The position numbers were made by a program, and so were the translations under genes. From Methylopila capsulata (GTDB taxonomy: Bacteria; Pseudomonadota; Alphaproteobacteria; Rhizobiales; Methylopilaceae): a stretch of DNA of 64,000 nt. The notes below the pieces were generated by a model. That model saw only the letters and a program-made list of their open reading frames with translations, had not been told where the DNA came from and did not search any database. Below are positions 1 to 64,000 of this stretch, piece by piece (position 1 is the first letter of the stretch; each line of letters begins with the position of its first letter). Location: positions 1,116,001-1,180,000 of the forward strand of contig NZ_JAFBCY010000001.1 of the NCBI RefSeq assembly GCF_016907975.1, in the 5' to 3' direction.

Positions 1-2160
1 CTCGAAGGTGAACGCCGCCTTGCCGTTAAGCCGGATCGGTCGCCCGTTCGTCCTGTCGATCAGGCTCCAGACGCCCGTTCCGGTCCCCGGCGCGACCACG
101 ATATCATCCGCCTCCAGCCCCTCGTCAGGGTTGTCTTCGACGAAGTCCCGGATGGATTGCTCCACGACCGCGGCGAAGTCCGGCGGTGCGTTGCGGTCGC
201 CGAGATAGAGGTCGGTCCCGTTCACCTGCACGGTGCGGGACTTGTAGACCTTCGCGGCTTCCGTGAGGGCGTTGTCGGTCGAGAGGCCGAGGCGGAGGTA
301 AAGCCCGCCGAGCTTCTCGATCTCGGCCATTGCGTAGCTCTCATTGGCCGGCTTGTTCCGGCCGAACCACTCCGAGGTGCCCCGCGCCTTCGATCGGAGA
401 TCGTCTTGGCGCAGACGGAGCGCCTGAGACTGGTCCCCCGTAAAGTCCCCTCGGGTGGCTGTCACCGCCGTCTGAAGGGCCTCCTTCTGGTCCTGCCCAA
501 GGTACTGCTCAGCCACCCGCGCGGCTTCGTAGAACTCGATCGCCTTGCCGTCCTTCAGGTGAGCGCCCAGGAGCCGCGGGCTCTTCGCGTGGAGCTGCTT
601 GTAGGTCTCGAAACCCGAGGCCACGGAGGGCGGGAGGTCGGCCCCAGATGTCGTCACGATCGACGCGCCAGCTGCTCCCGCTTCCATGACGTTCTTCCAT
701 TGCGGGTTCACCGCGCCGTTGCGGCTGAGCCAATCCACCTTGCGGTTGAACGTCTGTAGGGCGATCTGGCCCCGCTTGGCGTCCGCGTCGGGGGCCTTCT
801 CGGCCGCCTTCATCTGCCGTGCGGCTTCTGCGTCCTCCAGCTCCATCTTCGTCGAAATGGCCTGTTCGCGGCGTTTTTCGCCCGACACGGCGACCCTCTC
901 ACCCTGCTTGTTCAGGACATAGCCGTCCCCAAGGAACGGGAGGCGGCCGTCCTCACCGAGGATGAGATCGTTCGAGAGGAGGCGGCTCGTGGACACTGCC
1001 GCCCTGCCTTCCAGACGGGCCTTCTCGCGCTCCTTTCGGAGGTGTTCGAGCGTCATTTCATTCCGGGTGATGTAGCCGGTGACGTCGCTTTCCTCCAGCA
1101 CGCCGGGGTTCGCCTTGTGGAACTCGACGAGCTTCTTGGCGTCGAGCTTGCCGGCCTTCGCCTGATCGAGAAAGCTCATGCGGGTGTCCAAGCCACCGTC
1201 ATGGGCGCGCTTGTCCCGCTCGCGCTCCGCCAGAGCGAGCACCCTCAGGGCATCCGCAGCGAACTCCCGGTTGTCCTTCAGAGCCCCGAGCTTGGTCCCG
1301 TCATCCCCCGTTCGGTCGCTCTCAAGGAGCGCCTTGGCGGTCGCGAAGTCGCCTTCATCGGCTAGCGACGAGGCGACGCGGAGCACCTCGCGGTCCTGGT
1401 CCTTGTTCGGGACGTTCAGAAGCTCGCGGTTGCCCTTGTACTTGCCCCGGATGAGCGCCTGGATTTCCTCGGGGGACTTGCCGTCCTCCTTGGCCGCCTT
1501 CACGGTCGTGAGGAAGTCGGAATAGACGTTGTCTCGGGTGTCCGAGTTCAGCCGCTCGGACTTGTATTGTGCCTGCGCGGAGCGGAGCTTGCCGGCGGCG
1601 GCCGAGGCCGTGGGCGTGTAGCCGGCGACGAAGTGCTTGTCGTCTCCGAACGCCTCCAGGTCTTCCTTCATGCCGTCCGCCGCGAGGCGATCGGCGCTGT
1701 CGTTGTCCTTGTCGAAGTCGTTCTCGTAGGCGGTCGCGTTCTGCTCAGCGCGCCACGAGGCCATACGCTGGCCGAACTGCTTCATCCACCCCGCGCGGAA
1801 CCACGGGTTTTGCAGCTCCGTGATCTCGCCCTTCTTCATGGCGTCGCGGGCTTCCTCGAAGGTCATGCCCCCGAGCTTGCGGGTGGCCGCAGCCTCCGCC
1901 TCAGGGCGCGCCGAGTCGGCGTAGCTGTCGAGGAAGCGGTTGAGCGCCGGGTTCAGCGCGCCGAGGCCCCGCGCCAGGGCGAGGAATTGGTTGTCCTGCG
2001 GGGGCGCTGGGGCGCGGACGAAGGTGTCCACGGGGTTCGCGGTGGGCCGAAGCTGGGCTTCACGGCGGAGTTCAGGGGACTCGACGCGGGCGTTACGCCG
2101 GCTGCGCTCGACGTCGGGGCGGTCTTCAGTGATCGGCCTGAGGCCAGGAACGAGGGCCAT
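1..2160 (-). CDS. T7 gp15-like internal virion (ejection) protein, partial
   Basis: One minus-strand frame is open from the ATG at 2158-2160 to the left edge, giving at least 720 codons with no stop, so the C-terminus is missing. A GGAG ribosome site precedes the ATG. The protein is hydrophilic, rich in Ala, Glu, Lys and Asp and has no cysteine-rich or membrane segment. Its layout resembles internal core proteins of T7-like podoviruses (gp15), which leave the capsid during infection and help form the DNA ejection channel: a long helical body, a NESYAM segment, then a beta-rich tail with WSLIDRTNGRPIRLNG near the edge. Assignment rests on recalled family resemblance; another large phage structural protein is possible. 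That it is a phage gene is likely. Confidence 0.6.
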   Translation of the reverse strand, partial: MALVPGLRPITEDRPDVERSRRNARVESPELRREAQLRPTANPVDTFVRAPAPPQDNQFLALARGLGALNPALNRFLDSYADSARPEAEAAATRKLGGMTFEEARDAMKKGEITELQNPWFRAGWMKQFGQRMASWRAEQNATAYENDFDKDNDSADRLAADGMKEDLEAFGDDKHFVAGYTPTASAAAGKLRSAQAQYKSERLNSDTRDNVYSDFLTTVKAAKEDGKSPEEIQALIRGKYKGNRELLNVPNKDQDREVLRVASSLADEGDFATAKALLESDRTGDDGTKLGALKDNREFAADALRVLALAERERDKRAHDGGLDTRMSFLDQAKAGKLDAKKLVEFHKANPGVLEESDVTGYITRNEMTLEHLRKEREKARLEGRAAVSTSRLLSNDLILGEDGRLPFLGDGYVLNKQGERVAVSGEKRREQAISTKMELEDAEAARQMKAAEKAPDADAKRGQIALQTFNRKVDWLSRNGAVNPQWKNVMEAGAAGASIVTTSGADLPPSVASGFETYKQLHAKSPRLLGAHLKDGKAIEFYEAARVAEQYLGQDQKEALQTAVTATRGDFTGDQSQALRLRQDDLRSKARGTSEWFGRNKPANESYAMAEIEKLGGLYLRLGLSTDNALTEAAKVYKSRTVQVNGTDLYLGDRNAPPDFAAVVEQSIRDFVEDNPDEGLEADDIVVAPGTGTGVWSLIDRTNGRPIRLNGKAAFTFE

Positions 2161-2205
2161 TCGGCGCTCCGATGTGGTGGTGAAGGAGCCCGATGGCTCC
2201 GAGAC

Positions 2206-2244
2206 AAAGAAAAACCCGCGCCCGGAGGTGATCCGAGACGCGGG
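2206..2244 (-). terminator. Rho-independent terminator, minus strand
   Basis: CCCGCG at 2215-2220 pairs with CGCGGG at 2239-2244. Read on the minus strand, the hairpin is followed by TTTT, a C and TTT. It sits between the small gene at 2311-2589 and the virion protein gene, so it would end transcription of the small gene or limit read-through into the structural gene. Confidence 0.6.
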
Positions 2245-2310
2245 CTGGCGTTGGCAGAAACTTTCAGAGCACCTTGGGGCGGACGCTTCCGACTTGTTAC
2301 AAGTCGCCGC

Positions 2311-2589
2311 TTAGAACGACCTGTTTTCGGAGAATGGCAATGCGATGCCATGCGCCTGCAGCGTGGCTTTGTAATGATTCAGGTATGACCACAGCGCATT
2401 CCGAAGTTCATTGAGCTCTTCGTAGCCGGGCGATTTGCGAGATAATTGTTCACAGGCCAAATCTGCACGATGGCAGAGCGCGTGAAGACTATCACCTTGC
2501 ACGAGAACACCGGGAAACGCTCGACCAGGATGGCGCATAATGGCAGCGTTCGTCTGGTCCGAGAATATTTCAACGATCTCTGTGCGCAT
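2311..2589 (-). CDS. Small conserved protein of unknown function
   Basis: This 92-residue soluble protein starts MRTEIVEIFSD and contains RHPGRAFPGVLVQGDSL, a pattern I recall from a family of small bacterial proteins of unknown function (possibly DUF6959). It has no signal peptide or membrane segment. The C-terminal half is predicted helical (ELNELRNALWSYLNHYKATL). It lies upstream of the terminator at 2206-2244 and so is probably transcribed alone. The family name is uncertain and no function is proposed. The coding call is supported by the clear conserved-looking core. Confidence 0.6.
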   Translation of the reverse strand: MRTEIVEIFSDQTNAAIMRHPGRAFPGVLVQGDSLHALCHRADLACEQLSRKSPGYEELNELRNALWSYLNHYKATLQAHGIALPFSENRSF

Positions 2590-2677
2590 CAGTTTCTCTC
2601 AGATTTGGCTCGGCTACGCTTTCAAAGCACGCGCCGAAATGCCCCGCAATGTGATCAGGATCAGCGTGAATGCCGTT

Positions 2678-3187
2678 CTACGCGGGCCTAACGAGCGCGT
2701 TCTCACGCTTCCGAACGCGCAGCTTCAGGAGCCCCGCAAGCGTCACGTGACCGCGCGGCCAGACGTCCGCGGGCAACCCGTCGCGCTTCTTCACCATCAT
2801 CCAACGGTCATGCGCAGGGCTGGCAAGAGGGGCGAGAGTGACTTCGTCCGGCGAAAGGCCCCACGCTTGCGGCCCCGCGCAGTGCTCTTCGATCGCCCGG
2901 AGGGCCAGGACGCCGAAGTCGGACGGGAGAGCGCGTCCGTAGGTCGGCACATGCCAGCCGTTCACGACGACATGCTCACGATCGTAGGCCGTCTGCGCCT
3001 CGTCGAGCGCGTCTTCTGCGTCCGCGCCACCTTCGATCAGGGCGGCGGCTCGACGCCTGATCTCGTCGCGCCGCTCGGAGGCGTTCGTGAGGCCGGGACA
3101 GTTCGGGAAGCGGTCCCACGCGAGGCGGGAGAGGAGTTCGGCGGGCGTCTCGGGTGAGCCCTCGGAAGGCGTGGACGTCGTGTTCAT
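2678..3187 (-). CDS. Hypothetical phage protein
   Basis: The frame is open upstream to 3337, but the start MNTTSTPSEG at 3187 is preferred because AAGG lies six bases before the ATG. The 169-residue product contains a helical middle part (RRDEIRRRAAALIEGGADAEDALDEAQTAYDREH) and a C-terminal part rich in Trp and Pro (GWHVPTYGRALPSDFGVLALRA). I do not recognise a family. It is co-directional with the two HNH-like genes to its right, with an 85-base gap, so they may form one transcript. Confidence 0.55.
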   Translation of the reverse strand: MNTTSTPSEGSPETPAELLSRLAWDRFPNCPGLTNASERRDEIRRRAAALIEGGADAEDALDEAQTAYDREHVVVNGWHVPTYGRALPSDFGVLALRAIEEHCAGPQAWGLSPDEVTLAPLASPAHDRWMMVKKRDGLPADVWPRGHVTLAGLLKLRVRKRENALVRPA

Positions 3188-3272
3188 GGCGGACCTTATG
3201 TGGCGTGAGGTGGGAGCGAACGCGCCCCCACAGCCGACGTGAGCCGGCCGCAGGGTCGTCGTGAGCAGTGGT

Positions 3273-3647
3273 TCAGGCGGCGACCTGGAAGACGGCGGCT
3301 TCGCCACGGCCCTTCGCAAAGCCGCTGTCGGCCGCAAGATTCTCAGGCCGAAGGTCCAGCCGGTCGCGGGAGCGATAGAAGCAGCGCTCGCCGCCCCGCA
3401 GGTCGAGGATGAGACGCGCGACGCTCACTCGGCCGGCCGAGGAATATGCTCGCGTGTGGTAGGCCGAAACGTAGAAGCGGCCCTTGCCGTCGCCGCTCAG
3501 GCCCCAGGTCTCGGAAACGCCGAGGGCGCGGAGGCGCTCATAATCGGGCTTGAGCAGCGTGCAGTGCTTGCCGTGGCCTACAGGAACGACGGCGATCTCG
3601 CGGCTTTGGCTGTCCCGGTAGAAGCGGGGCGTGGTGGTGTCGGTCAT
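3273..3647 (-). CDS. HNH/AP2-endonuclease-like small protein, paralogue A
   Basis: This 124-residue protein is homologous along its length to the neighbour at 3813-4196. Shared elements, in order, are RxYxDSQxREI near residues 9-17, a TLL..DYxRLRALG segment near 30-43, GRFYVSA near 56-62, a VARLI helix near 75-80, and YRSRDRLDLRPENL near 90-104. The last element resembles the end of HNH homing-type nucleases and AP2-linked HNH proteins (dxlDnRxxNL), but the catalytic H-N-H histidines are not visible. It may be a DNA-binding protein derived from a homing nuclease. GTC ATT context gives an ATG start at 3647. Confidence 0.55.
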   Translation of the reverse strand: MTDTTTPRFYRDSQSREIAVVPVGHGKHCTLLKPDYERLRALGVSETWGLSGDGKGRFYVSAYHTRAYSSAGRVSVARLILDLRGGERCFYRSRDRLDLRPENLAADSGFAKGRGEAAVFQVAA

Positions 3648-3812
3648 TTCGGGATGTCCTCAGACATGCGTCGGCGATCCCCGTGGAGGTCCACGAGGTC
3701 AGGCCGGCTCGGTTGTTGGGTTGGGTTCAGGTCATCCGGCGCGGCTCACCGCGGGCGGAATTCGGGGAAGACGAGGAAGGTCGAGACCTTCATGTGATCC
3801 GTTTAGGCTGGA

Positions 3813-4196
3813 TCAGGCTCGTGGCTCGGACCACAGGACAGCCTCGCGGCCGTTCGCGTCGCCGCGGGCCACGATAAGGTTGTCGCTGATCAGGTTGAGC
3901 GGGCTGCGGTCGCGGTATCGGACGATCTGCCCCGCTTCAGCCCGAGCGATTATACGGGCGATGCGGACAAGGCCATGACCGGACCGGACCCTGCGCTTCG
4001 TGGCCGTGACGTAGCCCCGCCCCCCGCCGTTGTCGTTCAGGGTCCAGTGGGGACGGATGCCAAGCTCTTCGAGCCGGCGAAAGTCCTCCGTCAGGAGGCG
4101 ACAGCGCGGGCCGTTGGCGAGTTCGACTTCGGTGATGTCGCGGCCTGCGGCGTCCACGTAGGAGCCAACGTAACGTCGGGGCGGAGCGGTGCTCAT
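3813..4196 (-). CDS. HNH/AP2-endonuclease-like small protein, paralogue B
   Basis: The open frame extends to 4367, but alignment with paralogue A places the start at MSTAPPRRYVGSY (4196), giving 127 residues. It shares LLTEDFRRLEELG, GGGRGYVTATKRR, VRIARIIARAEAG and YRDRSPLNLISDNL with the gene at 3273-3647. The same HNH-derived C-terminal motif is present, again without obvious catalytic histidines. The two genes lie in tandem on the minus strand with 165 bases between them and look like an old duplication. A DNA-binding role is inferred from the fold resemblance only. Confidence 0.55.
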   Translation of the reverse strand: MSTAPPRRYVGSYVDAAGRDITEVELANGPRCRLLTEDFRRLEELGIRPHWTLNDNGGGRGYVTATKRRVRSGHGLVRIARIIARAEAGQIVRYRDRSPLNLISDNLIVARGDANGREAVLWSEPRA

Positions 4197-4504
4197 GGCT
4201 TTCTCTGTGTGCGGCGAGGTGGCCCTAAAGGCGCGTGAAGGCGCTCTTCGCGGGCGTCGCGGACTTCTGTGGGGATGATGATTTGCAGGAAGGCCCCGCG
4301 GTGACTCAGGGGAGCCCGTACGCGGCGTTCCGGGGCCGGCAGGTGAAGTGTGTGCCCGTGGGCGCAACAGGCCGCCAGGGAGTTCCGGAGAGGCTCCGGC
4401 GAAGTGGGGCTGAAGGGGGCCTTGGGGGCTCGACTACATTAAAGAAACCGATGCGCCCCAACCGACACGGGCGCAGTGCGATGCAGCTCTACAAGCAGCG
4501 CCGC
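4197..4504. other. Intergenic stretch without a supported gene
   Basis: About 308 bases lie between the starts and ends of neighbouring minus-strand genes. Open frames on both strands here have poor protein character. The stretch is the likely leader and promoter region of the HNH-like genes; a TTTCTTTAATG stretch (minus strand, near 4435-4450) is the only AT-rich spot, and no clear -35/-10 pair or terminator can be assigned. Confidence 0.3.
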
Positions 4505-4765
4505 CTAGGGAACCTCGATCTCCTGCTCTACGCCCGGCGGGTGTTCGGCCAAGTCCATTGACCAGCCGTCCCCATCGAACGTCAGCGTGATCTCGAAGGT
4601 CGGCCCGCCCCCTCCGCTGTTCATATACCAGCACCGGACACGGCGTTCCTCGACTGCGAGGAACTGCACGAAGTTCATGTCCACGTAAGACCCGATCTTC
4701 GCGCTGATCGCCTCGGCGATTTCGAGCGCCCCAATACGTCGAAGCTTTTCTGAGCTACCGGCCAT
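4505..4765 (-). CDS. Hypothetical phage protein
   Basis: The frame runs up to a GTG at 4933, but the part beyond 4765 is antisense to a recognisable antirepressor remnant and is probably not coding. The start MAGSSEKLRR at 4765 gives 86 residues. The middle (IAEAISAKIGSYVDMNFVQF) is helical and the C-terminal half has alternating strands (TFEITLTFDGDGWSMDL). No family recognised. No strong ribosome site is seen, so both the start and the gene are uncertain. Confidence 0.4.
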   Translation of the reverse strand: MAGSSEKLRRIGALEIAEAISAKIGSYVDMNFVQFLAVEERRVRCWYMNSGGGGPTFEITLTFDGDGWSMDLAEHPPGVEQEIEVP

Positions 4766-5129
4766 GCCATTCGATGGCACTGGCTGCGCGGCCTTGCAAG
4801 GGCTCGGCATTACCTGCGAGCTGCGCGCAATCGAGAAGGACGGCGCGACTACGTCTGCGTAAAGAACCTTTGCGCTGCGCTCGACCTTCACGACACCGTC
4901 AGCGCCCACGTGAAGAAGCTCGACCCGGAGCACCTCCCCTAAGCTGATCGGATCAGCTTAGGGGAGACCCGAGCTGGAAAGCCGATGCTCATGGTCACCG
5001 AGCCCGGTCTCTGGGTTCTCGCGACACGCGCCGACTCGGCCAAGGCGAAGCCCTTCCGCGACTGAACTCACCCGCGAGGCGCTCTCAGCGATCCGCAAGA
5101 CAGGCGAGTTCCCTGAAGGGCAGCGGTAA
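4764..5129 (+). pseudogene. BRO-type phage antirepressor remnant
   Basis: Three pieces in different frames rebuild a BRO-N domain. From 4764 the first frame reads GITCELRAIEKDG; a one-base shift near 4850 leads to DYVCVKNLCAALDLHDTV and VKKLDPEHLP; a TAA follows at 4938-4940; the same frame resumes with GKPMLMVTEPGLWVL and SAKAKPFRD; a second shift near 5065 gives LTREALSAIRKTGEFPEG before a stop. These match the order of BRO/antirepressor N-terminal domains (xVAKDVCxALG, ESGLYxLIxRS, KPFxxWVTxEVLPxIRKTG). BRO proteins of phages bind DNA and counter repressors. The gene is dead by two frameshifts and a stop, the stop lying inside a 33-bp palindrome. Confidence 0.7.
4934..4966. repeat. 33-bp perfect palindrome
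   Basis: The arm CTCCCCTAAGCTGATC at 4934-4949 is the exact reverse complement of 4951-4966, with a single central G at 4950. Arms of 16 bases without mismatch are far beyond chance in this length of DNA. It has no T-run on either side, so it is not a usual terminator. It lies inside the antirepressor remnant and supplies that frame's stop codon. It could be an operator, a recombination or replication element, or a damage product. Confidence 0.85.
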
Positions 5130-5239
5130 GCCGGTTCCGAGCTACCGCTCACGTGCTCTTTCGCGGGCACGATCGCGGACCTGAAGGAGCTGGGCGCGCA
5201 GATCACGACAAAGGCCGGGATGGCCCCTCCCCTTTAGGT

Positions 5240-5826
5240 CACCTTCAGGTCTCAGTTAAAGAGACAAGGAGATAACCAATAGGCTTTATATAATTAATAC
5301 AACATACGAATCACTTATATAACTCCTTAAATAACACTATCTAAGTTATTGCCCTTTAAGTAAACTTATAATCTCCACTTAATAGGGGTGTCTTACTTTA
5401 CTCATTACTGTGTCTCATCTTGGAGAGGGCTCATTCTGTCTGTCTGTGGTCGACAGCGAGGAACGAGCCCTCCTGTATCCAAGGGTGCGGGATAAATCTA
5501 AGGCATTCAAATACAATAGGAATTTTTTGTCTTGTCTGGTGCCGCATGCCGCCTCATCAGAGCCCCGTCAAACGAAGCCTTAAGGCCGCCTTCAGAGAAC
5601 CGAAAGGCCCCTAAGACGTCCGCAGCGCGCGCCTTGGCGATGGTCGACGGTCCGGATGCGGCCCGGCGAGGCCTCCTCTTTCTAAGGGTGGGCGGTAAAC
5701 CCCATGCCCCGCCCTGACTCTCAGGAGTCCACTGGCGGGCTTTGGGTGCCACCGCACCCAGCCTAGCCGACGAGAGCTGACGGCCGCCTACGGGACCCCA
5801 GAGCCGCTATCCGCGGCTCCTCCCCG
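5240..5826. other. AT-rich island and gene-poor stretch
   Basis: Bases 5,255-5,430 are strikingly AT-rich beside neighbours of over 60% GC, with runs such as TTTATATAATTAATAC and CTTAAATAACACTATC. An AAGGAGAT ribosome-like site near 5,267 is not followed by a start codon. CCCTTTAAGT near 5,352 and ACTTAATAGGG near 5,378 form an imperfect hairpin. From 5,540 to 5,826 the DNA is GC-rich again; short frames of 61-81 codons exist on both strands but none looks like protein. A hairpin GGGTGC/GCACCC lies at 5744-5759. A control region, phage promoter cluster or replication origin is possible. Confidence 0.4.
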
Positions 5827-6072
5827 TCAGTGCGCCCAACGCGGCCCACTCTCCGACTTGTAGCGCTCAAGCGCCTCTCGGAACTCTCCATCCGTCCGCG
5901 CTATGACATTGTCTATCTCCGCCGGGTTAGCTGCGCCGCCGAAGCGCCGGGCCGCCAGCTTGCGTACGCCGCTCGCGGAGATCAGCACCTGCCCGCCAAC
6001 TTCGCGGATTTCGTGGGACTCCAAACCCATAGCGAGCAGATCGGAGCGCGATACGCCCTTATTGCCGGTCAT
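5827..6072 (-). CDS. Small hypothetical protein, possibly DNA-binding
   Basis: The start at 6072 (MTGNKGVSRSDLLAMGL) is chosen because AGGAGAAG lies six bases before the ATG, which is better than the upstream codon at 6117. The 81-residue product begins with SRSDLLAMGLESHEIREVGGQVLISASGVRKL, which could form a winged-helix or MerR-like helix-turn-helix. The C-terminal part is acidic and helical. It follows the MarR-like gene at 6141-6545 by 68 bases on the same strand, so they probably share a transcript. Function unknown. Confidence 0.6.
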   Translation of the reverse strand: MTGNKGVSRSDLLAMGLESHEIREVGGQVLISASGVRKLAARRFGGAANPAEIDNVIARTDGEFREALERYKSESGPRWAH

Positions 6073-6140
6073 TGCCAACTTCTCCTGTCCGGCGCGGGAT
6101 GCGCTCGGCTCTATCAATGGTGTGGGGTAAACTTTGCGGC

Positions 6141-6545
6141 TCAGAGGCTCTTGGCCTCACCGCGCGCCTTCCGCGGCCTTCTCCGGCCCAGCCGGGCGTG
6201 CAGCATCTTCAGCGCTGCTACGCCTTTCGGCGTCAGCACAAGGCCGCGGTAACGGGCGTCATCACGTAGCGGCCCATCCTCGATCAGGCCGGGACCGCTC
6301 CGCACTCGCCCGTTGTGAACGTCACGGTACTGTTCCCTGAGCTGCGAGAGCATCGTGAAGGTCGTAGAATGCGGAGACCGCAGCAATACGGCGATCTCCA
6401 TAATCGTTACGCCCGGTTTCCTGTAGATCATGATCAGCGCCAAGACAGCCTTAAGGCGAAGCTCGGGCAACACCACGTGGGTCGTAAGCAGCACCCGAGC
6501 GGCGGCGTCCAGTCGTCTTAGCGTTGCTCCTTCGTCCGCGAACAT
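6141..6545 (-). CDS. MarR-like winged-helix regulator
   Basis: The 134-residue protein starts with a GGAGGG ribosome site close to its ATG. Residues about 25-75 (LPELRLKAVLALIMIYRKPGVTIMEIAVLLRSPHSTTFTMLSQLREQ) match the core of a winged helix: a helix, a helix-turn-helix with a Ser/Thr-rich recognition helix, and a wing (LIEDGP to RGLVLTPKG near 88-112). LTPKGVAAL is typical of MarR/PadR proteins. The C-terminus is basic. In a prophage it is a candidate lysogeny or cargo regulator. Palindromes around and just upstream of its start could be its own operator. Confidence 0.65.
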   Translation of the reverse strand: MFADEGATLRRLDAAARVLLTTHVVLPELRLKAVLALIMIYRKPGVTIMEIAVLLRSPHSTTFTMLSQLREQYRDVHNGRVRSGPGLIEDGPLRDDARYRGLVLTPKGVAALKMLHARLGRRRPRKARGEAKSL

Positions 6546-6579
6546 GTTCCCTCCGTCGTTCGCGAACGAGAGAACATGT
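6540..6579 (-). promoter_or_regulatory. Dyad cluster at the MarR-like gene start
   Basis: Perfect palindromes GAACATGTTC (6540-6549, overlapping the start codon) and CGTTCGCGAACG (6557-6568) are followed by a second GAACATGT at 6572-6579. Placed over the start and leader of a DNA-binding protein gene, these repeats are plausible autoregulatory operators. The role is inferred from position only. Confidence 0.45.
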
Positions 6580-6742
6580 CACAGACAGACTAGGAAGCCC
6601 GAATTCGCCAAGGGCGCGAACCGCACAAGACTATATATCTCGTGCGTCTAGTAAAAATGCGCGCGCTGCTCGCAACTTGAGTCCTGCTGTGTCATGCCAC
6701 AGCGTGACACGTGTGGCGTAACTGCGCGCGAATGTCGCAGAC

Positions 6743-7261
6743 CTAAAGAACGGCGACGCGATGCTGCGGGTTAAGCACCGGCCGCAACGCCACCTTGAGC
6801 ACCGCCTTGAGCGGCCTCCAAAGCAGCCTTCGCACTGGCGGCACGATGAGTAGGTGATACACGCGCCACCAAACCGCTCCGAGCACGGCCGCGAGGATCA
6901 GAAACGGAGCAAGACAGTAGCTCCAGAAAACCGGCTTCCAGATCGGGCGCGTATCACGGCCACGACCACGGGGCGTTACGGGAGCGTTCACGCTGGCCCT
7001 GATTGGTCCGAAGACGAACTCAAAGACCCCTGCCTGTTGCCACTTCGCCGGGTCATTATCAGGAGCACGATCCGACCACAGGTCGAAAAAGGGTCCCGGT
7101 CGGACAGGGTCCTCACTGAATGAAATATAAATCTCCCCAACGACCGGAATATCCAAGAAGCAATTTGAGCCGAGATGCCGGAGCCACGACAACGGCACTA
7201 GGCGAACATTGTCGATACTCCAGAGATTTAACGCGCCGGCATTATGCGTGTCGCAAGACAT
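6743..7261 (-). CDS. Hypothetical membrane protein
   Basis: The frame opens at 7315, but MSCDTHNAGALNLWS at 7261 is preferred because GAGA precedes it and the upstream part is poor. The 172-residue product has a soluble N-terminal part of about 110 residues (LVPLSWLRHLGSNCFLDIPVVGEIYISF) and one or two hydrophobic segments (VFWSYCLAPFLILAAVLGAVWW, then HLLIVPPV), ending in a basic tail. The positive-inside rule would put the tail in the cytoplasm. No family recognised. It may be a phage-borne gene acting on the host envelope. Confidence 0.45.
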   Translation of the reverse strand: MSCDTHNAGALNLWSIDNVRLVPLSWLRHLGSNCFLDIPVVGEIYISFSEDPVRPGPFFDLWSDRAPDNDPAKWQQAGVFEFVFGPIRASVNAPVTPRGRGRDTRPIWKPVFWSYCLAPFLILAAVLGAVWWRVYHLLIVPPVRRLLWRPLKAVLKVALRPVLNPQHRVAVL

Positions 7262-7609
7262 TCTCGATTTTCCCCGATGAACACCGGCCGCCTGCCGGAC
7301 AATCGGGATAAGCATCTGATTTGGATCAGCGGTCCAATGACTTAAGGGAATCCATCACCACTTGTGGATTCCATTTGATGATGTGAACGGCCGATCTGGG
7401 ACGGAGCTTCGCCCGGCCACTCATGCAGTTCGACACATTCACGGACACGTGATTATCAATATCCGCAGGCGATGGGGCCGCGCCGCGTTTCAGTTCTGAC
7501 GTAGACGGATGCAAACGCCACGATATGAACAGGCATTCATATTCAGATTTGGCTCTACATCATTCGTATCTGCATCGGAGATACACAGAAACAATGCGGA
7601 GATACGCCG
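7262..7609. other. Intergenic stretch between divergent genes
   Basis: This stretch separates the minus-strand membrane protein from the plus-strand exported protein. A 62-codon frame starting at a TTG (7514 to 7326, minus) has no ribosome site and no convincing sequence. Bases 7,525-7,575 are AT-rich and probably hold the promoter of the exported protein gene. CGGAGATAC occurs twice, at 7576-7584 and 7597-7605, just before the TTG start. Confidence 0.3.
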
Positions 7610-8251
7610 TTGCGTACCAAGTCTCTTGTCATCGCCATAGTGGCAGCTTCGACGCTCGCCACAAGCGCCTTCGCTCTCAATGCGGGCTCACCACCCCAGC
7701 CGACTGCATTCCAGATCGCGCAGGCCCAGCCAGCCGCCCCAGAGCGCCCGAATGAGCCCGGCGAACAGCGCGGGAAAATGGACCGGGCGCACGCCCACGG
7801 CCCCCGTCACGAGCGTGGACCGCGGCACTGGCAGCGTGGCGAGCACCGCCAGCGCTTCGCTATGAAGCTCGCGGAGCGGCTCGCAGCGGCCGAGGTGGCG
7901 ATCGGCGTAAAGAGCGATCAGCTCGACACGTGGCGCGCCTTCACAGCGGCGGCGGTGGACTTCGTGACGCCTCCCGAACGCCGTGGCCCGAAGCCGGACG
8001 CCCAGGCTGGCGAACAGACAGCCACGCCCTCGCGAGGCGTACTCGGCATGGCCGATAGGATGGCCGATCGAGCCATTGAACGGGCCGAGAAGGGCAAGGC
8101 GCTGAAGGCCGCGACCGACGCCCTGCGCCAGAAGCTCACACCTGAACAGCTCGCGAAACTGGATCAGTTCGCCTTAGGGCCGCGCCATGGGCCGCATGGG
8201 GGCCGCAGACATGGGCCGGATGGCCCACGGCGTCACGGCAGCGAGCGCTAA
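7610..8251 (+). CDS. Exported Spy/CpxP-like (LTxxQ) protein
   Basis: Translation most likely starts at TTG 7610, eight bases after GGAG; the only ATG nearby is in another frame. Residues 1-22 form a signal peptide (KSLVIAIVAASTLATSAFA). The mature part is rich in His, Arg and Glu, with RFAMKLAERLAAAEVAIGVKSDQLDTWRAF and a C-terminal LTPEQLAKLDQF that fits the LTxxQ motif of periplasmic Spy/CpxP proteins, which act as chaperones or metal-stress sensors. The tail repeats HGP and RHG and may bind metal. It stands alone on the plus strand among minus-strand phage genes, as lysogenic conversion genes often do. Confidence 0.7.
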   Translation: MRTKSLVIAIVAASTLATSAFALNAGSPPQPTAFQIAQAQPAAPERPNEPGEQRGKMDRAHAHGPRHERGPRHWQRGEHRQRFAMKLAERLAAAEVAIGVKSDQLDTWRAFTAAAVDFVTPPERRGPKPDAQAGEQTATPSRGVLGMADRMADRAIERAEKGKALKAATDALRQKLTPEQLAKLDQFALGPRHGPHGGRRHGPDGPRRHGSER

Positions 8252-8285
8252 GACCTCGCAGCGTTACGATGCCCGCTGGTGGCTC

Positions 8286-8700
8286 TCAGAGGGTCGTCAG
8301 CGGGCAAGTCGCGAACCCTTGTTCCCCGGTCATCCCGAAGCGCTCGGCGAACGCCTCCAGCTTCCGCTTGGCGACGCTCCGCTCGTTCTCGGAGCCGCCG
8401 CGCTCGGCCATCGCCTGGAGCTTCTTTGCGTGCTCAGCATCGGCGCGGTCGAAGGCGGACTTAGGGGTCTCGGGAGGCGTCGGCATGCGCCGGGAGGCGT
8501 GGGCTTCGAGGAAGGCCCGAACGCCGCCGTCAAATTTACGGAGGTCCGTAAGTTCGGCGAGGCGCGCCACGCGCATGTACTCGCAGGCCGTCGTCTGACT
8601 GACACTCGTTTGCGCCTTCAGCCAGTCCGCACCCGCCATGCGCGACGAGCTTCTTCGCAGCGATCAGCGCCTCACCCGCGCGCCGGGCTTCATGGAGCAT
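8286..8700 (-). pseudogene. DUF3102-like protein, frameshifted
   Basis: From 8700 one frame reads MLHEARRAGEALIAAKKLVAHG; one extra base near 8636-8641, in GGCGGG, shifts the frame. The next frame continues GADWLKAQTSVSQTTACEYMRVARL and FLEAHASRRMP to 8286. Joined, they match the DUF3102-type pattern (G..LI.AK....HG.WL......VS..TA..YM.VA) of small phage and plasmid proteins. The second frame has its own ATG at 8639, so a shortened 117-residue product is possible. It is the last gene of a minus-strand run. A sequencing error would also explain the shift. Confidence 0.55.
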
Positions 8701-8748
8701 GGAGCGGGCGTGGAAGGTGACTTGGTGGTGGGCGTCGACACGGTGCGG

Positions 8749-9330
8749 TTACCGGCTACTGCTCAGGTCCCCGTAAAGGTCTGCGAGCATCCGACCGCCT
8801 TCCGCGGTGTCGGAGATGAAGCAGGGATCATCCCACTCGTTCTGGAACGTAAGGGTGCATCCTTCGAAATGGTAGACGGTGAAAAGGGCATGCTCTTCTT
8901 GCCGTTGTGGCGCTCCGGCGCGCTTCTGCAAGGCAGCTCTTACGTCTGGGATGTCAACGACATCGAACTCAAGCGAGCTCCCGCCGCCGGTGAGCCGCAG
9001 AAGGCGCACCTCCTGGTAGACGACTGCCGCCTCCCCGATGATGCGGCCTTCCCAAAGAAAGAAGCGCCGCGACATGCGCATCGCCTCCGCGCCCTCTTGC
9101 GTTAGGAAGTCGAAGCGGATGCGGCGCTTCTGCCCAGGCTCCAGCGGTGCGCCCTCGAACTCTAAGCGCGCGTCAAAGCCTTGGATCGGGGCCGTCTGCG
9201 ACACCAAGCAAGGACAGCGATAGCCGGATAGCAACGGGGTTTGTCGACCGCCCTCCTTGGAGAGACGCAGCGAGACGTCAGCGAGAAGCCGCCGCGCCGC
9301 ACAGTCCTTTGTGTTCTCTTCGTTCGCCAC
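8749..9330 (-). CDS. EF-Tu domain-III-like protein
   Basis: The frame extends to 9477 and overlaps the upstream gene, but a GTG at 9328-9330 with AAGG five bases before it starts just after that gene's stop. The 193-residue product has two parts. Residues about 17-105 (DVSLRLSKEGGRQTPLLSGY, LEPGQKRRIRFDFL, FFLWEGRIIGEAAVV) closely follow the beta-barrel third domain of elongation factor Tu. Residues about 110-190 (TVYHFEGCTLTFQNEWDDPCFISD) are unknown. No GTPase domain is present. Such stand-alone barrels occur in bacterial small proteins of unknown role; acting on tRNA or translation is only a guess. Confidence 0.6.
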   Translation of the reverse strand: MANEENTKDCAARRLLADVSLRLSKEGGRQTPLLSGYRCPCLVSQTAPIQGFDARLEFEGAPLEPGQKRRIRFDFLTQEGAEAMRMSRRFFLWEGRIIGEAAVVYQEVRLLRLTGGGSSLEFDVVDIPDVRAALQKRAGAPQRQEEHALFTVYHFEGCTLTFQNEWDDPCFISDTAEGGRMLADLYGDLSSSR

Positions 9331-9370
9331 GGCAACCTTGCTGATGTTCAAAGGTCGGAAGCTATCTTGT

Positions 9371-9898
9371 CTAGCCACATTCCAGTTGGACCGCTTCTGC
9401 CTCTTTCGCCGCCGCCCTCGCGTCCGAGGAGGTGTCAAACATGCCTTCGAACTGCATGCGGATAGGATTTTCCGCATAGAAACTTCGAAACTCCCGAACC
9501 TCGGGAACTTCCTCCAAATACCGGCAAATCGCCTCCCTGAACTTCCAAGGCTTAGCCTTCTTTGGCAAACGGGATAGCCAGTGGTTGTTCGGGCGTCCTA
9601 CGGCCCTGCCGGAAACAAGGGCATGGCCGGACGGCAACACTTTTCTTCGCATCACGTTGCGGAAGTGGTCGACCTCCTGGGGAGTCGCGAAGTCCAGCTT
9701 TATGCCGTTGAACTCCACTTTGAGGAGGCACCAGAGCCTACGCTGTGTCGGGAAGGGGTGCTTAATGAACTTCGGGCGTCTGAACTGCCCGCCGGGACCG
9801 GAGAGATAAGCCCAACCGTAGCCGCGAGCGCCGGCCCAACCACTGATAGGCGTCCACGGAAACGAGGAATGATAGGATAGCTTCGCTGATTTCATCAC
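9371..9898 (-). CDS. Hypothetical protein
   Basis: This 175-residue protein starts MMKSAKLSYHSSFPW and contains DFATPQEVDHFRNVM, GRPNNHWLSRLPKKAKPWKF and YLEEVPEVREFRSFY. These read as conserved and I recall similar hypothetical proteins in rhizobial genomes. There is no signal peptide or membrane segment. Its stop is 41 bases before the GTG of the EF-Tu-like gene, so the two are probably co-transcribed. No function can be given. Confidence 0.6.
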   Translation of the reverse strand: MMKSAKLSYHSSFPWTPISGWAGARGYGWAYLSGPGGQFRRPKFIKHPFPTQRRLWCLLKVEFNGIKLDFATPQEVDHFRNVMRRKVLPSGHALVSGRAVGRPNNHWLSRLPKKAKPWKFREAICRYLEEVPEVREFRSFYAENPIRMQFEGMFDTSSDARAAAKEAEAVQLECG

Positions 9899-9965
9899 GC
9901 AGTCCGCAAATCACGGACGTCAATTAAGTCCCCGCAGTGGTGGAATGCTAGCCCGCCTCCGCGCT

Positions 9966-10628
9966 TTACAGCCCCCACACCGCAAGCGCCTTCTCAGCCC
10001 CCGCAGGGTCCTCCTTAATCCGGTAGACCGTCTGCCGGCCAACACCCGTTTCCTTAGCGATCTCCGACGCCCCCTTGCCGCCCGCCAGCATGTCCCTCAC
10101 GGCTGTGTACTCCGATCGCGTGAAGCTTGGCTTGCGGCCCCTGTATGCCGTCTCGCGGCCCTTGGCGTGTTCTATGCCGGCCTTCTGCGCAACCTTCGTG
10201 GCCTCCGCCTGAGCCTGTGCTGTGGCCGCCATGAAGGCTATGAGCGCGTCCCGTACGGCGCACTTCATGGGGTCTGTGGTGGCCCCGTCAAATTCCATCC
10301 CGTTTATGATCGTCCGCACGACCACGCCCCGGCGCATGAACTCGCGCAGCGTCTCGGTGACGTCGGCGTAGTTCCTCCCCAGGCGGTCCACCCATCTGAC
10401 CACCAGCACGTCGCCGCGGCGGAGCATATCGAAGAGCCGGCGGCCCTCGGGGCGGTCTCTGAGGTTCGTGGAGACGCCTGAGACGCCGTGATCGGCCACC
10501 ACTGCATCAAAGGCGAAGCCGGCCTTCTCGGCCTGCGTCTGCTGGTGGGCAAGCGTCTGATCGGCGGTCGAAACGCGGGCGTAGAGGACAGTTTGCAGGG
10601 TCGGCTCCCTGCCGTCCGTTGAGATCAT
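9966..10628 (-). CDS. Serine recombinase (resolvase/invertase family)
   Basis: The start MISTDGREPT at 10628 gives 220 residues; the frame is open to 10721 but that part lies over repeated sites. LYARVSTADQTLAHQ carries the catalytic serine (residue 20) and its Arg pair. VVRWVDRLGRNYADV and the long E helix (LIAFMAATAQAQAEATKVAQKAGIEHAKGRE) are typical. The C-terminus has a helix-turn-helix, GASEIAKETGVGRQTVYRI. It is a Tn3/Gin-size enzyme that would resolve or invert DNA between sites close to its gene. Repeated TGTCCGC boxes directly upstream are candidate binding sites. Confidence 0.9.
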   Translation of the reverse strand: MISTDGREPTLQTVLYARVSTADQTLAHQQTQAEKAGFAFDAVVADHGVSGVSTNLRDRPEGRRLFDMLRRGDVLVVRWVDRLGRNYADVTETLREFMRRGVVVRTIINGMEFDGATTDPMKCAVRDALIAFMAATAQAQAEATKVAQKAGIEHAKGRETAYRGRKPSFTRSEYTAVRDMLAGGKGASEIAKETGVGRQTVYRIKEDPAGAEKALAVWGL

Positions 10629-10707
10629 GTCCACATAAGATATGTCCGCAGATATGATGTCAACCCTTGCGGACACACACCGAGGAGCCATCTTCACCAT
10701 GTCCGCT
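10625..10707. promoter_or_regulatory. Repeated boxes upstream of the serine recombinase
   Basis: TGTCCGCA (10643-10650) and its inverse TGCGGACA (10668-10675) form a dyad; ATGTCCAC recurs at 10627-10634 and TGTCCGCT at 10700-10707. Four related boxes within about 80 bases directly upstream of a resolvase-type gene fit a recombination site or operator bound by that enzyme. Spacing is irregular, so the exact architecture is unsure. Confidence 0.5.
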
Positions 10708-10733
10708 AGGGCATACTTCAACGAACAGACGAC

Positions 10734-12128
10734 TTAGAAGCGGGTCAAAAGATGGGGGTCCCAAAAGAAAAGGTTTATGCGATCTCGCACCGCTCTCCGG
10801 AGATGCTTTATATGACGGACCTCCATATCGTTCGATATAGTGGCAAATAACCAGAGAAACCCAAGCGCTATCCGTAGCAGATGACGTTCCAGTTTTAAGA
10901 ATGCTTGGGACGCCTCAGAGATTTCTGGTGCATCTCCATGGACCACAGCATTTCGCCATCTGTACGCGTTTTTGACGTCATCATAAATATCAATGTACCG
11001 CTCGGGCTCACCAAATCCGCCTGCTAAAGCACAGTGATTTGCGAGTTGGTGCGCCTTGTCAGTTCGGTCTATTACAGCAAACGCTTCTAATGCAGCTATT
11101 GTTCGAACTAGCCGTATACGAGCATGAGGTTCACTGTAGGCCTCTGATATTAAATGGTTAAAGTACGATATCCGCTCCCGAATAGGGCTTTTCTTCCAAA
11201 GGGGCTCGATCGCAATCTGAAACTCACTCTTGAACAGCCCCGTCCACCACTTTGATTGGTGGAGGAAGTCAGCATCCCACCCTTCTTCCACCATCGCTCC
11301 CGGCCAAGCGCGAGTTAGTGATAGAGAAATCCGACCATCCTCGGAGAGCCTCATAGACGCCCCGCTCTTCACGCGGATATATTCGCCCGCCAAACGAACA
11401 TCGCGCGCTGCCCCGAATTTAAGGTACATTCGTATGACGTTGAGAAACATGTCCGCAACATCTCTAGCTGCTGACCATGCTAAATTTTCCTCGAAACCGA
11501 CAACGTTAACGCAAATAACATGATCAAAATTTTCAGAGAAAGATTCCCAATCTGAAGAGAAGTACATATTTTCTTTGTCTAGCTTCGCACAGTATTCGTC
11601 GTATGGAGCCGATATTAATTTCTCGAATATTTTCCTTGATATCATTCGGCAAGGACCAATAGTTAAATCAGTGGTTTTGACAGAATTAGAAAAATGAACC
11701 GGAACAAAATAGGTTCCATCATCTCTCTTACTCGCCTGAATGTTCCTCTTCGCGATTAAAATTATCGCATCTAGAGAGAACTTCTGCCTTTTAACTGCAT
11801 TTTTCCAATGCTCTTCTAGTCCACGAACAATGCTTCTGAGCGAAGTATCGACTGACACCCGCCCTTTAAGTCCGGTCTCCTTAAGTAATATTTTTGCCGC
11901 CTCGTGGAGGTGTACAATTCCTTCCTTCGTAATCCACCGTGAAAGTGACATTTCCACATGAATGTACTCAAGTTCGCGATAAAGCGGGAGGGGATCAGCC
12001 GCATTGTTATCACGTGCGCGCTTGGCGGCTTCAAACCAACCTTCGGTAAATTTCTCAACATGCCCCTTTAACGAAAGCGCGGAAACTTCAGGCAATGGCT
12101 TTCCAAGCAACAGAGAATTGAGAACCAT
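10734..12128 (-). CDS. HEPN-domain protein, candidate defence gene
   Basis: The 464-residue protein starts at ATG 12128 after GAGG. Its C-terminal third has a helical block (RIRLVRTIAALEAFAVI) followed by YRWRNAVVHGD, where R392 and H397 form the R-x4-H signature of HEPN domains, the catalytic pair of many bacterial RNases in toxin and abortive-infection systems. The N-terminal 300 residues are unrecognised. Codon and base use are clearly more AT-rich than neighbouring genes, which marks recent transfer. It sits between the serine recombinase and the nuclease remnant, a cargo position. A role in phage exclusion is inferred; the ApeA-type HEPN group is the closest I can recall. Confidence 0.65.
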   Translation of the reverse strand: MVLNSLLLGKPLPEVSALSLKGHVEKFTEGWFEAAKRARDNNAADPLPLYRELEYIHVEMSLSRWITKEGIVHLHEAAKILLKETGLKGRVSVDTSLRSIVRGLEEHWKNAVKRQKFSLDAIILIAKRNIQASKRDDGTYFVPVHFSNSVKTTDLTIGPCRMISRKIFEKLISAPYDEYCAKLDKENMYFSSDWESFSENFDHVICVNVVGFEENLAWSAARDVADMFLNVIRMYLKFGAARDVRLAGEYIRVKSGASMRLSEDGRISLSLTRAWPGAMVEEGWDADFLHQSKWWTGLFKSEFQIAIEPLWKKSPIRERISYFNHLISEAYSEPHARIRLVRTIAALEAFAVIDRTDKAHQLANHCALAGGFGEPERYIDIYDDVKNAYRWRNAVVHGDAPEISEASQAFLKLERHLLRIALGFLWLFATISNDMEVRHIKHLRRAVRDRINLFFWDPHLLTRF

Positions 12129-12220
12129 TACTGCCTCGGCTGGAGCAATTATTTAACAACTGATGGAGACGTTTCGACGAGTTTACACGATATTCGGCGC
12201 TATGAGCCATATTCCCACTA

Positions 12221-12677
12221 TTAGCTAGGCCCGCACCACGTCGGTCGTTCCGCCCTCGTCAGCTTCGGCCACGGCTTCGCGTGCCCCTCGCGAACCAGCG
12301 CGGCCCCTACGTCCTGCTCCCCGATATAGACCACGCCCACGGTTCGCCCGTAGCGGTCCTTTCCGGTTCTCTCTAAGCGCACCTCACCGGTTTGGACCAA
12401 CGCCCGTAGGCGGTCCCTCGCGGCCTCTGCGCGGTACAGCTCCAACGGACACTGCGCCCTTCGCAGCTCCGGCGCGTCGATAAGGCCCGGCTTCAGAGCG
12501 AAGGCGAACGCGCTCCCCGTCGAGGTCGAGCGTGTCCCCGTCGATCACGTAGGGGGCCGCCTGGGCTGGCGAGAAGGGCACCGTTAGGCAGGCGCAAAGG
12601 GCCACCGCAAAGGCCGCCATAGGCCACCTGAAAGCGCTCAAGGCCACCCCCACGGGGGGATGCGCGCGCTGCTCCAT
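12221..12677 (-). pseudogene. Exported thermonuclease (SNase-like), frameshifted
   Basis: From a start near 12677 (or 12722) the first frame has a signal peptide (AAFAVALCACLTVPFSPAQA) and YVIDGDTLDLDGERVRL, the start of a staphylococcal-nuclease fold. A frameshift near 12490-12505 follows; the other frame continues GLIDAPELRRAQCPLELYRAEAARDRLRALV, then RTGKDRYGRTVGVVYIG and ALVREGHAKPWP, as in SNase proteins. Neither half is functional alone, since the metal and arginine residues are split. The gene is probably dead, unless the shift is a sequencing error. The family cleaves DNA and RNA with calcium. Confidence 0.7.
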
Positions 12678-12838
12678 ATCTGATTGGGCTTTCACATGGC
12701 TACGCAAAATATTCCGATTCATCTCCAGATGCCCACGCGGCCGTCCACAAAACTCGATAGCGAAGTATGCGAAACTGTTCGGGAGAATTGCGGACTCGAG
12801 TCGTACGAGGCTTCCGGGCGGCTGGGGGTTAGGGTGTC

Positions 12839-13396
12839 ATGATGAGGCGATCGTTCCTGGCCGGATTGTTGGCGCTTCTAGGCGTGGGAGGGGCCGAAGC
12901 CACTCCTTCGAAGAGAACGACCTTTCCGCCTGTGCCGACCTGGAGGCCATCCTTCCATCAGCCTCTGGAGCGCGTCACTGATCGAATGAGCTACTATCTG
13001 AACGGCAAGCGAGATTTTGCGGTCTTCCGGCACGGAACCTGTGTCCTCTTAGAGGACGGGCTGTCCGACGACGATGCGACGGCCTTCGCGCTGAAGGCGC
13101 TGTCGGACATCATTCACTTCCATCCCGACATGTCCCCCAGCCCCATGGATGACGGCAATATCCTGGTTCGCTACAATCATCCGGCGGCCAATGTCGTGCT
13201 GGACGATGTTGCGGAGGCGCATTGGGCCGAGATCGAGGCGAAGCACCTTCAGGGTCTCACACCTTCGGAGGTAATAATCACGCCGGAGGGTCCCAACAAG
13301 TTTGATCGTCTCGGTAAGCAGGCGCTTTTGGGCCGCGCCTATATGTTCATCGACGCTCAAGCCCCGAAGATCGTGCGGATCGTACGGCACCGCTGA
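12839..13396 (+). CDS. Exported hypothetical protein
   Basis: The 185-residue protein begins MMRRSFLAGLLALLGVGGAEA, a signal peptide with a twin-Arg pair and cleavage after AEA. The mature part holds RVTDRMSYYLNGKRDFAVFRHGTCV, HPDMSPSPMDDGNILVRYNHPAANVV, ITPEGPNKFDRLGKQALLGRAYMF. These blocks look conserved and I recall similar exported proteins in Hyphomicrobiales, without a known function. It is a single plus-strand gene in the prophage cargo, with its own short upstream promoter region (12,723-12,838). Confidence 0.65.
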   Translation: MMRRSFLAGLLALLGVGGAEATPSKRTTFPPVPTWRPSFHQPLERVTDRMSYYLNGKRDFAVFRHGTCVLLEDGLSDDDATAFALKALSDIIHFHPDMSPSPMDDGNILVRYNHPAANVVLDDVAEAHWAEIEAKHLQGLTPSEVIITPEGPNKFDRLGKQALLGRAYMFIDAQAPKIVRIVRHR

Positions 13397-13449
13397 TCTG
13401 TCGGTGTGCGGCGTGCTGCTTTCCTCTTGTCGTAAAGCACGTCACAAGT

Positions 13450-13797
13450 TCACCCAGGCTGCCCCGGAACGACTGACATCATGCGCTCGATCGTCAGCTT
13501 TCCCGGCCTGTGAACGACCTTGTAGCCGCCAAGACGCCACGGAACGTCCCCCGAGGTCTCGGCCGAGAAGGTCTTCTCGTCGCCTTTCAGGGACACGTCC
13601 CCGACGCCCGCAGCGTGCCCTTTGGTTTCCCCGCCGACCGTGGTCCCAGACACGCCAATTGAGATGGGCAGCGCCTTCTTGCTCTGCACCGGAACGAGCG
13701 CGATCAGACGAGCAGCCGTCTCCCGGCTGAACGTGTCGCCGTCTTGCACGAGCTGATCGATGAGGGCGTGAGCTTCGAGGCGGGAGGCTTGGTCCAT
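13450..13797 (-). CDS. Small hypothetical protein
   Basis: This 115-residue frame starts MDQASRLEAHALIDQLV and contains DTFSRETAARLIALVPVQSKKALPISIGVSG followed by a Gly/Lys-rich section with short strands. An overlapping frame at 13442-13831 has a composition unlike protein. No signal or membrane segment is seen and no family is recognised. The gene ends 50 bases after the exported protein on the opposite strand. The ribosome site is weak, so coding status is moderate. Confidence 0.45.
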   Translation of the reverse strand: MDQASRLEAHALIDQLVQDGDTFSRETAARLIALVPVQSKKALPISIGVSGTTVGGETKGHAAGVGDVSLKGDEKTFSAETSGDVPWRLGGYKVVHRPGKLTIERMMSVVPGQPG

Positions 13798-13846
13798 GGG
13801 GCCTGTCTCTATTGCAGGGAAGCGGTTGCATTGCTTAGTTGCGGAA

Positions 13847-14290
13847 ATGATCGTTTACGAGCCCCTTCCACTGCCCGTCCGCATCCAAGCGAGCCTTAGC
13901 GGGCTTGCAGACTTTCATTGGAGCTTCGGCGGCATTACCGCCGACTTCTGGATTCCAGATGATGAAGCGCACGTACTTCGCGTGATATTCAACACTCCTT
14001 GCATCGTGAGGATAGTAGACGAGTTCGCACTAAGCACTGAAAGGCCAGAAGGTAGTTTTGAAGGATTGGTGCCCGAGAATTTTGCTTACGTTATGCGCGG
14101 CGATCCATTCGAGGCGGCGCAGTCCGAAACTTGGAAATTTGTAATTAAAGCAAACTCCCACTATCGATTTGTCACTGGCTGGGCGTGCCTCGATGTTCTC
14201 GCGGCCTCAGCGCCGTCGTTTGAGATAATCGCCAATCGTCACACTTCTCCGCCGCCCCAGGAGGCGACGCCGGGAAGCTACATTGCGTAG
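13847..14290 (+). CDS. Hypothetical protein
   Basis: The start MIVYEPLPLPVRIQ at 13847 follows GCGGAA closely; the frame is open from 13796. The 147-residue protein alternates strands and polar loops (FHWSFGGITADFWIPDDEAHVLRVIFN, YVMRGDPFEAAQSETWKFVIKANSHYRFVTGW). Composition is more AT-rich than the neighbours. It resembles small immunity-like or phage cargo proteins in size but no family is recognised. It converges on the integrase and overlaps its 3' end by 13 bases. Confidence 0.5.
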   Translation: MIVYEPLPLPVRIQASLSGLADFHWSFGGITADFWIPDDEAHVLRVIFNTPCIVRIVDEFALSTERPEGSFEGLVPENFAYVMRGDPFEAAQSETWKFVIKANSHYRFVTGWACLDVLAASAPSFEIIANRHTSPPPQEATPGSYIA

Positions 14291-15840
14291 CTGATCCGCT
14301 CTACGAGCGCCGCTAGTTCAGGCAGCTTCAGCCCCTCCACGCTGTAGATGCTGAACGTGATGCCTTTGCGCTCGTGGCCGACAAGCTGCGCGACCTCGCT
14401 TTGGGGGACGTGCTGATTCTCCAGACAGGCGACCACGCTCCGTCTGAAGGAATGGAAGTCGATCCGATCAGCGCCCGTCTTGGGGTCGATGCGCTGGACC
14501 TTCAGGCCCCTTCGGTACGCCGTGAAGCGCTTCGAGAGGTACCAACTCCTCTTGCCGTCAGGCCCGCCCGGCTTCAGCGCCGAAAACAGCCACTCGTCAC
14601 CGTGCTTCGCGTATTCTAAGAGACCCAACTCAATTAGCTTGGAATGCACCGGCACACGGCGGTCTCCGGCTTCAGTCTTCGCGCCCGTGATGTCGAAGAC
14701 CCAGACGCCTTGCTCCTCACGGAGGTCGGCCGTCCTACGGTCGCAAATCTCGTTCAGTCGCATGCCGCTGTAAGCCGCGATCCAGCACACCCACACGAGC
14801 GTTTCATCGGTCGTCAGGGCGCGCGCGGTCCTTATGGGAATGGACCCCAACAGTTTCGTCATCTCATCCGGCTTAAAGGGGAATTTGGCCGTGTCGCGGC
14901 GCTGCGCTTCCCGGAAGGACTGCCCTTCCCACGGGTTCTTGCCCTCGAAACGGCCGGACTTCTCGGCCCATTTCCAGACCTGCGAGAGCGCTGTTGCGTA
15001 CCGGTTAAGCGTGCGGTTGCTCAGTCCCTTCTCCACCCCGCCGAACTTCTCGGCTATCTGGGCGAAGGTCCGCGCCTTCGTCTCCGGGCTGCGACCCCAA
15101 GTCGGCGACAGCTTCGACGCCGCCGCTAGGAAGTCAGCCGCCTTCGAACGGCTGACGCTGCCCAAGCCGGGGCGCTCGGCCCAATCGTCAAACAACCGGA
15201 AGGTCGCTTCGTACTGACCGATCGTCTGAGCGGTGAGCTTCGCGGACTTGTCCCGCTGCGCCTCCGCAAGGAATGCGTCGGCGGCCTCGCGGAAGCCCAT
15301 GCCGCGTGTCTTCGCGGGCTCATAGATCGGCCTGAGGGTCACCCGATCGATGGCGTTACGGCCGAACGTCGATGGCGACTCTGAAGGACGTCCGTCGAGA
15401 GCTTCCAGCCTTGCACGCGCCGCCGCCATCCGAGCGCGGCTCAGGGCATAGGCTTCGTCGCTGAAGGCTCCGGCGTGGTGCCGCTCGGTTTCCAGTTCAA
15501 TAAACAGGCCGAGGTTATCTCGCGTCTCTTGGACGTCCTCCAGGTGCCGCAGGTGCTCCCTGAACTCCGCAGCGGCCTTGGCCTCAATCTCTGCTGGGGT
15601 CCACTGGCGCTGTCCGCGGGCCACCTCGAACTTGGCCGTCCAGTCCGCTGCGTGCTGCCAGCGCACGCGCTTGGCGACGGAGAGGTCGCGCGTTTGAAGG
15701 GAAGTCACGACCTCGCGGCGACCGATCGTATGCACGACATCAGAGGGCACACGCATGACGAAATACCACGTCTGGCGGCGCTGCTTCAGGTGCCGGGTAT
15801 CGGCCACTTCATGCCCCTGTCGTACACGTTTGTGGAGCAC
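14278..15840 (-). CDS. Tyrosine integrase
   Basis: The 520-residue protein starts at a GTG (15840); a second GTG at 15807 is possible. The N-terminal part (QTWYFVMRVPSDVVHTIGRREVVTSL) is the DUF6538-type head common in alphaproteobacterial phage integrases. A SAM-like core-binding domain covers about 180-300. The catalytic set is complete: R361 in AYSGMRLNEI, K388, H463 and R466 in DFHSFRRS, H489 in LVGHE, and Y499. It catalyses insertion and excision of the element. Its start lies 157 bases from the chromosomal lysR gene, marking the right edge. Confidence 0.95.
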   Translation of the reverse strand: MLHKRVRQGHEVADTRHLKQRRQTWYFVMRVPSDVVHTIGRREVVTSLQTRDLSVAKRVRWQHAADWTAKFEVARGQRQWTPAEIEAKAAAEFREHLRHLEDVQETRDNLGLFIELETERHHAGAFSDEAYALSRARMAAARARLEALDGRPSESPSTFGRNAIDRVTLRPIYEPAKTRGMGFREAADAFLAEAQRDKSAKLTAQTIGQYEATFRLFDDWAERPGLGSVSRSKAADFLAAASKLSPTWGRSPETKARTFAQIAEKFGGVEKGLSNRTLNRYATALSQVWKWAEKSGRFEGKNPWEGQSFREAQRRDTAKFPFKPDEMTKLLGSIPIRTARALTTDETLVWVCWIAAYSGMRLNEICDRRTADLREEQGVWVFDITGAKTEAGDRRVPVHSKLIELGLLEYAKHGDEWLFSALKPGGPDGKRSWYLSKRFTAYRRGLKVQRIDPKTGADRIDFHSFRRSVVACLENQHVPQSEVAQLVGHERKGITFSIYSVEGLKLPELAALVERISYAM

Positions 15841-15996
15841 GTAGCCCTAAAAGTCCAATAATCATAGCTACTTCATAGTCCTAGCACGGACGCGGCTTCT
15901 CCTCCCTCCCCAGCCAATTCTGTAAAAGCCTTTGAAGCCAATAGCCTATTCTGGCCGAGTACTCTCGGCTGGTCGGTTCGCGGCGCGCTTACGCCG
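15841..15996. other. Probable prophage-chromosome junction
   Basis: Between integrase start and the lysR stop lie 156 bases. AT-rich DNA near the integrase changes to GC-rich DNA from about 15,960. A hairpin GCCGAG-TACT-CTCGGC (15954-15969) lies just downstream of the lysR gene; it could be its transcription stop or the core of the attachment site. No tRNA gene is seen. The attL partner is outside the window. Confidence 0.4.
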
Positions 15997-16887
15997 TCAC
16001 AAGCGCGCCCGCAGCCGGGGGGCGCTCCAGTCGAGGAAGGCGCGGACCTTCCGCAGCTTGAGGCTCGCCTCGGGGTAGACGAGGCTGACCGGCAACGGCG
16101 CGGGCGCGAAGGCCTCCAGGATGGGGACGAGCGCGCCCGACCGCAGCTCCGGCTCGATCTGATAGGCGAGGAGACGCACGACGCCGAGCCCCGCTACGGC
16201 GGCGGCGACCGCAGCCTCGGTCGAGTTCACGGCGAGGCGTCGGCGCGGCTCCGCGGCCCAGACCGGGGGGTCGCCGCGGTAGCGCCACTCGGGCGCGTTC
16301 TTGAAGCCCCTGAAGGTGACGCCGTCGTGGGCCGAGAGCTCTTTGGGCTCCGCGGGCGTCCCCCGTTCGGCGAGGTAGGCCGGGCTCGCGCAGGCGACCC
16401 TGCGCATCTCGCCGACCTTCGTCGCCCGCAGATCGCTGTCGACGAGGTGGCCGATGCGGACGGCGACGTCGACCTGCTCCTCGAGCAGGCTCACCTGGCG
16501 GTCGTTGAGCAGCAGCCGGACGTCGATCTCCGGCTGCTCCTTGAGAAAGGCGGTCACGATCGGCAGCACGTGCGTTCGGCCGAACATGATGGGCGCGGTG
16601 ACGTGGAGCTCGCCGCGCGGGGCGCTGTACTCGCCGCCGGCGTCGCGCTCGGCCTCTTCGACCTGCTCCAGGATCCGCCGCGCGGCCTCGACGTAGGCCC
16701 GCCCGGCGTCGGTCAACTGGATGTGGCGGCTCGTGCGGATGAGCAGTTGCGCCCCGAGGTGCTTCTCGAGCTCGGCGACCTTCCGGCTCACGGTGGCGAG
16801 CGGCGAGCGAAGGCGCCGCGACGCGCCGGACAGGCTGCCCTCCTCCACGACGGCCAGCAGCACCGACATGCTTTCGAGACGGTCCAT
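15997..16887 (-). CDS. LysR-family regulator
   Basis: This 296-residue protein has the N-terminal helix-turn-helix of the family (SLSGASRRLRSPLATVSRKVAELEKHLGAQLLIRTSRHIQLT), then the periplasmic-binding-like effector domain from about residue 90 with LHVTAPIMFGRTHVLPIV. It is closest in type to the CrgA/AaeR-like group. It is divergent from the metallo-hydrolase gene at 17030, with 142 bases between, and so probably controls it. The effector is unknown. Confidence 0.9.
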   Translation of the reverse strand: MDRLESMSVLLAVVEEGSLSGASRRLRSPLATVSRKVAELEKHLGAQLLIRTSRHIQLTDAGRAYVEAARRILEQVEEAERDAGGEYSAPRGELHVTAPIMFGRTHVLPIVTAFLKEQPEIDVRLLLNDRQVSLLEEQVDVAVRIGHLVDSDLRATKVGEMRRVACASPAYLAERGTPAEPKELSAHDGVTFRGFKNAPEWRYRGDPPVWAAEPRRRLAVNSTEAAVAAAVAGLGVVRLLAYQIEPELRSGALVPILEAFAPAPLPVSLVYPEASLKLRKVRAFLDWSAPRLRARL

Positions 16888-17029
16888 CGCACCTTCCGGA
16901 AATCGAGAGGAAGCATCTCGGAGGTCGACGATACTGCGCGCGAACAGGAGGGTCTAGCGTGCCGTCGGGCCGCGCCGCCGGAGTCGATCGGGACGAGGGC
17001 GCCCGGCCCTCTCGCTCGGAGCTTGTCCA

Positions 17030-17995
17030 ATGACCGTTTCGCTGTCCCGTCGGGCCGTGGCCCTCGGCCTCACGGGCGCCGCCCTCGGCGCCTTCGCGCA
17101 GGCCCCGGCCTCCCTCGCGGCGAGCCCGCCGACGGCGTCCGCGGTGACGCCTCTCGCGCAGATCAAGATCGGCCGCTTCACGGTGACGGCTCTGTCGGAC
17201 GGCTACGCCGACATGCCCTTCAGCTATTTTCCGGGGCGGACGCCGGCGCAAGTCGAGGCCGAGGCCAAGGCGCAGTTCACCGCGCGGCCGAGCGGGGTCC
17301 GGTTCCTGTTCAACCAGTACCTGGTCGAGGACGGAACGAGCCGCATCCTGATCGACGCCGGGCCCGCCGGCTCGATCGGCCAGACCGGCCGCCTCCCCGA
17401 GGCGCTCGTGGCGCTCGGCCTGCGCCCCGACCAGATCGACGCCGTGATCGTGACCCACATGCATCAGGACCACATGGGCGGCCTCATCGCGGGCGGCGAG
17501 CGCCGCTTCCCGAAGGCGGAGGTCTATGTGGACCGCCGCGACGTGGCCCACTGGACCGATCCGGCGAAGCAGGTCGGCGCGCCCGACTACCTTCAGACCA
17601 GCTTCCGGTTCGCGTCCGACCTCGTGCGGCTTTACCCCAAGCTTCAGGCGACCGAGGGCGACCACCAGATCATGCGCGGCGTCTCGCTCGTCGATCTGAC
17701 GGGCCACACCCCCGGCCATATCGGCGTGCGGATCGAGGACGCCTCCCAGAGCCTGATCATGGTCTCGGACATGATCTTCCCGGTCGTCCATCCCCGGATG
17801 GGCACGGACGTGGCCTTCCTGTTCGAGCAGGACCGGCCGGCCGCGCAGGCCATGCGGGACCGGTTCTTCCCGCGCGCGGCGGAAGAAGGCGCGCTGATCG
17901 CGGCGACGCACATGCCCTTCCCCGGCCTCGGCAGGCTCGTGTCCGACCAGGGCCGGTTGCGCTGGGCGGCGGCGGATTGGGCCTACCAGGACTGA
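17030..17995 (+). CDS. Exported metallo-beta-lactamase-fold hydrolase
   Basis: The 321-residue protein has an N-terminal signal with SRRAVALGLTGAALGAFA, which fits twin-arginine export. The zinc motif THMHQDHMGG lies near residue 142, later ligands are in DLTGHTPGHIG (about 225), SDMIFP and the terminal ATHMPFPG. It belongs to the MBL-fold group that includes quorum-quenching lactonases, arylsulfatase-like and glyoxalase II-like enzymes. The substrate cannot be told. The neighbouring flavin-binding gene 34 bases downstream is probably co-transcribed. Confidence 0.85.
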   Translation: MTVSLSRRAVALGLTGAALGAFAQAPASLAASPPTASAVTPLAQIKIGRFTVTALSDGYADMPFSYFPGRTPAQVEAEAKAQFTARPSGVRFLFNQYLVEDGTSRILIDAGPAGSIGQTGRLPEALVALGLRPDQIDAVIVTHMHQDHMGGLIAGGERRFPKAEVYVDRRDVAHWTDPAKQVGAPDYLQTSFRFASDLVRLYPKLQATEGDHQIMRGVSLVDLTGHTPGHIGVRIEDASQSLIMVSDMIFPVVHPRMGTDVAFLFEQDRPAAQAMRDRFFPRAAEEGALIAATHMPFPGLGRLVSDQGRLRWAAADWAYQD

Positions 17996-18029
17996 TCCGG
18001 AACAACCCCCGTCGTTTCAGGAAGCCGAC

Positions 18030-18761
18030 ATGGTGCACAGGTGGCTGCAGCTCGCGTCCACGCCTTCGGTCAAGGCGGCCCGCGAGCGCTATGGCGGCGC
18101 AGCGCAGTACGCTCGGCTGGACGGGACGCTCGATCCGGACGGGCCGGTTCGGAACGACCGGCTCGACGAGCCGGAGCGGGCCTTCATCGCGGACCGCGAC
18201 GGCTTCTATCTCGCGACCGTCTCCGAGACCGGCTGGCCCTATGTGCAATACCGCGGCGGGCCGAAGGGCTTCTTGCGGATCCTCGACGAGCGCACGCTAG
18301 GCTTCGCGGATTTTCGGGGCAACCGGCAGTACGTCACGACCGGCAACGTCGCCGCCGACGACCGGGTTTCGCTCTTCCTGATGGACTACGCGCGCCGGCG
18401 GCGGCTGAAGATCTTCGGCCGCCTGCAGATGCTCGACGCGGACGCCGACCCGGCTGTCCTCGACGCCGTCGCGATGCAGGATTACGAGGCGGTGATCGAG
18501 CGCGCGGCGATCATTCGGGTGGAAGCCTTCGACTGGAACTGCCCGCAGCACATCACCCCGCGCTTCACGCACGACGAGCTGGAGCATGTCCTCGCCCCCG
18601 TGCGCGACGAGATGACGGGCCTGCGGGAGGAAAACCAACGCCTGCGTCGATTGCTGGCGGAGCAGCGGACGACCGCAGCGCGCGTCGACGCGACGGCTTC
18701 GGATCGGGCCGGCTCGGGAGCTTCGTCGCGTTCGACCTCGGCCGTTCCGCCAGAAGAGTAA
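18030..18761 (+). CDS. Pyridoxamine-phosphate-oxidase-fold flavoprotein
   Basis: The 243-residue protein contains FIADRDGFYLATVSETGWPYVQYRGGPKGFLRIL and a FADFRGNRQYVTTGNV segment, typical of split-barrel FMN proteins of the pyridoxamine 5'-phosphate oxidase group. The middle (FDWNCPQHITPRFT) is characteristic of a subgroup of about 200 residues. The extra C-terminus is a predicted coiled coil (GLREENQRLRRLLAEQ) followed by a Ser/Thr/Ala-rich tail. It is not likely to be PdxH itself. A role in redox or detoxification is possible. Confidence 0.85.
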   Translation: MVHRWLQLASTPSVKAARERYGGAAQYARLDGTLDPDGPVRNDRLDEPERAFIADRDGFYLATVSETGWPYVQYRGGPKGFLRILDERTLGFADFRGNRQYVTTGNVAADDRVSLFLMDYARRRRLKIFGRLQMLDADADPAVLDAVAMQDYEAVIERAAIIRVEAFDWNCPQHITPRFTHDELEHVLAPVRDEMTGLREENQRLRRLLAEQRTTAARVDATASDRAGSGASSRSTSAVPPEE

Positions 18762-18773
18762 GCCGCTCTCCGC

Positions 18774-19157
18774 CTAGAACATTCCGTTGGGGTTCGCCGA
18801 GGTCTCGGGCAGGATCTGCAGCACGTCCCAGTGCTCGACGATCTTGCCGGCGTCATCGAGCCGGAAAATGTCCATGGCCGCATAGTCATGGTCTCCCGGC
18901 CAGTGCTGGAGACAGTGCAGCACGACCAGATCGCCCTCGGCGACCGCCCGCTTCACCTCCACGCGCTTGCCCGGCCACTCCCGCGCCATGCGTTCGAAGT
19001 AGGCGATGAAACCCTCCTTGCCGGTCGCCACATGCGGGTTGTGCTGAATGTACTCGTCGCCGGCGTAGCGTTCGATCGCCTCGCGCGGCCGGCGCTCGTT
19101 GAACATCAGGTCGTAGAACGCGACGACGTTCGCCTTGTTCTGCGCGGTGGTGGCCAT
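18774..19157 (-). CDS. NTF2-like (SnoaL-type) protein
   Basis: This 127-residue protein reads [48 protein letters not shown], the conserved start of SnoaL-like polyketide-cyclase-fold proteins. It ends with [22 protein letters not shown], also typical. The cone-shaped fold carries enzymes and binding proteins; I cannot assign a substrate. It converges with the flavoprotein gene with only 12 bases between. No signal peptide is visible. Confidence 0.85.
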
Positions 19158-19363
19158 GAGATCCTCGTGTCAGGTCGAGCAACGCCTGAGATCAGGGTTA
19201 GGCTGCGACGCCCGCTTCGGCGCGGCGGGCCTCGGGGGCAAGCTGGACGCAAGCGCTCCCAATCCGCAAGGGCTCCGTTCCGAGGCTTGATCGCGAAGGC
19301 GCGGTCCGTTCAACGGTCCGATCCGGGTCGCATCGTGCGGGCGCCGCGACGCGGCGAAGGCGC
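19158..19363. other. Intergenic region with hairpin
   Basis: These 206 bases separate the NTF2-like gene start from the end of oxyR, both on the minus strand. GCCCGC and GCGGGC around 19,212-19,235 can form a hairpin, perhaps the oxyR stop. The promoter of the NTF2-like gene must also lie here, but no clear elements stand out. Confidence 0.3.
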
Positions 19364-20275
19364 TTACCGCGACTGGCGCAGCGCCGCCGCCGACGTGCGG
19401 ACCGCTTCGGAGATGTGCGTCAGTTGCCGGGCCAGCGGGCTCGTCCGGCGCCAGACCATGCCGATCGTCCGCGACGGCGGCGGTTTTGGGAAACGCGACA
19501 CCGACACCGACGCCGAGCGCGTCTCGACGGCGACGGCCATCTCCGGAACCAGGGTGACGCCGAGACCCGCCTCGACCATCTGGACCAGCGTGGAGAGCGA
19601 ACTCGCGTCCAGCAGATCGCGCGGCTGCGCGGCCTGCTCGCTCCTGTTGCAGAACGCGAGGGCCTGGTGGCGGAAACAGTGCCCCTCCTCCAGCAGGAGC
19701 AATCGCATCTCGCGCAGCGCCTCGCGGTTGGGGACGGGCTTTCCCTCGTCCGCGCGCGGCCTGACCAGCACGAAATCCTCGGTGAACAGCGCCGTTTCGG
19801 TCAGGGACGGCTCAGACACCGGCAGGGCGACGATCGCCATGTCGAGGCGACCCTCGTTCAGCTCCTGGACCAGCTTCGGCGTCAATGTCTCGCGCACGTG
19901 AAGGTCGAGCCCCTCGTGCAGCCGCGTCAGCTCCGCGACAAGGCTCGGAAGCAGATAGGGCGCGATGGTCGGGATCACGCCGATGCGAAGCTTGCCCGCC
20001 AGTCCGCCGCGCGCGCCGCGGGCATAGCCTTCGAGATCGTCGAGCGACCGCAGGATGTGCCGCGCCCGCAGCGCGATCTCCTCGCCGAAGCTCGTCAGGC
20101 GGACCTGGCGCCGGTCGCGTTCGAACAGCGCGGCCCCGAGCTCTTCCTCCAGCGCCTTGATCTGCATCGACAGCGCCGGCTGGGTGATCGAGCAGGCCTC
20201 CGCCGCGCGCCCGAAATGGCCATGCTCGGCCAGGGCCTCCAGATAGCGAAACTGCTTGAACGTCACGTTTTTCAT
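19364..20275 (-). CDS. oxyR: Hydrogen peroxide sensor OxyR
   Basis: The 303-residue LysR-type protein has a head typical of OxyR (TFKQFRYLEALAEHGHFGRAAEACSITQPALSMQI). In the sensor domain, EEGHCFRHQALAFC places cysteines at 200 and 209, matching the redox pair 199 and 208 of E. coli OxyR, which form a disulfide with peroxide. It is divergent from katG with 157 bases between, the usual arrangement in alphaproteobacteria, and very likely activates it under oxidative stress. Confidence 0.95.
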   Translation of the reverse strand: MKNVTFKQFRYLEALAEHGHFGRAAEACSITQPALSMQIKALEEELGAALFERDRRQVRLTSFGEEIALRARHILRSLDDLEGYARGARGGLAGKLRIGVIPTIAPYLLPSLVAELTRLHEGLDLHVRETLTPKLVQELNEGRLDMAIVALPVSEPSLTETALFTEDFVLVRPRADEGKPVPNREALREMRLLLLEEGHCFRHQALAFCNRSEQAAQPRDLLDASSLSTLVQMVEAGLGVTLVPEMAVAVETRSASVSVSRFPKPPPSRTIGMVWRRTSPLARQLTHISEAVRTSAAALRQSR

Positions 20276-20414
20276 AAGTTCAGCTTATCGTCGCGATCAG
20301 GAAATCGGAATTAAAATAATGAAGGGGTTTTGGTAAGACACGGCCTCGAAAGCCTGCGGCGAACCGCAGAGCGTCAGCGGAGCTCGGCGCCGGCCCGGCC
20401 CGGAGCCGCGCTGA

Positions 20415-22604
<2,190 letters not shown>

Positions 22605-22614
22605 CCTGCGGCGC

Positions 22615-22659
22615 GCTGCGACCCGCCGCTTCCAGCGTGGGAAGCGTGCGGGTCGCAGC
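22615..22659 (+). terminator. Long hairpin after katG
   Basis: GCTGCGACCCGC (22615-22626) pairs perfectly with 22648-22659, and inside it CGCTTCC (22627-22633) pairs with GGAAGCG (22640-22646). A stem of about 19 pairs just after the katG stop is a likely terminator or mRNA-stabilising structure, though only a weak T-content follows. Confidence 0.65.
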
Positions 22660-22795
22660 ATCCCGGCTGAAAACTGACAAAGCCCCTCCGGACCGACCGG
22701 CGGCCCGCATGCAGCAAGGCGTGTGAACGCGAGCCGCGTGTTGGAATGACGGAGGCTTTGTCTCCGCCTCACCGTTGCAGTTCAGATTCAGCCAT

Positions 22796-23171
22796 TCACC
22801 AGGGCTGGCCGTCGCCAAACGACCAGTCCTCTTTGTCCACGAAGACCATGTTGATCATGATGTCGTCTGGACGGACGGCCAGCTTGGTTTTCAGCTCGTC
22901 GGCGATGAACCGGTTAGAAGGCGAACTTAGTCTCTCTCTCGTTTCCGACGGTGCTGGTTACCTGGATCAGCATGCAGTCAGGGGACCGACTGAAGCCGAA
23001 GAACTTGAAATCATAGATTAGGTTTTCGGCGGTGTGTTCGCCGACAACCACGAAGCGGTCGCCGTCGGGAGCCTTCAGGATATCGATGACGCCTCTGTAG
23101 ACGATGTCGGCCACGGCGGCGCGGTATTCCGGGGTTTTGCCTTGGATCAGGTCGATGCGTGCGAACGGCAT
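22796..23171 (-). pseudogene. Tautomerase-family protein, frameshifted
   Basis: The frame from 23171 starts MPFARIDLIQGK with the N-terminal proline that serves as catalytic base in 4-oxalocrotonate tautomerase-like enzymes, and runs through DRFVVVGEHTAENLIYDFKFFGFSRS. It stops at TAA near 22918 because of one extra A: without it TTC TAC CGG TTC ATC GCC continues FYRFIADELKTKLAV, RPDDIMINMVFVDKEDW and FGDGQPW to the stop at 22796. The complete gene would encode about 125 residues. The truncated 85-residue product lacks the last strand and helix. It precedes nothing but lies just downstream of the GST gene. Confidence 0.8.
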
Positions 23172-23228
23172 TGTAGCCTCCGTCACGTTGAGTTTCGGAT
23201 GAGGCGTCGGTCGAGGGAGTTGAGTGTT

Positions 23229-23927
23229 TCAGGCCCGATTATCGAGCTCGGGCACGCCACTGTTCCGGTCGGCGTAGGCGGCCAGAAAAGCCGGCCGGCG
23301 CTGCCAGCGCCGCCAGAAAGCATCGATGTGCTCGAAGCGCTCATCGAGCGGGGTGGCGTTCACCGGAAACTTCGAGAACGCGATCGCGGTCGCCATCGTG
23401 ATATCCGAGAAAGTCGGCGCGTCGCCGCCCAGCAACCACTCGCGGCCATCCGCCAGATGGCGATCGACAAGCGCGGCGTGAGCCAGCGCCACCTTGCGGG
23501 AATGCTCGCCCCACGCCGGATTGCTGGTCAGTTCCAGCTTCGGCCCGAGCCCCTGATGCAGCACATGGAAGGCGGTGACGATGGGATAGAGGATGTGCAC
23601 CCACACCCGGTTGTCCCACATTTGGTCGAGGCCGCGCTCGTGGGGCGTCGCGCCCATGATCTTTCGACCGTCGAAGGTGTCGTCGAGGTAACGCGCAATG
23701 GCGGAGGTCTCGCTGAGGAAGGAACCGTCCGCAAGCGCTAAGGTCGGGGTCTCGCCCCATTGGTTCATCTTGAGGTGTTTCCAGCCGCGCTGCTCGCCAA
23801 CCGGCGACATATCGTAGATCGTTTCATTGAACTGATCGGCGATGCCTTTCTCATGCATAAAAATACGCAAACGCTGCGGGTTGGGAAAGGCCGAGGGAGA
23901 GGTGAAGAGCCTGAGCTTGTCGGTCAT
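23229..23927 (-). CDS. Glutathione S-transferase family protein
   Basis: The start MTDKLRLFTSPSAFPNPQRL at 23927 is chosen over the codon at 23957 because it matches the thioredoxin-like first strand. The N-terminal domain (about 1-80) has GETPTLALADGSFLSETSAIARYL, the glutathione-binding stretch with its cis-proline and the SETSAI helix. The C-terminal helical domain (about 90-220) ends APTFSDITMATAIAFSKFP. It is probably a cytosolic detoxification enzyme. It is divergent from tetR and co-directional with the tautomerase remnant, forming one small stress module. Confidence 0.9.
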   Translation of the reverse strand: MTDKLRLFTSPSAFPNPQRLRIFMHEKGIADQFNETIYDMSPVGEQRGWKHLKMNQWGETPTLALADGSFLSETSAIARYLDDTFDGRKIMGATPHERGLDQMWDNRVWVHILYPIVTAFHVLHQGLGPKLELTSNPAWGEHSRKVALAHAALVDRHLADGREWLLGGDAPTFSDITMATAIAFSKFPVNATPLDERFEHIDAFWRRWQRRPAFLAAYADRNSGVPELDNRA

Positions 23928-23961
23928 GGCGTGTCTCGTTTCGTGCTGGCAAGCCACCTGC

Positions 23962-24030
23962 CTGTCAGATGACAGACAATTCAGTACGACTCGAATCTTG
24001 CTCCGTCAACCCCTATCTGTCATATGGTAG
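23962..24030. promoter_or_regulatory. Paired TetR-type operators
   Basis: CTGTCAGATGACAG (23962-23975) is a palindrome, and a related CTGTCATATGGTAG lies at 24017-24030. Each is followed by G(A)CAATTCA, so the two are 55 bases apart as direct repeats. They occupy the divergent gst-tetR promoter region and are the likely sites bound by the TetR protein, one for each promoter. Confidence 0.65.
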
Positions 24031-24053
24031 GCAATTCACGATGAGGCAGGATA

Positions 24054-24617
24054 ATGAAAGAGAATGCGAAGGAAGCGATCCTCATGGCGGCGCGGGAAGC
24101 GGCGATGGCTTATGGCTACGGCGGCATAAACTTCCGCGATCTGGCGCAGACCGTGGGCATCAAGGCCGCCAGCATAAACTATTACTTCGCCAACAAGGCC
24201 GCGCTCGGCGAGGCGGTTGCGAAGCGCTATTGGGAAGATATCGCCCGCGAGCTGGACGCGATTTCAGCTGCGGCTCAAAGCCCGATCGCCGCCTTACGCA
24301 GTTACCCCGACATTTTCCGAGCGTCGCTTGAGCGCGATAATCGGATCTGCCTCAGCAGTTTCATGGCGACCGAATATGACGAGCTTCCCGAAGCGGTGCT
24401 GAGGGAGGTTCAATCCTTTGCCGACGTCAACGTCTCTTGGCTGAGCAAGGAGCTGACGGCTGCGAAGGTGGTCACGCCCGAGGAGAGCGAGGCAAGAGCT
24501 CGTGCGATTTACGCGGCTGTCGCCGGCGCTCAAATCGTCGCGCGGAGTCGCTCGAATATCTCGCTCTTTGACTCGCTGATCGAGAGCTATCGTGTGGCGG
24601 GTCTTTTGCCAGGATGA
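24054..24617 (+). CDS. TetR-family repressor
   Basis: The 187-residue protein has the family head: AKEAILMAAREAAMAYGYGGINFRDLAQTVGIKAASINYYFANKAALGEAV, with the recognition helix in AASINYYFANK. The C-terminal ligand domain is all-helical. It is divergent from the GST gene and both share the intergenic region with the paired operators, so it probably represses the GST/tautomerase unit and itself until an electrophilic compound binds. Confidence 0.9.
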   Translation: MKENAKEAILMAAREAAMAYGYGGINFRDLAQTVGIKAASINYYFANKAALGEAVAKRYWEDIARELDAISAAAQSPIAALRSYPDIFRASLERDNRICLSSFMATEYDELPEAVLREVQSFADVNVSWLSKELTAAKVVTPEESEARARAIYAAVAGAQIVARSRSNISLFDSLIESYRVAGLLPG

Positions 24618-24932
24618 GCAAGGCTACGGCCCGAGCATCCGGTGTTGCCCGACCGTTCGCGCCAAGAGCGGCTGCGAGCACCTCCCGCCGAAAGGCGCCG
24701 CGAGGCGGGCCGGCCTTATGGCAAGGACCCCGGACCGAATTTCAGAAGTCGGGTTCAGCGGCCACCTGCGGGTCGGGTTTTTGCACAGCCTGAGGCCTGA
24801 CGCCCTCGCCCAGCCCCCGCCGCGACCACGCCCTGCGTAGCGATGTCGCGCCCGCCCTTTGCGGTGAAAGAAGCCTTGAGCATCCCAAATTGATCTCGTA
24901 GGCTGCTCACAGACATCCGGTGGAGCGGCCAC
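24618..24932. other. Intergenic region before the GntR cluster
   Basis: About 315 bases follow tetR. No frame looks coding. AAATTGATCTCGTAGGCTGCTC near 24,888-24,910 may hold the promoter of the GntR gene, and a GGTGGAG ribosome site lies at 24,919-24,925. Nothing else is recognised. Confidence 0.3.
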
Positions 24933-25685
24933 ATGGCGGACGCAAGAGACGAGCAGCGACCGCCGCGCCAGGCGGCGGAGATTGCGATGCCCGAGGCGAC
25001 GCTCAGGGGCGCCCAGGCCTACGACCTGATCCGCCGCGAGATCGTCTCGTGCCGGATCCTTCCCGGCGCGCGGGTGACCGAACCGGAGCTGATGGACCGC
25101 TTCGGGGTCGGCAAGGCGAGCCTGCGCATCGCGCTCCAGCGCCTGACGCAGAGCGGTCTGATCTCTTCGATCCCCCGGCACGGCTACCGGGTGGCGCCCG
25201 TCACCGCCAGGGACGTCGACGAGATCTTCGCTCTGCGCATCGCGCTGGAGCCGCTGGCGGCGCGGGCGGCGGCGGGGCGCGTGAACCGCGCGCAGCTCGA
25301 GCGGCTGGAGCAGGCCTGCCGTGGCAAGATGCCGGCCGATGTCGGCAACCAGATCGACTTCTTCATGGAGGCGAACCGGAGCTTCCACATGGCGATCGCG
25401 GTCGCGTCAGGGAACGAACGGCTCTGCCGCACGCTGTCCGGACTGCTCGACGAGATGACGCGCGTGGTCGCGCTGGGCTTCGGGGTGCAGCGCGTGCGCC
25501 CCAACATCGAGAGCGACCACACGCTCCTGATCGAGCACCTGACCGCCGGCGACGCCGACGCCGCGGAGCAGGTGGCGCGCCGGCACGTGGAGACGTTCCG
25601 GGACATGACCATGGAAAAAGTCGTCGCCAGTCTGCGCGCGACCGGCGCCCCGCTCGCTCCCTCAGCCCATGTCTCGAACGGTTGA
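24933..25685 (+). CDS. GntR/FadR-family regulator
   Basis: The 250-residue protein starts at ATG 24933. Residues about 28-95 form the winged helix (AYDLIRREIVSCRILPGARVTEPELMDRFGVGKASLRIALQRL). The FCD ligand domain follows (FALRIALEPLAARAAAG, NRSFHMAIAVASGNERL, SDHTLLIEHLTAGDADAAEQ), with the usual Asp/His metal-site residues. It heads a run of nine co-directional genes for transport and catabolism, so it is the likely substrate-responsive repressor of the cluster. Confidence 0.9.
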   Translation: MADARDEQRPPRQAAEIAMPEATLRGAQAYDLIRREIVSCRILPGARVTEPELMDRFGVGKASLRIALQRLTQSGLISSIPRHGYRVAPVTARDVDEIFALRIALEPLAARAAAGRVNRAQLERLEQACRGKMPADVGNQIDFFMEANRSFHMAIAVASGNERLCRTLSGLLDEMTRVVALGFGVQRVRPNIESDHTLLIEHLTAGDADAAEQVARRHVETFRDMTMEKVVASLRATGAPLAPSAHVSNG

Positions 25686-25692
25686 GCCGCCG

Positions 25693-26439
25693 ATGTCCGT
25701 GGTGAAGGTTCAGTCGGTCAGCAAATGGTTTCCGCGCCGGGACGGCGAAAGCCTCCACGTGCTGCAGAACATCGACCTCGACGTGCCGGAAAAGGCCATC
25801 GTCGCGATCGTGGGCGCCTCGGGCTGCGGCAAGAGCACCTTGCTCAACATCATCGCCGGGCTGGTGACGCCCGACCGCGGCTGCGTGTTCCTGAACGGCG
25901 TGAAGGCGAGCGCCTTCGAGGACTGGCGCTCGCTCACCTACATGTTCCAGGAGGACCGGCTGCTGCCCTGGCGGACCGCCACGCAGAACGTGGCTTTCGG
26001 GCTGGAGGCCGCGGGCGTAGCCCGGCCGGAGCGCCGCGAGCGGGTGACGGAGACGCTGGCGCTGGTCGGCCTGTCCGGCTTCGCGGACGCCTATCCGCAC
26101 GAACTGTCCGGCGGCATGCGGAGCCGTGTGGCGCTCGCCCGCAGCCTCGTCACGCGGCCGCAGATTTTGCTGATGGACGAGCCGTTCTCGAAGCTCGACC
26201 CGTCGATCCGGACGCAGATGCACGACGAGGTGCTGCGCATCAAGGAGCTGATGGGCATGACGATCGTGTTCGTCACCCACGACGTGGAGGAAGCGGTGGT
26301 GCTGGCGGACAAGGTCGTGGTGCTGAACCCCCGTCCCGGCCGCGTGCGCGAGACGCAGGAGATCCGCCTGCCCTACCCCCGCGATCCGCTCTCGCCCGAC
26401 GTGGCCGAGCAGGCGCGCCTGCTGCGCCGGAGCCTGTGA
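25693..26439 (+). CDS. ABC importer ATPase, nitrate/taurine type
   Basis: The frame opens at 25669, overlapping gntR, but MSVVKVQSVSKWFP at 25693 fits the family start. Walker A is GASGCGKST, the Q-loop lies in YMFQEDRLLPWRT, the signature is LSGGM and Walker B is ILLMDEPFSKLD, with the switch His in FVTHDVEEAV. DRLLPW is typical of the SsuB/TauB group. It powers the permease and binding protein encoded by the next two genes. The pattern suggests uptake of a small organic molecule. Confidence 0.9.
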   Translation: MSVVKVQSVSKWFPRRDGESLHVLQNIDLDVPEKAIVAIVGASGCGKSTLLNIIAGLVTPDRGCVFLNGVKASAFEDWRSLTYMFQEDRLLPWRTATQNVAFGLEAAGVARPERRERVTETLALVGLSGFADAYPHELSGGMRSRVALARSLVTRPQILLMDEPFSKLDPSIRTQMHDEVLRIKELMGMTIVFVTHDVEEAVVLADKVVVLNPRPGRVRETQEIRLPYPRDPLSPDVAEQARLLRRSL

Positions 26440-26441
26440 CC

Positions 26442-27281
26442 ATGAGCGCAGTTCCCGTCTCACCCGCAGCCCCCGTCGACGACGGACGGCCGAAGCCCGT
26501 CCCGGGCGCCGCGCGCGACCGCCGGCTGAAGCTCGCCGCGCTCCGTCTCGCGCTGCTCGTGGCGCTGCTCGCCATCTGGCAGGTCGCGTCGCTCGGCGCG
26601 CCGCCCTTCGTGCTGCCGAGCCCGATGCGCGTCTGGGAGGCCTGGACGACGCTGGTCGCCTCCCCGACCTTCTGGAAGGACCTCGGCGTCACCTTCGAGC
26701 GCATCGTCACGGGCTTCGCGCTGGCCGCCATCTTCGGCGTCGTGGTCGGCCTCGTGCTCGGCGCGAGCAAGACGCTCGGCGAGTTCTTCGAGCCGGTGCT
26801 GACGCTGATCACCACCGTCTCGTCGGCGATCTGGGCGATCTTCGCGCTGATCTGGTTCGGCCTGTCGAACTGGACGACGATCTTCGTGGTGTTCATGACC
26901 GCGATGCCGTTGATCCTGACCACGGTCTGGCAGGGCACCCGGACGGTGAACGCCGATTTCGTGGAGCTCGCGCGCACCTTCCGCATGTCGCAGGCGCAGG
27001 TGCTGACCAAGATCTACCTGCCGACGATCCTGCCGCTGTTTTTCTCGTCGGCCCGCCTCGCCTTCGGTTTCGGCGCGCGCGTCAGTCTCGTGGCGGAGAC
27101 GCTCGGCGCCTCGAGCGGGGTCGGCGTCCGCCTCAAGCAGGCCGCCGACCTGCTGCAGACCGACCAGGTGTTCGCCTGGACGCTGACGCTGGTCGCGCTG
27201 ATGCTCGCCCTCGAAGCCCTCGTCCTCAAGCCGCTCGAAGCCCGCCTCTTCCGCTGGAAGAAGCAGGCCGAGGCGTCGTGA
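26442..27281 (+). CDS. ABC importer permease, nitrate/taurine type
   Basis: The 279-residue protein starts two bases after the ATPase stop. It has about six membrane segments (LAALRLALLVALLAIWQVASL; GFALAAIFGVVVGLVLGASK; and others), and the cytoplasmic coupling loop ELARTFRMSQAQVLTKIYLPTILP of BPD permeases. This type works as a homodimer with the ATPase. It overlaps the first possible start of the following binding-protein gene. Confidence 0.9.
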   Translation: MSAVPVSPAAPVDDGRPKPVPGAARDRRLKLAALRLALLVALLAIWQVASLGAPPFVLPSPMRVWEAWTTLVASPTFWKDLGVTFERIVTGFALAAIFGVVVGLVLGASKTLGEFFEPVLTLITTVSSAIWAIFALIWFGLSNWTTIFVVFMTAMPLILTTVWQGTRTVNADFVELARTFRMSQAQVLTKIYLPTILPLFFSSARLAFGFGARVSLVAETLGASSGVGVRLKQAADLLQTDQVFAWTLTLVALMLALEALVLKPLEARLFRWKKQAEAS

Positions 27282-27322
27282 CCGCCCGCCGCCCGCTCAA
27301 CCCCGTCCGTGGAGCTTTCACC

Positions 27323-28303
27323 GTGAAGCGCATCGCAGTCCTCGCCGCCGCCTTCGCCGCGGCTCTCGTCGCGGCCGCCCCCGCGCAGGCCGAAAAGGTC
27401 CGCATCGGCTACTGGAGCTCGGGCGTCAGCCTCGGCTTCGGCGCGGTGCTGGAGACCGGCAAGTTCATGGAAAAGCAGGGGCTCGAGGTCGAATACCTCA
27501 AGTTCCCGGATGTGAACGCCCCGACCAAGGCGCTGGCGGCCGGCGCCATCGACTTCGCGATCGGCGCTCCGGCGGCGGGCGCCTTCAGCGTCGCGGTCGA
27601 CGGCCTGCCGCTGTCGATCGTGCTCGCGACCCAGGTCGCGGAGCTCGACTTCGTGGTGCCCGAGGACTCGCCCGTGAAGACCATGGCGGACCTGAAGGGC
27701 AAGAAGGTCGGCGGCTCGCCGGCCGGCAGCGCCACCGCCGCCATCACCTCGGCGATCCTCGCGACCAACTACGGCATCAAGGCCGGCGAGTACGAGGCGG
27801 TGCCCGGCAACGACCCGCGGCTGGCGCAGTTCCTGGTGCAGAAGGACATCGACGCCGCGGCGCTGCGCACAGTGACGATCGCCCTGCTCAAGGACGTCAA
27901 GCTCCGCAAGATCGGCACCTTCCGCGAGGAGTGGACCAAGATCACCAAGCAGCCCGCGCCGCCGGTGCTCGGCGTCGGCGTCATGCGCAACGACTGGCTG
28001 AAGGCGAACCCGGAGGCTGCGGCGAAGGTGATCGCCGGCATGCGCAACGCCTACGAGTTCGGCAAATCGGACAAGACGGCGGTCGCCATGGCCCTCGCCG
28101 CCGCCGCCAACATGAAGGACGAGGACGCCAAGGCCTACGCCGCGCTCTGGGACGGGATCTACACCGTCAGCATGGAGCCCGCCGACGTCGCCTCGCTCAA
28201 GGCTGAGTTCGACGTGTTCAAGACCATCGGCGCGGTCAAGGGCGAGCTGCCCGACGCCGCCCTCGCCACCGCGCCCTACGAGGCGTCCAAGGCCGTCAAG
28301 TGA
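27323..28303 (+). CDS. ABC importer substrate-binding protein
   Basis: The GTG at 27323 follows GGAG and starts a clear signal peptide ([22 protein letters not shown]), preferred over the GTG at 27278. The mature protein of about 300 residues is an NMT1/SsuA-type solute-binding protein: VRIGYWSSGVSLGFGAVLETGKFMEKQGLEVEYLKFPDVNAPTKAL. The ligand is unknown; aliphatic sulfonates, aromatic acids and thiamine precursors are typical for the type. It is periplasmic and delivers substrate to the permease just upstream. Confidence 0.9.
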   Translation: MKRIAVLAAAFAAALVAAAPAQAEKVRIGYWSSGVSLGFGAVLETGKFMEKQGLEVEYLKFPDVNAPTKALAAGAIDFAIGAPAAGAFSVAVDGLPLSIVLATQVAELDFVVPEDSPVKTMADLKGKKVGGSPAGSATAAITSAILATNYGIKAGEYEAVPGNDPRLAQFLVQKDIDAAALRTVTIALLKDVKLRKIGTFREEWTKITKQPAPPVLGVGVMRNDWLKANPEAAAKVIAGMRNAYEFGKSDKTAVAMALAAAANMKDEDAKAYAALWDGIYTVSMEPADVASLKAEFDVFKTIGAVKGELPDAALATAPYEASKAVK

Positions 28304-28370
28304 CGGCCTGACCGCGGCTTCAACGCCAAACGACAAGCGCGAAACGCGCCGCACAAGAGAAAGCGACCCA

Positions 28371-29387
28371 ATGCCCAAGACAATGAAGGCCCTTCTGCTC
28401 AAGCAGCACGGCGACGTCTCCGACCTCGTGGTCGTGGACGACTACCCCGTCCCGACCGCGGACGCCGGCCATGTGGTGATCCGCGTCGGCGCCTCCTCGT
28501 TCAACTACCACGACGTCTTCACCGTGAAGGGCATGCCGGGCATCAAGGTGCCGCTGCCGGTGATCATCGGCCTCGACATGGCCGGCGAGATCACCGAGGT
28601 CGGCGACGGCGTCGAGGGCTGGAGCGTGGGCGACCGCGTGCTGGTCAACCCGCTCTATCCCAACAAGGGCCTGATGGGCGAAATGCTCGACGGCGGCATG
28701 GCGCAGTACTGCAAGGTCTCGGCCGGCCAGCTGATCCGCATGCCGGACAAGGTGAGCTTCGTCGACGCGGCCTCGCTGCCGGTCGCCTACGGCACCGCGC
28801 ACCGCATGCTCGTGACCCACAAGACGGTGAAGGCCGGCGACAAGGTGCTGATCCTCGGCGCCTCGGGCGGCGTCGGCACCGGCTGCGTGATGCTGGCGAA
28901 GCAACTCGGCTGCGAGGTCATCGCCTGCGCCGGCAGCGACGACAAGATGGCGCGCCTGAAGGAGCTGGGCGCCGACCACGTCGTGAACTACCGCGAGACC
29001 GACTTCTCGCGCTGGGCCATCCAGCAGTACGGCAAGCCGCAGCGCCGGAGCTACGAAGGCGGCGTCGACGTCGTCATCAACTTCACCGGCGGCGACACCT
29101 GGGCGCCCTCGCTGAAGTGCGTGAAGCGCGGCGGCACGATCCTCACCTGCGGCGCGACCGCGGGCCACGACCCGAAGGAAGACCTCCGCTACATCTGGAG
29201 CTTCGAGCTCAAGATCATCGGCTCCAACAGCTTCTACGACGACGACCTCGCGGCGCTCATGGACATGATCCAGGAGGGGACGCTGAAGCCGGTGGTCGAC
29301 AAGGAGCTGCCGCTGGAAGAGGCCGCGGAAGGCCTCCGGATGATCCGCGACCGCGAGGTCATGGGCAAGATCGTGGTGACGCCATGA
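28371..29387 (+). CDS. MDR oxidoreductase, quinone-oxidoreductase-like
   Basis: The 338-residue protein has GroES-like and Rossmann domains. FNYHDVFTVKGMPGIKVPLPVIIGLDMAGEI replaces the zinc-binding Cys-Gly-x-Asp of alcohol dehydrogenases, and the four-cysteine structural zinc loop is missing, so it is of the zinc-free QOR kind. The NAD(P)H motif is LGASGGVGTGCVMLAKQLG near 162. It could reduce an enone or enoyl-CoA. It overlaps the thioesterase start by four bases (ATGA), showing tight coupling. Confidence 0.88.
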   Translation: MPKTMKALLLKQHGDVSDLVVVDDYPVPTADAGHVVIRVGASSFNYHDVFTVKGMPGIKVPLPVIIGLDMAGEITEVGDGVEGWSVGDRVLVNPLYPNKGLMGEMLDGGMAQYCKVSAGQLIRMPDKVSFVDAASLPVAYGTAHRMLVTHKTVKAGDKVLILGASGGVGTGCVMLAKQLGCEVIACAGSDDKMARLKELGADHVVNYRETDFSRWAIQQYGKPQRRSYEGGVDVVINFTGGDTWAPSLKCVKRGGTILTCGATAGHDPKEDLRYIWSFELKIIGSNSFYDDDLAALMDMIQEGTLKPVVDKELPLEEAAEGLRMIRDREVMGKIVVTP

Positions 29388-29824
29388 GCGCCGAAAACAC
29401 GAGCGAGACCAAGCCGATGATCACCGCAGCCGAGGTCGAGGAGAAGCTGCTGCGCGGGCCCTTCCACCAGTGGCTCGGCCTCAAGGTCGTCTCGGTCGGC
29501 GACGGCGAGATCGAGCTGACCGCGACCTGGCGGCCGGAATGGGTCGTCAACGCCGAGCGCGGCTACGTCCACGGCGGCATCCTCGCCACCCTGATCGACC
29601 TTACGGCCGACTGGGCGCTGGTCTCGAAGACCGGCCGCGGCGTGCCGACGGTGGACCTGCGCGTGGACTACCACCGCGCCGCCATGCAGGGCGACCTGAC
29701 GGCGAAGGGCAAGGTCGTGAAGTTCGGCGGCACGCTTTCGGTCGCCGAGGCGCAAGTGCTTGATTCCGAAGGCCGACTGCTCGCCAGCGGCCGCGGCGTC
29801 TACATGACCGCGACGCCGAAGTGA
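29384..29824 (+). CDS. Hotdog-fold (PaaI-type) thioesterase
   Basis: The ATG at 29384 overlaps the stop of the oxidoreductase gene. The 146-residue protein has the PaaI-like pattern GPFHQWLGLKVV, ERGYVHGGILATLIDLTADWAL and VDLRVDYHRAA, with the HGG helix that carries the catalytic region. It cleaves acyl-CoA or acyl thioesters. Together with the acyl-CoA ligase downstream it implies a CoA-linked step in the cluster's pathway. Confidence 0.88.
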   Translation: MSAENTSETKPMITAAEVEEKLLRGPFHQWLGLKVVSVGDGEIELTATWRPEWVVNAERGYVHGGILATLIDLTADWALVSKTGRGVPTVDLRVDYHRAAMQGDLTAKGKVVKFGGTLSVAEAQVLDSEGRLLASGRGVYMTATPK

Positions 29825-29836
29825 GGGCCTGAGGCG

Positions 29837-30643
29837 ATGGCGGACGGGACGGCGGCGGCGCTCGACCATGTGGTCGTCAACGTGCTGCGCGGCATGGACG
29901 GGGCGGCGGCGATCTTCGCCGCGCTCGGCTTCCAGCTGACGCCGCTCGGCCGCCATTCGCTGGGCTCCATCAACCACCTGATGATGACGCCGGGCGGCTA
30001 TCTCGAGCTGGTCGGCGTTCCCACTGAGGGCAAGCAGCGCCAGGAGGTGCTGGACAGCCCCTTCGGCCTCAACGGCCTCGTGCTGAAAAGCGACGACGCC
30101 GACGCGACTTACGCCCGGCTCGGAGCCGCCGGCCTCGCCCCCTCCCCGCCGGTCGCGTTCTCGCGGCCGGTGGAGATCGACGGCCAGGTTCTCGACGCGC
30201 GGTTCCGCACCGTCCGGGTTCCCGCGGCGCGGTTTCCCGCCGGCCGGGTCTACTTCTGCGAGCACCTGACGCCCGAACTGGTCTGGCGGCCGGAGTGGCT
30301 CACCCACCCCAACGGCTTCGTCCGGCTCGACCGGATCGAGGTGACGTCGGGTGAACCGCGGGCTGACGCGGCGGCCTACGCCGCGGCCGCCGGGGTTAAC
30401 ACGGGGTTAACCGAGGACGGCGCCGCCACCGTCGCCCTCGCCGATGATTTCGCGATCGACGTCGTTCCGGGCGACCGGCCGCGCTTCGCGACGCTCGGGC
30501 TGTCGTTCGACGGCCTCGACGCGATCGCCGCGCGCGCCGCCGCCACGCCCGGCGCCGACTGGACGGGACCGGGGTCCGACGGGACGGCGACCCTCGCCAT
30601 CCCCTCCCTCGACCTCACCCTCGCCTGCCGGAGCCTGCGATGA
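29837..30643 (+). CDS. VOC-superfamily (glyoxalase-like) protein
   Basis: The 268-residue protein starts LDHVVVNVLRGMDGAAAIFAALGFQLTPLGRHSLGSINHLMMTPGGYLELVG, the beta-alpha-beta-beta-beta unit of Glyoxalase_3-type VOC proteins, with His, Glu and other possible metal ligands. Members are dioxygenases, isomerases or lyases. RVYFCEHLTPELVWRPEW is typical of this subgroup. The reaction is unknown. It overlaps the ligase start by four bases. Confidence 0.85.
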   Translation: MADGTAAALDHVVVNVLRGMDGAAAIFAALGFQLTPLGRHSLGSINHLMMTPGGYLELVGVPTEGKQRQEVLDSPFGLNGLVLKSDDADATYARLGAAGLAPSPPVAFSRPVEIDGQVLDARFRTVRVPAARFPAGRVYFCEHLTPELVWRPEWLTHPNGFVRLDRIEVTSGEPRADAAAYAAAAGVNTGLTEDGAATVALADDFAIDVVPGDRPRFATLGLSFDGLDAIAARAAATPGADWTGPGSDGTATLAIPSLDLTLACRSLR

Positions 30644-32124
30644 ACGCCGTCACCAACCTCGGGGCCGTCCTGTCCGCGACCGGCGACGCCGCAGCCCCGG
30701 CGATCGTCGGGATCGGGCTCGACGGCTCCGAGACCCTCCTCACCCGCGGCGACCTCGACGCCATGGCGAACGCCTTCTCCCGCGGCCTCGCCGCCCACGG
30801 GATCCATCGCGGCGACCGCGTCGCGATCCTGGCGGCGAACCGGCCCGACACCGTCGCGCTTCTTCTCGGGGCGATGCGGGCGGGGGTCGTGCCCGTCCCG
30901 CTGAACTTCAAGTTCCCGGACGCGACCATCGCCCAGATCGTCGCCGACAGCGGCGCGAAGGTGGTGTTCTGCGACGCGGAGCGCCTCGACCATGCGCCGG
31001 CGGGGGTCCCCGTGGCGTCGCTCGAAACCGAACTCGACGGCTGGCTCGATCCCGGCCCGTTCGCGCCCGTCGATCCGGCGCCGGACGAGGCGGCGATGAT
31101 GCTGTTCACCTCCGGCTCCACCGGCCGGCCGAAGGGCGTCCGGCTCAGCCACGCCAGCCATCTCTGGGTGGTGCGCACGCGCATGGCCGACGACGACCTC
31201 GCCGGCGAACGCATGCTGATCGCGGCGCCCCTCTACCACATGAACGCGCTGGCCAACGCCCTGCTGGCGCTGGCGAGCGGGGCGACGGTGCTGCTGCTGC
31301 CGCAGTTCCAGGCCAGGGCCTACATCGCCGCGATCGACCGCCATCGCGCGACCTGGGCGACCGCGGTGCCCCCGATGATCGCCATGATGCTGCGCGAGAA
31401 GGAAGCGCTCGCCGGCGCCGATCTCTCCAGCGTCCGGGTGGTGCGCATGGGCTCCGCGCCGGTGAACGACGCGCTCGCGGCCCAGACCCGCGCGCTGCTG
31501 CCGAACGCCCGCATCATCAACGCCTACGGCACCACCGAGGGCGGCCCCGTGGTGTTCTCGGACCCCGACGGCGCGGCCCCGACCGGATCGGTCGGCCGCC
31601 CGCATCCGGGCGTGGAGGTCCGCCTCGTCGGCCCCGACGCCCCCGACCTCGGCGTGCTGCAGATGAAGAGCCCGGCGATCATGCTGGGCTATCATGAGCG
31701 GCCGGACGTGCGCTCGCCGATCCTGGCGGACGGGTTCTACGACTCCGGCGACGTGTTCCGGCGCGACGCCGATGGGTTCTATTTCTTCGTCGGCCGGGTC
31801 GACGACATGTTCGTCTCCGGCGGCGAGAACATCTTCCCGGGCGAGGTCGAGACCATGCTCGAGACCCATCCCGACGTGCTGCAGGCGAGCGTCGTGCCGG
31901 TGGAGGACGACATCAAGGGCCAGAAGCCGGTCGCCTTCGTGGTGCGCCGGCCGGGCTCCAGCCTCGACGAGGCGACGCTCAAGGCCTTCGCCCTCGCGAA
32001 CGCCCCGGCCTACCAGCATCCGCGCCGGGTGTGGTTCCTGGACCAGACGCCGCTCGCCTCCACCAACAAGATCGACCGCGCGGCCCTCAAGGCCCGCGCC
32101 GAGGCGGAGCTGAGGGGGTCGTGA
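30640..32124 (+). CDS. Acyl-CoA synthetase (AMP-forming)
   Basis: The 494-residue protein belongs to the ANL superfamily. The ATP/AMP motif is [17 protein letters not shown] near 153; YGTTEGG follows near 293; [40 protein letters not shown] near 364 gives the hinge; the catalytic Lys is in [10 protein letters not shown] near the C-terminus. It activates a carboxylic acid as its CoA thioester. The acid is unknown but is presumably the imported compound or a product of it. Confidence 0.92.
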
Positions 32125-32230
32125 AGGTGATCATCGGCCTCCGCCGCGCTGCGTCCGAGACCGGAGCGCGACGCCTCCACCCCCGGCCCCTCCCCGCAAG
32201 GGGGACGGGGGCAACGTCGAGCGTGCTCCC

Positions 32231-33331
32231 ATGCTGACCGCCGCGACCCCCGCCTCCGCCGCCACGACCTCCGAGCCCTGCCGCCGCGCCTGGGTGGCGC
32301 AGGCGATCGCGCGGCTGGAGGCCGAGAGCGCCCGCTCCGCCGACACCCATCTGCTGCGGCTCGAACTGCCGAAGGCGCCCGGCATCGCGCTCTACCTCAA
32401 GGACGAGTCCAGCCACCCCACCGGCAGCCTCAAGCACCGGCTGGCGCGGTCGCTGTTCCTCTATGCGCTCTGCAACGGCTGGATCGGACCGGACACGCCG
32501 ATCGTCGAGTCCTCCTCCGGCTCGACCGCGATCTCGGAGGCCTACTTCGCCCGGCTGCTGGGGCTCAGCTTCGTCGCGGTGATGCCGCGGTCGACCTCGC
32601 GCGAGAAGATCGCGGCGATCGCGTTCCACGGCGGCCGGCCGCATCTCGTCGACCATGGCGACGTCTCCGGCGAGGCGCGCCGGCTGGCGGCGGAGATCGG
32701 CGGCCACTTCATGGACCAGTTCACCTACGCCGAGCGGGCGACGGACTGGCGCGGCAACAACAACATCGCCGAGACGATGTTCGCGCAGCTCGCGCTGGAG
32801 GACCGCCCGGTCCCGGACTGGGTGGTCTGCGGCGCCGGCACCGGCGGCACCTCGGCGACGATCGGGCGCTACCTGCGCTACCGCAAGCTCTCGACCTCCC
32901 TCTGCGTGGCGGACCCGGAAAGCTCGGTGTTCCACCGCCACTACGCCGAGCGCTCGGTGACTCGGGTCGAGCGCTGCGACAGCGTGATCGAGGGCATCGG
33001 CCGCACGACGGTGGAGCCGTCCTTCGTGCCGGAGCTCGTCGACCGGATGATCGTCGCGCCGGACGCCGCGAGCGTCGCCGCCGCCCGGCTCGTCAGCGAC
33101 ATTCTCGGCCGCCCCTGCGGCGGCTCCACCGGCACCAACGTCTGGGCCTGCCTGACGCTGATCGAGGAAATGCAGGCGGCGGGCCGCGACGGCGCGATCG
33201 TGACGCTGCTCTGCGACAGCGGCGAGCGTTACCGCTCCACCCTGTTCGACGACGCCTGGATCGCCGGCCGCGGCCTCGACCTCGCCCCCGCGCAGGCCCG
33301 CCTCGCCGCGGTGTTCGGGCGGGACGTCTGA
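32231..33331 (+). CDS. PLP-dependent beta-family enzyme (cysteine synthase/desulfhydrase-like)
   Basis: The 366-residue protein has the PLP lysine in [19 protein letters not shown] (about residue 65), the phosphate and substrate loops in [18 protein letters not shown] and [19 protein letters not shown], and [10 protein letters not shown] near the C-terminus. It is of the Cds1-like branch of the cysteine synthase family, members of which break L-cysteine to sulfide, pyruvate and ammonia. Beta-elimination or beta-replacement on an S-conjugate is therefore a plausible role. It is 106 bases downstream of the ligase and could have its own start. Confidence 0.85.
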
Positions 33332-33372
33332 GGACGGGATGACGTGACCACGCAGACCGGAACGAGGATCCA

Positions 33373-34995
33373 ATGACCCACTTCGACTGGACCGCGGGCT
33401 ATCCGTCGCGCCGCATGCCCGTGTTCGGGCGGAACGTGGTCTCGACCTCGCACCCGCTCGGGGCGCAGGCGGGGCTCAAGATGCTGCACCAGGGCGGAAA
33501 CGCCGTGGACGCCGCGATCGCCTCGGCCGCGGTGATGACGCTGGTGGAGCCCTGCAGCAACGGCCTTGGCTCCGACGCCTACTGCATCCTGTGGGACGGA
33601 AAGCAGTTGCACGGCCTCAACGCGTCGGGCGGGGCGCCGGCGGCCTGGACGCCGGACTACTTCGCCGCGAAATACGGAGAGGGCCGCGCGCGGCCGCCGA
33701 TGCGCGGGTGGGACAGCGTCACCGTGCCGGGCGCGGTCGGCTCCTGGGTCGCGCTCAGCGAGCGCTTCGGCTCGCTGCCGCTGGAGGAAGTGCTGGAGCC
33801 CGCGATCGAGATCGCCGAGCGCGGCTACCTCGCGCCGACCGTCGTGCAGCAGAAATGGGACGCCGCCGCGAAGGTCCGGGACCTCGCCGGCGCGCCCGGC
33901 TTCGCCGAGCTGTTCCTGCCGCGCGGGCGCGCGCCGGAGGTGGGCGAACTGGTGACGCTGCCGGGGGCCGCGCGCACGCTGCGCGCGATCGGCGCGACCA
34001 GGGGCGACGCGTTCTACCGGGGCGAGATCGCCGAGGCGATGGCGGCCCACGCCGCCGCGAACGGCGGCGCGATGACGGTCGCGGACCTCGCGGCCTTCCG
34101 CCCGGAATGGGTCGAGCCGATCGCCAAGACCTACCGCGGCTACACGGTCCACGAGATCCCGCCGAACGGACAGGGCATCGCCGCCCTGATCGCTCTCGGC
34201 ATTCTCTCGCACTTCGATCTGGCGGAGATGGAGGCGGACGGGGTGGACGCCAACCACCTGCAGATCGAGGCGATGAAGCTCGCCTTCGCCGACACCTACG
34301 CCCATGTGGCCGACCTCGCCCACATGCGGGTGACGCCGGCGCAGCTGCTCGACGACGCCCATCTGGCGGAGGCCGCGAAGCTGATCGACCCGCGCCGCGC
34401 GCAGGTCTTCGCGCCGCGAAACCCGGTGAAGGGCGGCACGATCTACCTCACCGCGGCCGACGAGAGCGGCATGATGGTGAGCTTCATCCAGTCGAACTTC
34501 ATGGGCTTCGGCTCCGGCGTCTGCCTGCCCGAATGGGGCCTGTCGCTGCAGAACCGCGGCCACGGCTTCCACCTCGATCCCGCGAGCCCGAACGTGGTGG
34601 CGCCGGGCAAGCGCCCGTTCCAGACCATCATCCCCGGCTTCCTCACCAAGGATGGCCAGCCCGTCATGAGCTTCGGCGTGATGGGCGGCAACATGCAGCC
34701 GCAGGGGCACATGCAGACGCTGGTGCGGATGATCGACTACGCCCAGAACCCGCAGGCCGCCTGCGACGCGCCGCGCTGGCGCTTCAACGCCGGGCTCGAC
34801 ATCAACGTCGAGGCGACGATGCGGGCGGAGACGATCGCGGGGCTTTCGGCGCGCGGCCACGAGATGAGCGTGATCGAGGACAGCTACCAGGACTTCGGCG
34901 CCGGCCAGTTCATCTGGCGCATGGGCGATCCGGGCGTCGAGGGCTACGCCGCGGCGAGCGACCCCCGCCGCGACGGCTACGCCGCGGTGAGCTGA
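33373..34995 (+). CDS. Gamma-glutamyltransferase-family hydrolase
   Basis: The 540-residue protein starts with VVSTSHPLGAQAGLKMLHQGGNAVDAAIASAAVMTLVEPCSNGLGSDAY, the family's N-terminal core, and has the autoprocessing site with the likely nucleophile T356 in KGGTIYLTAADESGMMVSFIQSNFMGFGSGV. No signal peptide is visible, unlike periplasmic Ggt, so it is probably cytoplasmic. Family members hydrolyse gamma-glutamyl amides or related amides. It closes the cluster and may remove a glutamyl group from a conjugate. It is the last co-directional gene before a REP-like repeat. Confidence 0.9.
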   Translation: MTHFDWTAGYPSRRMPVFGRNVVSTSHPLGAQAGLKMLHQGGNAVDAAIASAAVMTLVEPCSNGLGSDAYCILWDGKQLHGLNASGGAPAAWTPDYFAAKYGEGRARPPMRGWDSVTVPGAVGSWVALSERFGSLPLEEVLEPAIEIAERGYLAPTVVQQKWDAAAKVRDLAGAPGFAELFLPRGRAPEVGELVTLPGAARTLRAIGATRGDAFYRGEIAEAMAAHAAANGGAMTVADLAAFRPEWVEPIAKTYRGYTVHEIPPNGQGIAALIALGILSHFDLAEMEADGVDANHLQIEAMKLAFADTYAHVADLAHMRVTPAQLLDDAHLAEAAKLIDPRRAQVFAPRNPVKGGTIYLTAADESGMMVSFIQSNFMGFGSGVCLPEWGLSLQNRGHGFHLDPASPNVVAPGKRPFQTIIPGFLTKDGQPVMSFGVMGGNMQPQGHMQTLVRMIDYAQNPQAACDAPRWRFNAGLDINVEATMRAETIAGLSARGHEMSVIEDSYQDFGAGQFIWRMGDPGVEGYAAASDPRRDGYAAVS

Positions 34996-35029
34996 GCACA
35001 AACGCGGGCCGTCGAGGGACGCTCGCCAT

Positions 35030-35145
35030 CGTGTCCCGGCGAAAGCCGGGACCCAGAAACGCCAACGCGTCCAGACAGTCCGGGACGCGGTCGAGCATCC
35101 TGCGACGCCGGCGGGCGTCTGGGTCCCGGCTTTCGCCGGGACACG
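35030..35145. repeat. REP-like long inverted repeat
   Basis: A 28-base arm at 35030-35057 is the exact inverse of 35118-35145, with TCCCGGCGAAAGCCGGGA as its central core, itself a small hairpin. It follows the last gene of the GntR cluster and separates it from the convergent lysR. Related inverted repeats with TCCCGG or CCCGGGA cores occur at 54765-54884 and 60973-61083, so this is a genome repeat family and may stop transcription. Confidence 0.8.
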
Positions 35146-35212
35146 CGGCCTCGCTTGTCCCCTCGCCCGCGGCGAGCCGCAACAGCGGCTCTGTTACGCA
35201 GACGCCCCGTCC

Positions 35213-36157
35213 TCAGGCCGCCGGGGCCGAGGCCTGCCGGCCGGCGCGCTTTTCGAGCGCGCTGGTCTCGGCCGACTGGCGCTTCAGCTCCTCCACGAAG
35301 GCGTCGACATGGGGCGCGTCGCCCTTCAGCCGGCGCGTCGCCACGAAGTGCTGGGATTCGAAGCCGTAGCTCTCGGCCTTGATCGCCTTCATCTGGCCGC
35401 GCGAGGCCCAGTCGTCGCCGATGTGGCGCGGCAGGTAGCCGATGAAGCGGCCGGACAGGATCAGCATGGCCTGCGCCTCCATGTGCAGGATCGAGCCGCT
35501 CGCCCGCGGGTGATTGACCCGGTAGAGATCGTCGAGGTGCCGGTAGCGCCGGACCGAGAACAGCGCCGCCTCGATGTCGGCGTGGCGGACGTCCCTCACG
35601 CCGAACAGCGGGTGCCCCGCGCCGCAGTAGAGCGCGTGCGGCTCCCGGCAGAGCGGCGCGTAGGCGACGCCCGGCGCCTTCTGCGAGAACGGGCCGATGA
35701 TGACGTCGCGCCGCCCGTCCATCAGCGCCTGCTCCAACTCCAGCGGCGTGCCGAGCTCCAGGTCGACGAACACCTCCGAGGCGTAGTCCATGTAGCGGCT
35801 GAAGGCGGTCTGCAGGCCGAGCTTCGGGTTGGTCACCACGCCGTCGATGATGCCCACCCGCAGGCGCCCGACGAGCCGCTGGCGGTCGCTGCCGACGCGG
35901 CTCTGGAAGGCGTCGATGTCCTCGAACAGGCGCTTCGCCGCGGCGTAGGTCGACTGGCCGAACGGCGTCAGCCGGAAGCCGCTGCGGCCACGCTCGCAGA
36001 GCTGCCCGCCCATGTTGCGCTCGAGCGCGGCGAGGTGCGTCGAGAGCGTGGACTGCGACAGGTTCAGGACGACCTGCGCGTCCGCGAAGCTGCCGGCCTC
36101 CGCCAGCGCCACGAACACGCGCAGCAGCCTGAGATCGATGTTGTCCAGCCGGCGCAT
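35213..36157 (-). CDS. LysR-family regulator
   Basis: The 314-residue protein starts MRRLDNIDLRLLRVFVALAEAGSFADAQVVLNLSQSTLSTHLAALERNMGGQLC, a LysR head. The effector domain runs from about 95 (GRLRVGIIDGVVTNPKLGLQTAF). It is divergent from the ABC importer cluster, with 138 bases between that hold inverted repeats. It is the likely regulator of the guanidino-compound cluster from 36296 to 43297. Confidence 0.92.
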   Translation of the reverse strand: MRRLDNIDLRLLRVFVALAEAGSFADAQVVLNLSQSTLSTHLAALERNMGGQLCERGRSGFRLTPFGQSTYAAAKRLFEDIDAFQSRVGSDRQRLVGRLRVGIIDGVVTNPKLGLQTAFSRYMDYASEVFVDLELGTPLELEQALMDGRRDVIIGPFSQKAPGVAYAPLCREPHALYCGAGHPLFGVRDVRHADIEAALFSVRRYRHLDDLYRVNHPRASGSILHMEAQAMLILSGRFIGYLPRHIGDDWASRGQMKAIKAESYGFESQHFVATRRLKGDAPHVDAFVEELKRQSAETSALEKRAGRQASAPAA

Positions 36158-36190
36158 GCGATGCGGCTCCCTGAGGTTCGCCAGTGACCG

Positions 36191-36253
36191 ATCTTACATC
36201 GACATTCCTCGATGTAAGATTTCAACATTCATGATTTCCGTCGATATGAAATC
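36191..36253. promoter_or_regulatory. Dyads in the lysR-ABC intergenic region
   Basis: ATCTTACATCGA (36191-36202) and TCGATGTAAGAT (36209-36220) form a perfect inverted repeat with a six-base spacer. A second dyad, GATTTC (36233-36238) and GAAATC (36248-36253), lies further toward the importer. LysR proteins bind T-N11-A dyads and an activation half-site nearer the promoter, which fits both. Confidence 0.65.
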
Positions 36254-36295
36254 GCGCAAGCATCCGGCCATCGTCCCCGCCCGGAGCTTGCCCGC

Positions 36296-37285
36296 ATGAC
36301 GCGCATCACGATCGCCGCCGCCTTGTCGCTCGCCGTCCTCGCGGGGACGGCCCACGCCGCGGACAACAAGATCCGCGTGCTGGCCCCGACCTGGACCGGC
36401 TACGCGCCGGTCTTCGTCGCCATCGACAAGGGCTACTTCAAGGAGCTCGGAATCGAGGTCGAGATGCGGTTCGAGGACGACCGCTCGAACGTGCTCGCCG
36501 CCATGACGCGCGGCGACGTCGAGGTCGACATGCGCACCGTCGGCGAGCACCAGGGCCGCCCGCGCGACGCCTCCACGCCGGGCGTCATCATCGGCACCAT
36601 CGACATGTCCGTCGGCGGCGACGGCGTGATCGCCGACGGCAAGATCGGCTCGGTCAAGGAGCTGAAGGGCAAGACCGTCGCGATCGAGCCCAACATCCCG
36701 GCCCGCCTGCTGCTGCAGCTCGCGCTGAAGAAGGAGGGCATGACCCTCGACGACCTGAAGATCAAGGAGATCATGACGCAGGACACCGTCGCTGTGTTCG
36801 CGGACAGCTCCATCGACGCGATCGGCACCTACGAGCCGGTGATGTCGCAGGCGATCTCCTCGCAGACCCAGCGCAACGGCAAGCTGCTGATCTCGTCCAA
36901 AGACAGCGAGATCGTCGTCGACATCATCGACGTGCGGCAGGACGACCTGAAGAAGAACCCGGTCAAGTACCAGCACTTCCTGACGGGCATCTTCAAGGCG
37001 ATCGACCTCTACAAGAGCGACCCGGCGGAGTTCATCAAGCTGGCGGCGCCGCACTACAACCTCAGCGACAAGGAGGTGAAGGAGATCTTCGACACCAGCC
37101 TCGAGTTCACCGACAAGGCGGCGACCGCAGCGATGCTCGGGACGCCCGAGAAGCCGGGCAAGCTCTACGAGATCTTCGACACGGTCATGCAGCTTAACCT
37201 CGACTACAAGTCGGCGGACGTGAAGCTCGACGCCAAGCAGCAGATCGACCCGTCGGTCATGGCCGCGATCTCCGGCGCGAAGTGA
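36296..37285 (+). CDS. ABC importer substrate-binding protein
   Basis: The 329-residue protein has a signal peptide (MTRITIAAALSLAVLAGTAHA) and the fold of NMT1/TauA-type binding proteins: NKIRVLAPTWTGYAPVFVAIDKGYFKELGIEVEMRFEDDRSNVLAAMTRGDVEVD. It has SQAISSQTQRNGKLL near the middle. The ligand is not known; the catabolic genes that follow point to a guanidino or cyclic ureide-like compound. The stop overlaps the permease start by four bases. Confidence 0.9.
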   Translation: MTRITIAAALSLAVLAGTAHAADNKIRVLAPTWTGYAPVFVAIDKGYFKELGIEVEMRFEDDRSNVLAAMTRGDVEVDMRTVGEHQGRPRDASTPGVIIGTIDMSVGGDGVIADGKIGSVKELKGKTVAIEPNIPARLLLQLALKKEGMTLDDLKIKEIMTQDTVAVFADSSIDAIGTYEPVMSQAISSQTQRNGKLLISSKDSEIVVDIIDVRQDDLKKNPVKYQHFLTGIFKAIDLYKSDPAEFIKLAAPHYNLSDKEVKEIFDTSLEFTDKAATAAMLGTPEKPGKLYEIFDTVMQLNLDYKSADVKLDAKQQIDPSVMAAISGAK

Positions 37286-38142
37286 GCGCGGTGGCGGAGA
37301 CGATCTCCCGGCCCGAGGCCGCCGCGTCCCCCGCGGCGGTCGCGCGCCCCCGGAAGCGCGCCTCCCGCGGGCTTCTGCGGCTCAGGACGCCGCTTCCGCG
37401 CGGGTGGGGCCCGGCGATCGCGGTCGGCGCCAGCGTCGCGATTGTGCTCGTCTGGGAGTTCGTCGCCCGCCTCGGGCTCACCACGCCGCTGTTCTTCCCC
37501 TCCCCAACCGCGATCCTCTCGGCCATGGGCCGGATGTTCTCGGACCAGCACCTGCTCTGGCACGCCTGGGTCTCCACGCTCCGGGTCTGGGGCGCCTTCC
37601 TGCTGGCGGCGATGCTCGCCATCCCGATCGGCGTCGCGATGAGCGGCTACCGGGTGATCGGCGCGGCGCTGGAGCCCGCGATCGACTTCATCCGCTACCT
37701 GCCGGTCCCGGCGCTGGTGCCGCTCGCGATCATCTGGTTCGGCGTCGGCGAGGAGACCAAGATCTTCCTGCTGTGGCTCGGCACCTTCTTCCAGCTGGTG
37801 CTGCTGGTGGCCGACGACATGCGCCGCGTGCCGCAGGAGTACGTCGAGATCGCCTACACCGTCGGCGCGAACCAGGGCCAGGTGCTGAAGGACGTCGCCT
37901 TCCGCGCCATGCTGCCGGGGCTCGTCGACAACCTGCGCATCACCCTCGGCTGGTGCTGGACCTACCTGATCATCGCCGAGATCGTGGCCGCGGACTCAGG
38001 GCTCGGCTTCGTGATCTGGGCGGCGCGCCGCTACATGAAGACCCCCGAAGTGATGGCCGGCGTCGTGCTCATCGGCGTCATCGGCCTCGCGACCGACCAG
38101 CTGCTGCGGCTCATCCACCGCCGCGCCTTCCGGTACCTGTGA
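37282..38142 (+). CDS. ABC importer permease
   Basis: The GTG start at 37282 overlaps the binding-protein stop. The 286-residue protein has an N-terminal Pro/Arg/Ala-rich tail, then membrane segments (WGPAIAVGASVAIVLVWEFVARL; VWGAFLLAAMLAIPIGVAMSGY; LVPLAIIWFGVGEETKIFLLWLGTFFQLVLLV; and VMAGVVLIGVIGLATDQLL). The coupling loop is VEIAYTVGANQGQVLKDVAFRAMLPG. It is the nitrate/taurine type and would pair with the next gene's ATPase. Confidence 0.9.
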   Translation: MSAVAETISRPEAAASPAAVARPRKRASRGLLRLRTPLPRGWGPAIAVGASVAIVLVWEFVARLGLTTPLFFPSPTAILSAMGRMFSDQHLLWHAWVSTLRVWGAFLLAAMLAIPIGVAMSGYRVIGAALEPAIDFIRYLPVPALVPLAIIWFGVGEETKIFLLWLGTFFQLVLLVADDMRRVPQEYVEIAYTVGANQGQVLKDVAFRAMLPGLVDNLRITLGWCWTYLIIAEIVAADSGLGFVIWAARRYMKTPEVMAGVVLIGVIGLATDQLLRLIHRRAFRYL

Positions 38143-38152
38143 GGACGCGGCC

Positions 38153-38923
38153 GTGACGCATCTCCAGTTCGACCACGTCACCAAGAGCTTCGGCGCCGTG
38201 CCGGTGGTCGAGACGCCGTTCAACCTCGCGATCGACCGGCACGAGTTCGTGGTGTTCCTCGGCCCCTCGGGCTGCGGCAAGACCACGCTGATGCGGATGA
38301 TCGGCGGGCTCGACCAGCCGACCTCCGGCGAGATCCGGCTGGAGGGAGAGCCGGTCGGCGCGCCGGACCGGCGGCGGGGCATGGTGTTCCAGTCCTACTC
38401 GTCGTTCCCCTGGCTCACCGTCACCCAGAACGTCGCGTTCGGGCTGAAGTACCGCAACGACCTGTCCGAGGACGAGAAGGCGGTGCGGGCCGAGCGCTAC
38501 CTCGACCTCGTCGGCCTCTACGAGTTCTCCGACCACTTCCCGAGCCAGGTCTCGGGCGGCATGCGCCAGCGCATCGCGATCGCCCGCACGCTCGCGGCCG
38601 GCGCTGACGTGCTGCTGATGGACGAACCCTTCGGCGCGCTCGACGCGCTCCGGCGCGAGCAGCTGCAGACCGAGCTGCGGCGCATCCAGCGGCGCGACGC
38701 CAAGACCATCGTGTTCGTCACCCACGACGTCGAGGAGGCGCTGTTCCTCGCCGACCGCGTGGTGGTGTTCTCGAAGCGCCCGACCCGGATCGTCGCCGAG
38801 ATCGACGTCCGCAGCCGGCTCGGCGAGGAGCGATCGCTGGAGATCCGCGACGGCGAGGACTTCTTCGCGCTCCGGCGCGAGACCATCGGCATGGTGCGCG
38901 CGGCGGCAGGGGGCGAGCTGTGA
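38153..38923 (+). CDS. ABC importer ATPase
   Basis: Translation starts at GTG 38153, ten bases after the permease stop. Walker A is GPSGCGKTTLMR, Q-loop VFQSYSSFPWLTV, signature VSGGMRQR, Walker B VLLMDEPFGALD and the switch His lies in FVTHDVEEAL. SSFPWLTV is typical of the Ssu/Tau branch. The 256-residue length is normal. Its stop overlaps the start of the first SDR gene. Confidence 0.92.
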   Translation: MTHLQFDHVTKSFGAVPVVETPFNLAIDRHEFVVFLGPSGCGKTTLMRMIGGLDQPTSGEIRLEGEPVGAPDRRRGMVFQSYSSFPWLTVTQNVAFGLKYRNDLSEDEKAVRAERYLDLVGLYEFSDHFPSQVSGGMRQRIAIARTLAAGADVLLMDEPFGALDALRREQLQTELRRIQRRDAKTIVFVTHDVEEALFLADRVVVFSKRPTRIVAEIDVRSRLGEERSLEIRDGEDFFALRRETIGMVRAAAGGEL

Positions 38924-39678
38924 ACCTCGAAGGACTCGCCGGGCGCACCGTCGTCGTCACCGGGTCGAGCCGCGGCATCGGGCTCGGGATCGCCCGCGCC
39001 TTCTCCGCAGCCGGCGCCGAACTGATCATGCTCGCCGACGACCCGGTGATCCATGCGGAGGCCGAGCGCCTCGGCGCCCGCGGCCATGAGGTCGACGTCA
39101 CCCGATCGGCTGAGGTCGAGGCCTTCGCCGCCGCGCTGCCGAAGCTCGACGTGCTGGTGAACAACGCGGGCTACGAGCGCCTGACGCCGCTCGACGACGC
39201 CAGCGCCGAGAACGAGGCGACCTTCCGCCGGATCCTCGAGATCAACGTCACGGGCATGTTCCTGATGACGCGGGCGCTGCTGCCGAAGCTCTCGTCCGGA
39301 GGCCGCGTCATCAACACCGCCTCGGTCTGGTCGCGCACCGCGGAAGCGGCGTTCGGCGGCTACGTCGCTTCGAAGCACGCGGTCATCGGCCTCACCAAGA
39401 CTTGGGCGAAGGAGCTCGGACCACGCGGGATCACCGTCAACGCGGTGTGCCCCGGCTGGGTGCGGACCGAGGCCTCGCTGCGCTCGCTCAAGCGGATGTC
39501 CGAGCGCTCGGGAACCGCGGAGGAGACCCTGCTCGACGGCGTCGTGGCCGCGCAGGCGTTGCCCGGCTTCATGGAGCCGGAGGACGTCGCCGGCCCCTAC
39601 CTGTTCCTCGCCTCCGACCTCGCGGCGAGCGTGACCGGGCAGAGCCTCGGCGTCGACCGGGGAGAAGCGCCGTGGTGA
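38920..39678 (+). CDS. Short-chain dehydrogenase, first of a pair
   Basis: The GTG at 38920 overlaps the ATPase stop. The 252-residue SDR has the cofactor motif TGSSRGIGLGIARAF near residue 14, NNAG near 82, Ser in NTASVWS, and YVASK as the YxxxK catalytic pair near 148. It is a classical FabG-like SDR of unknown substrate. It is directly followed by a second SDR; the two may act one after another or as a hetero-oligomer on the imported compound or its hydroxy product. Confidence 0.9.
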   Translation: MNLEGLAGRTVVVTGSSRGIGLGIARAFSAAGAELIMLADDPVIHAEAERLGARGHEVDVTRSAEVEAFAAALPKLDVLVNNAGYERLTPLDDASAENEATFRRILEINVTGMFLMTRALLPKLSSGGRVINTASVWSRTAEAAFGGYVASKHAVIGLTKTWAKELGPRGITVNAVCPGWVRTEASLRSLKRMSERSGTAEETLLDGVVAAQALPGFMEPEDVAGPYLFLASDLAASVTGQSLGVDRGEAPW

Positions 39679-40382
39679 GCGCGCACGCAGGCCTCAAAGT
39701 GGTGGTGACCGGCGCCTCGAGCGGCATCGGCCGCGCCGGCGCCCTGCGGCTGGCGGAGGCCGGGGCCAAAGTCGCCGGGATCGACCTGTCGCCCGCCGAT
39801 GCGCCGTTCCTCACGATCACCGCCGACGTCTCGGACGAGGCCGACATGATCGCCGCCATGGCCGAGGCGGCGGAGTCGCTCGGCGGGATCGACGCCGTGG
39901 TGAGCTGCGCCGGCGTCTACCGCGGCTCCAGCCTCGCCGCGTTCGACTTCGCGGCCTTCGACCGGATGGTCGCCGTGAACCTCAAGGGCATGATTCTCGC
40001 CGCGCGGGAGGCGCTGAAGCATTTCGGGCCCGAGGGCGGCAAGATCGTCAATGTGGCCTCCGAGCTCGGCTATCTCGGCCGCGCCGGCGCCTCCGGCTAC
40101 TGCGCGACCAAGGGCGCGGTGCTGGCGCTGACGCGCTCCTGGGCGCGCGAGCTCGGACCCCGCGTGCTGGTCAACGCCGTCGCGCCCGGCCCGGTCGACA
40201 CCCCGCTGCTCGACGCCGGCGCGATGTCACCGGCGGAGCTCGCGGTCGAGACCCGCAACCCGCTCAACCGCATCGGCCAGCCGCACGAGCTGACCGAGGC
40301 GATCCTGTTCCTCACCAGCCGCCACACGACGTTCATGACGGGCCAATGCGTCAGCGTCGACGGCGGCGCCGCGATGCACTGA
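39672..40382 (+). CDS. Short-chain dehydrogenase, second of a pair
   Basis: The GTG at 39672 is preceded by GGAG with a normal gap and overlaps the first SDR by seven bases. The 236-residue protein has TGASSGIGRAGALRL, a VVSCAGVYRG segment in place of NNAG, VASELGYLG and YCATKGAVL with the Tyr and Lys of the active site. It ends MTGQCVSVDGGAAM, typical of FabG-like SDRs. It differs clearly from its neighbour, so this is not a recent duplication. Confidence 0.9.
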   Translation: MVSAHAGLKVVVTGASSGIGRAGALRLAEAGAKVAGIDLSPADAPFLTITADVSDEADMIAAMAEAAESLGGIDAVVSCAGVYRGSSLAAFDFAAFDRMVAVNLKGMILAAREALKHFGPEGGKIVNVASELGYLGRAGASGYCATKGAVLALTRSWARELGPRVLVNAVAPGPVDTPLLDAGAMSPAELAVETRNPLNRIGQPHELTEAILFLTSRHTTFMTGQCVSVDGGAAMH

Positions 40383-40395
40383 AGGGCCGCCCCGC

Positions 40396-41169
40396 ATGGT
40401 CGACAGCGTTTTCATGTCCGAGCTGAGCTGGCCGGAGTTCGAGGCCAAGATCGCGGCCGGCGCGCCCGTGTTCCTGCCCCTGGGGGCGACCGAGCAGCAC
40501 GGGCCGCACCTGCCGCTCGGCGTCGACGTGGCGCTGCCGACCGGCGTGTGCGAGCGGGTCGCGCGCGCGGTCGGCGGGCTCGTCGCCCCGACGATCCCCT
40601 ACGGCTACAAGTCGATGCCGCGCTCGGGCGGCGGCGAGCTGTTTCCCGGAACGGTCAGCCTCGACGCCAACACCTTCTCCCTTGTGGTGCGCGACGTGAT
40701 CCGCGGCCTCGGCCATCACGGCGTCCGCCGCATCGTGCTGGTGGTCGGACACTTCGAGAACGCCTGGCCCTCGGTCGAGGGCCTCGACCTCGGCCTGCGC
40801 GAGCTTCGCCGCGACGGGATCGCCGACATGCAGGCGATGCGCTTCGAGTACTGGGATTTCGTGCGGCGCGAGACGCTCGACCGGCTGTTCCCGGACGGCT
40901 TCCCCGGCACCGAGCTGGAGCACGCCAGCCTGCTCGAGACCTCGCTGATGATGCTGCTGCGCCCGGAGCTGGTCGAGATCGACAAGGCGCCGACCGACGG
41001 CCCGGCGAACTTCCCGACCTACGACCGTTTTCCCGTGCCGGAGGGCTTCGTCCCGGCATCTGGCGTGCTTGCGGTCGCGCAGGGGTCCACGGCCGAGAAG
41101 GGCCAGTGGCTGATGGACGACCACGTCGCCCTGATCTCCGCCGCCGTCCGCAAGGAATTCGGCCTCTGA
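40396..41169 (+). CDS. Creatininase-family amidohydrolase
   Basis: The 257-residue protein aligns along its length with Pseudomonas putida creatininase, as I recall that sequence. Metal ligands are E33, H35 and D44 in GATEQHGPHLPLGVD, H119 and E121 in VGHFENAW, and the GGG-x-x-FPGT block at 78-85 is kept. W153 in YWDF matches the active-site Trp154. The second active-site Trp (174 of P. putida) is replaced by Thr (T172 in PGTELEHASLLETS), so the substrate may not be creatinine itself. Creatininase opens creatinine to creatine. It sits 14 bases from the SDR and 16 from a ureohydrolase. Confidence 0.85.
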   Translation: MVDSVFMSELSWPEFEAKIAAGAPVFLPLGATEQHGPHLPLGVDVALPTGVCERVARAVGGLVAPTIPYGYKSMPRSGGGELFPGTVSLDANTFSLVVRDVIRGLGHHGVRRIVLVVGHFENAWPSVEGLDLGLRELRRDGIADMQAMRFEYWDFVRRETLDRLFPDGFPGTELEHASLLETSLMMLLRPELVEIDKAPTDGPANFPTYDRFPVPEGFVPASGVLAVAQGSTAEKGQWLMDDHVALISAAVRKEFGL

Positions 41170-41185
41170 GCCGGGAGCGAGGCCG

Positions 41186-42154
41186 ATGACGGACCCGACG
41201 CCCGCGGCTCCCTGGCCGCAGCCGCTCGACACCAGCGTGACGCCGCGCTTCGCCGGCCTGCCGACCTTCATGCGCCTGCCGGTGATGGACCCCGCCGACG
41301 TCGACGTCGCGCTGATCGGCGTGCCGTTCGACGGCGGCGTGACCAACCGGGCGGGCACGCGCCACGGCCCGCGCGAGCTGCGCAACCAGTCGAGCCTGGT
41401 GCGGCGGCACCACCACGTCACGGGCCGCTCGCCCTACGACCTCGTCCGCGTCGCGGACTGCGGCGACTGCCCGACCCATCCTCTCGACCTGATGGAGAGC
41501 CTGCGCCTGATCGAGGCGCACTACGCCGGCGTGGCCAAGACCGGGGCGATCCCGATCACCGGCGGCGGCGACCACCTCGTCACGCTGCCGATCCTGCGCG
41601 GGCTGTCGAAGGGCGCGGCGGTGGGGCTGATCCAGTTCGACGCCCACTCCGACACCTACGACAGCTTCTTCGGCCAGAAGTACAACCACGGCACGCCGTT
41701 CCGCCGGGCGATCGAGGAAGGCCTCGTCGACCCCCGGCGCATGGTGCAGATCGGCCTGCGCGGCTCGGTCGCCGATCCCGCGAGCTTCGACTTCGCGAGG
41801 GCCGCGGGCGTCCGAATGATATTCATCGAGGAGTTTGTCGCGCGCGGCGTCGACGACGTGATGGACGAGGCCCGCGCCATCCTCGGCGACGGGCCGACCT
41901 ACGTCAGCTTCGACATCGACGCCATCGACCCCTCGCAGGCGCCCGGGACCGGCACGCCGGAGATCGGGGGGCTCTCGACCCGCGAGGCGCAGGCCCTGGT
42001 GCGGCGGCTCGCCGGGCTCGACGTGGTCGGCGCGGACCTCGTCGAGGTGGCGCCGCCGTTCGACCCCTCCGGCCTCACCGCCATGACCGGCGCGACTGTC
42101 ATGTTCGAGCTGCTCTGCGTGGTGGCGGACAGCCTCGCGGCGCGCGGGGGCTGA
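41186..42154 (+). CDS. Ureohydrolase (agmatinase/arginase family), first
   Basis: The 322-residue protein keeps the di-metal site: H130 in TGGGDHLVTLP, D152, H154 and D156 in FDAHSDTYD, D243 and D245 in SFDIDAIDPSQAPGTGTPE. The Glu that contacts the guanidinium in arginase corresponds to E267 in GGLSTRE. VTNRAGTRHGPRELR near 53-67 is typical of agmatinase-like proteins. It hydrolyses a guanidino compound to urea and an amine; agmatine, guanidinobutyrate, guanidine or creatine are options. Directly behind a creatininase-like gene, creatine is an attractive substrate but this is inference. Confidence 0.85.
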   Translation: MTDPTPAAPWPQPLDTSVTPRFAGLPTFMRLPVMDPADVDVALIGVPFDGGVTNRAGTRHGPRELRNQSSLVRRHHHVTGRSPYDLVRVADCGDCPTHPLDLMESLRLIEAHYAGVAKTGAIPITGGGDHLVTLPILRGLSKGAAVGLIQFDAHSDTYDSFFGQKYNHGTPFRRAIEEGLVDPRRMVQIGLRGSVADPASFDFARAAGVRMIFIEEFVARGVDDVMDEARAILGDGPTYVSFDIDAIDPSQAPGTGTPEIGGLSTREAQALVRRLAGLDVVGADLVEVAPPFDPSGLTAMTGATVMFELLCVVADSLAARGG

Positions 42155-42196
42155 GAGGACGCGTTGGGCAGTGTTGACGCTGCGAATCCCGCCGTC

Positions 42197-42256
42197 GTTC
42201 CGGGTATGTCCCGGAACGGATCACCCCGCCGGCTCAGAACCATCGCGAACGGCGGG
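42197..42256. repeat. Two hairpins between the ureohydrolase genes
   Basis: GTTCCGGG (42197-42204) pairs with CCCGGAAC (42210-42217), and CCCGCCG (42225-42231) with CGGCGGG (42250-42256). They lie in the 189-base gap between the two ureohydrolase genes and may weaken read-through or stabilise the upstream mRNA. The sequence resembles other TCCCGG-rich repeats in the window. Confidence 0.6.
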
Positions 42257-42343
42257 ATGATGGGCCCCGGCGCTCCGGCCGGGCGACGACGAGCTTGAAA
42301 AGGGCGGGTAACGCCTGAACTCGAACGACAAGGACACTCCGCC

Positions 42344-43297
42344 ATGGCACATGGCTACGACGCCGGACGGCTCGACCTGCCCTTCGTGGGCGTCGCGACC
42401 TTCGGAAAATACCCGCTCTGCCTCGACTGGGACCGGCTGGACGCGGACGTCGCCATCCTCGGCGCGCCGTTCGACCTCGGCACGCAGTGGCGCTCGGGGG
42501 CGCGGTCGGGCCCGCGGGCGATCCGCGAGGCCTCGACCCTGTTCGCCTTCGGCCACGCCGGCGCCTACGACCACGAGGACGACGTCGTCTACCTGCCGGC
42601 GGGCCAGGCGCGCATCGTCGACGTCGGCGACGCCGACATGATCCACACCGACACGCTGCAGAGCCACGCCAACATCGAGGCGGCGGTGCGCAAAATCCTT
42701 AAACGCGGCGCGCTGCCGGTGACGCTCGGCGGCGACCACTCCGTCAACATCCCCTGCATCGCGGCGTTCTCGGACGAGGAGCCGATCCACCTCATCCAGT
42801 TCGACGCCCATCTCGACTTCGTCGACGAGCGCCACGGCGTCCGCTACGGCCACGGCAACCCGATGCGGCGCGCGGCGGAGCGGGCTTACGTCACCGGCCT
42901 CACGCAGCTCGGCATCCGCAACGTCTCCTCTACCGCCCGCGAGGGCTACGAGGACGCGCGGGCGATGGGCTCCGACATCCTCTCGGTCCGCCAGATCCGC
43001 AAGCTCGGCGTGGACGCTGTGCTGGAGCGCATCCCGGCAGGCAAGCGCTACTACCTGACGATCGACATCGACGGCTTCGACCCCTCCATCGCGCCCGGCA
43101 CCGGCACGCCGAGCCACGGCGGCTTCACCTATTACGAGGTGCTGGAGCTGCTCGACGGGATCACCAGGCGCGGAACGGTGGTCGGCGTCGACCTCGTCGA
43201 GGTCGCGCGCGAGTACGACCCCGCGGGCGTCACCTCGATCCTCGCGGCGCAGGTGCTGCTGAACCTGATTGGCCGCGTCCTGCACAACCGGGCATAA
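42344..43297 (+). CDS. Ureohydrolase (agmatinase/arginase family), second
   Basis: The 317-residue protein also keeps the full metal set: H132 in LGGDHSVNIP, D154, H156 and D158 in FDAHLDFVD, D241 and D243 in TIDIDGFDPSIAPGTGTP. Where agmatinases read TPExGG it reads TPSHGGF, with E265 in FTYYE as guanidinium contact. The two ureohydrolases differ widely from each other. Both look active. They may act on different intermediates or form one mixed complex, as metformin hydrolase does with its two ureohydrolase subunits. The gene lies after a repeat-bearing gap and may have its own promoter. Confidence 0.85.
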   Translation: MAHGYDAGRLDLPFVGVATFGKYPLCLDWDRLDADVAILGAPFDLGTQWRSGARSGPRAIREASTLFAFGHAGAYDHEDDVVYLPAGQARIVDVGDADMIHTDTLQSHANIEAAVRKILKRGALPVTLGGDHSVNIPCIAAFSDEEPIHLIQFDAHLDFVDERHGVRYGHGNPMRRAAERAYVTGLTQLGIRNVSSTAREGYEDARAMGSDILSVRQIRKLGVDAVLERIPAGKRYYLTIDIDGFDPSIAPGTGTPSHGGFTYYEVLELLDGITRRGTVVGVDLVEVAREYDPAGVTSILAAQVLLNLIGRVLHNRA

Positions 43298-43329
43298 CGG
43301 CCCAGTCCTTCACGGACGATTGCGCCCCC

Positions 43330-45615
43330 TCAGCCGGCCGCGCGCAGCGTCACCGGGATCGCCTTCGCGGCCGGCACCTTCGAGCCCTTGGCGTGATGCC
43401 ACAGCGGGATCAGCGGGTTGCATTCGGGGTAATAGGCCGCGCAGCAGCCCTCGGGGATGTCGTAGGCGACGATGCGGAAGCCCGCGACCTCGCGCAGCGC
43501 GTCGTCGGCGGCCGTCGTCATCGTGACCGTCCCGGCGTCGGCGAAGCCCAGCCGCGCGATGTCGGCCGCGTTCATGAACACCACCATGCGAGTGCCGTCG
43601 ACGCCGCGGAACCGGTCGTCGAAGCCGTAGATCGTGGTGTTGAACTGGTCGTTCGAGCGCAGCGTGATGAGGCGCAACGCGTCCGGGTTCGGCGCCGGCA
43701 TGTCCGGGTTTTCGTCGAGGCTCTCGGGGAAGATGAAGTTCGCCTTGCCCGTCGGCGTCGTCCATTCCCGTTCGCGCGCGGCGATCGGCTTGGGAAATCC
43801 GCCGGGCGTGTCGAGCCGGGCGTTGAACCCCGGAAACACCTTCGGATAGGTCGCCTCGATTGCGTCGCGGACCTTGGCGTAGTCCGCGGTCCAGCCCTCC
43901 CAGTCGACCTTCGGGTTCGGCAGCAGCGTCGCCCGCGCGAGCCCCGCGACGATCGCGAGCTCCGATTTCAACGTCGCCGCGACGGGATCGACCAGCGCGC
44001 GCGAGCCATGGAAGTGCGAGCTCGAATCCTCCACCGAAACCGCCTGCGGGCCGCTCGCCTGCCGGTCGATCTCGATCCGGCCGAGGCAGGGCAGCAGATA
44101 GGCCGCGCGGCCGTGGACGACGTGGCTGCGGTTCAGCTTGGTGGCGATCTGGACGGAAAGCCGGAGCTTCCGCCACGCCGTCTCCATCGCCCCGGTCTCG
44201 GGAATCGCGCGCAGGAAATTGCCGCCGAGGGCGACGAAGGCCTCGACCGTCCCCGCGACCATGCCCTCGCAGGCGTCGACCGTCGCCATGCCGTCCTCGC
44301 GCGGCGGCTCGAAGTCGTAGAGCTCCTTCAGCCGGTCGAGCGGGGCGAGCTTGGTCTTCTCGGTGATGCCGACCGTGCGCTGGCCCTGCACGTTGGAATG
44401 CCCGCGCACGGGGCAGATGCCCGCGCCCGGGCGACCGATGTTGCCCTTCAGCAGCAAGAGGTTCGCCAGCATCTGGACGTTCTCGACGCCGGTGCGGTGC
44501 TGGGTGAGGCCCATGCCGTAGACGGCGATCGCCGCGGTGGAGCGCGCGTAGGTTTCCGCCGCCTGCTCCAGCGCCGCGCGGGAGAGCCCCGCGCCGCGTT
44601 CGATTGCGTCCCAGCCCCGCGCGCGGCAGGCGCCGGCGAAGGCCTCGAAGCCGTGGGTGTGTTCGGCGATGAAGCCGTGGTCGAGCACCGCCGGGCCGCC
44701 CGACTCCGCCGCCGCGTCGTCGAGCGCAATCAGGGCCTTGGCGAGGCCGAACAGGGCGGCGAGGTCGCCGCCGGCCTTCACCTGGCAGTACTGGGTCGAG
44801 ATCGTGGTCTCGGCCCCGGTCAGCATCTCGGTCGGCGCCTGCGGGTTGGTGAAGCGCTCCAGCCCGCGCTCGCGCAAGGGGTTGAAGGTGATGATCGGCA
44901 CGCCGCGCTTCCGCGCCTCCTGCAGCGGATGCAGCATCCGCGGGGCGTTGGAGCCGACGTTCTGGCCGAAGAAGAAGATGAAGTCGGTGGTCTCGAAATC
45001 CTCGAGGAACACCGTGCCGACCGGCACGCCGATGCTCTCCGGCAGCGCGACGGATGTGCTCTCGTGGCACATGTTGGAGGAGTCCGGCAGGTTGTTGGTG
45101 CCGTAGATCCGCGCGAACAGCTGGTAGAGGTAGGACGTCTCCAGCGACGCCCGGCCCGAGGCGTAGAACACCGCGGCCTTCGGATCGATCGCGTTCAGCT
45201 CGGCGCCGATCTCGGCGAAGGCCTGCTCCCAGGCGATGGGGAGGTAGCGGTCGCTCGCCGCGTCGTACTTCAGCGGCTCGGTCAGCCGCCCCTGGTCCTC
45301 CAGCGCGAAGTCGGACCAATGCTCCAGCTCCCGCAGGGTGTGGCGCGCGAAGAAGCTGGCGTCGATCGCCTTCGAGGTCAGCTCCCAGGCGGTCGCCTTG
45401 GCGCCGTTCTCGCAGAACTCGAACGTGTTGGGATCGCGGGGCTTCGACCAGGCGCAGCTGACGCAGGCGAAGCCGCCGACCTTGTTCTGCTTGGCGAGCG
45501 CGGCGGTGGTCCGCAGCGGGGCGCCCTCGCCCAGTACGTAGCGCCCGACGGATTTCGCCGAACCCCATCCGCCGGCGGGACCGTCATAGGCTTCGATATG
45601 GGTCTCGCGCGCCAT
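43330..45615 (-). CDS. FdhF/YdeP-family molybdopterin oxidoreductase
   Basis: The 761-residue protein matches the formate-dehydrogenase-alpha-like group that includes E. coli YdeP. GGFACVSCAW near the N-terminus replaces the usual four-cysteine Fe-S loop, so the cluster is partial or altered. SSNMCHESTSVALPESIG, PVRGHSNVQGQRTVGITEKTKL and NQFNTTIYGFDDRFRGV are typical of the group. The cofactor would be bis-MGD. YdeP supports acid resistance in E. coli, but the reaction is unclear. It converges with the second ureohydrolase gene with 32 bases between. Confidence 0.88.
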   Translation of the reverse strand: MARETHIEAYDGPAGGWGSAKSVGRYVLGEGAPLRTTAALAKQNKVGGFACVSCAWSKPRDPNTFEFCENGAKATAWELTSKAIDASFFARHTLRELEHWSDFALEDQGRLTEPLKYDAASDRYLPIAWEQAFAEIGAELNAIDPKAAVFYASGRASLETSYLYQLFARIYGTNNLPDSSNMCHESTSVALPESIGVPVGTVFLEDFETTDFIFFFGQNVGSNAPRMLHPLQEARKRGVPIITFNPLRERGLERFTNPQAPTEMLTGAETTISTQYCQVKAGGDLAALFGLAKALIALDDAAAESGGPAVLDHGFIAEHTHGFEAFAGACRARGWDAIERGAGLSRAALEQAAETYARSTAAIAVYGMGLTQHRTGVENVQMLANLLLLKGNIGRPGAGICPVRGHSNVQGQRTVGITEKTKLAPLDRLKELYDFEPPREDGMATVDACEGMVAGTVEAFVALGGNFLRAIPETGAMETAWRKLRLSVQIATKLNRSHVVHGRAAYLLPCLGRIEIDRQASGPQAVSVEDSSSHFHGSRALVDPVAATLKSELAIVAGLARATLLPNPKVDWEGWTADYAKVRDAIEATYPKVFPGFNARLDTPGGFPKPIAAREREWTTPTGKANFIFPESLDENPDMPAPNPDALRLITLRSNDQFNTTIYGFDDRFRGVDGTRMVVFMNAADIARLGFADAGTVTMTTAADDALREVAGFRIVAYDIPEGCCAAYYPECNPLIPLWHHAKGSKVPAAKAIPVTLRAAG

Positions 45616-45703
45616 GGGGCCGCCTCTCCGGTCACTGCGGGACGCGCCGCGCGTCCCGCAGTGTGAACGGTCCGGGACGGCGGCCGTTCCGGCCGGCGAC
45701 GCG

Positions 45704-46561
45704 TCAAAGCACCGCCTGGCCGCCCGCGACCGTGAGCAGCGCGCCGGAGGTGTAGCTCGACTCGTCGGAGGCGAGCATGACGTAAGCTGAGGCGAGCTCC
45801 GCCGGCTGGCCGGGACGTCCCATCGGCGTCTTCGCGCCGAAGGTCTCGACGGCCTCGGGCGGCATGCCGGCGGGGATGAACGGCGTCCAGATCGGCCCGG
45901 GCAGCACCGCGTTGACGCGGATCCCGCGCTCGCCCAACAGCCCGGCGAGACCGAGCGTCATGTTGGCGATCGCGCCCTTGGTCGCCGCGTAGGGCAGCAG
46001 CATCGGCGTCGGGTCCTTGGAGTTGATCGACGCGGTGTTGATGATCGAGCCGCCCTGACCCATGTGCGCCACCGCGAGCTGGGTCAGGTGGAAATAGGCG
46101 TGGACGTTGACCGCGAAGGTCTTCTCCCACTCCTCCAGCGTGATCTCCTCGATCGACGGGTAGGGCTTCTGGTAGGCGGCGTTGTTGACGAGCACGTCGA
46201 GGCCGCCGAGCTCGGCGACGGCGCGCTCCACGATTTGCTTGCGGAAGCCCGCGTCGCTGACGTCGCCGGGCATCATCACCGCCCGTCGTCCCGCCTCCTC
46301 GATCAGCGTGCGGCAGGCGGCGGCGTCCTCGGTCTCGGCGGGAAGGTGGACGATCACCAGGTCGGCGCCCTCGCGCGCGAAGGCGATCGCGACGGCGAGG
46401 CCGATGCCGCTGTCGCCGCCGGTGATGATCGCCTTCTTGCCCGCGAGGCGTCCCGAGCCGCGGTAGCTGGTCTCGCCGTGGTCCGGCTTGGGGTCCATGC
46501 CGGAGGTATTGCCCGGAAAGGACTGCGACTGCCGGGGGAACGGCGGGGTGGGGTAGGTCAT
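45704..46561 (-). CDS. SDR oxidoreductase, glucose-dehydrogenase-like
   Basis: The 285-residue protein has a Pro/Gln-rich N-terminal extension (MTYPTPPFPRQSQSFPGNT) seen in general-stress SDRs such as YdaD/YhdF types. TGGDSGIGLAVAIAFAREGADLV is the cofactor site, NNAAYQ the NNAG-like motif, and YAATKGAIANM holds the catalytic Tyr and Lys. The substrate is unknown; related proteins are induced by general stress. It is transcribed on the minus strand upstream of the YdeP-like gene with an 88-base gap. Confidence 0.9.
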   Translation of the reverse strand: MTYPTPPFPRQSQSFPGNTSGMDPKPDHGETSYRGSGRLAGKKAIITGGDSGIGLAVAIAFAREGADLVIVHLPAETEDAAACRTLIEEAGRRAVMMPGDVSDAGFRKQIVERAVAELGGLDVLVNNAAYQKPYPSIEEITLEEWEKTFAVNVHAYFHLTQLAVAHMGQGGSIINTASINSKDPTPMLLPYAATKGAIANMTLGLAGLLGERGIRVNAVLPGPIWTPFIPAGMPPEAVETFGAKTPMGRPGQPAELASAYVMLASDESSYTSGALLTVAGGQAVL

Positions 46562-46643
46562 GGCGTCTGCTCCTGTCGTCGGGAGCCAAACGACCTCGGC
46601 CGCGGTTCGTTCGCCTTCGCCTGCGGTTTGTCGCCTGCAGGCC

Positions 46644-47150
46644 TCAGAGCGCCGCAGCGGGATCGACGATCATCGTGCGTGCCCAGACCAGCGCCATGGC
46701 GTGCCGCGCCAGCGCGTGCAGGGCCCCGAGCTGCGCCGGCGTCAGGCCGCCGACCCGCGCGGCGACGTCCGCGATGCAAACCGTGCCGATCATCACGCCG
46801 GAAGGCGCCCGCATGGCCACGCCCGCGTAGAAGCGGCAGACCGGGGCGCCCAGCGCCCCGCCGTGGTGGCCAAACCGCGGGTCGGCGGCGAGATCGCGCA
46901 CCACCAGCTCGTCGAGGTCGTTCTCGACCACGTAGGAGCAGCTGGAGTGGCTCCACGCGACCTCTTCGATCCCGAGCCCGACGCGCGCCTTGTACCAGTG
47001 GCGCTCGGCGTCCGCGAAGCTGACCACCGCCACGGGCGCGCCGCAGATGACGGCCGCGAGCCGCGCGATGTCGTCGAACCGCGGCTCCGGCGGGGTGTCC
47101 AGAATGCCGTAGGACCGCAACGTAGCCAACCGAGCGCAGTCCTCGGCCAT
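46644..47150 (-). CDS. GAF-domain protein
   Basis: Although the frame is open to 47237, the ATG at 47150 has GGAAGGG a few bases before it. The 168-residue product starts MAEDCARLATLRSYGILDTPPEPRFDDIARLAAVICGAPVAVVSFADAERHWYKA, the well-known GAF start found in light and redox sensor kinases. It has no output domain. FYAGVAMRAPSGVMIGTVCIAD completes the domain. It may be a stand-alone sensor or ligand-binding partner. Confidence 0.85.
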   Translation of the reverse strand: MAEDCARLATLRSYGILDTPPEPRFDDIARLAAVICGAPVAVVSFADAERHWYKARVGLGIEEVAWSHSSCSYVVENDLDELVVRDLAADPRFGHHGGALGAPVCRFYAGVAMRAPSGVMIGTVCIADVAARVGGLTPAQLGALHALARHAMALVWARTMIVDPAAAL

Positions 47151-47267
47151 CAAGCCCTTCCGTCCGCGCCGCGAAGTTTCCGCCCGCCGGTCGCGGCGCG
47201 CGACCGGCGGGTTGTGACGGTGGCCCGGACCGGCCAATCAAAGACCAGGCAAGTCGAGGGAATGTAG

Positions 47268-48206
47268 CTAGACTCCGAAGATCGACCAGCCCGTGCGCTT
47301 CACAAGCGCTTCAAGCGCGATGCGTCCGAGGTGTGAATTTCCGGAGGCGTCGAGGCCCGGCGACCAGACCGCGATCGAGGCCTTGCCCGGCGCGACCGCG
47401 AGGATGCCGCCGCCGACGCCGCTCTTGCCCGGCAGCCCGACGCGGTAGGCGAAATCGCCCGAGCCGTCGTAGTGCCCGCAGGTCAGCATGATCGCGTTGA
47501 TGCGCCGCGCGCGCTCGGCCGTCACCACCGAGCGCCCGGTCGAGGGCTGCACCCCGGAGTGGGCGAGGAAACGCCCGGCCATCGCGAGCTGCCGGCACGA
47601 CATGGCGATGGCGCAGTGGTGGAAGTAGACCCCGAGCGTGTAGTCGACCGGGTTCTCGATCACGCCGAACGACTTCATGTAGTTCGCGAGCGCCGCGTTG
47701 CGGAAGCCGGTGCGCTGCTCCGACGCCGCCACCGCCTCGTCGATCGTGATGGTGTCGTCGTCGGCGAGGAACTGCATGAAGCGTAGGATCTCGCCCAGCG
47801 CCTCGCGCGGCTGGTGGCCCGAGACGATCGCGTCGGTGACGGCGATCGCGCCGGCGTTGATGAAGGGATTGCGCGGCACGCCGTGCTCGCGCTCCAGCTG
47901 GACGATCGAGTTGAACGGGCTGCCCGAGGGCTCCCGCCCGACGCGCCGCCACAGCCGGTCGCCCGCCTTGCCGAGCGCCAGCGTCAGGGTGAAGACCTTC
48001 GAGACGCTCTGGATCGAGAACGGCATGTCGCTGTCGCCGCCCGCGCTGACGCGGCCGTCGCCGTCGATGACGACCATGCCGAAGGCCGACGGATCGACCC
48101 GCGCGAGCTCGGGAATGTAGGTCGCGACCTCGCCGCGGTCCGGCCGCCGGCGCATCTCGTCGGCGAGCTCCTGCACGATCAGGTCGAGGTCGGGGCGGAG
48201 GCTCAT
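47268..48206 (-). CDS. glsA: Glutaminase
   Basis: The 312-residue protein matches the serine-dependent glutaminases. S67 and K70 in [22 protein letters not shown] form the SxxK pair; other signature blocks are [38 protein letters not shown] and [15 protein letters not shown]. It converts glutamine to glutamate and ammonia in the cytoplasm, supporting acid tolerance and nitrogen balance. It lies downstream of the dctA terminator as a separate minus-strand gene. Confidence 0.95.
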
Positions 48207-48290
48207 GTCGAAAGCTTGGACGATTTCACAGGCGGCGGCGCGGGTTTCTTGGGTCCGGTCCGAGCGACATCGGCGCGCAGCCCGAAACGA

Positions 48291-48322
48291 CGAACGCCCC
48301 GGCTCGGAAGCCGGGGCGTTCG
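48291..48322 (-). terminator. Strong hairpin after dctA
   Basis: CGAACGCCCCGGCT (48291-48304) pairs perfectly with AGCCGGGGCGTTCG (48309-48322) around a four-base loop. It lies 54 bases past the dctA stop on the minus strand and is the likely terminator, though the trailing T-run is short (TCGTTTC). Confidence 0.75.
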
Positions 48323-48375
48323 AGGATCTGTCACGGGGCGGCGCGGGGGTCCACCCCCCGCGTCCGCATAGCCGA

Positions 48376-49716
48376 TCACTCCGCCGGGACGAGCGCCGGC
48401 GCGGGCGACGCGGCTTCGAGCGCGGTCGGCTCGCCGGCGAGCGCGGCGCGCAGCTTGTCCGCGTCCAGTTCGCCCTCCCAGCGGGCGACCACGATGGTCG
48501 CGACCGCGTTGCCGACGAGGTTCGTCAGCGCGCGGCACTCGGACATGAAGCGGTCGATGCCGAGGATCAGCGCCATGCCGGCGACCGGCACGGAGGGAAC
48601 CACCGACAGCGTGGCGGCCAGGGTGATGAAGCCCGCGCCGGTGATGCCGGCGGCGCCCTTGGAGCTCAGCATGGCGACGAGCAGGAGGAGCACCTGATCG
48701 GCGAGGCTGAGCTCGATCCCGGTCGCCTGCGCGATGAACAGCGCCGCGAGCGTCATGTAGATGTTGGTGCCGTCGAGGTTGAACGAATAACCCGTGGGGA
48801 TGACGAGGCCGACCACCGACTTCGCGGCGCCGGCCTTCTCCATCTTCTCCATCAGCGACGGCAGCGCGGCTTCCGAGGACGAGGTGCCGAGCACCAGCAG
48901 CAGCTCCTCCTTGATGTAACGGAGCAGCGCGAGGATCGAGAAGCCGTTGTAGCGGGCGACCGCGCCCAGCACGAGGAACACGAACAGCAACGACGTCAGG
49001 TAGAAGGTGCCGACGAGCATGGCGAGGTTCGCGACCGAGCCGATGCCGTACTTGCCGATGGTGAAGGCCATCGCGCCGAAGGCGCCGATCGGGGCCGCCT
49101 TCATCAGGATCGCGACGAGCTTGAACATCGCCTGCGACAGCGAGACCAGCACGGTCATCACCGGCTCGCCCTTGTCGCCGACCGCGCCGAGCGCGACGCC
49201 GAACAGAACCGCGAAGAACAGCACCTGCAGGATGTCGCCCGAGGCGAGCGCGCTGACCGGCGTGTTGGGGATGATGTTGGTGAGGAAGCCGACGATCGTG
49301 GAGTCGTGGGCCTTGGCCGCGTAGTCGGCGACGGCCTTCGGGTCGAGCGAGGCCGGGTTGATGTTCAGCCCTGCGCCCGGCTGCACGACGTTGCCGACGA
49401 TCAGGCCGATGATCAGCGCCAAGGTGGAGAAGGTGAGGAAGTAGAGCATGGCCTTGCCGGCGACGCGGCCGACCTTGCCCATGTCGCGCATGCCGGCGAT
49501 GCCGGTCACCACGGTGAGGAAGATCACGGGGGCGATGACCATCTTCACCAGCTTGATGAAGGCGTCGCCGAGCGGCTTCAGGTCGGCGCCGACGCTCGGG
49601 TAGAAATGGCCGAGCGCCACGCCCGCCGCGATCGCGACGAGCACCTGGACGTAGAGGTGCTGGTAGAACTTGCGGGGCGCGGCGGCCGGGGCCGCGGCTG
49701 GAACGGCGATCGCCAT
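48376..49716 (-). CDS. dctA: C4-dicarboxylate transporter DctA
   Basis: The start [25 protein letters not shown] at 49716 has an ideal AAGGAGGAC site nearby. The 446-residue protein is a DAACS symporter: serine-rich [20 protein letters not shown], the Asn/Asp stretch [23 protein letters not shown] and [16 protein letters not shown] are present. It takes up succinate, fumarate and malate with protons or sodium. It is divergent from dctBD; the sigma-54 site and DctD boxes between show inducible control. Confidence 0.97.
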
Positions 49717-49823
49717 GATCTGTCCTCCTTGGTTCGACCGTCGTCGCCTTGTGGGGCCGGCGCCGTTGCGGTCGGATGTGGCGTTGCAGGGCGGCGTCGA
49801 GCCGACGTCGCGCCGGTCCATGC

Positions 49824-49838
49824 GCAAACCGCATGCCA
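49824..49838 (-). promoter_or_regulatory. Sigma-54 promoter of dctA
   Basis: On the minus strand, TGGCATGCGGTTTGC (49838 to 49824) matches the -24/-12 consensus TGGCACG-N4-TTGC with one mismatch and exact spacing. Transcription would start about 12 bases below, giving a leader of nearly 100 bases before the dctA start. The location agrees with the enhancer sites 83-148 bases upstream. Confidence 0.8.
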
Positions 49839-49920
49839 GCTGCGCCAAAACGCTGAGACGCCCGCAAGCCATTGAAATCACGCGCGTCCTGTCGGCGCCC
49901 AAAAAGTCGCCTCGACACGA

Positions 49921-49972
49921 TGTGCGGAACGCCGCACAATTCAGCGGGGCCGGTCGTGCGAAAATCCGCACA
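49921..49972. promoter_or_regulatory. Tandem DctD enhancer sites
   Basis: TGTGCGGAACGCCGCACA (49921-49938) is a perfect dyad and CGTGCGAAAATCCGCACA (49955-49972) a near match, 34 bases apart, a whole number of turns within error. Rhizobial DctD binds tandem sites of this type upstream of dctA. They lie upstream of the sigma-54 promoter on the minus strand and just before the dctB start. Confidence 0.8.
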
Positions 49973-49996
49973 GGCGGGAGCGAGGGACGTGACGCC

Positions 49997-51772
49997 GTGA
50001 CCGCCGAACGCCGATGGCCGGGCTGGACGCTGGCGCTGCTCGCCGCCGCCACGCTCATCGCGCTCGACCGCGGCGCGGATTACGCCGGCGAGCGGTGGGC
50101 GCGGTCCAACCTCGTGGCCGCGGCGCATGCGGCGGCGGACTTGCGGATTTCGGCCCTGCGCAGCGAGATCGAGAAGCAGCGCGTCCTGCCGGTGGTGCTG
50201 GCGCAGGACCCGGACGTGCGCGCCGCGCTCGAAAGCCGCGACGCCGGCCGGCTCGCCGCCCTCGACGCCAAGCTCCGGACGCTGGCGGAGGCGACCCGCG
50301 CCGGCGCGATCTATCTGCTCGACGCCAGGGGGCTGACGCTCGCCGCCAGCAACGCCGGCACGCCGACGAGCTTCGTCGGAACCGATTATTCGTTCCGGCC
50401 CTACTACAGCCGCGCGATGGCGGACGGCGCGGCGGAGCATTTCGCGCTCGGCACCGTCAGCGGCAAGGCCGGCCTCTATCTCACCCGCCGCATCGACGGC
50501 GCCGGCGGCCCGCTCGGCGTGATGGTGGTGAAGGCCGAGTTCGAGGCGCTGGAGACGGAATGGCGACGCTTCGCCGAGCCGACCTTCGTCACCGACGATC
50601 GTTCGATCGTGCTGATCGCGAGCGAACCCGACTGGCGCTTCCGGGCGACCGCGCCGATCCCGGAGGAGCGTCGCGCGGAACTCAGGGCCAGCCTTCAGTT
50701 CGGCGCCGCGCCGCTGGACCTCCTGCCGATCACCGCAGTCGGCGACGGGCTGGTGCGCGCGGCGGCGAGCGCGGGCGCGGGCGCCCGCAGCTTCGTCGAG
50801 GCCGCGGCCCCGGCGCCCACCACTTCCTGGACGCTGCACGTGCTGGCGCCGACCGCGCCCTCGGTCGCGCTGGCGCGGACGGCGGCGCGCGCCTCCGCGC
50901 TGCTCGCCGGCGTGCTCGCGCTCGGCTCCGTCGGCATAGCGGTGTCCCGCCGCCGGAGACTCGCGCGCGAACGCGCCGCGCAAGGCGCCGCCCGGCGCGA
51001 GCTGGAGGAGCGCGTCGCGGCGCGCACCCTCGAGCTCCGCGCCGAGATCGACGAACGCCGCCGCGCGGAAGCGGCGCTGCAGGACCTGCAGGACGAGCTG
51101 GTGCAGGCGAGCAAGCTCGCGGTGCTCGGCCAGATCGCGGCGAGCGTCGCGCATGAGATCAACCAGCCGGTCGCGGCGATCCGCACCTTCGCCGACAACG
51201 CGCGCACCTTCCTCGACCGCGCCCAGCCCGGACCCGCGGCGGACAACCTCGCGACCATCGCCGCCCTCACGGAGCGGATCGGGGCGATCACCGGCGAGCT
51301 GCGCGCCTTCGCCCGCAAGACCAAGGGGGTGGTGGAGCCGGTCTCGCTCCGCGCCGCCGTCGACGGCGCGCTGCTGCTGGTCGGCCACCGCCTGCGCGAA
51401 CAGAACGTGGCGCTCGATCTCGACCTCGCCGACGACGTGACGGTGGCGGGCGAGCGCGTCCGGCTCGAGCAGGTCTTCGTCAACCTGCTGCAGAACGCGC
51501 TCGACGCGCTGGCCGGCCGACCGGACGGCCGCATCGCGCTGTCCGCGGCCGTCGCCGAAACAAGCGTCGTCGTGACCGTCGCCGACAACGGCCCGGGCCT
51601 GCCGGACGCGGTGATGGGTGCGCTGTTCATGCCCTTCACCACGACGAAGCCGGCGGGCCTCGGCCTCGGCCTCGTCATCTCGCACGACATCGTCGCCGAA
51701 TTCGGCGGCCGCCTCGCCGCCGAGAACCGCGGCGGCGCGGTCTTCACCGTCACCCTACCGAGGCTCGCCTGA
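49997..51772 (+). CDS. dctB: C4-dicarboxylate sensor kinase DctB
   Basis: The GTG at 49997 gives 591 residues; upstream codons lie in the DctD sites and are unlikely. A membrane segment at about 10-26 is followed by a periplasmic double-PAS/Cache sensor ([39 protein letters not shown]), a second segment near 300 ([19 protein letters not shown]) and a coiled linker. The kinase has H in [20 protein letters not shown], and G boxes [17 protein letters not shown] and GLGLGLVIS. It senses succinate-type acids with DctA and phosphorylates DctD. It overlaps dctD by one base. Confidence 0.93.
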
Positions 51773-53115
51773 TGGACGTCGCCTTCATCGACGACGACGA
51801 GACGCTGCGCGCCGCGAACGCGCAGGCGCTGACGCTGGCGGGCTTGACCGTCGCGCCCTTCCCTTCCGCGACCGCGGCGCTCGGCGCGCTCGACGCGAGC
51901 TTCCCCGGCGTGGTGGTCACCGACGTCCGCATGCCGGGGATCGACGGTCTTGAGCTGTTCCGCCGCCTGAGGGCGATCGATCCCGACCTCCCGGTGATCC
52001 TGATCACCGGGCATGGCGACGTCGCGATGGCGGTCGAGGCGATGCGCGAGGGCGCCTACGATTTCGTGGCCAAGCCCTACCCCGCCGACCGGCTGCTGGG
52101 CCCGATCCGCCACGCGCTGGAGAAGCGGCGCCTGGTGCTGGAGAACCGCGCCCTCCGGCGCGCCGTGGAGGAGACCAGCGCCTCCGACATGCCGCTGCTG
52201 GGCGCGACGCCAGCGATGGAGCGGCTGCGCGCCACGCTGCGCCAGATCGCCGACGCCGACGTCGACGTGCTGATCGAGGGCGAGACCGGCGCCGGCAAGG
52301 AGGTGGTCGCGACCGCGCTGCACCGCTGGAGCCCCCGGGCCGCCAGGCCCTTCGTCGCCGTGAACTGCGGCGCCCTGCCGGAAAGCGTCATCGAGAGCGA
52401 GCTCTTCGGCCACGAGGCCGGGGCCTTCACCGGCGCGGTGAAGAAGCGCGTGGGTCGGATCGAGCACGCCCACGGCGGAACGCTGTTCCTCGACGAGATC
52501 GAGGCCATGCCGCCCGCGCTGCAGATCAAGTTCCTGCGCGTGCTTGAGGCCCGCGAGGTGACGCCGCTCGGCATGAACGAGACGCGGAAGGTCGACATCC
52601 GGGTTGCCGCGGCGTCCAAGGTCGACCTGCTGGAGCTGGTGCGGACCAACGCCTTCCGCGAGGACCTCTACTACCGGCTGCACGTGGCGACGATCCGCAT
52701 CCCCCCGCTGCGCGAGCGTCGGGATGACGTGCCGCTGCTGTTCGCCCACTTCCTCGACCGCGCCGGCCGGCGGTTCCGGCGCGAGCCGCCGCCGATGACC
52801 GCGGCCGTGCGCCGGAAGCTCGACCAGCACGACTGGCCCGGCAACGTGCGCGAACTTGCGCACTACGCCGAGCGGGTGGCGCTCGGCCTCGATGACGGGC
52901 CGGCGCCCGCGGCCGCTCCGCCCGCGCCGCAGGGCGGCTCGCTGCCCGACAGGGTCGAGGCCTTCGAGGCGGAGCAGATCCGCCAGGCGCTCGCCGCGGC
53001 GCAGGGCGACATCCAGGCGACGCTCCACGCCCTCGGCGTTCCCCGCAAGACGCTGTACGACAAGCTGAAGCGGCACGGGATCGACCAGAGCGCGTTCCGG
53101 CCTCCCAAGCGCTGA
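51772..53115 (+). CDS. dctD: C4-dicarboxylate response regulator DctD
   Basis: The 447-residue NtrC-type protein has a receiver with D51 in [10 protein letters not shown], Walker A at 170-176 (GETGAGKE), the sigma-54 contact loop GAFTGA at 217-222, Walker B in [12 protein letters not shown], and a Fis-like helix-turn-helix near the C-terminus ([24 protein letters not shown]). Phosphorylated by DctB, it would act from the two sites at 49921-49972 on the dctA sigma-54 promoter. Confidence 0.95.
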
Positions 53116-53247
53116 CGGCGCTTGGCGGCTGCGACGCTGCGTGCGGCGCCTTCCTGGGGAAAAGCCCGCGGCGGCTTGGACTCTTGGCGCGCGATCGACC
53201 ACGGTTCGGCGCGCGAAACGCGCAAGGGACGGCGACGACAAGGCATC

Positions 53248-54723
53248 ATGACGGTCAGCATCGACATCGGCGCGAAGTCGAACGGACAGCGCGCGACGGT
53301 CGACCTCGAGGAGCTGCTCGCGACCCGTCTTCTCGTCCAGGGCAATTCCGGTTCGGGCAAGTCGCACCTGCTCCGCCGGCTGCTGGAGCAGAGCGCGACC
53401 TGGGTGCAGCAGTGCGTGATCGACCCCGAGGGCGATTTCGTCACGCTCGCCGACGCCCACGGCCATGTGGTGGTGGAAGCCGCCGGCGTGGAGCGCGACC
53501 TCGCGATGATCGCGGAGCGGGTGCGGCGGCACCGGGTCTCGGTGATCCTCAACCTCGAGAGCCTCGACGTCGACCGCCAGATGCGGGCGGCGGCCGTGTT
53601 CCTCAACGCGCTGTTCGAGGTCGAGCGCGACTGCTGGTATCCGATGCTGGTGGTGGTGGACGAGGCGCAGCTGTTCGCCCCCGCCGCGGCGAGCGAAGCG
53701 GACGAGGAGTCCCGCCGGCAGGCGCTCGCCGCGATGACAAATCTCATGTGCCGCGGGCGGAAGCGGGGGTTGGCCGGCGTCATCGCGACCCAGCGGCTGG
53801 CGAAGCTCGCGAAGAACGTCGCGGCCGAGGCCTCGAACTTCCTGATGGGCCGCACCTTCCTCGACATCGACATGGCGCGCGCCGCCGACCTGCTCGGGAT
53901 GGAGCGGCGGCAGGCGGAAGCGTTCCGCAATCTCGACCGCGGCCAGTTCGTGGGGCTCGGCCCCGCGATCGGGCGCCGCCCCGAGACCGTGAAGATCGCG
54001 CCCGTGGAGACGCAGGGGCGCGGCGGCAGCCCCAAGCTGATGCCGATGCCGGAGACGCTCGCCGAGGACGCCGCGGGGCTCATCTTCCGCCGCGGCGCCG
54101 ACGAGGCCCGCCCGCGTGCCGCGGCGGCGACGGCGAACACGGCGGAGGTGCTGGCCCAGCTCGCGCAGTCGCGCAGCGACGCGACCGCCGCCCAGCCGTT
54201 GCCCGCCGACCTGTTCGCCGACGCCGAGCGTGAGGGCAAGATCGCCGAAATCATGACCGCGATGATGGCCGAACCCGACGCCAGCTTTCAGCCGGTGTCG
54301 CTGCTCTACCAGGACTTCCTCGTCCGCTGCCGCATCGCGCGCCTGCCGGGCGACGCGCCGGACCTGCCGCGGTTCCGCCGCGAACTCGCGATCGCGAAGG
54401 CCGGCGTCGACAACGGCGAGGTCGCGAGCGCCGATTGGGATCAAGCGACGTTGATCGCGGCGTCGCTGCCCGAGGATGTGCGCGGGGTGTTCCTGCTGGT
54501 CGCGAAGGCCGCGCTGATGAAGGGCCCCTGCCCCACCGACGCCGAGATCGCCAAGGCCTACGGCACGCGCTCGACAGGGCGGGCGCGGCGGCTTCTCACC
54601 TACATGGAGGAGCGCGGCTTCATCGCCTGCGCTTCGGACCTGCGCGGCAACCGCATCGTGATGCTGCCCGACCTCGGCTGGCAGACCGCGCCCGGCGCCC
54701 TCGAAACCGTGTCGGGGCACTGA
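53248..54723 (+). CDS. HerA/FtsK-like ATP-binding protein
   Basis: The frame opens at 53122; the start MTVSIDIGAKSNGQ at 53248 has AAGG just before it and matches the family. The 491-residue protein has Walker A in LLVQGNSGSGKSHLLRRLLEQ, VIDPEGDFVTLADAHGHVVVE, Walker B in MLVVVDEAQLFAP, and CRGRKRGLAGVIATQRLAKLAKNVAAEASNFLMGRTF, the DUF87 pattern. The C-terminal part adds a winged-helix-like region (TGRARRLLTYMEERGFIACASDLRGNRI). HerA-type motors move along DNA; a partner nuclease (NurA) is not seen here. The role is unknown. Confidence 0.85.
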   Translation: MTVSIDIGAKSNGQRATVDLEELLATRLLVQGNSGSGKSHLLRRLLEQSATWVQQCVIDPEGDFVTLADAHGHVVVEAAGVERDLAMIAERVRRHRVSVILNLESLDVDRQMRAAAVFLNALFEVERDCWYPMLVVVDEAQLFAPAAASEADEESRRQALAAMTNLMCRGRKRGLAGVIATQRLAKLAKNVAAEASNFLMGRTFLDIDMARAADLLGMERRQAEAFRNLDRGQFVGLGPAIGRRPETVKIAPVETQGRGGSPKLMPMPETLAEDAAGLIFRRGADEARPRAAAATANTAEVLAQLAQSRSDATAAQPLPADLFADAEREGKIAEIMTAMMAEPDASFQPVSLLYQDFLVRCRIARLPGDAPDLPRFRRELAIAKAGVDNGEVASADWDQATLIAASLPEDVRGVFLLVAKAALMKGPCPTDAEIAKAYGTRSTGRARRLLTYMEERGFIACASDLRGNRIVMLPDLGWQTAPGALETVSGH

Positions 54724-54764
54724 GCGGCGGCTGGCCCGGCGAACTAAGCGCGAGAACCGCTCCT

Positions 54765-54884
54765 TCTTGTCCCGGCCTCGACCCGGGACCCAGAGCCGCT
54801 GCGCCCGGACGAAAGAACGCGCGCTCGTCGAGCTTTCTCCCAGATCGCCGGGCGTCTGGGTTCCGACTCAAGGCTGGGACAAGA
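54765..54884. repeat. REP-like imperfect inverted repeat
   Basis: TCTTGTCCCGGCCTCGACCC starting at 54765 is mirrored imperfectly by the stretch ending at 54884 (GGCTGGGACAAGA). It resembles the repeat at 35030-35145 and is read as a member of the same family. It lies between the HerA-like gene and a short convergent peptide gene and could end both transcripts. Confidence 0.65.
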
Positions 54885-54909
54885 AGACGGCGCGCCCGTA
54901 ACGCGTCGC

Positions 54910-54987
54910 TTATTTGTTCAGAGCCGCCATCCAGAAGGACATTGCGGTCATCCAGAACGCGATCGGGGTTCCAGCGAGAGGATGCAT
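54910..54987 (-). CDS. 25-residue hydrophobic peptide
   Basis: An ATG at 54987 with AGGAG eight bases before it opens a 25-codon frame ending in TAA at 54910-54912. The peptide is mostly hydrophobic, with FWMTAMSFWMAAL and a short Met/Trp repeat (FWMTAM, FWMAAL), long enough for one membrane helix, and ends in Asn-Lys. Small gene finders would miss it. It may be a regulatory or stress membrane peptide. Coding status rests on the ribosome site and the composition. Confidence 0.5.
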   Translation of the reverse strand: MHPLAGTPIAFWMTAMSFWMAALNK

Positions 54988-55136
54988 GGGACGCACTCCT
55001 GTTGCCGCCGACGGCCTCGGCCTCGCCTGACGCGAGATCCATACCGCCGGCCTTCGCTGGGAAAACGTCCTTTGCGCGGATCACGTTCCGTTTAGCCGAC
55101 GAAAGCATGAGGGGACGGCTCGGGCCGCCCAGACCC

Positions 55137-55370
55137 TCAGGCGATCTTCCTGACCGCTCCGGCGTCGACGCCGAAGCCCGCGAGCTCGTCGGCGGAGAGC
55201 GGCAGCAGGGGCGCGCTGGGCACGGCGCGGCCGTAGGGAATCGCTTTCCGGGCGGCCTCGCGGTCGGCGATCGCCGCCACGTAGGAGCCCGCGACGCGCT
55301 GGTCGCCCTTCAGGTTGACGACGGGGATCGTCAGTTTCCAGCCGGCGGCGGGCTGGGGCGATTGGGTCAT
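55137..55370 (-). CDS. Small conserved hypothetical protein
   Basis: The 77-residue protein starts MTQSPQPAAGWKLTIPVVNLKGDQRVAGSYVAAI after a GAGGAG site. It has DREAARKAIPYG and a C-terminal LPLSADELAGFGVDAGAVRKIA, a helix pair typical of small DUF1127-like or regulator proteins in this order, but not that family. No signal peptide. The function is unknown. It lies divergent from the two-component genes at 55526. Confidence 0.65.
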   Translation of the reverse strand: MTQSPQPAAGWKLTIPVVNLKGDQRVAGSYVAAIADREAARKAIPYGRAVPSAPLLPLSADELAGFGVDAGAVRKIA

Positions 55371-55525
55371 GGCGGCGCTCCTCGTCTTGTGATCTTGGCG
55401 CGATGCAAGCGGAGCGGGACGCTGGCGTCAATCGCGGTTCGCCCGGTCGACGCGCTCCCGGCCGCCCGTCATGATGCGCGCGCGGTCCGCCGCCCGACTC
55501 CCCTTACCTGGAGCCTGACCGGCCG

Positions 55526-57112
55526 ATGACCGTGCGTTGGCGTATCTTCGTGTTCGAGATCGTGACCCTCGCCTTCGTGGCGCTGATGGTCGGGGTGACC
55601 GCGCTGTCGCTCAGGGTGGCGGACGATTTCGTGCGCCGCATCGACGGCGTCCACCACCGCTTCGAGGTGATCGCCGAGCTCGACGGCCACGCCAACAACT
55701 ACGCCGAGCAGATCGCCGAGGTGCTGCTGCTCGGGCCGGAGCAGATGCCGGACTTCGAGGCCGCGCGCCGCAAGATGGAGGAGGCGTTCGAGCGCCTCGC
55801 CCGCGTCACGCGGGCCGAGGTGCTGACGCTCGACGGGGTCGAGGAGGTGCGGCGCGAGATCTCGGACGTCGAGATGACGAGCCGCATGAACGAGCTCTAC
55901 CGCGCGATCGACCGCGCGGCCGAGCATGTCTTCGCCCTTCAGCGCGACGGCAAGCAGGCCGAGGCGGTCGGGCATTTCCGACGCGAGGTCGAGTACCGGC
56001 TGTCGAACGACTTCGAGACGCTGCTCGAGAACGCGCTGAAGGACGAGCGCGGCGAGGTCGCGAGCGAGCTCGCCGAGGTGCGCCGGCGCCAGCAGTGGCT
56101 GCTCTTCGGCGCGATCGCGCTGACGCTGCTCGCCGTCCTGTTCAGCGCCGGCTTCGGACTGATGCTGAAGCGCTCGATCGTGCGCCCGGTGCAGGATCTC
56201 GCCGAAGGCGCCAGGGCGATCGCGGACGGCGCGCTCGACGCCCGCATCCCCGTGCGCGGCCGCGACGAGTTCGCGGCGCTCGCCCGCACCTTCAACGACA
56301 TGGCGCATGCGATCGAGGGCCAACGGGCGGAGCTCGTCACCGCGCAGCAGCGGCTGCACTCCGAGGTCGAGGCCCGCACCGCCGAACTGCGCCACGCCAA
56401 CGACCGCCTGAGGGACGTGGACGCGCGGCGGGCGCAGTTCCTGGCGGACGTCAGCCACGAACTTCGGACGCCGCTGACGATCCTGCGCGGCGAGGCGGAC
56501 GTCGCGCTGCGCGGGCGCGGCGACCCGGGCGACCAGGCGGAGGCGCTGTCCCGCATCCAGGAGCAGGCCGAAAGCCTCGGCTCACTGCTCGACGACCTGC
56601 TGGCCTTCGCCCGGTCCGACGCGGAAGACCAGAGCTTCGAGATCACTGTCACGCGCGGCCGCGACGTCGCAGCCGCCGCGGCCGCCGAGGGCGAAGCGCT
56701 CGCCGCCCCGCGCGACGTCCTGATCGAGACCGCCTGGAACGACGGCGGCGCGCTGATCGCGGCCGACGCGCGACGGCTGAAGCAGGTCTTCCTGATCGGC
56801 CTCGACAACGCGATAAAGCACTCGCCGGCCGGCGGACGAGTCCGCGTCGCGACGCTCGTCGCCGACGGACGGTTCGTGGTCGAGGTCTCGGACGAGGGGC
56901 CGGGCCTGTCGGAAGAGGATCGCGCGCACGTGTTCAGCCGTTTCTATCGGGGCCGCGCGGCCGACAGCGGCTCGACCGGCGGCCTCGGCATCGGTCTCGC
57001 GATCGCAAAGCTCATCGTCGAGCGGCACGACGGCGCGATCACGCTCGACAACAGGCCTTCGGGCGGCGCGGCGCTGACCGTGTCGCTGCCGCCGGCGGAG
57101 GCGGGATCGTGA
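55526..57112 (+). CDS. Sensor histidine kinase
   Basis: The 528-residue protein has membrane segments at about 8-28 and 191-213, an extracytoplasmic helical sensor between them (RFEVIAELDGHANNYAEQIAEVLLLG), a HAMP linker (RSIVRPVQDLAEGARAIADGALDARIPVRGRDEFAALARTFN), and the kinase core with H311 in DVSHELRTPLTIL, then LDNAIKHSP, DEGPGLSEED and GGLGIGLAIAKLI. The stimulus is unknown. Its stop overlaps the regulator's GTG by four bases, so the pair is co-translated. Confidence 0.94.
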   Translation: MTVRWRIFVFEIVTLAFVALMVGVTALSLRVADDFVRRIDGVHHRFEVIAELDGHANNYAEQIAEVLLLGPEQMPDFEAARRKMEEAFERLARVTRAEVLTLDGVEEVRREISDVEMTSRMNELYRAIDRAAEHVFALQRDGKQAEAVGHFRREVEYRLSNDFETLLENALKDERGEVASELAEVRRRQQWLLFGAIALTLLAVLFSAGFGLMLKRSIVRPVQDLAEGARAIADGALDARIPVRGRDEFAALARTFNDMAHAIEGQRAELVTAQQRLHSEVEARTAELRHANDRLRDVDARRAQFLADVSHELRTPLTILRGEADVALRGRGDPGDQAEALSRIQEQAESLGSLLDDLLAFARSDAEDQSFEITVTRGRDVAAAAAAEGEALAAPRDVLIETAWNDGGALIAADARRLKQVFLIGLDNAIKHSPAGGRVRVATLVADGRFVVEVSDEGPGLSEEDRAHVFSRFYRGRAADSGSTGGLGIGLAIAKLIVERHDGAITLDNRPSGGAALTVSLPPAEAGS

Positions 57113-57795
57113 AGATCCTGGTGGTGGAGGACGACCGCCGGATCGCCGATTTTCTGAGCCGCGGCCTGACCTCGGAGGGCTATCAGGTGACCGTCGCCCC
57201 GGACGGCCGCGACGGGCTGGAGCGCATCCGCTCGGGCGAGTTCGAACTGGTGATCCTCGACCGCATGCTGCCCTACGTCGACGGGCTCGAGGTCTGCCGG
57301 CTGGTGCGGCAGGAGCGGCTGACGGCGCTGATCCTGATGCTCACCGCCAAGGACGGGCTGCAGGACAAGATCGAGGGCCTCAAGGGCGGGGCGGACGACT
57401 ACCTCACCAAGCCGTTCTCGTTCGACGAGCTGCTGGCGCGGCTCGAGGCGCTGAAACGCCGCCGGCCGGCGGAGGACACCCAGGCGACGCTCGCGGTCGG
57501 GCCGCTCACCCTCGACCCCGAGTCCCGTCGCGTGACCTGCCGCGGCCGGGAGATCTCGCTGACCGTGCGCGAGTTCGAGCTGCTGCGGTTCCTGATGGCG
57601 AACGCCGAGCGCGTCGTCAGCCGGCAGAGGCTGCTGAACAACGTCTGGGACTACACCTTCGACCCCGGCACCAAGGTGGTCGACGTCTACATCCGCTATC
57701 TCAGGAAAAAACTCGAGGACGACGGCCCTCCGTTCATCATCCAGACGGTTCGCGGCGTCGGTTACAAGATCTCGGGCCGAGACGTCGTGTCGTGA
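57109..57795 (+). CDS. OmpR/PhoB-family response regulator
   Basis: The GTG at 57109 gives 228 residues. The receiver has D8/D9, D51 (phosphorylation site, ILDRMLP) and K101 in LTKPF. The winged-helix output domain (about 127-222) ends RRVTCRGREISLTVREFELLRFLMANAERVVSRQRLLNNVW and YIRYLRKKLEDDG. It is the partner of the kinase just upstream. Targets are not evident; the RTX gene 135 bases downstream is one candidate. Confidence 0.95.
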   Translation: MKILVVEDDRRIADFLSRGLTSEGYQVTVAPDGRDGLERIRSGEFELVILDRMLPYVDGLEVCRLVRQERLTALILMLTAKDGLQDKIEGLKGGADDYLTKPFSFDELLARLEALKRRRPAEDTQATLAVGPLTLDPESRRVTCRGREISLTVREFELLRFLMANAERVVSRQRLLNNVWDYTFDPGTKVVDVYIRYLRKKLEDDGPPFIIQTVRGVGYKISGRDVVS

Positions 57796-57930
57796 TGCTT
57801 CGCCTCGTTTTCGCCGTCGCTCTCTCTCCAAATTCTAACCGACCGCTCAACGTGGTCTAACTGAGCCCGCTTAAGTTCAGCTCCAGAAGGCCGGGCGGCG
57901 CGCCCGCCCGCATCATGTGGAGCTGATGAG

Positions 57931-58623
57931 ATGGCGACGATCAACGGAACGGCCGGCGCGGACCGCCTCGTGGGAACCGGCGCGGCCGACGTGCTGCGCG
58001 GCTACGCCGGCCAGGACAAGCTATTCGGCCAGGCGGGCGCGGACACGCTGTTCGGCGGCGACCAGAACGACGACCTCTTCGGCGGCGACGGCGACGATCG
58101 GCTCTACGGCGAGAACGGCGACGACGACCTTGAGGGCGGCGCGGGCGACGACCGGCTCGTGGGCGGCGCCGGCAATGACGATCTCGAAGGCGGGCTGGGG
58201 AACGACACGCTCTACGGCGGCGCCGGCAACGACGAGATCGACGGCGGCGACGGCGACGACCGGCTGATCGGAGACGCGGGCAACGATGAGCTCGACGGCG
58301 GAAACGGCCGCGACGTGCTGTTCGGCGGCGTCGGCAACGACGAACTCGACGGCGGCAAGGGCGTGGACGTGCTGAGCGGCGGCGCGGGCGCCGACATCTT
58401 CGTGTTCGAGACCGGCGACGGCAAGGACCGCATCACCGACTTCCAGGACGGGACCGACAAGATCGAGCTCGACGTCGACGGCCTCGGGTTCAACGACCTG
58501 ATCATCCGCTCGAACGCGGCGGGCGACGCCGTGATCACCTGGGCCGGCAACACCGGCTCCTCGATCACGCTCGACGACGTGTCGGTGGCGAACCTCGGCG
58601 CGAACGACTTCATCTTCGACTGA
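57931..58623 (+). CDS. RTX (calcium-binding) protein
   Basis: The 230-residue protein consists mostly of about a dozen GGxGxDxUx nonapeptide repeats (for example GGDGDDRLYGENGDDDLEGG) that fold into a calcium-filled beta-roll. The last 75 residues (ADIFVFETGDGKDRITDFQDGTDKIELDV, ending NDFIFD) are the usual C-terminal module and type I secretion signal. It has no N-terminal signal. No catalytic domain is present, so it may be a surface or matrix protein. No type I export genes are near. Confidence 0.9.
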   Translation: MATINGTAGADRLVGTGAADVLRGYAGQDKLFGQAGADTLFGGDQNDDLFGGDGDDRLYGENGDDDLEGGAGDDRLVGGAGNDDLEGGLGNDTLYGGAGNDEIDGGDGDDRLIGDAGNDELDGGNGRDVLFGGVGNDELDGGKGVDVLSGGAGADIFVFETGDGKDRITDFQDGTDKIELDVDGLGFNDLIIRSNAAGDAVITWAGNTGSSITLDDVSVANLGANDFIFD

Positions 58624-58630
58624 GGCCGCC

Positions 58631-59596
58631 TCAGGCGATCTGAACGAACCGCGCCATCTCGGGCGCGACCTCGGCGAGCCGCGCGCGCAGACCTGCGCGG
58701 CTCGCCTCCGCGAGCTCCGCCGGCAGCCGGCCGAGTTCGTGCGCATAGGCGACGAGCGTAAGGCTGCGGGCGAACTCGGGACCGGGCAGCGCGGCGCAGA
58801 CCACCGCCCCCGGCGGCGGAGCGGCCTCGACCACGCAGAGCGGCGTGACGACGGCGAAGCGGCCGCCCTCCGCCACCATCGCCGCCACCCCCTGAGGCGT
58901 GTCGAACGACAGCCGCCGCGGCGGCTCCAGGCCGATCCGGCGCAGGTGACGCTCGATCTCGACGCCGGTGCTCGAGCGCGCGCTGAACCGCACCAGCTCG
59001 AAGCGCTCGGCCAGGCCCCTCAGGTCCTCCATGGTCTCGACGGCGGGACCGCCCGGCGGCAGCATCAGCACGTAGGACTCGGTCAGGATCGGCCGGCGCT
59101 CGAGCCCGGCGACCTGCGCGAGATCGTCGACGCCGATCATCACGTCGAGGTTGCGCGACAGCAGGGCGCTGGCATGCGACGCCGTGAGCCCCGACAGGAT
59201 CGCCACCTCGTCCGCCCGCTGGGCGATCGCGTCCGCGAGCGTCGGCCCGAGCGTGCGCGACAGCGAGTCGACGAGGCCGAGCCGCACCAGCGGAAACCGC
59301 GCCCTCCCCGCCTCCCGCAGCATCGGCGCGATCTGGCGCGCTTCGGAGACCAGCGCCGAGGCGCGCTGGCGCAGCAGGACGCCTGCGGGCGTCAGCGCGA
59401 TCGGACGGATCGCCCGGTCGAACAAGCCGGCCCCGATCCGCGTCTCGAGCTCCGCCACCGCGAGCGACACCGCCGGCTGCGTGAGGCCCAGACGCCGCGC
59501 CGCCGCCGCCATCGAGCCGGCGTCGCAGACGGCGAGGAAGATCGTGAGCTGCCGGAGATCGAAGGGAAGGTCGTCGGGACGGGGCTGCATGGCCAA
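58631..59596 (-). CDS. LysR-family regulator
   Basis: The 321-residue protein has a LysR head (LPFDLRQLTIFLAVCDAGSMAAAARRLGLTQPAVSLAVAELETRIGAGLFDR). The effector domain runs from about 100 to 300. It is divergent from soxB, with 91 bases between starts, and probably controls the sarcosine oxidase genes. The inducer would be sarcosine or an upstream compound. Confidence 0.92.
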   Translation of the reverse strand: MAMQPRPDDLPFDLRQLTIFLAVCDAGSMAAAARRLGLTQPAVSLAVAELETRIGAGLFDRAIRPIALTPAGVLLRQRASALVSEARQIAPMLREAGRARFPLVRLGLVDSLSRTLGPTLADAIAQRADEVAILSGLTASHASALLSRNLDVMIGVDDLAQVAGLERRPILTESYVLMLPPGGPAVETMEDLRGLAERFELVRFSARSSTGVEIERHLRRIGLEPPRRLSFDTPQGVAAMVAEGGRFAVVTPLCVVEAAPPPGAVVCAALPGPEFARSLTLVAYAHELGRLPAELAEASRAGLRARLAEVAPEMARFVQIA

Positions 59597-59687
59597 GCTC
59601 GCACTATAAGTCCGATTTATATCTCATAGCGCGCGGCCGTCGGCCATAGTGCGGCTCGTCCTGCTTCGCCATCACCCAGGCGCGCTC

Positions 59688-60947
59688 ATGTCGACCGACC
59701 GGTACTCGATCTTTTCCGTGCTTCGCGAGGCGCTTCGCGGCCACACCGGCTGGAAGCCGGCTTGGCGCGAGCCCGAGCCGAAGGCGGCCTACGACATCGT
59801 CATCGTCGGCGGCGGCGGCCACGGGCTCGCGACCGCTCACTACCTCGCCAAGGTCCACGGCCTCACCAACATCGCGGTGGTCGAGAAGGGCTGGATCGGC
59901 GGCGGCAATGTCGGCCGCAACACCACGATCGTCCGCTCGAACTACCTGCTGCCGGGCAACGCGCCGTTCTACGAACACTCGATGAAGCTCTGGGAGGAGC
60001 TTGAGCAGGACCTGAACTACAACGCGATGGTGAGCCAGCGCGGCGTGGTGAACCTGTTCCACTCCGACGGCCAGCGCGACGCCTACGCCCGCCGCGGCAA
60101 CGCCATGCGGCTGCACGGGATCGACTCCGAGCTGCTCGACGTGCCCGAGCTCAAGCGCATCCTGCCGATGCTCGACTACGACAACGCGCGCTTTCCCGTG
60201 AAAGGCGCGCTTCGCCAGAAGCGCGGCGGCACGGTGCGCCACGACGCGGTGGCCTGGGGCTACGCCCGGGCCGCGGACGGACGCGGCGTCGACATCATCC
60301 AGAACTGCGAGGTCACCGGCTTCCGCATCGAGGCCGGCCGCGTGGTCGGGCTCGAGACCTCGCGTGGCTTCATCGGCGCGAAGAAGGTCGGGCTCGCCTG
60401 CGCCGGCAACTCCTCGCGCGTGGCCGGGATGGCGGGCCTGCGCCTGCCGATCGAGAGCCACGTGCTGCAGGCCTTCGTGTCGGAAGGGATCAAACCTTTC
60501 ATCGACACGGTCTGCACCTTCGGCGCCGGGCACTTCTACATCTCGCAGTCCGACAAGGGCGGCCTGGTCTTCGGCGGCGACATCGACGGCTACAACTCCT
60601 ACGCCAGCCGCGGAAACCTGCCGACCATCGAGGACGTGGCCGAGGGCGGCATGGCGCTGATGCCCGCGATCGGCCGCGTGAAGCTTCTCCGGCACTGGGG
60701 CGGCATCATGGACATGTCGATGGACGGTTCGCCGATCATCGACCGCACGCCGATCGAGGGCCTCTACCTCAACGCCGGCTGGTGCTACGGCGGCTTCAAG
60801 GCGACGCCCGCCTCCGGCTGGAGCTTCGCGCACCTGATCGCGACCGACACGCCGCACGAGACCGCGACCGCCTACCGGCTCGACCGCTTCGCGACCGGCC
60901 GCGTTATCGACGAAAAGGGCGTCGGCGCCCAGCCGAACCTGCACTGA
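59688..60947 (+). CDS. soxB: Sarcosine oxidase subunit beta
   Basis: The frame opens at 59649, but MSTDRYSIFSVLREALRGHTGWKP at 59688 is the known family start and gives 419 residues. The FAD motif is DIVIVGGGGHGLATAHYLAKVHG near 37; VEKGWIGGGNVGRNTTIVRSNYL and the GWCYGGFKATPASGW end are diagnostic of heterotetrameric sarcosine oxidase. The beta subunit oxidises sarcosine, passing electrons to FMN and then oxygen. A repeat of 150 bases separates it from soxD. Confidence 0.96.
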   Translation: MSTDRYSIFSVLREALRGHTGWKPAWREPEPKAAYDIVIVGGGGHGLATAHYLAKVHGLTNIAVVEKGWIGGGNVGRNTTIVRSNYLLPGNAPFYEHSMKLWEELEQDLNYNAMVSQRGVVNLFHSDGQRDAYARRGNAMRLHGIDSELLDVPELKRILPMLDYDNARFPVKGALRQKRGGTVRHDAVAWGYARAADGRGVDIIQNCEVTGFRIEAGRVVGLETSRGFIGAKKVGLACAGNSSRVAGMAGLRLPIESHVLQAFVSEGIKPFIDTVCTFGAGHFYISQSDKGGLVFGGDIDGYNSYASRGNLPTIEDVAEGGMALMPAIGRVKLLRHWGGIMDMSMDGSPIIDRTPIEGLYLNAGWCYGGFKATPASGWSFAHLIATDTPHETATAYRLDRFATGRVIDEKGVGAQPNLH

Positions 60948-60972
60948 GGCCGAAGCGATGAAGACGATCACC

Positions 60973-61083
60973 CGTCATCCCGGCCGGAGCGGCGCAGCCG
61001 CGCAGAGCCGGGATCGTCAGGCGCGCAAGACGCCCCTCCTGAAAACGATCCCGGCTCTCCGCTTCGCTGCGGCCGGGATGACG
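60973..61083. repeat. Nested inverted repeat between soxB and soxD
   Basis: CGTCATCCCGGCCG (60973-60986) pairs with 61070-61083, and inside it AGAGCCGGGATCGT (61004-61017) pairs with 61045-61058. Both arms match perfectly. It shares the CATCCCGG/TCCCGG type with other repeats here and splits an otherwise compact operon, so it may modulate expression of soxD and soxA. Confidence 0.8.
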
Positions 61084-61099
61084 CTGGAGCCCTGATCCC

Positions 61100-61387
61100 A
61101 TGCGCATCCCCTGCCCCTATTGCGGCGTCCGCGGCGTGGACGAGTTCTCCTACCTCGGCGACGCCACGCTGGTCCGGCCCGACGCCTCCGTGCCGAACGC
61201 CGAGGCCGCCTTCGCCGACTACGTCTATCTGCGCGACAACCCCGCCGGCCGGCACCGCGAGCTGTGGCAGCACGCGGTCGGGTGCCAGTCCTGGCTTGTG
61301 GTGACCCGCGACACCCGCACCCATGCGATCGAGCAGGTCGAAGCCGCCCGCGACATCGCGGCGGCGCGCGCTTCGGGAGCCGAATGA
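61100..61387 (+). CDS. soxD: Sarcosine oxidase subunit delta
   Basis: The 95-residue protein has the zinc-binding residues of SoxD: the CPYCG pair at the N-terminus (IPCPYCGVRGVDEFSYLGDA) and the later His and Cys in WQHAVGCQSWLVVTRDTRTH. Normal family length. The delta subunit is needed to assemble the tetramer. Its stop overlaps the soxA start by four bases (ATGA). Confidence 0.95.
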   Translation: MRIPCPYCGVRGVDEFSYLGDATLVRPDASVPNAEAAFADYVYLRDNPAGRHRELWQHAVGCQSWLVVTRDTRTHAIEQVEAARDIAAARASGAE

Positions 61388-64000
61388 TGAGCCAGCCGAA
61401 CCGCCTCGCCTCCGGCGGCCTGATCGACCGCGCGACGCCGCTCGCCTTCACCTTTGACGGCCGCGGCTACACCGGCCATCCCGGCGACACGCTGGCCTCC
61501 GCCCTGCTCGCGAACGGCGTGACCCTCGTCGGGCGCTCGTTCAAGTACCACCGCCCGCGCGGCATCCTGACCGCTGGCTCCGAGGAGCCGAACGCGCTGG
61601 TGGAGCTCCGAACCGGCGCGCGGCGCGAGCCGAACGTCAAGGCGACGGTCGCCGAGCTCTACGACGGGCTGGAGGCGCGGAGCCAGAACCGGTTTCCGTC
61701 GCTTAGCTTCGACCTGCTGGCGGTGAACCAGCTCGCCTCGCCAGTGTTCGTGGCGGGCTTCTACTACAAGACCTTCATGTGGCCGGCGAAGCTTTGGGAG
61801 AAGCTCTACGAGCCGCTGATCCGCCGCGCCGCGGGCCTCGGCCGCGCGGCGGAGGCCGCGGATCCCGACGCTTATGAGAAGACCACGGCGCACTGCGACG
61901 TGCTGGTGATCGGCGGCGGTCCCGCCGGCCTCTCCGCGGCGCTCGCCGCCGGCCGCGCCGGGGCGCGGGTGATCCTGGCCGACGACGACTCCGTGCTGGG
62001 CGGACGGCTGCTGTCCGATCGCCTCGCCGTCGGCGAGGGCAGCGCGGCGCAATGGGCGGCTTCCGCCGCGGCCGAACTCGCCAGCCTTCCCGACGTCACC
62101 GTGCTGACGCGCGCCTCCGTGGTCGGCGCCTACGACGGCGGCGTCTACGGCGCCCTGGAGCGTGTGTCCGACCACCGCGCGACGCCGTTGCCGCACCAGC
62201 CGCGCCAGCGGTTCTGGCGCATCGTCGCCAAGCGCTGCGTTCTCGCGGCCGGCGCGCTGGAGCGACCGATCCCGTTCGGGAACAACGACACGCCCGGCGT
62301 GATGCTCGCCGGCGCCGTGCGCAGCTACCTCAACCGCTTCGGCGTCGCGCCGGGCAAGCGCGCGGTCGTCTACGCCAACAACGACGACGCCGCGAAGACC
62401 GTGCTGGACCTCACAGCAGCTGGCTGCGAGATCGCCGCCGTGGTCGACGCCAGCGGCGACGCGCCCGCGCTCGCCGCCGCCGCCCGCTCCGCCGGCGCGC
62501 CGCTGATCTTCGGCGGCGCGGTCGTGCGCGCCTATGGCGGCCAGTCGGTGAAGGGCTGCGCGATCGCGGATTCCCGCGGCCGCAGCTTCAACGTCGCCTG
62601 CGACCTCGTCGCCGTGTCCGGCGGCTGGAACCCGTCGATCCAGATCGCGACCCACCTTGGCGGCAGGCCCGTCTGGGACTCGCCGCGCTCGGCTTTCCTG
62701 CCGGGCTCCCCCCCTCCCGGCATGGACGTGGCCGGCGCCGCCTCCGGCGCGTTCGAGCTGGCGGAGGCCTTCGCCGAAGGCGGTCGCCTCGGAACCGAAG
62801 CCGCGCAGGAGTGCGGCTACACGGCGGCGCCGTTCGACGCGCCGCAGACCGAGCCCGAGACCGACGCCGTCCATGGCCACGGGCCGTGGAAGCCGAAGAC
62901 GTCGCGCGGCAAGGCCTTCGTCGACTTCCAGAACGACGTGACGGTGAAGGACGTGGAGCTCGCCGCGCGCGAAGGCTTCAAGTCGGTCGAGCACCTCAAG
63001 CGCTACACCACGCTCGGCATGGCGACCGACCAGGGCAAGACCGCGAACGTGGTGGGCCTCGCGCTGATGGCGGAGATCACCGGCCGTTCGATCCCGGACA
63101 CGGGCACCACGCTGACGCGGCCGCCCTTCACGCCGGTCGCGATCGGCGCGCTCGGCGGCGCGCACCGCCACAAGGAGTTCCGCCCCACCCGCCTGCCGCC
63201 CTCGCACTTCTGGGCCGAGGAGCAGGGCGCGGCCTTCGTCGAGACCGGGCTTTGGATGCGCGCGGCGTACTTCCCGCGCGCCGGAGAAGCCGACTGGCTC
63301 GAGACCACCATCCGCGAGGTCAATACCGTCCGGACCGCCGTCGGCGTCTACGACGCCTCGACGCTGGGCAAGATCGACGTGCAGGGCGCGGACGCCGGCG
63401 TCTTCCTGGACCGCGTCTACATCAACGGCTTCTCGACCATGCCGGTGGGCAAGGCGCGCTACGGCGTGATGCTGCGCGAGGACGGCTTCGCCATGGACGA
63501 CGGCACCGTCGCGAGGCTGAGCCCGACGCATTACTACGTGACGACCTCGACGGCGCACGCGGCGCAGGCCATGCGGCATCTCGAATACTGCCGCCAGTGG
63601 CTGTGGCCGGAGCTCGACGTCCACCTCGCCTCGATCACCGACCAGTGGGCGAAGTACGCCATTGCCGGTCCCCGCTCGCGCGACGTGGTGACGGCGCTGG
63701 TCGACGACGCCGACGTGTCGGACGCCGGCCTGCCCTACCTCGGCGTCAAGGAGGTCACCGTCGGCGGCGGTGTGAAGGCGCGGCTGTTCCGGCTCTCGTT
63801 CTCGGGGGAGATGGCCTATGAGCTCGCGGTCCCCGCCCGCTACGGCGACGCGACCATCCGCGCGATCATCGCAGCCGGCGAGCCCTTCGGCATCTGCCCC
63901 TACGGCGCCGAGGCGCTTGCGGTCATGCGCATCGAGAAGGGCCACGCGGCCGCAGCCGAACTGAACGGCACGACCACGGCGTTCGACCTCGGTCTCGGCG
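61384..64000 (+). CDS. soxA: Sarcosine oxidase subunit alpha, partial
   Basis: The frame is open from ATG 61384 to the right edge, 872 codons of a protein that is usually near 990. The N-terminal part has a 2Fe-2S-ferredoxin-like domain (GHPGDTLASALLANGVTLVGRSFKYHRPRGILTAGSEE), then the NAD/FAD-type domain with VIGGGPAGLSAALAAGRAGARVI near 175, and a C-terminal GcvT-like domain (YDASTLGKIDVQGADAGVFLDRVYINGFSTMPVGKARYGVMLREDGF) that binds tetrahydrofolate and forms methylene-THF from the N-methyl group. soxG and folate genes are expected just beyond the window. Confidence 0.96.
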   Translation, partial: MMSQPNRLASGGLIDRATPLAFTFDGRGYTGHPGDTLASALLANGVTLVGRSFKYHRPRGILTAGSEEPNALVELRTGARREPNVKATVAELYDGLEARSQNRFPSLSFDLLAVNQLASPVFVAGFYYKTFMWPAKLWEKLYEPLIRRAAGLGRAAEAADPDAYEKTTAHCDVLVIGGGPAGLSAALAAGRAGARVILADDDSVLGGRLLSDRLAVGEGSAAQWAASAAAELASLPDVTVLTRASVVGAYDGGVYGALERVSDHRATPLPHQPRQRFWRIVAKRCVLAAGALERPIPFGNNDTPGVMLAGAVRSYLNRFGVAPGKRAVVYANNDDAAKTVLDLTAAGCEIAAVVDASGDAPALAAAARSAGAPLIFGGAVVRAYGGQSVKGCAIADSRGRSFNVACDLVAVSGGWNPSIQIATHLGGRPVWDSPRSAFLPGSPPPGMDVAGAASGAFELAEAFAEGGRLGTEAAQECGYTAAPFDAPQTEPETDAVHGHGPWKPKTSRGKAFVDFQNDVTVKDVELAAREGFKSVEHLKRYTTLGMATDQGKTANVVGLALMAEITGRSIPDTGTTLTRPPFTPVAIGALGGAHRHKEFRPTRLPPSHFWAEEQGAAFVETGLWMRAAYFPRAGEADWLETTIREVNTVRTAVGVYDASTLGKIDVQGADAGVFLDRVYINGFSTMPVGKARYGVMLREDGFAMDDGTVARLSPTHYYVTTSTAHAAQAMRHLEYCRQWLWPELDVHLASITDQWAKYAIAGPRSRDVVTALVDDADVSDAGLPYLGVKEVTVGGGVKARLFRLSFSGEMAYELAVPARYGDATIRAIIAAGEPFGICPYGAEALAVMRIEKGHAAAAELNGTTTAFDLGLG

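Follow-up and report, generated by a model that had tools for sequence, protein, structure and literature searches.

Spanning about 7 kb of a 64,000-nucleotide stretch of the Methylopila capsulata genome, referred to here as the window, is an operon in which an ABC importer and two SDR-type predicted dehydrogenases (SDR1 and SDR2) precede a creatininase homologue (CRN) and a ureohydrolase of the 3-guanidinopropionase clade (UH1). We put at about even the chance that this operon serves to import and degrade a guanidine that is cyclic, or cyclises spontaneously, and is not creatinine, and the compound is most likely one ending in 3-guanidinopropionate. Each reaction and substrate is one we infer from the gene order and its conservation, the catalytic residues, the place of UH1 in its clade and genome searches in which no creatinase was found. 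In the literature searched, which lies mostly outside subscription journals, no description of the operon was found.

Architecture and conservation of the operon

Each named gene corresponds to an open reading frame at the position originally predicted:

35213–36157, minus strand: LysR regulator, divergent from the operon and its conserved partner (profile and homology matches)
36296–37285, plus strand: NMT1/SsuA-like periplasmic binding protein of the importer (profile matches)
37282–38142, plus strand: ABC permease (profile matches; 4-nt overlap with the binding protein gene)
38153–38923, plus strand: ABC ATPase (profile matches)
38920–39678, plus strand: SDR1, predicted NAD(P)-dependent dehydrogenase (motifs; 4-nt overlap with the ATPase gene)
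39675–40382, plus strand: SDR2, second predicted dehydrogenase (motifs; 4-nt overlap with SDR1)
40396–41169, plus strand: CRN, creatininase homologue; metal ligands complete, Thr at the Trp174 position
41186–42154, plus strand: UH1, ureohydrolase of the 3-guanidinopropionase clade; metal ligands complete, Phe for Tyr157
42344–43297, plus strand: UH2, second ureohydrolase; metal ligands complete, detachable from the operon in relatives
59688–64000, plus strand: soxB–soxD–soxA (SoxA cut by the window end)

From the binding protein gene to UH1 the intergenic gaps measure −4 to 16 nt, and 189 nt separate UH1 from UH2; promoter and terminator scans gave no signal exceeding that of shuffled sequences. 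Open reading frames and profile matches agree on the predicted layout of an importer and two SDRs before CRN and two ureohydrolases after it. Both SDRs contain the TGxxxGxG and S-x12-Y-x3-K motifs; the nearest solved relative of SDR1 is D-3-hydroxybutyrate dehydrogenase, and for SDR2 no solved relative was found at E ≤ 1e-35.

The link between CRN and a ureohydrolase is real, and their succession is a recurrent unit, in support of the original prediction: a ureohydrolase lies within about 10 kb of the creatininase in 18 of 31 order-level loci, compared with 0 of 20 control loci (creatininase-family loci scoring below the cut-off). The order importer–SDR1–SDR2–CRN–UH1, of which the SDR pair is a conserved part, was found again in Methylopilaceae, Mesorhizobium, Jiella and Acetobacter, and this recurrence in several genera argues against chance; in the Rhodospirillaceae locus L088 the order is rearranged to UH1–CRN–SDR1–SDR2–importer. 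Of the 27 other operon loci, 24 also have a LysR gene (54–97% identity). The second ureohydrolase, UH2, is separable and varies in placement, being inverted in L073 and located after a second LysR gene in L086.

Other genes directly follow CRN elsewhere: a DDAH-like gene in L054 and an isochorismatase in Pseudomonas, both of them guanidine or ureido cleavers of other kinds, and a Rieske oxygenase in L038, L039, L041 and L044. In close relatives, a gene of 400 aa that separates CRN from UH1 was considered as the missing creatinase and ruled out, being this Rieske oxygenase. X249/X267, a protein of related loci with no Pfam match, was modelled and searched; the sole match at E ≤ 0.001 was yeast YLR301w, which gives no functional hint.

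Active sites of CRN and the ureohydrolases

CRN is a creatininase homologue, as predicted, scoring 354.1 bits on the TIGR04448 ‘creatininase’ profile (curated cut-off 235) and 268.5 bits against Pseudomonas putida creatininase 1j2t. Identical in CRN are Glu34, His36, Asp45, His120, Glu122, His178 and Glu183 (positions read from 1j2t), which we take to be the metal and catalytic residues of creatininase. At position 174 is a Thr in the window's CRN and a Trp in the P. putida enzyme; this Trp, changed to Phe in the solved creatininase chain 3a6e, presumably has a role in creatinine binding. Trp is found in 9/9 creatinase-linked tree rows and a residue other than Trp in 36/36 rows with the SDR pair, some rows being the same genome drawn from two collections; a tree-based sign test of Trp174 loss against the SDR pair was not significant, the events being few (3 and 5 changes along the tree). 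A quick means of distinguishing the creatininase groups is offered by residue 174 and the SDR pair.

UH1 and UH2 are PF00491 proteins (307 and 274 bits, respectively). UH1 is 62.6% identical to GpuA of Pseudomonas aeruginosa (PDB 3nip), which itself groups within the UH1 clade (32 rows; support 89/94) with the operon UH1 of L088 as its sister (support 98/97; 76% identity). The 23-column specificity loop of GpuA is identical in the operon UH1s of four Mesorhizobium loci (L080, L083, L084 and L085), and its Tyr157, reportedly important, is retained in those of Mesorhizobium, Acetobacter and Rhodospirillaceae. In the window's UH1 this Tyr is replaced by Phe and the loop is one residue shorter, so that its substrate may differ from 3-guanidinopropionate. 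Metal ligands and the guanidinium-holding Glu are present in UH1, their roles presumably being those of their arginase counterparts. The GpuA system also differs in gene context: UH1 is accompanied here by CRN, two SDRs and an ABC importer, whereas the Pseudomonas gpuA context is, we assume, simpler (gpuPAR).

The nearest relative of UH2 in the PDB is the Deinococcus radiodurans agmatinase (192 bits). With their adjoining genes, UH1 and UH2 resemble MefH/DmgH, the tandem heteromeric metformin and dimethylguanidine hydrolases, but they match the metformin hydrolase chains only weakly, at no more than 93 bits. One subunit is degenerate in those enzymes (PMC11399263), whereas UH1 and UH2 each keep all six metal ligands, and a MefH-like heteromer of the two was ruled out on account of these full metal sites.

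Creatinine and other candidate substrates

According to the original prediction, a ureohydrolase stands in for creatinase: CRN would make creatine, UH1 and/or UH2 would split it into sarcosine and urea, SoxBDA would finish the route and the SDRs would be bystanders. The TIGR04448 equivalog call, well above its cut-off, favours this route and counts against a substrate other than creatinine. Profile and homology searches of the window's genome, rated 100% complete, likewise found no M24 creatinase, extending to the genome what had been predicted from the window; there are one Creatinase_N match (a 627-aa frame) and two M24 matches (525- and 627-aa frames), and L057, a creatinase that reaches 839 bits against the solved creatine amidinohydrolase 7yto, gave as query a best match of 27% over 141 residues. 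Among 85 tree rows, 37 carry a ureohydrolase within 9 kb of CRN and 9 carry a creatinase there, but none carries both; at whole-locus range both occur in L046, whose creatinase match, an M24 protein, shares just 25% identity with the query. The sox genes are indeed about 16 kb away, SoxB (59688–60947) matching TIGR01373, SoxA (from 61384) TIGR01372 and SoxD (61100–61387) TIGR01374, the last at 104.3 bits, below the cut-off of 116.5. Dimethylguanidine, a disubstituted guanidine, is a substrate of a ureohydrolase from another branch (PMC11399263). We nevertheless regard the creatinine route as distinctly unlikely, and creatinine as a poor guess, owing to the loss of Trp174, the kinship of UH1 with guanidinopropionase, the inactivity on creatine of human AGMAT, a relative of GbuA and GpuA (PMC9772407), and the sox genes, which are unlinked in relatives: none of the 27 other operon loci has SoxA or SoxB within about 10 kb. 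(In L099, L100 and L112, SoxA or SoxB adjoins a creatininase and a creatinase.) The SDR pair, conserved in the operon, is not needed in creatinine breakdown. SoxBDA is probably not part of the CRN–ureohydrolase system. The data support two elements of the predicted route, the pairing of CRN with a ureohydrolase and the failure to find a creatinase; they lend no support to creatinine and creatine as substrates. Shared with the classical pathway (creatininase, M24 creatinase, sarcosine oxidase) are a creatininase-family enzyme whose metal ligands are complete, the expected release of urea and the presence of sox genes in the genome; unlike it, the present system pairs a CRN lacking Trp174 with a ureohydrolase and two SDRs.

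Two further readings have to be weighed. CRN could open glycocyamidine or another N-demethylated or substituted five-ring analogue of creatinine, with UH1 acting as a guanidinoacetase-like enzyme and the Rieske oxygenase of relatives as a demethylase; this oxygenase, which has glycine betaine and carnitine monooxygenases among its best matches, is indeed encoded between CRN and UH1 in three genomes of the genus to which the window belongs (L038, L039 and L041). The window's operon is without a Rieske gene, however, and human AGMAT did not hydrolyse guanidinoacetate either (PMC9772407), making this reading very unlikely. Alternatively, the enzymes may not act in sequence, CRN hydrolysing an SDR-generated amide or lactam that is not a guanidine, and UH1 and UH2, only co-regulated with it, serving guanidino acids or agmatine. 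Consistent with this, a close UH1 does not adjoin CRN in 12 of the 25 genomes that have one, which indicates that UH1 is not exclusive to this pathway, and in five Pseudomonas and Burkholderiales variants SDR1–SDR2–CRN is accompanied by an isochorismatase, and in 4/5 by a lactonase-like gene, with no ureohydrolase found nearby. We consider it unlikely, because CRN–ureohydrolase pairs persist without SDRs and with other importers (L046, L060 and L062) and because UH1 directly precedes CRN in L088. Streptidine, methylglyoxal–arginine adducts, pterins and flavin products were entertained purely as ideas for the substrate and set aside, there being no evidence for them.

A candidate pathway for cyclic guanidines

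For a cyclic or cyclising guanidine other than creatinine, breakdown would begin with uptake by the ABC importer. SDR1 and SDR2 would oxidise the compound, for example from alcohol to aldehyde and then from cyclic hemiaminal to lactam, yielding a creatinine-like cyclic acylguanidine, the ring amide of which CRN would hydrolyse to a guanidino acid. UH1 would split this acid, most likely 3-guanidinopropionate or a close analogue, into urea and an amine, predicted to be β-alanine or its analogue. The urea could be consumed by urease, of which the window's genome encodes three alpha subunits. The Rieske gene following CRN in some relatives fits an oxidative upper pathway. The operon is a candidate bacterial source pathway for 3-guanidinopropionate, and ‘creatininase’ genes of its type may well not serve creatinine, so that creatinine breakdown is probably over-annotated.

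More tentatively, a hitherto undescribed oxidise–open–cleave pathway for cyclic guanidines is possible, in which NAD(P)-linked SDRs make a cyclic acylguanidine, a creatininase-fold enzyme with an altered substrate site opens the ring (a step taken over by a PuuE-like protein in one other genome or more), and a ureohydrolase of the guanidinopropionase type finishes by releasing urea and a β-amino acid. The range of entry substrates would be broader where Rieske or membrane desaturase-type oxygenases, which are optional, are present. Located after UH1 in L205, an operon without CRN, is a PuuE-like protein that may carry out ring opening there, making this operon type a testable case of a ring-opening enzyme swapped for an unrelated one. 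It recalls the PuuE-type allantoinases, which have a polysaccharide deacetylase fold, but the three PuuE-like proteins tested score 80–97 bits against a cut-off of 425; the window's genome has no PuuE-like match at E ≤ 1e-70. At least 8 of 37 genomes have a PuuE-like gene no more than about 7 kb from a UH1-type gene, and together with the PuuE-like protein of L205 this suggests that ring opening followed by urea release is a repeated theme.

Layout of the operon and its ureohydrolases

Between 36296 and 43297 is a run of eight genes on the + strand, in which importer genes and a short-chain dehydrogenase pair (SDR1 and SDR2, together the SDR pair) precede a creatininase homologue (CRN) and two ureohydrolases (UH1 and UH2).

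35213–36157, divergent from the operon: LysR gene
36296–43297, + strand: operon, in the order NMT1/SsuA-like binding protein, permease, ATPase, SDR1, SDR2, CRN, UH1, UH2
38920–39678 and 39675–40382, + strand: SDR1 and SDR2
40396–41169, + strand: CRN
41186–42154 and 42344–43297, + strand: UH1 and UH2
59688–64000: SoxB, SoxD, SoxA

From the binding protein through UH1 the genes are spaced by −4 to 16 nt, with 4-nt overlaps at three junctions, and UH2 starts 189 nt past UH1. Because it is inverted in locus L073 and lies behind a second LysR gene in L086, UH2 is probably an add-on to the operon; its closest relative in the PDB is the agmatinase of D. radiodurans (192 bits).

UH1 shares 62.6% identity with the 3-guanidinopropionase GpuA of P. 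aeruginosa and 47.9% with the guanidinobutyrase GbuA. The ureohydrolase tree nests GpuA in the UH1 clade, which has 32 rows and support 89/94. Its sister there, at 76% identity and with support 98/97, is UH1 from L088, a Rhodospirillaceae locus with a different gene order, UH1-CRN-SDR1-SDR2-importer. The 23-column loop that surrounds Tyr157 in GpuA recurs unchanged in L080, L083, L084, L085 and L046 and is one residue off in L088; window UH1 and its close kin have Phe at Tyr157 and a loop one residue shorter than that of GpuA. All six metal ligands are present in both UH1 and UH2, unlike the metformin hydrolase pair, in which a single subunit retains them (PMC11399263). Human AGMAT, a relative of GbuA and GpuA, showed no hydrolysis of creatine or guanidinoacetate at 10 mM (PMC9772407).

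Creatinine or another cyclic guanidine

The original prediction was right about the genes and suggested that they might convert creatinine to creatine, split creatine with a ureohydrolase into sarcosine and urea, and pass sarcosine to SoxBDA. Creatinine is probably the wrong substrate; a guanidinopropionate-type route for some cyclic guanidine fits better, and we infer every pathway step from protein kinship. CRN shares Glu34, His36, Asp45, His120, Glu122, Trp154, His178 and Glu183 with the P. putida creatininase, from which it differs by Thr for Trp174 and Phe for Tyr121. We take Trp174 to be a residue of creatinine binding; a Trp174-to-Phe creatininase chain has a solved structure, and a literature search on this residue found no paper. 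The CRN tree has 85 rows, 83 of them different (a few genomes are double, one row per collection), and places window CRN among the 31 rows of a starred clade, 28 of them with the SDR pair. Trp174 is absent from all 36 SDR-pair rows and present in all nine with an M24 creatinase, the classical creatine-splitting enzyme, within 9 kb; rows lacking the SDR pair have Trp in 35 cases and another residue in 14. The SDR label changes five times on the tree and Trp174 three times, and the two are not significantly associated in a sign test on independent pairs. L112, too short for the tree, has Trp174 beside a creatinase. Counting against a substrate other than creatinine is the NCBIfam name of CRN, creatininase.

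As the original prediction had proposed, an M24 creatinase was looked for in the window's own genome (8 contigs, completeness rated 100%), and none was found: the query, the L057 protein adjoining a creatininase in another genome (839 bits to the solved creatine amidinohydrolase 7yto, 588 bits to 1chm), has a best match of only 27% over 141 residues. One Creatinase_N match (627-aa frame) and two M24 matches (525- and 627-aa frames) occur there. Run on 31 genomes, of which 27 carry a creatininase that passes the TIGR04448 cut-off and four are others of the same genus, the query matches at ≥58% identity in six (G129, G155, G144, G264, G038, G262), none of them among the 12 with SDR1-SDR2-CRN-UH1 (G000, the window's own, G269, G058, G252, G215, G142, G170, G111, G050, G027, G086, G077). 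Of the 85 tree rows, 37 have a ureohydrolase, nine a creatinase and none both at a distance of up to 9 kb from CRN; over whole loci L046 has both, the query hitting, at 25% identity, an M24 protein some 8 kb past CRN.

The SoxBDA genes of the proposed route lie at 59688–64000. SoxA or SoxB above 40% identity occurs in none of the 28 loci (window included) defined by SDR1 and SDR2 at ≥45% identity plus CRN, within the fetched stretches, that of the window being 30396–51169, with its own sox genes outside. Three creatinase loci, L099, L100 and L112, do contain SoxB, and two of them, L099 and L112, also a SoxA of 37–39% identity. Three urease alpha subunits pass the family cut-off in the window's genome (C4:44218, C2:30378, C3:346852), so the host can probably use urea. 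A small RTX-repeat-like protein (57931–58623) has a two-component system on one side and the sox genes on the other.

Distribution of the gene pairing

A creatininase over the cut-off occurs in 27 of 297 genomes of the order. Coupling to a ureohydrolase is supported by the 31 loci around these matches, from 26 genomes besides that of the window (some 20 kb apiece, less at contig ends): 18 contain an arginase-family gene (queries UH1, UH2 and a third ureohydrolase), against none of 20 control loci with creatininase-family matches below the cut-off (best listed). Among the best 80 of 585 contig matches, the operon is found in Hansschlegelia, Jiella, Acetobacter, Mesorhizobium and others, and Methylopila sp. 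Yamaguchi has a CRN 97% identical to that of the window. A LysR gene (54–97% identity) accompanies 24 of the 27 other SDR1-SDR2-CRN loci. Literature searches found no description of an SDR-CRN-ureohydrolase operon.

UH1 at about 60% identity or more occurs in 25 genomes of the order, beside CRN in 13 and away from it in 12, judged on roughly 8 kb of each flank or as much as the contig offered (gene calling missed UH1 itself in L208); UH1 alone is therefore no proof of the proposed pathway. Only one of these 12, L205, has the SDR pair.

Better candidates than the window for creatinine use through a ureohydrolase are L046, L060 and L062, CRN-ureohydrolase loci with other importers and no SDRs, in which Trp174 is kept. 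L060 and L062 have no SDRs nearby, and their genomes no creatinase above about 31% identity. A UH1-like gene, a PotABCD-type importer and a creatininase keeping Trp154 and Trp174 make up L060:4705–10416 and L062:9712–15393.

Variants of the operon

Directly after CRN is a Rieske oxygenase in four relatives (L038, L039, L041, L044; two named by Pfam), that of L041 being closest in the PDB to carnitine monooxygenase, and in L054 a DDAH-like gene. In five Pseudomonas/Burkholderiales loci (L087, L089, L092, L131, L095), SDR1, SDR2 and CRN occur with a membrane enzyme of the fatty-acid-desaturase type, an EamA transporter, an isochorismatase and, in all but one locus, a lactonase-like protein; no ureohydrolase turned up in their vicinity. 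In L089 (5503–14735) the isochorismatase is biuret-hydrolase-like and stands with a pyridoxolactonase-like protein and importer parts; we know of no described pathway for this type of operon.

L205, with the order LysR-importer-SDR1-SDR2-UH1 and no CRN, continues with a protein distantly resembling the allantoinase PuuE. Matches to this L205 protein at E ≤ 1e-70 occur in 37 of the 297 genomes, and at least eight of these 37 (G247, G010, G155, G040, G080, G064, G262, G181) have one no farther than about 7 kb from a gene of UH1 type. In L045, L046, L048, L055 and L069 the creatininase is joined by a PuuE-like gene and by an ABC importer of the sugar type whose binding protein belongs to the Bmp family (tested in L045); four of these five loci have a ureohydrolase. 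Another creatininase group (L043, L052, L056, L061, L097, L113), whose neighbours are a cytidine-deaminase-like protein, a TRZ/ATZ amidohydrolase and, in four loci out of six, a cytosine deaminase, probably serves a different nitrogen heterocycle pathway. Beside several SDR-CRN loci is a family with no Pfam match (L077:8529–9278, L089:12206–13009 and L039:5727–6494, the first two tested), whose L077 member, in an AlphaFold model with a mean pLDDT of 81, resembles yeast YLR301w.
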